In this document: in pieces, positions 1 to 20,902 of the stretch
Layout: every line of letters begins with the position of its first letter
Numbering within the stretch: position 1 is the first letter of the stretch
Origin: Baffinella frigidus
Taxonomy: Eukaryota; Cryptophyceae; Cryptomonadales; Baffinellaceae
NCBI GenBank assembly: GCA_026770585.1
Contig: MU646381.1
Coordinates: forward strand, 332,854 to 353,755
DNA: 20,902 bases
Reading direction: 5' to 3'
Made by a program: the position numbers and the translations under genes
Notes under the pieces: generated by a model
What the model saw: only the letters and a program-made list of their open reading frames with translations
Told to the model about the DNA's origin: nothing
The model's database searches: none

Positions 1-23
1 TGAATCATGTAAGGGAGTAGGGT

Positions 24-99
24 GGTTTAGGGTTTAGGGTTTGAGGTTTAGGGTTTAGGGTTTAGGGTTTAGGGTTTAGGGTTTAGGGTTTAGGGTTTA
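24..99 (+). repeat. TTTAGGG telomere-type array
   Basis: About ten tandem TTTAGGG units with one TTTGAGG variant. It directly follows the exon 4 donor of the apyrase-like gene, so it is interstitial intron sequence rather than a chromosome end. Confidence 0.9.
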
Positions 100-105
100 G
101 AGGAC

Positions 106-222
106 CTCGAGGGCCGAATACTCGGCGCCACGGCCACTTTTGTCGCCGTGGTCGATCCTCAAAGTTGACTCCGGGCCGACCTCGAGGGTGTATGACGCGG
201 CTCCCTTGTCTCCGTTGTATAC
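106..222 (-). CDS. Apyrase-like gene exon 4 (DKSGRGAEYSALE)
   Basis: The 39 codons lie between acceptor CCCCAAAG|GTATAC and probable donor CTCGAG|GTCCTC. It reads VYNGDKGAAS and later IDHGDKSGRGAEYSALE. If not spliced it would stop at TAA (97-99), formed where the telomere-like array begins, but the family continues well beyond this point, so a donor is more likely. Confidence 0.7.
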
Positions 223-3200
223 CTTTGGGGTTTGGGGTTTGGGGTTTGTGGTTTGGGGTTTGGGGTTTGGGGTGTGGGGTTTGGGGTGTGGGGTTTGGGG
301 TTTGGGGTTTAGGGTTTAGGTTCTAGGGTTGCGGGATGTTTGAAGGTCGGGGTTTAGGTGTTTTGGGGGGTTGGGGTTTAGGGTTTAAGGTTTAGGGTTC
401 AGGGTTAAGGGTTAAGGGTTAAGGGGTTGTAGACCAGGTTGGCGGTGAGGAGCTTCGAGATCCTCCTACGAACACCGTTCTCGAAACCCCCCAAACCCTT
501 AGGGTTTACGATCTAGCTCTATGGTTTTTGGTGCAGGGTTTGAGGTTTAGGGTTTAGGCGGTTAAGAGTGAATCCTAGTCCTCGGAGAGTTTCGGGATTA
601 GGGATCAGGGGTTGCGGACCAGGTTTCCGGTGAGGAGCTTCGAGATCCACCTACGAACACCGCTCTCGTCGATAATCGATGCTTCGTCCTGCTCAGGGTT
701 CGGGCTTCAGGATGAAGGGTTCAGGATGAAGGGTTCAGGATGAAGGGTTCGGGATGAAGGGTTCAGGGTTCAGGATGAAGGGTTCAGAATGAAGGGTTCA
801 GGGATTAGGGTTTAAAAGGGGAACGGACGATTCGTTAAGATGAGCCACCCTCACTCTGGTCGAACGTCGCCTAAGACCGAAACCCGCAACCGAAACCCGC
901 AACCGAAACCCGAAACTCCAGCCCGAAACCCAAACCCGAAACCCAAACCCGAAACCCACACCTGAAACCAAAACCCGAACCCGAAAACCGAAACACAAAC
1001 CCGCAACCCAAACCCACAACACAAACCCGAACCCGAAACCCGAAACCCAAACCCGAAACCCAAACTCGAAACCCAAACCCGAAACCCAACCCGAAACCCA
1101 CACCCAAAACCCAAACCCGCAACCCAAACCCGAGACCCGAAACCCAAACCCGAAACTAAGACCCGAAACTCAAATCCGAAACTCAGACCTGAAACCCAAA
1201 CCCGAAACCCAAACCCGAAACTAAAACCCGAAACTCAAATCCGAAAACCAAAGCCGAAACCCAAATCCGAACCCGAAACCCTATCCCTTATGTGGCGGCG
1301 CCACCTCAAGACGTCACCTCGTCAAAATGTCAACTTTGGCCTGTAGTAAAGATCTCAAGATTTCATCGCAGCTCGATTTTTTTAAGCAGAATCTGGAGCT
1401 GACGGCCAAATCTCGAGGATCTGCGCTTTCAGATTTGAAAAAAAATGAATTCCGGGAAATCCTCAACCTGACAATTCAAATTACTACACGTTTGTGTAGT
1501 AATTTTCATTGAAACGAAAGGCATCCAGGACTGTCTCGCCACATAAGGGAGAACCTCGTTCACGAGGTTATAGTCGATACTATCGACGCTGCGTCCTGCT
1601 CAAAAGCCCAGCAGGTATTAACCCTAATCCCTAACCCCTGATCCCTTATCCCTAATTCCTGAACCCAAATCCCTAAACCCTCGACCACCCGTGCAGCGTT
1701 TGCAGTGTTTCACGGTTTCGATGTCGGGAGTGTGCCACGTGGATCGATGCGCGTGGATGACCCGCAGAGACGACGCAGTCTTGCAAGCGAGCACGGGTTG
1801 CGGCAGGATGTTGACCTTCATCCAGGCAAACGTGTTTCTCTGGCAGAATCTGTCAACGAAAATTACTGCACAATTGGGTCATAATAGTAATTGTAAAGCA
1901 CTTGTGTAGTAATTTGCGTTCCAATCTGGTGTGCCCGGGCTCTTTCCCGCTCCAAAGTTGACGAATTTGTACCGCACACCTAGCATGTCACCTTGCGAAT
2001 AGTCTGTCAACCCGAATCAGGCGGAGCGAGGGGTTGGACCTGGTTGGCGATCGCGATGGGGAACGCCGCGCCCGGCGCGCAACGTCGCAGTTTGGTGTGT
2101 CTACCACATGACACGTCCGGGTTTCGTGTGTCTACCACACGACACGTCCGGGTTTAGTGCGTCGGGCACACGGCACGTCCGCGGAACGGCGCGGTTTGGT
2201 GTGTTGGACCTGGTCAGCGATGATGGCGATGGGGAAGGACGCGCCCTCGGCCGGCGGGGTCGCCTTGGCGTTCATCTCCGCCCACGCTCCCTGCTCCCGG
2301 GTTTGAGTTGACGGATTTGTAAATCTCTCGCCTTAACCACTCGGCCAACCGTGCAGATTGACACCAAAAGGGACATGGAGACACACCGGTCTCAAGGGGG
2401 TATATCTTCTCTCACCACAAACCCAGGGTGTGTCAACTTGAGAATAGTCGGGTCATCTCTGCCAACGCTTCTTGTGGTGCGGGTTCGGGTTTCCGGGTTC
2501 AGGATGCCACCAGCAACACGAAAAATTGTGTCTCGGGTCTGGGAGCTTCGGATATTCGTTCTGGATCACTCTATACAATACATCCCTAGTCACCATCCGC
2601 CCACGCTCCCTGTGTTTCGGGTCTCGGGTCTCGGGTCTCGGGTCTCGGGTTTCGGGGCTCTAGCTGTGCCTCACTCGGGTTGACCGAGTATTCTTAATTT
2701 GGCATGCTGGTTGTGTGGTGCAAATCCGTCAACTTTGGAGCGGGAAAGAGCCTGGTCGCACCCAGTTGTTGAGAGCAAATGCTAGATATAGACTTGAGGC
2801 GGAACCGTTAGGTTTCGGGATGAGGAGCACGGGGTTAGGGAGAGACGACCCTCTGATTGGGGGGCATGACTGGGACTGGACTCTCACCTTGTCGCGTGCG
2901 ATCTTCTCCGCGATGATCGAGTGCCCTTGCTCGAACTTGGAATCGTCAAGATATCCCCCGGCCGCTGCCGCTATCGACGCCACCATTCCGCTCACCAAGC
3001 TCCCCACCATCACGGCGGGATTCTCGTCCGCTGGCGCTGCAGCCTTCTCCGCTGGCTTCTCATCACCTGGCGCGTTGGCGCCCTGCAGAACTTCGGCCGG
3101 CACAGGCGCTTCGGGCTGCGCAGCCTGCGCGGGCTTTTCAACGGGCGGCGCCTGAGCAGGCGCCGCTTTCACCGCTTCTGGAGCGGATGCTGTCGGTGCA

Positions 3201-3283
3201 GGGGGCGCGGACACGGTCTTCGCAGGGTTTGTGGCCATAGGTGCCACCCCAGCAGCCTCCGGTGTGCTCGAACCGCAACCCAT
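106..3283 (-). CDS. Apyrase-family (CANT1/SCAN-1-like) gene, 5' part, four exons, runs off the left edge
   Basis: Seen: four exons (2888-3283, 2210-2290, 620-688, 106-222), all joining in phase 0 through GT-AG introns and giving 221 residues so far. Exon 2 ends in FPIAIIADQ and exon 3 starts DEAS, which matches the apyrase motif [YF]PIA[VI]IADLDxxS. Exon 3 gives RRWISKLLTGNL, like the family's TWFSYLKKGYL. Exon 4 gives DHGDKSGRGAEYSALE, like the family's HLAEKGRGMELSDL. Known: apyrases of this family (PF06079) are calcium-dependent nucleoside di/triphosphate hydrolases with a five-bladed propeller, usually in the secretory pathway. Odd: the Leu of ADLD is Gln here, and the N-terminus is MGCGSS plus an Ala/Pro-rich stretch rather than a signal peptide, so membrane attachment by acylation is inferred. 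Later exons would lie left of position 1. Exon 1 could belong to another gene, although its phase fits. Introns are filled with repeats and extra exon copies. Confidence 0.72.
227..330 (+). repeat. TTTGGGG/TGTGGGG array
   Basis: GGGGTTT units with GTGTGGGG variants, starting three bases from the acceptor of apyrase exon 4. Confidence 0.85.
368..425 (+). repeat. Degenerate TTTAGGG / GGGTTAA array
   Basis: It grades from TTTAGGG to GGTTAAG units. It touches the 3' end of the partial exon 3 copy at 435. Confidence 0.75.
435..484 (-). pseudogene. 3' fragment of apyrase exon 3 with its donor
   Basis: It reads ENGVRRRISKLLTANL and then a CCTG|GTCTAC donor, closely matching exon 3 at 620-688. The first seven codons are missing. 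It sits inside the intron between exons 3 and 4, with minisatellite on both sides. Confidence 0.65.
620..688 (-). CDS. Apyrase-like gene exon 3 (DEAS...RRWISKLLTGNL)
   Basis: The 23 codons lie between acceptor CCCTGAGCAG|GAC and donor AACCTG|GTCCGC, phase 0 at both ends. Joined to exon 2 it makes ADQ|DEAS, the expected apyrase signature. The intron before it begins with the GGGTTCAGGATGAA minisatellite (C-rich on the coding strand). Partial copies lie at 435-484 and 1572-1595. Confidence 0.72.
693..815 (+). repeat. 14-bp minisatellite GGGTTCAGGATGAA
   Basis: About eight units, some with GGGATGAA. It looks like a TTCAGGG array that gained a seven-base insert and then expanded. It abuts the acceptor of apyrase exon 3. 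Confidence 0.8.
876..1282 (-). repeat. 400-bp CCCGAAACCCAAA minisatellite, C-rich on the plus strand
   Basis: Alternating CCCGAAA, CCCAAA and CCCGCAA units. Its strand orientation is opposite to the arrays at 24-815. Open frames through it on the minus strand are low-complexity GFGFRVWVSG products and not genes. Confidence 0.85.
1284..1550. mobile_element. 267-bp inverted-repeat element with TCCCTTATGTGGCG ends
   Basis: Perfect 14-bp terminal inverted repeats at 1284-1297 and 1537-1550. Inside is a 12-bp-arm hairpin, AAATTACTACAC (1478-1489) with GTGTAGTAATTT (1494-1505). A 61-codon frame inside (1327-1512) has no recognisable motif. No clear target duplication is seen. The ends resemble those of 19941-20041. 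It is a non-autonomous transposon or foldback candidate. Confidence 0.65.
1552..1569. repeat. Short perfect hairpin AACCTCG-TTCA-CGAGGTT
   Basis: Seven-base arms around a four-base loop, directly outside the 1284-1550 element. Confidence 0.6.
1572..1595 (-). pseudogene. 5' fragment of apyrase exon 3
   Basis: After an acceptor-like GAGCAG it reads GACGCAGCGTCGATAGTATC (DAASIVS), matching the first seven codons of exon 3 (DEASIID), then diverges into a stop. The fragment ends beside the 1284-1550 inverted-repeat element. Confidence 0.5.
1618..1682 (-). repeat. C-rich telomere-like stretch
   Basis: CCCTAAT, CCCTAA and CCCTTAT units, degenerate. The sequence from 1683 to about 1925 has no recognised gene. 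A minus-strand frame there has no known motif. Confidence 0.6.
1925..2030 (-). mobile_element. R1 element copy (AAAGTTGAC...GTCAAC core)
   Basis: GGGCTCTTTCCCGCTCCAAAG, then TTGACGAATTTGTACCGCAC, then a GTCAACCCGAATCAGGC end. It matches the copies at 2660, 7720, 8680, 10443 and 19267 in reverse orientation. Confidence 0.6.
2040..2085 (-). pseudogene. Degenerate duplicate of apyrase exon 2
   Basis: It reads APGAAFPIAIANQ followed by the donor CCAG|GTCCAAC, identical to that of exon 2. One codon of IAIIADQ is missing and the 5' part of the exon is absent or diverged. It lies in the intron just downstream of the intact exon. Confidence 0.65.
2210..2290 (-). CDS. Apyrase-like gene exon 2 (FPIAIIADQ)
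   Basis: The 27 codons lie between acceptor CCCGGGAGCAG|GGA and donor GACCAG|GTCCAA, phase 0 at both ends. It starts GAWAEMN and ends FPIAIIADQ. A second, degenerate copy lies about 200 bp downstream at 2040-2085. Confidence 0.7.
2322..2354 (-). pseudogene. tRNA-Ser-like 5' half relic
   Basis: On the minus strand GCACGGTTGGCCGAGTGG and the following TTAAGGCGAGAG match a tRNA acceptor 5' strand plus D-arm (A box) of Ser type. The anticodon arm onward is replaced by a GTTGACGGATTTGTA repeat, and no matching ACCGTGC acceptor strand lies nearby. It lies in intron 1 of the apyrase-like gene. Confidence 0.6.
2617..2656 (+). repeat. TCGGGTC short tandem repeat
   Basis: Five to six seven-base units (TCGGGTC), a telomere-repeat variant in intron 1 of the apyrase-like gene. 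The sequence from 2356 to 2610 holds only scraps of R1 and no gene. Confidence 0.7.
2660..2800 (+). mobile_element. R1 element copy
   Basis: It starts CTAGCTGTGCCTCACTCGGG, has the TTGACC...GGTGCAAATCCGTCAACTTT core followed by GGAGCGGGAAAGAGCC, and ends near TAGACTTGAGGCGG. It supplies the false 3' extension of the exon 1 frame. Confidence 0.6.
2888..3283 (-). CDS. Apyrase-like gene exon 1: MGCGSS N-terminus, Ala/Pro-rich region, conserved-looking helix
   Basis: The 132 codons run from ATG at 3283 to a strong donor, CGACAAG|GTGAGA, at 2887/2888, phase 0. Residues 1-6 MGCGSS fit an N-myristoylation site (Gly2, Ser6) with Cys3 as a likely palmitoylation site. Residues about 10-90 are Ala/Pro/Glu-rich and probably disordered. 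Residues about 90-130 (VMVGSLVSGMVASIAAAAGG, then YLDDSKFEQGHSIIAEKI) look structured. The open frame continues past the donor to 2729, but that part enters a dispersed repeat and is best read as intron. Assignment to the apyrase gene rests on phase, strand and order only. Confidence 0.65.
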
Positions 3284-3456
3284 GTTGCACGAGGGCGGTT
3301 GGAACGTGGAACAGGCAAAAGCCGTGTAGTAAAAATCCGGCCACGTCCGGTCCCGAGGAGGTCCTTCCCCGTTCCCCCCCTGGGAGAGCGCCGGCTGGCC
3401 TGCTAGCCCCCTGGCCTCTGCGGCAAGGCTGAAGAGAGCCTCGTGTGCTGGTGAGG
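3284..3456. promoter_or_regulatory. Divergent intergenic region between the apyrase-like and WD40 genes
   Basis: These 173 bp separate two head-to-head start codons and should hold both promoters. No TATA box is evident. A GTGTAGTAAAA motif lies at about 3325-3336; the same GTGTAGTAA core recurs in introns and small elements elsewhere here, so it may be repeat-derived. Confidence 0.4.
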
Positions 3457-4533
3457 ATGCTGGCTCTCGGTCTTGACGGTGGGCGGGTGATGCTGGTGGA
3501 TGAGGCGACCGGGGAAGTGAAGTGGGAAGTGCAGGCTCACGCTGGGGGATATTCTAGAGTTACGATATCGCCGAACTACGGCAGGTTCGTGGCGAGCGTG
3601 GGAAGTGATGAGAACTGGAGGCTTTGGGACGCCGCGAGTGGTGCTGAGTGGATGGCCGGAGCCAGGCACGACGGAACAGGCGCTTGCATCTGCGGGGTGG
3701 ACGATCAGGGCCATCGATTGTTGCAGGAGGGATGCCCGGTAGTAGCGCACACTGCGGGGCTACACGCGTCAGCCTTCTCACCGTGCGGACAGAGGCTTGC
3801 CACCGGAGACAACGACGGCGCGGTGATCCTGTGGGACGCTCAGACAGGGGAGGCGGAGCAACGCATGCAGGGGGGTTCCGATCTCGTCTATTGTGTGACC
3901 TTCTCGGCGGATGGGGCGTGGCTGGCGAGCGGGAGTGGAGATGGGTCGATTCGCTTATGGGATGCGACGACGGGGGCGCTGCTTCGCGCGACACAACAAG
4001 CTGACACACGTGGCAAATTGCACTTCTCCCCAACCGACATTCTCATTCTCGCAAGCTCCAGCTATGACCTCATCACTTTGTGGGACGTCGACAGTGGCAA
4101 GATGATCAGGAGCTTCGCGGGGTGCTTCTTCGCGGTGTTTTCTCCTGACGGACGCACCATCGCAACTCCCCGTTCCGCCGATTATCGCGACCTTCTCCTG
4201 GTAAACGCTGAGACGGGAGCACTGCGGTTGAGGCTGGTTGGCCACCAGCAGCGTGCGTTGTCGGCGTGCTTCGTTGGAAGAGACGCGAACAAGCTCGCCT
4301 CGGTCTGCGGCGACGGCACCTGCAAGGTGTGGGACTCGTCGACCGGAGCGCTCCTGCGCACCATCAACGTGCCAACAAAGATCTTGTTGTCAGTGTCCTG
4401 GGGGCGCGACTGGGTGCGGGACACGGAGACGGGGGTGGCGTTCGCGATGGGGCACCACCCACGGCTCGGGGCGGAGTCACAGGTGCTGGCTCTGGACGCG
4501 GGGGTGGTTCGGATGATCCTGGACCGCGTGTGA
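3457..4533 (+). CDS. WD40-repeat (seven-bladed beta-propeller) protein, intronless
   Basis: Seen: one uninterrupted frame of 358 codons from ATG at 3457 to TGA at 4531-4533. A GTG 12 bp upstream is in frame but unlikely as a eukaryotic start. About seven repeats end in WD-type strands: VMLVD, WRLWD, VILWD, IRLWD, ITLWD, a weak LLLVN, and CKVWD. Several have the usual [SA]PDG turn and a [GT]TG after WD, and GHT-like dipeptides are partly lost. Known: such propellers are scaffolds for protein complexes and do not reveal the partner. There is no signal peptide, membrane segment or added catalytic domain. Odd: it has no intron or minisatellite, unlike its three neighbours, which could reflect arrival by retroposition or simply a different history. 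It faces the membrane-protein gene in convergent orientation. Confidence 0.88.
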   Translation: MLALGLDGGRVMLVDEATGEVKWEVQAHAGGYSRVTISPNYGRFVASVGSDENWRLWDAASGAEWMAGARHDGTGACICGVDDQGHRLLQEGCPVVAHTAGLHASAFSPCGQRLATGDNDGAVILWDAQTGEAEQRMQGGSDLVYCVTFSADGAWLASGSGDGSIRLWDATTGALLRATQQADTRGKLHFSPTDILILASSSYDLITLWDVDSGKMIRSFAGCFFAVFSPDGRTIATPRSADYRDLLLVNAETGALRLRLVGHQQRALSACFVGRDANKLASVCGDGTCKVWDSSTGALLRTINVPTKILLSVSWGRDWVRDTETGVAFAMGHHPRLGAESQVLALDAGVVRMILDRV

Positions 4534-4573
4534 TGGTCGGGAGCATAGACTACCTGCGCTCCTATTTAGCTTA

Positions 4574-4691
4574 CAGGTGTACCTCGCTCATAACCCCCCC
4601 CCCCCCCCCTAGGACCACCATAGGACCCTAGGCATTTGCCTACTGTAGGGGCCTAGGGGGGGGGCGGTTTCTTATGCGCGAGGTACCCCTG
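4574..4691. mobile_element. MITE-1 copy 1, near-perfect palindrome flanked by TA
   Basis: Ends CAGGTGTACCTCGCTCATAA and its inverted partner TTATGCGCGAGGTACCCCTG. The two arms continue inward through a C run and CCTAGGACC almost to the centre. TA lies on both sides (4572-4573, 4692-4693), as expected of a Tc1/mariner-type target duplication. Confidence 0.75.
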
Positions 4692-4699
4692 TAGGGATG

Positions 4700-4855
4700 G
4701 CGAGGGTCACAGCAATGAGAGAGTGCTAGGATTCTCGGACTGTACTCAGGTACAGGGATATGTGGAATGCAAGAACCCGTGCCCCTCTCTAGCACCACAG
4801 CCTTAGGGTCCGAGGGGTAGGCCTGCTGAATTCTCGTATGGGGGTCCTTGGATTC
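4700..4855. other. Gap between two MITE-1 copies, nothing recognised
   Basis: A unique-looking sequence 3' of the WD40 gene that presumably includes its 3' untranslated region. No gene or strong repeat is seen. Confidence 0.4.
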
Positions 4856-4861
4856 GAGCTA

Positions 4862-4980
4862 CAGGGGTACCTCGCTCCTAAGAAAGCCCCCCCCCCCTCT
4901 GGGACCACCGCAGGGCCCTAGGCATAGGCCTTCTGCAGGGTCCTAGGGGAACGCGCTTTCTTATGAGCGAGCTACCCCCG
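4862..4980. mobile_element. MITE-1 copy 2
   Basis: CAGGGGTACCTCGCTCCTAA on the left, and CTTATGAGCGAGCTACCCCC on the right. The left flank is TA; the right flank is AA, so the duplication has decayed. Confidence 0.72.
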
Positions 4981-5039
4981 AAGAGCGCTTCCCCCGAACA
5001 ACATGTGTGATATTCAGGCTCCACACACAAAAGTAAAGA

Positions 5040-5110
5040 CACTTTTGGATGGCCTTTCTACCGAACAGATTCCGGTGTCCGCCTATGTTGGGAGCTCGAA
5101 GATTCTACAG
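5040..5110 (+). repeat. R6 repeat copy (CAGTGTCCGCCTATGGTGGGAG family)
   Basis: TGGCCTTTCTACCGAACAGA then TTCCGGTGTCCGCCTATGTTGGGAG. Relatives lie at 17517, 17653, 17880 and 18270, with a reversed 3' part at 18700-18735. Confidence 0.6.
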
Positions 5111-5309
5111 GACCTAAAGGAATGACCACGCCAGCGTCACGCCACTGTACAACCGGGAAAGAGAGGGTCCTCACTGCTGGCAAAGAGAGGGTCAGCACTG
5201 CACTCTGGGGCCGCTGGAGCCTCGATTGCAAGGTTGTCTCCCTCGGAAACGTCCTTCAATTGCCACTGGGGGTGTGGGTGAATCATGCTCTTGCCCCTGG
5301 GACAACCTC

Positions 5310-5470
5310 CACAGCGGGCTACCAAGGGATTTTTTGCCGGATTTCTGACCACCTTTCCGTTAACTTGTCCGTAGGAACCCCCCTATTTCCCTACGGGTTG
5401 CGTACAGTAGGGAAGCAGGTCTTATTCTTTAAGGGTTATTCGAAATCCCTCCAAAGTCCGCTGTGTGGAG
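5310..5470 (+). repeat. R4 repeat copy (CCTATGTCCCTACGG...GGGTTATTCAAAATGG family)
   Basis: It contains GCGGGCTACCAAGGGATTTT, then GTAGGAACCCCCCTATTTCC, then GGGTTATTCGAAATCC. A 132-codon frame across it (5122-5520) lacks coding character and is not called a gene. Confidence 0.55.
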
Positions 5471-5559
5471 GGGCGCGCGTGTTCTTGGATTCGAGAAACC
5501 ACTGCATCGTGTACAGGTAGAGTGCACATGAACTCTCTCTCTAGGTCCTACTCAGACAC

Positions 5560-5625
5560 AGCCTCGGCGGGGGTGCATACATGGCGGCCGTGTTGGTACA
5601 CGTAGTAATAAAGGTCTCTCTCTCT
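5560..5625 (+). repeat. R7 repeat copy with TC microsatellite
   Basis: CACAGCCTCGGCGGGGGTGC, ATACATGGCGGCCGTGTTGG, then GTAGTAATAAAGGTCTCTCT. Relatives lie at 18678-18712 and 20609-20672. Confidence 0.6.
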
Positions 5626-5655
5626 CGCGCGCTCTCTCTCTCTCTCTCTCTCTGT
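5611..5655 (+). repeat. (TC)n microsatellite
   Basis: Alternating TC with GC interruptions. Confidence 0.85.
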
Positions 5656-5727
5656 ATCGGAGGCTGCATTTCGCTCGCGCATCCCTCTACACTGCACATG
5701 TATCGGAGGCTTGCTGTGCCCCGGCGG

Positions 5728-5770
5728 TGAGTCAGAGAAAGTGACTTTAGTCTGAGAAAGTGACTTTACT
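5728..5770 (+). repeat. Tandem 21-bp repeat (GAGAAAGTGACTTTA)
   Basis: Two units of GAGAAAGTGACTTTA plus six bases. Confidence 0.6.
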
Positions 5771-5874
5771 ATCAGCAACTTCCGAGGCGGGCCTATCCCA
5801 CGCCTGTCCTGAGGCGGTCCTCTCTATTCGAGGGTCTAATCGCCGCCAGTACTCTAACTTGAATACTCGCCCCC

Positions 5875-5929
5875 GTAGGGAATTGGAGCCGTTCCGTCAG
5901 AAACGAGGCTGACGGCTCCAATTCCCTAC
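5875..5929. repeat. Nested hairpin, 18-bp perfect arms
   Basis: GTAGGGAATTGGAGCCGT (5875-5892) pairs with 5912-5929. An inner alternative CCGTCAG/CTGACGG is also possible. Confidence 0.75.
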
Positions 5930-5977
5930 AGCCGCCAAATTCCCTACGGGCCGAGGATACGCTCACTCGCCCTTTCG

Positions 5978-6036
5978 CCGTAGGGAATTGGAGCCATCAG
6001 CCTAATTTCTGATGGAAGGGCTCCGATTCCCTACGG
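5978..6036. repeat. Second hairpin of the GTAGGGAATTGGAGCC family
   Basis: CCGTAGGGAATTGGAGCC (5978-5995) pairs with 6019-6036 with one mismatch. Inner CCATCAG/CTGATGG (5994-6000 and 6009-6015). Confidence 0.75.
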
Positions 6037-6053
6037 GCGCGTACGGACGCGAT

Positions 6054-6118
6054 CAACTTAAGTCCTGCGTGAGGACGTAAGTTGCCGGTCAACTTAAGCC
6101 ATGAGTAAGGACTTACGT
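6054..6118. repeat. Tandem pair of AACTTAAG hairpins
   Basis: AACTTAAGTCCTGCGTGAGG is followed by ACGTAAGTT, forming 12-bp arms with one mismatch. A diverged second copy follows at about 6090-6118. Relics of the preceding hairpin family continue to about 6310. Confidence 0.65.
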
Positions 6119-6348
6119 TGCCTGAGCAGCTCGTGTTGCCTCTTCAACCGTCCCCTACAGCCCGAAGTGGTTTCTCGCCAGGTTTCGAACACCACGTCCG
6201 GAAGGGCTCCAATTTCCCACGGGCTTGTTGTGAGGCCTGTCTCCAGCCAATGGCTCCAACGTCTGCCGAGGCGGGCCTATCCCCGGACAGGCCAACGGCT
6301 CCAATTCCAGACGCGATCACTCGCCCTTGAGCTTCCCGGAGCGCGGGC

Positions 6349-6685
6349 TAATCAGGATCGCGGTCCCCTGCTCCACATCAGGTTATCAGCTCTCCATGTC
6401 AGGTTATCAGCTCGAGGTCAGGTTATCAACTCGAGTTCAGGTTATCAGCTTGATTATTTGCGCTGGGTCTTTCTATTATTTGTACTGCGAATCGTCCACT
6501 TTTGGAGAGGACGCTTCACTTCTGAGGGGGGTAGTTGACTTTGACAGATGGACAGGCAGATTATGGATCGGGATAATCAGGATCGCGGTCCCCTGCTGCA
6601 CGTTAGGTTATCGGCTCTCCACGTCAACTTTTGGAGAGAAAGCTTCCCTTCTGTGAGGGGGAATAATTGACTTTGACAGTTCAGG
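6349..6685 (+). repeat. Tandem segmental duplication
   Basis: AATCAGGATCGCGGTCCCCTG at 6349 and 6574, and the block (GTCNACTTTTGGAGAG...TTGACTTTGACAG) at about 6490-6546 and 6618-6680, occur in the same order twice. In the first unit a four-unit TCAGGTTATCAGCTC repeat (6378-6450) has expanded. Confidence 0.65.
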
Positions 6686-6760
6686 GTTCAGGGTTCAGGG
6701 TTCAGGGTTCAGGGTTCAGGGTTCAGGGTTTCGAGTTTAGGGTTCAGGGTTCAGGGTTCA
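6678..6760 (+). repeat. TTCAGGG array
   Basis: About eleven TTCAGGG units with a few variants. Confidence 0.85.
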
Positions 6761-6913
6761 CATATAATCGCGGCGAATATTGAATAAACCGACAAGGGGG
6801 CTGAAAAGGGCAATTTGCTCACTCTGAGGGCTGGTGGGAGGGCTAGGAGAGGGTACAGAGGGCGAGACACGTGAGAGGTGGGGGAGGGGGATACGAGAGG
6901 AGGTCCAGGGTGA
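6761..6913. other. Short spacer between arrays
   Basis: GA/GG-rich sequence with no gene recognised. A scrap of the terminal exon (LTLDLL) is at 6899-6916. Confidence 0.4.
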
Positions 6914-7040
6914 GGGTTTGGGGTTTAGAGTTTAGGGTTTAGGGTTTAGGGTTTAGGGTTTAGGGTTTAGGGTTTAGGGTTTAGAGATCAGGGTTTAGGG
7001 TTTAGGATTTATAGTTTATGGTCTAGGGTTTATGGAGGGG
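6914..7040 (+). repeat. TTTAGGG array
   Basis: About eight perfect TTTAGGG units, then degenerate ones (TTTATAG, TTTATGG). Confidence 0.85.
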
Positions 7041-7042
7041 GT

Positions 7043-7084
7043 TACCAGGAGGTCCAGGGTGAGGGTGCCGAAAAAGGCGAGCAG
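7043..7084 (-). pseudogene. Terminal exon copy, 3' part only
   Basis: LLAFFGTLTLDLLV without the YGAVAS start or an acceptor. A further scrap (LTLDLL) lies at 6899-6916. Confidence 0.5.
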
Positions 7085-7087
7085 ACG

Positions 7088-7180
7088 GGTCTCTCTATCC
7101 CGAGGCGAGCCTATCTGTCCTGAGGCGGGCCTGACTATCCCGAGGCGGGCCTGTCTGTCCCGAGGCGGGCCAATCTGACC
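7088..7180 (+). repeat. Tandem CCCGAGGCGGGCCTATCTGT repeat
   Basis: Four to five units of roughly 20 bp. Single copies of CGAGGCGGGC recur at 5785, 6256, 8296, 8365, 18250, 19855 and 20690 in both orientations. Confidence 0.75.
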
Positions 7181-7248
7181 TCGCTGTCCTAGGACAGCTC
7201 AAAGTCGCTTTCGTCTAAAGTGGCTCTCGGGTAAAGTCACACCCCGGG

Positions 7249-7335
7249 TTACCCGAATCCTGAGGGTGGGGGGAGTACCAGGAGGTCGAGGGTGAGGGTG
7301 CCGAAGAAAGTCAGCAGCGAGGCCACCGCGCCATA
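7249..7335 (-). CDS. Alternative terminal exon copy (YGAVASLLTFFGTLTLDLLV)
   Basis: From acceptor CCCTAAACCAG|TAT it runs 28 codons to TAA at 7249-7251. This copy gives the most family-like final helix (SLLTFFGTLTLDLLVL). A possible internal donor CTCCTG|GTACTC exists. Its upstream intron is a pure CCCTGAA array of about 200 bp. Confidence 0.5.
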   Translation of the reverse strand, partial: YGAVASLLTFFGTLTLDLLVLPPPSGFG

Positions 7336-7339
7336 CTGG

Positions 7340-7545
7340 TTTAGGGTTCAGGGTTCAGGGTTCAGGGTTCAGGATTCAGGGTTCAGGGTTCAGGGTTCAG
7401 GGTTCAGGGTTCAGGGTTCAGAGTTCAGGGTTCAGGATTCAGGGTTCAGGGTTCAGGGTTCAGGGTTCAGGATTCAGGGTTCAGGGTTCAGGGTTCAGGG
7501 TTCAGGGTTCAGGGTTCAGAGTTCAGGGATCAGGGTTTAGGGTGA
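7340..7545 (+). repeat. TTCAGGG array of about 205 bp
   Basis: About 28 units. It begins five bases beyond the acceptor of the terminal exon copy at 7335 and ends against another copy of that exon. The minus strand reads CCCTGAA, so it lies as intron. The GSGFRVQ frame on the plus strand is repeat only. Confidence 0.9.
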
Positions 7546-7567
7546 GCAGTGAGGCCACGGCGCCGTA
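7541..7567 (-). pseudogene. Terminal exon copy, cut by telomere-like repeat
   Basis: TACGGCGCCGTGGCCTCACT reads YGAVASLLT and then passes straight into CCCTAAACCCTGA repeats. Confidence 0.5.
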
Positions 7568-7719
7568 GCTGCTCACTACCTCCCGCATCGTGAGCTAGCC
7601 ACAACCAAATAGCTAACCGAACCCACATTGTTAGCCAGCCACAGTACTGCTCACCACACGCCGCATCGTGAGATAGGCTTTCGGGTACATCCTACAACCT
7701 GAACCCTAAACCACACCTG

Positions 7720-7825
7720 AGCAAGCGATTCTCAAGTTGCCATGCTGGGTGTGTGGTACACATCCGTCAACCTTGGAGCGGATAAGAGCCTGGTTTCACG
7801 AAATTGATGAGACCACCTAGACTGA
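7720..7825 (+). mobile_element. R1 element copy
   Basis: TTCTCAAGTTGCCATGCTGG, GTACACATCCGTCAACCTTG, then GAGCGGATAAGAGCC. It lies between terminal exon copies. Confidence 0.55.
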
Positions 7826-7888
7826 GTGCGAGGTGGGTCTCAGGGTGATGGTGCTGAAGAAGGTGAGCAGCGAGGCCACCGCGCCGTA
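7817..7888 (-). CDS. Alternative terminal exon copy (YGAVASLLTFFSTITL)
   Basis: From acceptor CCCTAAACCAG|TAC it runs 23 codons to TAG at 7817-7819. The acceptor context is formed directly by telomere-like repeat. It could serve as an alternative last exon of the membrane-protein gene; no transcript evidence is available. Confidence 0.45.
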   Translation of the reverse strand, partial: YGAVASLLTFFSTITLRPTSHSV

Positions 7889-7890
7889 CT

Positions 7891-8070
7891 GGTTTAGGGT
7901 TTAGGTTGAGGGTTGAGGGTTGGGGGTTCGGGGTGAGCAGTGCAGTGCGGCCACGCCCCGTACGCCCACCACACGCCGCATCATGAGCTAGCGTTTAGGG
8001 TTTAGGGATTGGGGATTAGGGATTTGGGATTAGGGATTAGGGATTGGGGATTAGGGTTTAGGGTTTAGGA
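7891..8070 (+). repeat. Telomere-like stretches around exon copies
   Basis: TTTAGGG/GTTGAGG units at 7891-7935 and GGGATTA/GGGGATT units at 7992-8070. The stretch 8071-8160 contains GCTAGCCACAACC near-repeats but no gene. Confidence 0.65.
7932..7962 (-). pseudogene. Terminal exon copy, degenerate
   Basis: TACGGGGCGTGGCCGCACTG resembles the YGAVASL start with several changes and lacks an open continuation. Confidence 0.4.
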
Positions 8071-8161
8071 CCTTGTGAGCTAGCCACAACCACTTTGTTA
8101 GCTAGCGACTCCTACATTGTTTTTGGAAGCACGGCCGCATTGGCTAGCCACAACCGCATTG

Positions 8162-8254
8162 TCACCTCACCACAGCCACATTGTTATCTAGCCACATGCA
8201 CACCGGCAGGATGATGGTGCAGAAGAAAGCGAGCAGTGAGGCCATGGCGCCGTA
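8162..8254 (-). CDS. Membrane-protein gene terminal exon 8, first of several alternatives
   Basis: From acceptor AAGGGCAG|TAC it reads YGAMASLLAFFCTIILPVCM plus ten residues to TGA (8162-8164). It is the first copy met downstream of exon 7. Copies at 7817-7888 and 7249-7335 are also open to a stop and give different tails, so which one is used is not decided by sequence. Confidence 0.55.
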   Translation of the reverse strand, partial: YGAMASLLAFFCTIILPVCMWLDNNVAVVR

Positions 8255-11200
8255 CTGCCCTTGTCCTGAGGCTAGAGCTCTACCCTCATCTCGAGGCGGG
8301 CGGTACCTGGTTGAGCGCAACCATCGTGACGCGGCTCCTGCCGAACATCTTCGGGTACCCCTACCCCGAGGCGGGCTGCACCCACCCCGGCTCTTTCCCT
8401 GAACCCTAGACCCTAGCCCGTAACCCCTGACACCCCAGATGTCGTGGTGGTGAATTAAATGGTTGTAGCTAGGAACCACTGGGGGTGCATCGAGACGTGT
8501 GGTTGAGGCTGGCAATGTGCTTGTAGCTGGCTAGCTATGTGGTTGCGGTACGCTATGTGGTTGTGGCTTGGTGACACACCTGGTTGAGTGCGACCATCGT
8601 GACGCGGCTCCCTCCGATGATCTTCGGGTACCTGCATCGCCCGTACACAACATCAGACCTACCTCTGTCGCAGTCTATTTGGTCTCACCAATTTGCATCC
8701 CATGGGCTCTTTTTCGAGCCAAAGTTGACGGATTTGTACCGCACACACAGCATGTTAACTTAGCAATAGGCGGTCGCGGCTCCCTCCGACGATCTTCGGG
8801 TACCTGCAATCGACACCGCATGCGTGAGTCCCAATAGAACACCCCCAAGACGAGAAAGAAAATGCACCTGACCCCAGCACCCTGCAACCTAAATCTTGTA
8901 CAAATCTGAACCCCACAAGAAAAAAAGGTGAGGCGAAAGCGAGGGGGGGGGTTACATGAAGAGGAGGAGCGGCGACATGATGAACATGATCGAGAGCGCG
9001 CATGAGATCACCTGGCGGAGGGTTGGGAATTAGGGTTTATGGTTCATGGTTGAGTGGGTTTAGGGTTTAGGGTTTCGGGTTTCGGGTTTAGGGTTCAGGG
9101 TCTAGGGTTTCGGGTTTCGGGTTTAGGGTTTAGGGTTTAGGGTTTAGGGTGTAAGGTGCAGGGTTTAGGGTTCAGGATTGTAGGGTTTATGGTTTAGGGG
9201 TTAACCTTGAGCTGCATAGACCGGGGGGAAATCGTGGAGTTGAGCAGCTTCACGTCTGCCGGCGTCGCGCCCCACATGCCCTGCGCGTTTCGCGTTTTGG
9301 GTTTTGGGTTTAGTTTTTTTTGGGTTTTGGGTTTAGGGTCTCGGGTTTCGGGTTTAGGGGTTTGGGTTTGGGTTTAGGTTTTGGGGTTAGGGGTTTGGGG
9401 TTTTGGGTTTAGGTTTTGGGGTTTGGGGTTTAGGGTTTAGGGTTTAGGGTTTTGGGGTTTGGGGTGTAGGTTTTAGGTGTAGGTGACTTGGCGGCGGCTG
9501 CCCTCCTCTACTTCCACCGAGAGTCGTGACGACCACGTGCAGGAAGAACACGTTCGCTACCGGAACGTGCGTGTAGTAAAGAGCCTTCTATTCTACAGGC
9601 ATGTGCCTGTAGTAAAGAGCCTACCACGACCTTCTAGAGTCTCCTAGAAACACTTGTGTGTAGTAAGGAGCCTTCTAGAGCCTGCTAGAATAACGTGTGT
9701 GTGTAGTAATTACCTGGCGCGGCCAGGAAGAACACGTCCACTGCGTAGGAGTGCACGTATGCTACAGGTGCGTGTGTGCAGTAAAGAGCCTTCCACAACC
9801 TTCTAGAACATTCTAGCATGGCTCTTTACTACACACAATTGATTCTAGAAGACGAGTTAGGTGACATGGCGGCGGAAGGAGAGGAGGGCGGTCGTGACGA
9901 CCACGTGCAGGAGCGCGGCCAGGAAGAACACGTCCGCCGCGTAGGGAATGCACCATCGCCAACAACCCCCATTGTAAACTTTGCACCGGGAAACACCCGG
10001 GCGGTGTGCGCAGCGGTAGAAAACCGTCCATATATCTTCCTCTTTAGATTTACGCGGGATGGGTTAAGCCACCTGGCGGCGGAAGTAGAGGAGGGCGGTC
10101 GTGACGACCACGTGGAGCAGCGCGGCCAGGAAGAACACGTTTGCTGCGTAGGAATGCACCATCGACTGTTTGGGGGTTCGGGTTTCAGAACGCGACGTTT
10201 CGCTTTTAAAAGTGCGCCGTGGTGCAAACTCCATATTGTTGCGGTTGACTGTTGGCGTGTGGTGGTGCAAATCTGGTATGTAAATGGCCAGCGTCGACTT
10301 GAGGCGGATTCCCTGTAGGAGGGCTTCGAGGAAGACGTTTTTCGCTTAGGAATGCACTATCGACTGCCACGCGAAAAGGCGAGTTGAATACGGCTTTATG
10401 CTGCCGGTTCAATACGTAATTCCTGGCCCCTTGCACGTTTTAGCGCTGTCTCACTCGGGTTGACCGACTATTCTCAAGTTGACATGCCGGGTTCGCAGTA
10501 CAAACCCGTCCACTTTGGAGCGGGAAACAGCCAGGGCTCACCAAATTGGTGAGCCCAAATAGACAGAGACTGAGCTAGAACGTGCACGGGGCCAGCACCT
10601 ACGGTCACGAGCCTAGGCCTGGGTTTCTCGTAGGAGCCCTACGGCCTACCACAGGCAACACCGTAAAACTACCCATAATTTATGCCGGCGCCCTATTAAC
10701 TTGCAAGGGGTTGGCACCTGCATGTTCATCCGGTGTAGCCGCGCCCGGATTCCACCGTTACCTCAAGTTAACGGAGGTTCCACTTTTGCTTTGAGACGTT
10801 CCACTCACGACTTTTGTATCGGTGGGCAGCGCTCTTGAGAAGCAAGAGGATTCGGAAGGATCTTAAGGGTTTTGCGTCCAGCTAAAGTATTATGCTATCT
10901 TAGGCCTTGGTTGATGATAAGATGCACCCCTACCCGTAAGATGACACAGTATTTTCCAACCGTTGCGATATCCTACGTACCTGAACCCTCGTTTTGAGGT
11001 TTTGAGAATGTCTGTTGGAAGATAGAATCCTTCCGCTCTCGGACGCAGATGCCGCGGCAGCGCTATTCCAGGGTCGTTTTTGGAGCCATTTGGTCTAAAT
11101 CGCAGTATTTTTTTTATAAAAAGGCTCCAATTACAAGGTCTCCAGTGCAAACGGAATGGTCCCACAGACAGCTTTGCGTGGCTTGGAAGGGCCACACAGC

Positions 11201-12296
11201 GGGCTACGCAGGAAAAAAATCGACACACCTAACCCATTTCCCATTACGTTATCCGTAGGACCCCCCGCGTAGGAACCCCCCCTATGTCCCTACGGATTGC
11301 CTACCGTAGGGTCCTAGGTCTGATCGCTCATGGGTTATTCAAAATGGCTTCGAAGTCCGCGTTGTGATGTTAGCCTCCTGGTTTACGGTATAGAGGATGA
11401 TTTAAATACCCGCCCCTGTGAGGGCGATTGGAACTTGATCCTCACAAATTAGGCCAACAGCTGCAATTTCTGACAAGTGGGGTGTGTGAGGTGGCACCTG
11501 CATGTTCAACCGCCTTAGATGCCGCGGCTGCCAGTTGACATACATGACCGGTTCGCGGCAGGGGTGGAGGTGGGACGAGACCAGAGAGGGAGAGAGAGAG
11601 GGAGGGAGGGAGAGAGAGAGAGAGAGCGAGAGCGAGAGAGAGAGAGAGAGAGCGAAGAGGGCTCTAGCGGCGCTTATGGGTTATGAAAAACGGCTTCGAA
11701 GTGGGGTGTGTGGTGTGGCACCTACATTTTCATCCGCCGTAGATGCCGCTCCGTAGCCCCCCTCCCTATGTCCCTACGGATTGCCTACCGTAGGGTCCTA
11801 GGTCTTATCGCGTATGGGTTATTCAAAATGGCTTCGAAGTCCTTATGGATTATTCAAAATGGCTTCGAAGTGGGTTGGCACCTGCATGTTCATCCGCCGT
11901 AGATGCCGCGGCAGCGCCAGGATCTGCGGTTATGAGCCTCGGTGTTACTGTCTTCTTTTTTATTATGTTACCCTGAGAGCCCTTTGGATCTCCGGTTATC
12001 AACCTTGAGGTTACAAACGTTTTGACGTCCCACCCGGTGGGCTACGATGGTTTCGAGACCCCTAGATTTAGCGGTAGCGTGACCAAATTTGCATTAGAAA
12101 ACAGTTAAAGTTAAACCAAACCGCCCATAGGGTTAGTTGACTTTTGATGAAAGGTCCGTAGACCACCGTGTGGGTTGGCCACGGGAAAAATGAAACAATG
12201 GTAACAGTACACGGTTTAGTGCCAGCACTGTCAACGTTTGGCAGTGTTTCATTCTTTCCCGTGGCCTAAAGATGCGGAAACCGCTCTAGGAACCTC

Positions 12297-12350
<54 letters not shown>

Positions 12351-15300
12351 AGGAACCTCCCCCGTCGATGCAAGGTTATGAACCCCTACCCCGTTTGTGG
12401 ACGAGGAAACACCTTGTTGCATGGTTGCAAACCAGACGCCCGGGAGTTGACTAGAAGTAGGACCGTGAAAAAGCCGCGAGTGACCACGCCGAGTCGCAGG
12501 TGAAAATTCCCCAACGCAACGTTTCGCTTGGAACGTGTTCCGTAGTACACCCACACACGGCCAGAAAAGGGACTATTTTAAAATCGAATTCCGAGCGTAG
12601 CCTCCGGAATATTTACGCGGCCACGTGTAGGTTCTTTGAAAAGGTGAGGTGAAGCCTCGGGTGTCCACTCGAGGCTAGAAATGGGACGATTTTAAATGTG
12701 GAGTTGTTAAATTTAGTACCAGTCACGGGCAGGCTTGGTCGCGTATCTGAGAGATTTCTGTCAGATACGTGACCAAACGCCCCTATTTGTATGGAAATTA
12801 CCACACCCCTTTCCCCCCTTCACTTGTAAAAGAATCCCTGTTTTAAAATAGTGACACTTCTGGCCTCGAGTGGGGCTGGACCTCCATGATGTCAGGTTGA
12901 AGGGGGACCACGCCCGTGACCGCCATCCCCGTCGCTGCCAGAGAGGGGGATCATCAGTGCTGCACTGCGAATCCGGATGTTTTGTAAAAGTCAACACCCC
13001 CGCAAATCTGTCAACTTTAGAAAGCTGCCAGAGAGGGGGGGCATCAGTACTTGCCTGAGAGAAGTGAAAAGACTGCTCCCTTGTAAACCGGCAGTTGTGA
13101 CTTTGTACCAGAACGTGTCCCTGTGTACCAGACTTTGTACCAGAACGTGTCCCTGTGTACCAGACTTTGTACCAGAACGGGTCGCGCCGGTGACAGCCAT
13201 CCCCGTCGCTGCCAGAGAGGGGGAGCATCAGTACTTCTGCCGGGTCATTCTCAAGTTCACGTCCTGGGGTCGCGGTACACCACGCAGGGCTGGAGGGGGG
13301 GTATTCAAAAGTCATTTTCACGGGAAAACTGTGTTCAAAAGTCAATTTTGAGCATGAAACGGCTCCAAGAACGCACGAACGGCTCCAAGAACGCACATGG
13401 AATACCCTACCCAAGAGCCTGGCGTGGAAACTCGTCAACTTCGGAGGGGGGTCGCGCCCGTGACAGCCATCCCCGTCGCTGCCAGCATGCTCGCGCGTCA
13501 GAGCCAGAACCCTACACCCCAAACCCCAAACCCTGGGAGCGTAAACCACCACGCCCCAGTCGCTGCCAGCGATGTGGCACGTGGAGTGTGGGGTGTAGGG
13601 TGTGGGGTGTGGGGTGCGGGGTGTGGGGTGCGGGGTGTGGGATTTGGGGTGTGGGGTTTGGGGTTTGCGACGTGGAGCAGCAGTGCGATGCTGAGAGAAA
13701 GAGGCCACTCGAGGTGGGTCAAGTCCTCTTTTTAAATATCCGTTGTAAACGCACGCCCAGGTTTGTACGAGGGTTGGTCACGTTCCCGCCCGCAAAGCGG
13801 GCGGCACGGCTCCAATTCGCACGGCTCCAATAACCAACAAGAATGCTTTACAAGTACAAATAGGCGATTTTAAATGGAGGAATTGATCCGCCTCGAGCGG
13901 CTGGAAGCAGGATCCTGAAAGCCCGTTAGCCCCTGGCAGAATCCCCCTTTCGTAAGGGGCTTTTCGTTCCGTTCAATCAGGGGACGAACCCCACGAAAAC
14001 CGGCGGTTAAGCCCGGGAGGTGACTACAAGCACGATCCTGAAAAGCCCGTTAAGCACCTGGGATAAGCCCGCGTAGAAGGACACGCCCGTCTTGCTATCT
14101 TAGGGGTGAGTCATGTGCTATGATACAGCTATGGCGAGGCTAAGATACGCAAATTCCACCGTTAAGATACCACAAAACGGTGTTCAAAATATAATACAAA
14201 ACGGGTTTTACCGTTTCAATTTGAATCAAATTGAATATCAAATTGAATCAAATTGAATCTGACCTGAGAGAAGGCCCGCGTAGAACGAAACGCCCGCGAG
14301 GAAGCCCTTCTGGTCGAAGGCTTTGCGCACGAGCAGCGCTGTGAAGAACAAGAACACCTGGAATGTTCGAGAAGAGTCAGCAGGGCTTCCAGAAGCTTCG
14401 AGAAGCGTCAGCATTTGTTCGAGGAGAGTCAGCTGGGCTTCGAGGACGCTCTGGAGTGTTCGAGCCTTTCTGGTCCAAGGCTTTGCGCACGATCAGCGCC
14501 GTGAACAAGAGGAACACCTGGGATTGAGTGTTTGCGAAGATCCAGCATTTGTTCAAGACGCGTGATCATGCGTTCGAGAACGCTCCCGAGTGTGAAATAA
14601 CACCCGGGGAGGACCACCAAAACCCCGAGGCTGATTCGGCCAGGCCAACCACACGGTGGTCTTCGAGGCTTTCGGGGCCCCTAGATTTAGCGGTAGTGGC
14701 CAAATTTGCATAAAAAATCCTTAAAGTCAACTGCCCACAGGGTACGTTGACTATTGATGAAAGGTCCGTAGTCCACCGTGTGGTTGGGTGAAACGTGAAG
14801 AACAGCAACACCTGCAACCGAGGGCCCAGCCCTACAGATGTTGACTAATCCGAAAACACTTTGTGCGTGAACGATGACTCAACCGGTACCAGCCGGTTGG
14901 TACCAAGAAATCCCCTCATTAGTCAACTGATAAGTCGAGGGCGTATCCGAGCGACAGGCATCGGGGGGATCCCGCTGTGGACAAGACCCACGCGACGATA
15001 GGCTGTATATCAACTTGACCTATTTCCAAAGTCAACTCGCCCACAAATCGGTCAACTTTGCGCGGATTCCGAACCAAAGTACTTTTAGTAGTGCAGAAAA
15101 AATAGAAAGACGTAGTAGATTTGATGCACAGGTCATCGTCGCGTGGACAATGGAGGGGGGCTCCTGCGAAAAACCCGGGCCTAGGAGCCCTACGGCCTAC
15201 CATAGTCAATACCGTCGTGTGTGCAGGGGTTCCTCGAAATCAAGCACACGCACAGTCCTAGGATCCTGCCGCATGCCTATGCCTAGGAGCCGAAGACCAC

Positions 15301-16959
15301 CTTACCACGCCAGAGGGCTCGAGGGTAACGACTGTCTTATCTTAGCCAGATCCGGCTACAGTGACTTTAGAATCCTTCGGTGCGTGCCACGAATTTCGAG
15401 TAACCCCTGTAGTCGTATACGGAGGACCCTAGGGTGGTCCTGGGGGGGGGGGGTCGTGTTCTTAGGCCCCCTAGCGACAATGCGTGTCGGGAGAGACCTA
15501 GTACAACACATCGGAGTTCAAAGGGATTTGGTGAATAACCCATAAACGATGATCCATAGACCCTACGGTAGGCAATAGCGTAGGGACATAGGGGGGTTCC
15601 TACGGACACAGTAACGGAATGTCGCTCCGAGTTGGCCGCATTTTCCCTACGTAGCCCGCTGTGTGGCACAGAACGCGATGAACGCGAAAGCACGGTGTTC
15701 TTAGGATAACGGATTGAACACGGGGTAGTTCGGTCTACGGTATTGACCACGGAGGCCGTAGGGGCATCGGGGGGCTCCTACGAAAAACCGGGGCCTAGGG
15801 CCCCTACGGCCTACCGTAGGTAATACCGTAGGCTCAACTACCCCCTTTTCAGTCTGTTATCGTATTAGTGTGTGGAGAGGCTCTACGGCCCGCCGGGTTC
15901 CACTGGGCGCCAGTAACAACCAAGGGCCCCGATAAGCCGGCTTAGGCGCCCTGTGGTGGCTGGTGAAGGCCACGCAGCGGACTACCAAGGGATTTCGCGG
16001 ATAACCCACAAGCGAATAAGCCATGGGACCCTACGGTAGGCCATCCGTAGGGGCATGTGATTGTTCCTACGGATGAGTGCTGGAAGGCACGCCGGATTCC
16101 GGGGGGCGCCAGTAACAACCAAGGGCCCCGAACACGCGGGCTTAGTCGCCCTGTGAGGGTGGAGGTGTGCAGCGCCACGCAGCGGACTACGGCGGGATTT
16201 CGTGGTATTCAACCACGAACCCCTCCGTAGAGACAAGGCGTCGTCGGGGGCGGGGAACTGTGCTTAGAGGTGCGGGGGAGGGTGCGGTAGGTGTGGGGGG
16301 GGTCGGATGCGGTGGAGAAGACGGCAGGGGCCACCAGCCCTCGGAGTGGGAGCAAATTGTCTTTCCCCCAGGTTTGCTCCTGAGGCGGGATCCGGCGACC
16401 TGTGGCACAACGCAGGGGTCTCGACAAGGAGGATTCGCGACCACGATGAGGGCCGGTGGGAGGCTGGGGGCGGGGCTGACCGCGGAGACCACCAGACACC
16501 CTGTGAAGACGAACTGCGCCACGGTCCCGGGGCTGAACGCCGTCATGGAGATGGTGGGCACGGGGGGCTGAAGTCCCTTCGCCATGTGCGACAACACCTA
16601 CTCCGGGGGGGGGTGGGGGGTCAGTCGCAGCTGGAGATTTCGGCCGCCCTGCCGAGGAGCAGAAGCGCTGCTCGCAGTCCTCTCCCAGCGCTAGGCTGTC
16701 ATCTGCCGCCACACGCCCGCACGGGCCACAGACGCCACGCGGCACTGGGAAGGAACCGCCCCGAGCCTTACGGTAGGCCAGACCGCAGCAATGGCGCCAC
16801 AGTAGGCTCGGGGCGAAATACCGTGAAGAACATGGACCCCGCCCCCAGCACCACTCCGGCTGCCGGGAAAATCGCGGCAGAAACCTCCCCACTCCCAGCC
16901 TTTGGTGCCATTTTTATGGGCGCCCCGGCGCCCGAAGACATGCGCACTGCCTCTACCAT
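8162..16959 (-). CDS. Frag1/DRAM/Sfk1-type multi-pass membrane protein, eight exons
   Basis: Seen: exons 16822-16959, 16481-16597, 14264-14357, 12882-12934, 10073-10165, 8956-9011, 8580-8631 and 8162-8254 are in protein order on one strand. Their phases agree at every junction (0, 0, 1, 0, 0, 2, 0) and total 231 codons plus stop. Hydrophobic segments fall in exons 1, 2-3, 3-4, 5, 6 and 8, i.e. six passes. Motifs: PPVPTISMTAFSPG after the first helix (compare LPYISDIGTTPPESG in DRAM1), VHSYAANVFF at the fifth-exon helix (compare VVHDGGALLAF), RRQ|VISCALS (compare RMVISAVSC), and YGAxASLLxFF at the C-terminal helix. Known: relatives act in membrane trafficking, autophagy or GPI-anchor remodelling. 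A specific role here is not inferable. The 8.8-kb locus is over 90% intron, full of repeats and duplicate exons. Family assignment is by motif memory; exon coherence is the stronger evidence. Confidence 0.68.
8307..8358 (-). pseudogene. Exon 7 copy 3, full length, weak acceptor
   Basis: It reads YPKMFGRSRVTMVALNQ with donor AACCAG|GTACCG and the exact 52-nt length. The nearest AG lies two bases too far upstream and would shift the frame. It could still be an alternative exon if another acceptor is used. Confidence 0.6.
8580..8631 (-). CDS. Membrane-protein gene exon 7 (YPKIIGGSRVTMVALNQ)
   Basis: This 52-nt exon lies between acceptor GATGCAG|GTACCC and donor AACCAG|GTGTGT. One base completes exon 6's split codon, then 17 codons follow. 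It is the best of three copies (8803, 8631 and 8358 are the equivalent starts). Confidence 0.68.
8680..8785 (-). mobile_element. R1 element copy fused to an exon 7 fragment
   Basis: TTTCGAGCCAAAGTTGACGG, ATTTGTACCGCACACACAGC, then GTTAACTTAGCAATAGGCGG. It breaks into the truncated exon 7 copy at 8773. Confidence 0.6.
8773..8803 (-). pseudogene. Exon 7 copy 1, truncated
   Basis: Acceptor GATTGCAG|GTACCC leads to YPKIVGGSR, then direct fusion to a dispersed element (8680-8785). The donor half is lost. Confidence 0.6.
8956..9011 (-). CDS. Membrane-protein gene exon 6 (VISCALSIMFIMSPLLLF)
   Basis: This 56-nt exon lies between acceptor CTCCGCCAG|GTGATC and donor CTTCAT|GTAACC, and ends two bases into a codon that the next exon's G completes as Met. 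Read without splicing it stops at once (TAA, 8952-8954). Telomere-like repeats begin just upstream of the acceptor on the coding strand. Confidence 0.68.
9020..9485 (+). repeat. Telomere-like arrays in two blocks
   Basis: TTTAGGG/TTTCGGG units at about 9026-9205 and TTTTGGG/TTTAGGG units at about 9296-9475, separated by a unique piece (9206-9290). The first block starts about eight bases from the exon 6 acceptor. Confidence 0.8.
9490..9578 (-). pseudogene. Exon 5 copy 5 with a micro-inversion
   Basis: NVFFL and HVVVTT remnants are present on the minus strand. The piece encoding ALLYF (about 9498-9515) is inverted, reading GCCCTCCTCTACTTCC on the plus strand, while both flanks stay colinear. 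Confidence 0.6.
9560..9850. repeat. GTGTAGTAAAGAGCCTTCTAGA repeat cluster
   Basis: GTGTAGTAA or TGCAGTAAA followed by GAGCCTTCTAGA recurs at about 9570, 9610, 9658, 9700 and 9775, with an inverted partner GGCTCTTTACTACACAC at about 9821-9837. It forms introns between exon 5 copies 3 to 5. Confidence 0.65.
9713..9762 (-). pseudogene. Exon 5 copy 4, internally deleted, donor kept
   Basis: It reads VHSYAVDVFFLAA, then jumps to CGCCAG|GTAATT, so the second half of the exon is deleted while the donor is kept. No acceptor is evident. Confidence 0.6.
9866..9959 (-). pseudogene. Exon 5 copy 3, frameshifted and without splice sites
   Basis: Nearly full length, but CATTCCCTACG carries one extra C relative to copy 2, shifting the frame after VHS. 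The acceptor AG is lost (TTGGCG) and the donor is CCAT|GTCACC. Confidence 0.65.
10073..10165 (-). CDS. Membrane-protein gene exon 5 (VHSYAANVFFLAALLH), the only intact copy of five
   Basis: The 31 codons lie between acceptor AAACAG|TCGATG and donor CGCCAG|GTGGCT, phase 0 at both ends. It begins SMVHSYAANVFFLAALLHVV and ends ALLYFRRQ. It is the only copy in the tandem set with both splice sites and an open frame. Confidence 0.72.
10312..10363 (-). pseudogene. Exon 5 copy 1, degenerate
   Basis: Acceptor GGCAG|TCGATAGTGCATTCC leads to SIVHS, then an in-frame stop, then a recognisable NVF and ALL remnant. It lies 198 bp from copy 2. Confidence 0.6.
10443..10573 (+). mobile_element. R1 element copy, most complete
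   Basis: It runs from TAGCGCTGTCTCACTCGG to GACAGAGACTGAGCTAG, imperfect terminal inverted repeats. The core TTGACATGCCGG...CCCGTCCACTTTGGAGCGGG is followed by a perfect 11-bp-arm palindrome, GGGCTCACCAA-A-TTGGTGAGCCC (10534-10556). Confidence 0.65.
10574..11190. other. Intron 4 stretch, no gene recognised
   Basis: It holds an R5 repeat scrap at about 10600-10670 (GTAGGAGCCCTACGGCCTAC) and otherwise unplaced sequence. Open frames here lack coding features. Confidence 0.4.
11195..11365 (+). repeat. R4 repeat copy
   Basis: CACACAGCGGGCTACGCAGG, CCCCCTATGTCCCTACGG, ATTGCCTACCGTAGGGTCCT, then GGGTTATTCAAAATGGCTTC. It matches 5310, 11750 and, reversed, 15505 and 15960. Confidence 0.65.
11575..11660 (+). 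repeat. GA-rich microsatellite
   Basis: GAGAGGGAGA and GAGCGAGA runs. Confidence 0.85.
11750..11920 (+). repeat. R4 repeat copy with tandem TTATTCAAAATGGCTTCGAAG
   Basis: The same core as 11195-11365. The end piece GGTTATTCAAAATGGCTTCG is duplicated at about 11818 and 11849, then GCACCTGCATGTTCATCCGC follows, as at 11493 and 10717. Confidence 0.6.
12028..12178. mobile_element. R3 inverted-repeat element copy 1
   Basis: It shares CCCTAGATTTAGCGGTAG, CCAAATTTGCAT and TTGATGAAAGGTCCGTAG with 14645-14787. Its ends are CCCACCCGGTGGGC and GACCACCGTGTGGG. Confidence 0.65.
12177..12266. mobile_element. 90-bp foldback with GGCCACGGGAAA(G)AATGAAACA ends
   Basis: Left arm 12177-12197 and right arm 12245-12266 are inverted copies with a one-base indel. 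It abuts R3 copy 1. Confidence 0.7.
12297..12350 (+). repeat. (GA)n microsatellite
   Basis: About 25 GA units with two interruptions. Confidence 0.9.
12735..12776. repeat. Hairpin TTGGTCGCGTATCTGA / TCAGATACGTGACCAA
   Basis: 16-bp arms with one mismatch around a 10-bp loop. The stretch 12351-12734 has no recognised gene. Confidence 0.65.
12882..12934 (-). CDS. Membrane-protein gene exon 4 (TGMAVTGVVPLQ)
   Basis: This 53-nt exon lies between acceptor CTCTCTGGCAG|CGACG and donor CATGGAG|GTCCAG. The leading CG completes an Ala codon with exon 3's last G, giving TGMAVTGVVPLQPDIME. It is the only one of about five copies with a plausible donor. Confidence 0.58.
13025..13060 (-). pseudogene. Copy of the intron end preceding exon 4, breaking at the splice site
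   Basis: The polypyrimidine tract and CTGGCAG match the other copies, and similarity stops at the AG (13025-13026). The exon itself is replaced by CTTTCTAAAGTTGACAG. Confidence 0.45.
13101..13181 (+). repeat. 32-bp tandem repeat, 2.5 units
   Basis: CTTTGTACCAGAACGTGTCC CTGTGTACCAGA at 13101-13132 and 13133-13164, partial to 13181. Confidence 0.85.
13180..13215 (-). pseudogene. Exon 4 copy, truncated
   Basis: It has the same acceptor tract (CCCCCTCTCTGGCAG) and TGMAVTGAT, then runs into a 32-bp tandem repeat. A possible donor TTCTG|GTACAA follows but would be in a different phase. Confidence 0.55.
13450..13485 (-). pseudogene. Exon 4 copy, truncated
   Basis: GGCAG|CG followed by ACGGGGATGGCTGTCACGGG (TGMAVTGA). 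No donor is recognisable downstream; sequence passes into a GTCAAC-type repeat. Confidence 0.55.
13505..13670. repeat. Facing C-rich and G-rich minisatellites
   Basis: CCCTACACCCCAAACCCC on the left (13509-13540) and GTGTGGGGTGTAGGG...GGGGTTTGGGGTTT on the right (13575-13670), able to pair. An exon 4 fragment lies between them. Confidence 0.7.
13548..13569 (-). pseudogene. Exon 4 copy, fragment
   Basis: CTGGCAGCGACTGGGGCG matches the exon 4 acceptor and start (AATGA), then diverges. Confidence 0.4.
14058..14090 (-). pseudogene. 3' end copy of exon 3 with donor
   Basis: It reads TGVSFYAGLSQ followed by CAG|GTGCTT. It matches the end of exon 3 but is one base shorter. The following intron-like stretch recurs at 13909-13939. 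Confidence 0.55.
14264..14357 (-). CDS. Membrane-protein gene exon 3 (VFLFFTALLVRKAFDQKG)
   Basis: This 94-nt exon lies between acceptor CATTCCAG|GTGTTC and donor CTCTCAG|GTCAGA, and ends one base into a codon. It carries the rest of helix 2, a basic loop RKAFDQKG and the start of helix 3 (GVSFYAGLLS). Related copies lie at 14463-14517, 14793-14811 and 14058-14090. Confidence 0.68.
14463..14517 (-). pseudogene. Partial duplicate of exon 3
   Basis: Acceptor ATCCCAG|GTG is followed by VFLLFTALIVRKALDQKG, then divergence. The acceptor and first 18 codons are conserved; the second half and donor are gone. Confidence 0.65.
14645..14787. mobile_element. R3 inverted-repeat element copy 2
   Basis: Ends CCAACCACACGGTGGTC and GTCCACCGTGTGGTTGG form 17-bp terminal inverted repeats with one mismatch. 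Total 143 bp. Confidence 0.72.
14793..14811 (-). pseudogene. Start of an exon 3 copy with acceptor
   Basis: Acceptor GGTTGCAG|GTG is followed by VLLFFT, after which similarity to exon 3 ends. An inverted-repeat element (14645-14787) lies immediately beyond the break. Confidence 0.45.
15160..15225 (+). repeat. R5 repeat copy
   Basis: GGGGGCTCCTGCGAAAAACC then CGGGCCTAGGAGCCCTACGG and CCTACC...AATACCGT. Relatives lie at 10600 and 15765. Confidence 0.55.
15505..15665 (-). repeat. R4 repeat copy, reversed
   Basis: TTTGGTGAATAACCCATAAA, CCCTACGGTAGGCAATAGCG, TAGGGACATAGGGGGGTTCC, ending CTACGTAGCCCGCTGTGTGG. A decayed MITE-1-like piece lies before it at 15410-15475. Confidence 0.6.
15735..15831. 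mobile_element. Foldback with CTACGGTATT...GGCCGTAGGGGC arms
   Basis: The left arm (15735-15765) is the imperfect inverse of 15800-15831. The loop is the R5 core. Confidence 0.65.
15960..16090 (-). repeat. R4 repeat copy, reversed
   Basis: CACGCAGCGGACTACCAAGG, CGGATAACCCACAAGCGAAT, CCCTACGGTAGGCCATCCGT. A GGCGCCAGTAACAACCAAGG piece flanks it twice (15906 and 16107). Confidence 0.55.
16481..16597 (-). CDS. Membrane-protein gene exon 2 (PTISMTAFSPG signature)
   Basis: The 39 codons lie between acceptor CGGAGTAG|GTG, preceded by a long C tract, and donor TCCGCG|GTCAGC. It reads VLSHMAKGLQ, then PPVPTISMTAFSPGTVAQF, then FTGCLVVSA. The VLSHMAKG start resembles VLSGHVN in human DRAM1. Confidence 0.68.
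16822..16959 (-). CDS. Membrane-protein gene exon 1 (start, first helix)
   Basis: The 46 codons run from ATG at 16959 to donor TTCACG|GTATTT, phase 0. In-frame ATGs at 16941 and 17076 are alternatives; 16959 is chosen as a compromise. The helix is about VSAAIFPAAGVVLGAGSMFF. Confidence 0.6.
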
Positions 16960-17879
16960 CCCGCCGCTAACATGAGGTGCGGCCCGGCTGCTCCTCGCGC
17001 CCCTCGCGCGCGGTTCGGCAGAGGAAGTCTCTGCTGGGTTTGGGAACTCGAGAGGCTCGACGTCCTCGTTGTTCAATACGACGCCAGCAGGGGGAACCTA
17101 TTGCAAAAGTCAATTCACCGACAATCACCCTCACTCTCAGGTCAACTTTTGGCGGAATCGACCCTTTTCGGGGATTCGGACCTCCCGTCAACTTTCGATT
17201 GACCCCATCACGTCTCAAGTGGCCCCTTCTCCACGCTTTGACTTTACTACAGAAAAAAAAGAGTGCACACCGGACATGCAATTTACTACCCGGACGTGGG
17301 ACACGAGCGTCTGTGTTTTGGGAGTCGCTGCTGCTGGCGCCAGGTGCTAAGTCAGTCCTGGCAGGCTGCGCACCGCGAGGGGCCCTCTCTCTACTCAAAC
17401 ATGCGGACGGGAAGAGGTTCAAGGCCCCTTTCAAGGAGGGAAAGTCTTCCATGGATCAATGCGCGTTATGTAACGGGAGGGGCGGGGTGGGGGTGCACCG
17501 GGCGTGATGCGATCTGAAAGGCAGCAGGGCCATCCTGCAGAACCAGTTCCAGTGTCCGCCTATGGTGGGATTTCAAAAAACCGAACGGAAGGGTTTGGGT
17601 ACGAGGAGGCGCACAGGGGACCAACATAAGCGGGGCCATTCTCGGATCCTTTCCAAGGGCGGGGTGTCCGCCTATGTTGGGAGCATCAACCCTAATGGAC
17701 CTCGAGAGGACATCTCCCACCAGGGAACCTGTTTGATCTTGAGGGAAATGCCAATTTGTTTCCAGAACATTTTTTCGCAGGGGTACCCTGATGCATGTCT
17801 GTTGCTTTGAGAGGGCGAGCTGGCGCGAAACTCGCGCGTGGTCCTCTCTGGGAGGGTGTTTTGTCAGCTCCTGGCATCC

Positions 17880-17955
17880 GAAAGGAAGCATGGCCTTTCT
17901 GCAGAACCTGTTCCAGTGTCCGCCTATGGTGGGAGTTAAAAACTTTTGGCAGCTA
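17880..17955 (+). repeat. R6 repeat copy
   Basis: GCATGGCCTTTCTGCAGAAC, CTGTTCCAGTGTCCGCCTAT, GGTGGGAGTTAAAAACTTTT. On the plus strand it can read MAFLQNLFQCPPMVGV, and the copy at 17517 reads AILQNQFQCPPMVGF. Confidence 0.6.
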
Positions 17956-18029
17956 AGAGTCCACCAACACCCTTGCATCTCATCTCCCCTACGATGGGGG
18001 ACGACGACTCGGGGGGCGGGGAGCTGGCG

Positions 18030-18175
18030 CGCGCGCGAAAGAGAGAGGAGGGAGAGGGGGCGCGCGCGGGTGGGGGTGGGGGTGGTGGTGGGGAGGGGGG
18101 GGGAGAGAGAGAGAGGGAGAGAAAGAGGGAGGGGGGGGAGGGGAGAGAGGAGAGGGAGAGGGAGAGAGAAAGAGA
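18030..18175 (+). repeat. GA/GGGGGA low-complexity tract
   Basis: Purine-only runs of GAGAGGGA and GTGGGGGT. Long frames on both strands here are artefacts of composition. Confidence 0.85.
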
Positions 18176-18386
18176 GCTCGCATCGGTGGCGAAACTTTTC
18201 CAGCTTTGGCAGCTACGAGGCCACAACGACGAGGACGGCGTCCTAGATGGGCCCGCCTCGGGCGGAGAAAAGCAGAGCCTTTCTGCAGCATACGTTCTAG
18301 TGACCGCCTGTGGTGGGAGTTAAAATAACCTACAGGACCTTCAAGAAAAACAGGCATTTAAGTCTACCTAACCACCCTCGGGCGGT

Positions 18387-18606
18387 GCGTGTTCAGAGAG
18401 AAAACGCGTGTTTATTACGCATCGAGCCCAGCATGGCCACCATGTACATGGGAACCTCGCTCATAAGAAAACGCCCCCCACATAGGACCACCGTGGGGCC
18501 CTAGGCATGGGCACAGCCCTACTGTAGGGTCCTAGGGGGGGGCGGTTTCTTGTGAGCGAGGTGCCCCTGTATCGGCGTGTTCAGAGAGAAAAGGTGTGTT
18601 TATTAC
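18387..18606 (+). repeat. 32-bp direct repeats bracketing MITE-1 copy 3
   Basis: CGTGTTCAGAGAGAAAACGC GTGTTTATTACG at about 18387-18418 recurs at 18575-18606 with two differences. Confidence 0.7.
18447..18569. mobile_element. MITE-1 copy 3
   Basis: CATGGGAACCTCGCTCATAA on the left and TTGTGAGCGAGGTGCCCCTG on the right, with TA on both sides. It lies between two 32-bp direct repeats (18387 and 18575). Confidence 0.75.
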
Positions 18607-18798
18607 GGACCGAAATCATGTATTGCCTTCCGTGAAGGCCTTGTAGGACCAGGACCCAAACGCCTGTATCCACCTAGGGTACATGGCGGCCGTGTTGGTA
18701 GTAATCCTTTAGGTCCTTGAGGTTCCTCGAGCTCCCAACATTATAGAGGCCTCGCTAACGGCTCCTACCTCTGAAGTTGACTTATGAGGTTCGTCAAC

Positions 18799-18864
18799 TT
18801 AAGGTACGTAGCGGACTTGGCGGCCGTTGAGGGACTGGAGCGGACGCGCGTTGCTCCCCTCCAC
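18799..18864 (-). CDS. Alpha-carbonic anhydrase terminal exon (NARPLQSLNGRQVR)
   Basis: This 66-nt exon runs from acceptor GAAAGCAG|GTGGAG to TAA at 18799-18801. It is the only one of three copies that keeps the full NARPLQSLNGR motif and a proper stop. Confidence 0.85.
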   Translation of the reverse strand: MEGSNARPLQSLNGRQVRYVP

Positions 18865-20798
18865 CTGCTTTCAGGTTTCGGGTTTGAGAGAGAGCTTTAT
18901 TGCTACAGGGGTCCACGCCAGGTCACAAATTCATTTTGAAGGTTGAGGCTCCCTCTTTTACAAGTGATTCCTGGTACAAATGAAACATTATTGCGCATGG
19001 CAACGGCTCAAAGGGCTAGAAATTGCTGACTTTTGGCGTGTTTCCAAAAAAGAAAATCTGATAATTAAATTTAGGCAAATTCTCACTTGTGGCCTGGCGT
19101 GGACCTCGCTCATAAGAAACCGCCCCCCCCCCAGGACCCCCATAGGGCCCTGGGCAAAGCCCTACTGTAGGGTCCTAGGGGGGGGGCGTTGAGTGACTGG
19201 AGTGCGTTGCTCCCCTCCACCTGGTTTTGGGGTCAGGGTTTCGGGTTTTGAGAGAGAGCTTTATTCTAGCTCTGCCTGACTTGGGTTGACTCATCGTTTT
19301 CACTCCAAGAGTTGACGGGTTTGCACCAAAACCCGGGGAATCGACTTCCGGTCTCGGCACATTGGCGAGCCCAAACCGTGTGGGGCAGAGCTAGTTATTG
19401 CTACCAACACGACCGCCTCATCACCGCCATGTATGGTTTGGGGTTAAGGGTTCAGAGTTTAGGGTTTAGGGTTTATGGTTTATGGTTTATGGATTATGGT
19501 TTATGGTTTATGGTTTATGGTTTATGGTTTATGGTTTATGGTTTAGGGCTTAGGGTTTAGGGTTTGGTGGAGGGGTTAAGGGTTAGGGGTTAGAGGTTGG
19601 ATGGAGGGGAAAGCGTTGCCCCCCTCCTCCTGGTTTGGGGTTTAGGGTTTAGGGCCTAGGGCTTAGGGTTTAGGGTTTACGGGTTAGGGGTTAGGGGTTA
19701 GGGTTCAGGGTGGGAGGTTGATAACCTCGCGGAGGGCGGCGAGCTGGGCCCCCGTGATCCCCAGCGGGTCCGACACCACGAACCTGTTTGGGGTTTGAGG
19801 TTCAGAGTTTGGGGCGCAGGGGCGGAGCGGTCCACCTCAGAAACGGCATGGGATAGGCCCGCCTCGGGACAGGCATGGGATGCAGGGGTTTTACTCGACA
19901 TTGAGGAGGCGCACCCCCCTAGGACGCTACAGGAACCCTATCCCTTGAGTGGCGAGTAGGCTGATATGCCCTACCGTAGGGCCCTAGGACCTGCCTAGGA
20001 CCTCTCGGGGGTCAATTTTGACCCCCTCGCCACTGAAGGGATATCTAGGGCCCTACGGTAATGCCCAGCGGGTCAGAAACTACGAACCTGTTTGGGGTTT
20101 GGGGTTTGGGGTTTAGGGTGTGGGGTTTAGGGGAGGAACGGGCGGCCTAGGGACAAATGCTGCCAGTAAAGCACAGGTAGGCATTCCACAAACCCTCAAC
20201 CCCAGACCCTAACCCCTAGCTAGACCCCTAGACCCGAGACCCTAGACTCTAGACCCTAGGCTCTAGACCCCAGACCCTAAACCATGCACACTAAACCCCT
20301 AAACCTCTAAACCCCTAAATCCTAGACCCAAAACGCACCATGCGACGCCCTCGGAGCACGGCGGGTGCGTCAGCGACCCCTGCTAGCAGAAACCTCAAAC
20401 CCCAACCCCTAAACCCCAAACCAAGTAGGAGCGGAGGTGGGGGGGCGAGCTTTCAGCTCTGGCACAAAACATGGCAATATTCGTTTTAGATGGGATTGTA
20501 AAGCCATCTGTTGCAAATTTTGTACGGCGTCGCGTCCACATAATTCATCCAACGTAGGCGTTCGGCATAACAGGAACGCACGGGGTAGGCTAAGAAGGCC
20601 TGGGTTGGGCCACAGCCTCGGCGGGAGTGAACACACGGCGGCAGTGTAGGTAGTAATCAACGTCTCTCTCTCTGGGACATGCCCGCCTCGGGACAGACAG
20701 GCCCGCCTCAGGAAAGACATGGGATGGGCCCGAGTTGGGTTGGAGGACAAAACGCACCATGCGACGCCCTCGGAGCACGGTGGGTGCGTCAGCGACCC
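18799..20798 (-). CDS. Alpha-carbonic anhydrase, last three exons (5' part off the right edge)
   Basis: Seen: exons 20758-20798, 19726-19783 and 18799-18864 join in phase (2, then 0). They give GSLTHPPCSEGVAW, FVVSDPLGITGAQLAALRE and VEGSNARPLQSLNGRQVR, then YVP and TAA. Known: this is the C-terminal signature of alpha-class carbonic anhydrases (reversible CO2 hydration). The Thr of GSLT corresponds to Thr199 of human CA II, and the following His replaces Thr200, as in CA I. NARPLQxLNGR is the usual plant and algal C-terminus. The zinc-binding histidines lie in exons outside the window. Location in the cell cannot be judged without the N-terminus. Every exon has at least one extra copy, and introns consist of TTTGGGG/TTTAGGG-type arrays plus small elements. 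Family assignment is firm; which copies are spliced is inferred. Confidence 0.88.
19102..19187. mobile_element. MITE-1 copy 4, truncated, inside a carbonic anhydrase exon copy
   Basis: It retains ACCTCGCTCATAAGAAACCG, the central CCTAGG palindrome and part of the right arm, then stops at GGCG|TTGAGTGACTGG, where the duplicated terminal exon begins. Confidence 0.7.
19188..19220 (-). pseudogene. Terminal exon copy cut by a small palindromic element
   Basis: Acceptor AAACCAG|GTGGAGGGGAGCAACGC reads VEGSNALQSLNA, with two codons of NARPLQ lost. It then runs directly into a truncated copy of the CAGGGGTACCTCGC element. Confidence 0.65.
19267..19393 (+). mobile_element. R1 element copy with clear terminal inverted repeats
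   Basis: CTAGCTCTGCCTGACTTGGG on the left, GGGGCAGAGCTAG on the right. The core is diverged (GGGTTGACTCATCG...GTTGACGGGTTTGCACC). Confidence 0.65.
19434..19570 (+). repeat. TTTAGGG/TTTATGG array
   Basis: TTTATGG is the main unit between 19470 and 19540, flanked by TTTAGGG. It is a locally expanded telomere variant. Confidence 0.85.
19590..19629 (-). pseudogene. Terminal exon copy, degenerate
   Basis: Acceptor AAACCAG|GAGGAGGGGGGCAACGC reads EEGGNA, then diverges into telomere-like repeat. Confidence 0.55.
19632..19715 (+). repeat. TTTAGGG/GGGGTTA array
   Basis: It fills the intron between the DPLGIT exon donor and the first terminal-exon copy. Confidence 0.8.
19726..19783 (-). CDS. Alpha-carbonic anhydrase exon with DPLGITGAQLAALRE
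   Basis: This 58-nt exon lies between acceptor CCCCAAACAG|GTTCGT and donor CGCGAG|GTTATC, starting with the third base of Trp. Confidence 0.85.
19941..20041. mobile_element. 101-bp inverted-repeat element with TCCCTTGAGTGGCGAG ends
   Basis: Left end 19941-19956 and right end 20026-20041, one mismatch. Inside are CCTAGG and GGGGGTCAATTTTGACCCCC palindromes. The ends share TCCCTTNNGTGGCG with 1284-1550. Confidence 0.65.
20060..20087 (-). pseudogene. Truncated copy of the DPLGIT exon
   Basis: Acceptor CAAACAG|GTTCGTAGTT leads to FVVSDPLGIT. It is then replaced by the palindromic sequence of the 19941-20041 element region. Confidence 0.65.
20090..20130 (+). repeat. GGGGTTT array
   Basis: It begins three bases from the acceptor of the truncated DPLGIT exon copy. 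Confidence 0.75.
20190..20425 (-). repeat. C-rich arrays around the second GSLTHPP exon copy
   Basis: ACCCTAGACCC and CTAAACCCC units at 20190-20330, and CCCCAAACC/CCCCTAAA at 20395-20425. C-rich on the plus strand, reversed relative to neighbouring arrays. Confidence 0.75.
20339..20379 (-). pseudogene. Second intact copy of the GSLTHPPCSEGVA exon
   Basis: It differs from 20758-20798 by about one base and keeps acceptor GCTAGCAG and donor CATG|GTGCG. The minisatellite on both sides is C-rich on the plus strand, opposite to every other exon flank here. It would be skipped or used as an alternative exon. Confidence 0.7.
20430..20757. other. Intron sequence, R7 copy and CCGAGGCGGGC repeats
   Basis: R7 at 20609-20672 (CACAGCCTCGGCGGGAGTGA...GTAGTAATCAACGTCTCTCT), then two GCCCGCCTCGGGACAG units. 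No exon was found. Confidence 0.5.
20758..20798 (-). CDS. Alpha-carbonic anhydrase exon with GSLTHPPCSEGVAW
   Basis: This 41-nt exon lies between acceptor CGCTAACAG|GGGTCG and donor GCATG|GTGCG. The split Trp codon TG|G is completed by the next exon. The upstream intron is a pure CCCCAAA array on the coding strand, reaching the window end. Confidence 0.82.
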
Positions 20799-20807
20799 CT
20801 GTTAGCG

Positions 20808-20902
20808 GTTTGGGGTTTGGGGTTTGGGGTTTGGGGTTTGGGGTTTTGGGTTTGGGGTTTGGGGTTTGGGGTTTGGGGTTTGGGGTTTGGGGTTTGGGGT
20901 TT
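20808..20902 (+). repeat. TTTGGGG array reaching the window end
   Basis: About 13 units, starting about eight bases from a carbonic anhydrase acceptor. It is part of an intron, since the gene's 5' exons must lie further right. Confidence 0.9.

Follow-up and report, generated by a model that had tools for sequence, protein, structure and literature searches.

Telomere-like minisatellites and partial exon copies in introns of the cryptophyte Baffinella frigidus

Interstitial telomeric sequences (PMC2246262; PMC6410037) include insertions of telomere repeats at double-strand breaks in mammals, in the available text of one report some with duplications (PMC2246262). The introns examined here resemble them in carrying tandem telomere-type units at internal positions, some with duplicated flanks. 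They differ in abundance and setting: exact double-unit sites (CCCTAAACCCTAAA) number 104,837 in 382 Mb (53,650 + 51,187; reversed control, 97 + 99), and the units are heptamers, many of them degenerate, strand-biased within introns and close to splice acceptors. Intron gain through tandem duplication, in the partial accounts consulted, is a second parallel, since splice sites come from a duplication spanning intron and exon, which also leaves copies of the exon behind; here, by contrast, most copies are truncated, an exon can have several of them, and telomere-like arrays lie next to them. Telo boxes also place telomere motifs inside plant genes, first introns included; the available text gives them as short motifs, overrepresented in 5' UTRs and, in the table of that paper, a little less frequent in introns than expected (PMC3022908), whereas the present arrays are long, intronic and located at splice sites.

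Introners, by the accessible parts of their descriptions, are repeated sequences that make many introns in one genome (PMC9860276; PMC7789003, Amoebophrya). Many of the present introns have the same unit, but that unit is a minisatellite, the placed array introns vary in length, ends and units instead of being near-identical with defined ends, and visual inspection of the placed intron ends showed no terminal inverted repeats; a transposon-like introner family is therefore very unlikely. Cryptophyte nuclear genomes reach hundreds of Mb, some with more than half repeats, and introns of Guillardia theta average 106 nt; the available text of these reports is silent on telomere-like introns or exon fragments (PMC12747079, PMC12220804, PMC6260743). 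Our search covered mainly open-licence literature, where no description of introns built from telomere-like repeats was recognised; absence from print does not follow.

Array introns in the window

The window, the whole 20,902-nt stretch analysed, is nuclear DNA. Among proteins, one named relative, P0052 from Baffinella frigidus at 64% identity, points to a cryptophyte host. Two minus-strand genes of the window show the pattern; one encodes an alpha-carbonic anhydrase, the other a membrane protein of the Frag1/DRAM/Sfk1 type. The joined carbonic anhydrase exons yield a peptide scoring 46.7 bits on PF00194, and the joined Frag1-type exons pass PF10277 (33.8 vs 30.3 bits) and are matched by the relatives' proteins P0001 and P0002 in tblastn, the VISC exon by eye. 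The first-pass annotation had counted three unrelated genes; two stand by homology, while the third, with acceptors at 222 and 688, has no family match. Scanning the window for Rfam families and tRNAs gave no hit, and P0001 found no relative in viral_contigs at the DNA level. Features of the carbonic anhydrase gene and of the low-numbered end of the window are as follows.

20758..20798, minus strand: carbonic anhydrase exon GSLTHPPCSEGVAW; PF00194 on the joined peptide; array 20807-20902 precedes the acceptor
20339..20379, minus strand: second complete copy of the GSLTHPPCSEGVAW exon, with 50 bp matching at 98%; the repeat upstream of it, 20390-20422, is G-rich on the coding strand
20060..20087, minus strand: truncated copy lying upstream of the FVVSD exon; it has a CAG and an array (20090-20132) of its own
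19726..19783, minus strand: carbonic anhydrase exon FVVSDPLGITGAQLAALRE, by homology; array 19787-19814 before the acceptor
19634..19715, minus strand: telomere-like array separating the FVVSD exon and the truncated copy at 19629 (Tandem Repeats Finder)
19600..19629, minus strand: truncated copy EEGGNAF, breaking into an array that runs on to about 19435
18799..18864, minus strand: probable terminal exon of the carbonic anhydrase gene, VEGSNARPLQSLNGRQVRYVP + TAA, stop read by eye; truncated copy at 19220
603..688, minus strand: possible exon of a gene without assigned family (no Pfam family); CAG acceptor after array 695-812; partial copy 432-484
224..428, minus strand: CCCCAAA array, followed by a possible exon at 222 whose acceptor reads AAAG and has no homology support

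The Frag1-type gene contains the following features.

14264..14357, minus strand: exon VFLFFTALLVRKAFDQKG..LLS, lacking an array; a truncated copy lies upstream at 14517
12882..12934, minus strand: exon ATGMAVTGVVPLQPDIME, lacking an array; truncated copies lie upstream near 13211, 13481 and 13567
10073..10165, minus strand: exon SMVHSYAANVFFLAALLHVVVTTALLYFRRQ; short C-rich stretch CCCGAACCCCCAAACAG at the acceptor; copies at 10366, 9962, 9765 and 9572
9206..9280, minus strand: exon GMWGATPADVKLLNSTISPRSMQLK; array 9287-9483 upstream
9012..9205, minus strand: 194-nt intron GTTAACCC..TCCGCCAG, about 2/3 recognised array units; P0001 continues across it, by eye
8956..9011, minus strand: exon VISCALSIMFIMSPLLLFM, matched to P0001 by eye; donor AT/GTAACC, not a stop
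8580..8631, minus strand: exon YPKIIGGSRVTMVALNQ, lacking an array; one copy upstream at 8803 retains the acceptor, one downstream at 8359 the donor
7338..7543, minus strand: CCCTGAA array ending CCCTAAACCAG at acceptor 7335; starts inside a truncated exon copy (7540)
7279..7335, minus strand: exon YGAVASLLTFFGTLTLDLL; truncated copies at 8254, 7888 and 7571 (upstream) and 7084 (downstream)

Period-7 arrays were located by Tandem Repeats Finder at 24-100, 224-428, 695-812 (longer periods), 6679-6760, 6913-7032, 7338-7543, 7891-7934, 7995-8069, 9030-9203, 9294-9478, 19435-19711, 20090-20132 and 20807-20902, among others. That the arrays are intronic, as first proposed, is supported by the relatives' proteins, which run on across the junctions, so the window arrays can be placed within introns by homology. 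An M* near 8956 was considered as the gene end and rejected in favour of a splice donor, because P0001 continues past the site. Open frames do cross some arrays, as would be expected if these were translated or were assembly artefacts; the relatives' proteins skip the arrays, however, and the pattern recurs across contigs, making this reading scarcely credible. At the homology-placed sites, whose junctions were picked with GT and AG in mind, the introns of the window genes read as GT-AG introns, with donors GTGCGT, GTTATC, GTCAGA, GTGGCT, GTTAAC, GTAACC and GTGTGT and CAG acceptors.

The arrays reported before acceptors are real and often stop a few nucleotides short of the AG, and all nine places quoted in the first-pass annotation read as described or nearly so. 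The acceptors differ in kind: by homology, those at 7335, 9011, 19783 and 20798 belong to complete exons (the last with a near-identical second copy at 20379), whereas those at 7888, 19629 and 20087 belong to truncated exon copies, and 222, in the gene without a family match, reads AAAG, not CAG. Exon fragments among the arrays had been overlooked.

Exact CCC[CT][AG]AA units in the window number 130 on the minus strand and 14 on the plus strand. A telomere-like C-rich score of at least 12 in the 40 nt upstream was found for 6 of 10 homology-placed acceptors, against 10.3% of random minus-strand positions (binomial 1.7e-4; for the ATGMAV exon and its copies the places used deviate by up to 3 nt). 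With exact units only, 4/10 acceptors were positive, a count reached by 288 of 20,802 circular shifts; some acceptor places in this test are 1-3 nt off. Minus-strand CAGs with an upstream C-rich score of at least 14 numbered 10 of 312, all on the acceptor list and 9 with homology, in a test that was not blind, the list being partly seeded from the earlier examples; plus-strand CAGs with a comparable C-rich stretch numbered 5/358. The idea that every acceptor carries an array was dropped; many lack one: acceptors 14357, about 12935 and 8631 have none and 18864 is weak (score 10.5), giving 4/10 window acceptors without an array at score 12.

Several introns have nothing besides an array before the AG, which could mean that the C-rich repeat is selected as a functional splicing signal, providing pyrimidine tract and branch points. 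A CTRAY site, a motif that may differ from the host's consensus, was however found at -60..-10 in 6/15 introns, AAA blocks break up the pyrimidine tract of the arrays, and many acceptors operate without arrays, if they are spliced at all. The suggested role of the repeat as branch-point source is thus weak, and selection for such signals improbable. The notion of a separate intron class is not supported by the array introns themselves, which grade, within one gene, into introns with other repeats or none; a few introns are array almost from donor to acceptor.

Partial exon copies at splice sites

For eight of the ten exons placed in the window, additional copies occur in adjacent introns. By hand classification, the acceptor is kept in 15/16 upstream partial copies and the donor in 5/8 downstream ones. 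The copied segments span the splice site, comprising either array, CAG and exon start or exon end, donor and array, and exon fragments break directly into arrays at 7540, at 19600 and at L052 924. We read these copies as the result of local tandem duplication across splice sites within telomere-like minisatellites, which would be tolerated where they give C-rich RNA.

The same breaks into arrays would also suit intron gain, in which arrays were inserted during break repair in or near exons, broken exon sequence was duplicated and the insert was spliced as a new intron. Mammalian telomere repeats have been inserted at breaks, some with duplications, in the available text of one report (PMC2246262), and by eye intron B of TCP1-alpha, a gene beyond the window, opens with GTCATTCCCAAC, a near-copy of the following exon's GTGATCCCGAAG. 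Against this, the TCP1-alpha case is the single intron in which direct repeats of exon sequence flanking the intron are clear by eye, and the arrays are degenerate, not fresh; we consider intron gain by this route unlikely.

The explanation we favour, and regard as fairly probable, has telomere-like heptamer minisatellites spreading and expanding within GT-AG introns, with slippage duplicating exon edges and selection acting against G-rich arrays. Heptamers CCCTAAA, CCCCAAA and CCCTGAA and drifted forms would have multiplied inside introns. Replication through the arrays may slip or switch template, duplicating tens to hundreds of bases across an exon edge; one complete exon would be kept by selection, while partial copies would turn into fossil exons and the intron would grow. 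Arrays that are G-rich in RNA may be selected against since they would disturb splicing or transcription, leaving a strand bias. Taken together, the observations suggest continuing growth of introns, and perhaps their creation, through repeats and small local duplications.

Recurrence and strand bias beyond the window

The same pattern was found in CCT chaperonins, kinesins and one gene without assigned family (L039). The joined TCP1-alpha exons align to 6nr8_A without gaps at both junctions (E 2e-54). Two successive L039 introns consist of recognised units to 79% and 92%; no Pfam family exceeds its cut-off for the L039 protein, and no homologue was found. Searches with array + CAG patterns gave 0, 2 and 14 loci, namely 2 IMG/VR contigs and 14 bacteria-titled records, among whose contexts no eukaryote relative was recognised.

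As first noted, the RNA mostly has the C-rich strand, and this holds for unrelated genes both in the window and far outside it: the 15 placed introns contain 121 sense and 9 antisense units and, by unit majority, 11 are sense, 0 antisense and 4 tied, some intron ends in this count being 1-4 nt off. Exceptions to the strand rule are exon copy 20379, with its G-rich upstream coding-strand stretch, L090 and the stop-containing exon copy L071. Kinesin acceptors have C-rich repeats in 9/27 cases and G-rich ones in 1/27 (background 7.3%; binomial 8e-5); the nine C-rich cases include the related heptamers (GCTGAAC)n in L076 and (CCTGAAG)n in L062, where no AG lies close by; the L057 case is weak. The kinesin donor side has C-rich repeats in 5/20 and G-rich in 1/20. 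Acceptors without arrays make up 18/27 in kinesins and, by eye, 5/10 in CCT genes.

Outside recognised units the window introns are nearly balanced (C-G skew 0.047), and four CCT and two L039 introns are sense C-rich there too (skew 0.25 to 0.66), so in the latter the bias extends beyond the recognised units. Neutral minisatellite expansion and duplication in long introns, with a bias arising from mutation or transcription asymmetry and not from selection on splicing, would fit the grading of arrays into other repeats, the many introns without arrays and the CT-rich runs of one window intron, which are also mostly sense (3 vs 1). Neutrality alone leaves unexplained that 10/10 window arrays scoring at least 14 end close to an AG (not a blind count), and we judge it rather doubtful as the whole explanation. 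Expansion with selection against G-rich arrays remains our preferred reading. A broader version, which we put forward tentatively, makes the array family a main intron-building material genome-wide, arising or spreading at exon edges and repeatedly duplicating acceptor plus exon start, a ratchet by which introns would arise and lengthen; just as tentatively, the C-rich RNA strand would be mainly tolerated and fossil exon starts would be the record of that ratchet.

The origin and growth of introns are a long-standing question for which recent cases that can still be read are few. In several unrelated genes studied here the traces survive: the repeat is defined, the strand rule has few exceptions, and partial copies of exons record duplications. 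Differences between strains or relatives, if there are any, would allow the gain and growth of introns to be traced directly. The arrangement also poses the question of how the spliceosome gets past several decoys of CAG + exon start on its way to the real exon. Gene finders should take warning, as truncated copies resemble exons.

The boundaries of arrays show a modest effect across samples. In 37 sample arrays (69 kb), CAGG lay directly beyond the C-strand end in 11, beyond the G-strand end in 3 (Fisher 0.035) and 40-62 nt further along in 8; the counts for plain CAG were 17, 12 and 14. Of the random genome sample, 142,577/200,000 bases were N. At the ends of 18 window arrays CAGG occurred 5 vs 4 times, so that C and G sides are not separated in the window alone.

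Gene content and array-flanked junctions

The window (20,902 bases, GC 55.8%) is part of contig C79; the assembly totals 382,457,362 bases in 1,364 contigs. The window carries the following genes and possible coding segments.

Minus strand: alpha-carbonic anhydrase, C-terminal part (joined exons: PF00194, E 4e-12; relatives in the PDB)
Minus strand: Frag1/DRAM/Sfk1-type membrane protein (PF10277, 33.8 bits; cut-off 30.3)
3433-4533, plus strand: WD40 open frame
About 100-690, minus strand: possible gene, with no Pfam match
5045-5090, 17516-17575, 17640-17680, 17880-17935, 18264-18320: recurring segment (five copies) that could encode ADTGTGSAERP-like residues

The last segment may be an exon from the upstream part of the Frag1-type gene, although one of its copies is over 12 kb distant. 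For the WD40 protein, the sole named genome record among the 120 relatives listed is that of the cryptophyte Baffinella frigidus (64% identity); on this basis the host is probably a cryptophyte.

The first-pass annotation had proposed that telomere-like minisatellites serve as introns, and comparison with related proteins indicates that the arrays are intronic. The related protein P0001, which has 131 residues and comes from a contig of 1,004 bases, runs unbroken through five segments that are separated in the window (four placed by tblastn, the fifth, VISC, matched by eye), spanning the array-flanked junctions MQLK/VISC and NQ/YGAV. A second relative, P0002, is likewise continuous over the upstream Frag1-type exons. 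Recognised units make up roughly two thirds of the intron at 9205-9012 (194 nt, GTTAACCC..TCCGCCAG). In the carbonic anhydrase gene, ..GCATG/GTGCGT is joined to GTTCGTGG.., giving A-W-F-V-V-S-D-P; the Pfam score rose from 43 bits with the first rough join to 46.7 bits with the corrected join.

A C-rich telomere-like score of at least 12 was obtained in the 40 nt upstream of 6 of the 10 acceptors placed by homology, against 10.3% of random positions in the window. Exact units occur at four of these acceptors, a count equalled by 288 of 20,802 circular shifts. Among 312 minus-strand CAG sites, the upstream C-rich score reached at least 14 at ten, all of them acceptors of listed exons or exon copies (nine with homology, one in the possible gene at about 100-690), in a list partly guided by the examples of the first-pass annotation. 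Over the same 40 nt, no array precedes the acceptors at 14357, about 12935 and 8631, and that at 18864 has a weak one.

Recurrence and strand orientation

The arrangement, originally noted in three genes of the window, recurs in unrelated genes elsewhere in the assembly. All ten CCT (PF00118) exon matches found were examined by eye with their flanks: telomere-like or related C-rich repeats precede the acceptor in five and are absent from five, and the G-rich orientation was not seen before any of the ten. The five positives include weak or drifted cases, namely CCT4 introns with no exact unit and two TCP1-alpha introns, one with CCTCAAA-type and another with CCCTACA-type units. The TCP1-alpha assignment of the gene on contig C94 is supported by its joined exons, which align to 6nr8_A without gaps at both junctions (E 2e-54). 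In L039, a stretch carrying a gene with no Pfam family above cut-off, consecutive introns of 198 and 297 nt consist of recognised units over 79% and 92% of their bases.

Of 45 kinesin (PF00225) matches found, we analysed all 27 whose open frame does not exceed 170 residues and which do not begin at profile position 1; four lacked a CAG or TAG close to the start of the match and were scored at that start. C-rich telomere-like sequence was present in the 80 nt before the acceptor in 9/27 and the G-rich form in 1/27, with the same C-rich score reached in 7.3% of random 80-nt windows (binomial 8e-5). At a stricter threshold of 14, the counts were 8/27 and 0/27 (background 6.7%). Among the nine C-rich cases one is weak and two are related heptamers, (CCTGAAG)n and (GCTGAAC)n. 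The sole G-rich case, L071, is a stop-containing exon copy. On both C506 and C112, a kinesin match is accompanied by another that contains a stop and overlaps it in profile range. On the donor side, scored for 20 of the 27 (the copy at C506:56113 and six others being left out), five are C-rich and one G-rich; the latter (L090, G000:C657:15792-15905) carries coding-strand G-rich telomere-like repeats after the exon match and is an exception to the strand rule.

Orientation was also counted in 15 placed introns or intron pieces (eight from the window, five CCT, two L039), assuming that the copies at 20798, 8631 and 7335 are used. Exact units number 121 in sense and 9 in antisense; the majority is sense in 11 introns, antisense in none and tied in 4. 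Five of the nine antisense units lie in the first carbonic anhydrase intron, adjoining the second exon copy. Once recognised units are set aside, the window introns are near balance (C-G skew 0.047); four CCT and two L039 introns are C-rich even there (skew 0.25 to 0.66), a remainder that may represent drifted array or a wider bias. Over the whole assembly, CCCTAAACCCTAAA has 53,650 occurrences on one strand and 51,187 on the other, and its reversed control 97 and 99. An annotation-free boundary test gave modest support for the strand rule: in a sample of 37 arrays, CAGG lies just after the C-strand end in 11 and just after the G-strand end in 3, with CAGG also in 8/37 at 40-62 nt farther along as a far control. 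For the 18 arrays of the window the counts were 5 and 4.

Exon fragments and a candidate mechanism

Overlooked in the first-pass annotation, further copies of 8 of the 10 placed window exons sit in neighbouring introns (about 30-100 bp, mostly 80-98% alike); none were seen in the window for the GMWG and VISC exons. In carbonic anhydrase, the 41-nt exon is present twice, at 20798 and 20379 (98% over 50 bp). For the YGAV exon at 7335, partial copies lie at 8254, 7888, 7571 and 7084. We classified 24 partial copies by hand, the complete copy being chosen by homology. The acceptor is kept in 15 of 16 lying upstream of the complete exon; of the eight downstream, five keep the donor, one is doubtful and two have neither site. 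Some fragments run directly into an array (7540, 19600 and L052 924). Among the CCT exons, with short flanks, three of ten have exon starts upstream, each with a CAG of its own, and a downstream exon end is present in one; in L039, exon end, donor and array start are tandemly repeated. P0003 and P0004, short proteins from metagenome contigs, also contain repeated exon parts. Local direct repeats as such, irrespective of exons, are common in other sampled stretches too. In one assembly sample (L025-L044), 71% of the 200 kb is N, in long runs that may be scaffold gaps.

We propose that telomere-like minisatellites enlarge within introns and that they favour duplications nearby. If a segment across a splice site were duplicated in tandem, the result would be one complete exon, with fragments that retain the acceptor on its upstream side and fragments that retain the donor on its downstream side; the array would be duplicated along with the acceptor because it sits there. 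Arrays giving G-rich RNA would mostly be removed. Selection could partly shape the layout, since any copy retaining both splice sites would be recognised as an additional exon. The intronic arrays and the local partial copies are observed anatomy; the mechanism and the selection are inferred. Array expansion with local duplication and strand-selective tolerance is, in our judgement, rather probable as the main explanation, slightly weakened by the far control of the boundary test and by the C-richness of the CCT introns outside recognised units.

Intron gain is possible. The opening of TCP1-alpha intron B nearly repeats the first 12 bases of the next exon (L052 1211-1222 and 1518-1529), the four differences all falling at third codon positions; as a single case with no empty site, this is not proof. 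Previously described phenomena include interstitial telomeric repeats, introners, and the gain of introns through tandem duplication. We recognised no description of introns of telomere-like repeats with a strand rule and exon-start fossils in the open-licence literature, most subscription papers lying outside it.

Other repeats

Further repeats in the window are as follows.

11583-11652, 12297-12350, plus strand: GA arrays, CT-rich in sense, inside one Frag1-type intron
4577-4694, 4859-4978, 18445-18571, 19099-19190: dispersed elements whose inverted ends (CCTCGCTCATAAGAAA..TTTCTTATGAGCGAGG) enclose runs of C and G
5310-5468, 11268-11366, 11750-11842, 15506-15606, 15970-16073, both orientations: related repeats with many CCTACGGTAGG-type palindromes
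1921-2022, 2661-2794, 7728-7840, 8655-8775, 10441-10578, both orientations: dispersed repeat of ~70-130 bp

The GA arrays have a strand preference of the same kind as the telomere-like arrays. A long array with a 13-base unit (ACCCAAACCCGAA) at 876-1281, with its C-rich strand on plus, lies outside the placed introns. The elements with inverted ends resemble small terminal-inverted-repeat elements. By eye, another of these occurs in L039 at ~4320-4455, sequence like the palindrome-rich repeats in L026, L039 and L050, and stretches related to the ~70-130 bp repeat after two kinesin exons (L086 and L098). Records titled as bacterial (L003-L016, for example L005 and L014) also contain telomere-like heptamer arrays followed by CAG, and a Pedobacter suwonensis record has many CCCTAAA units.
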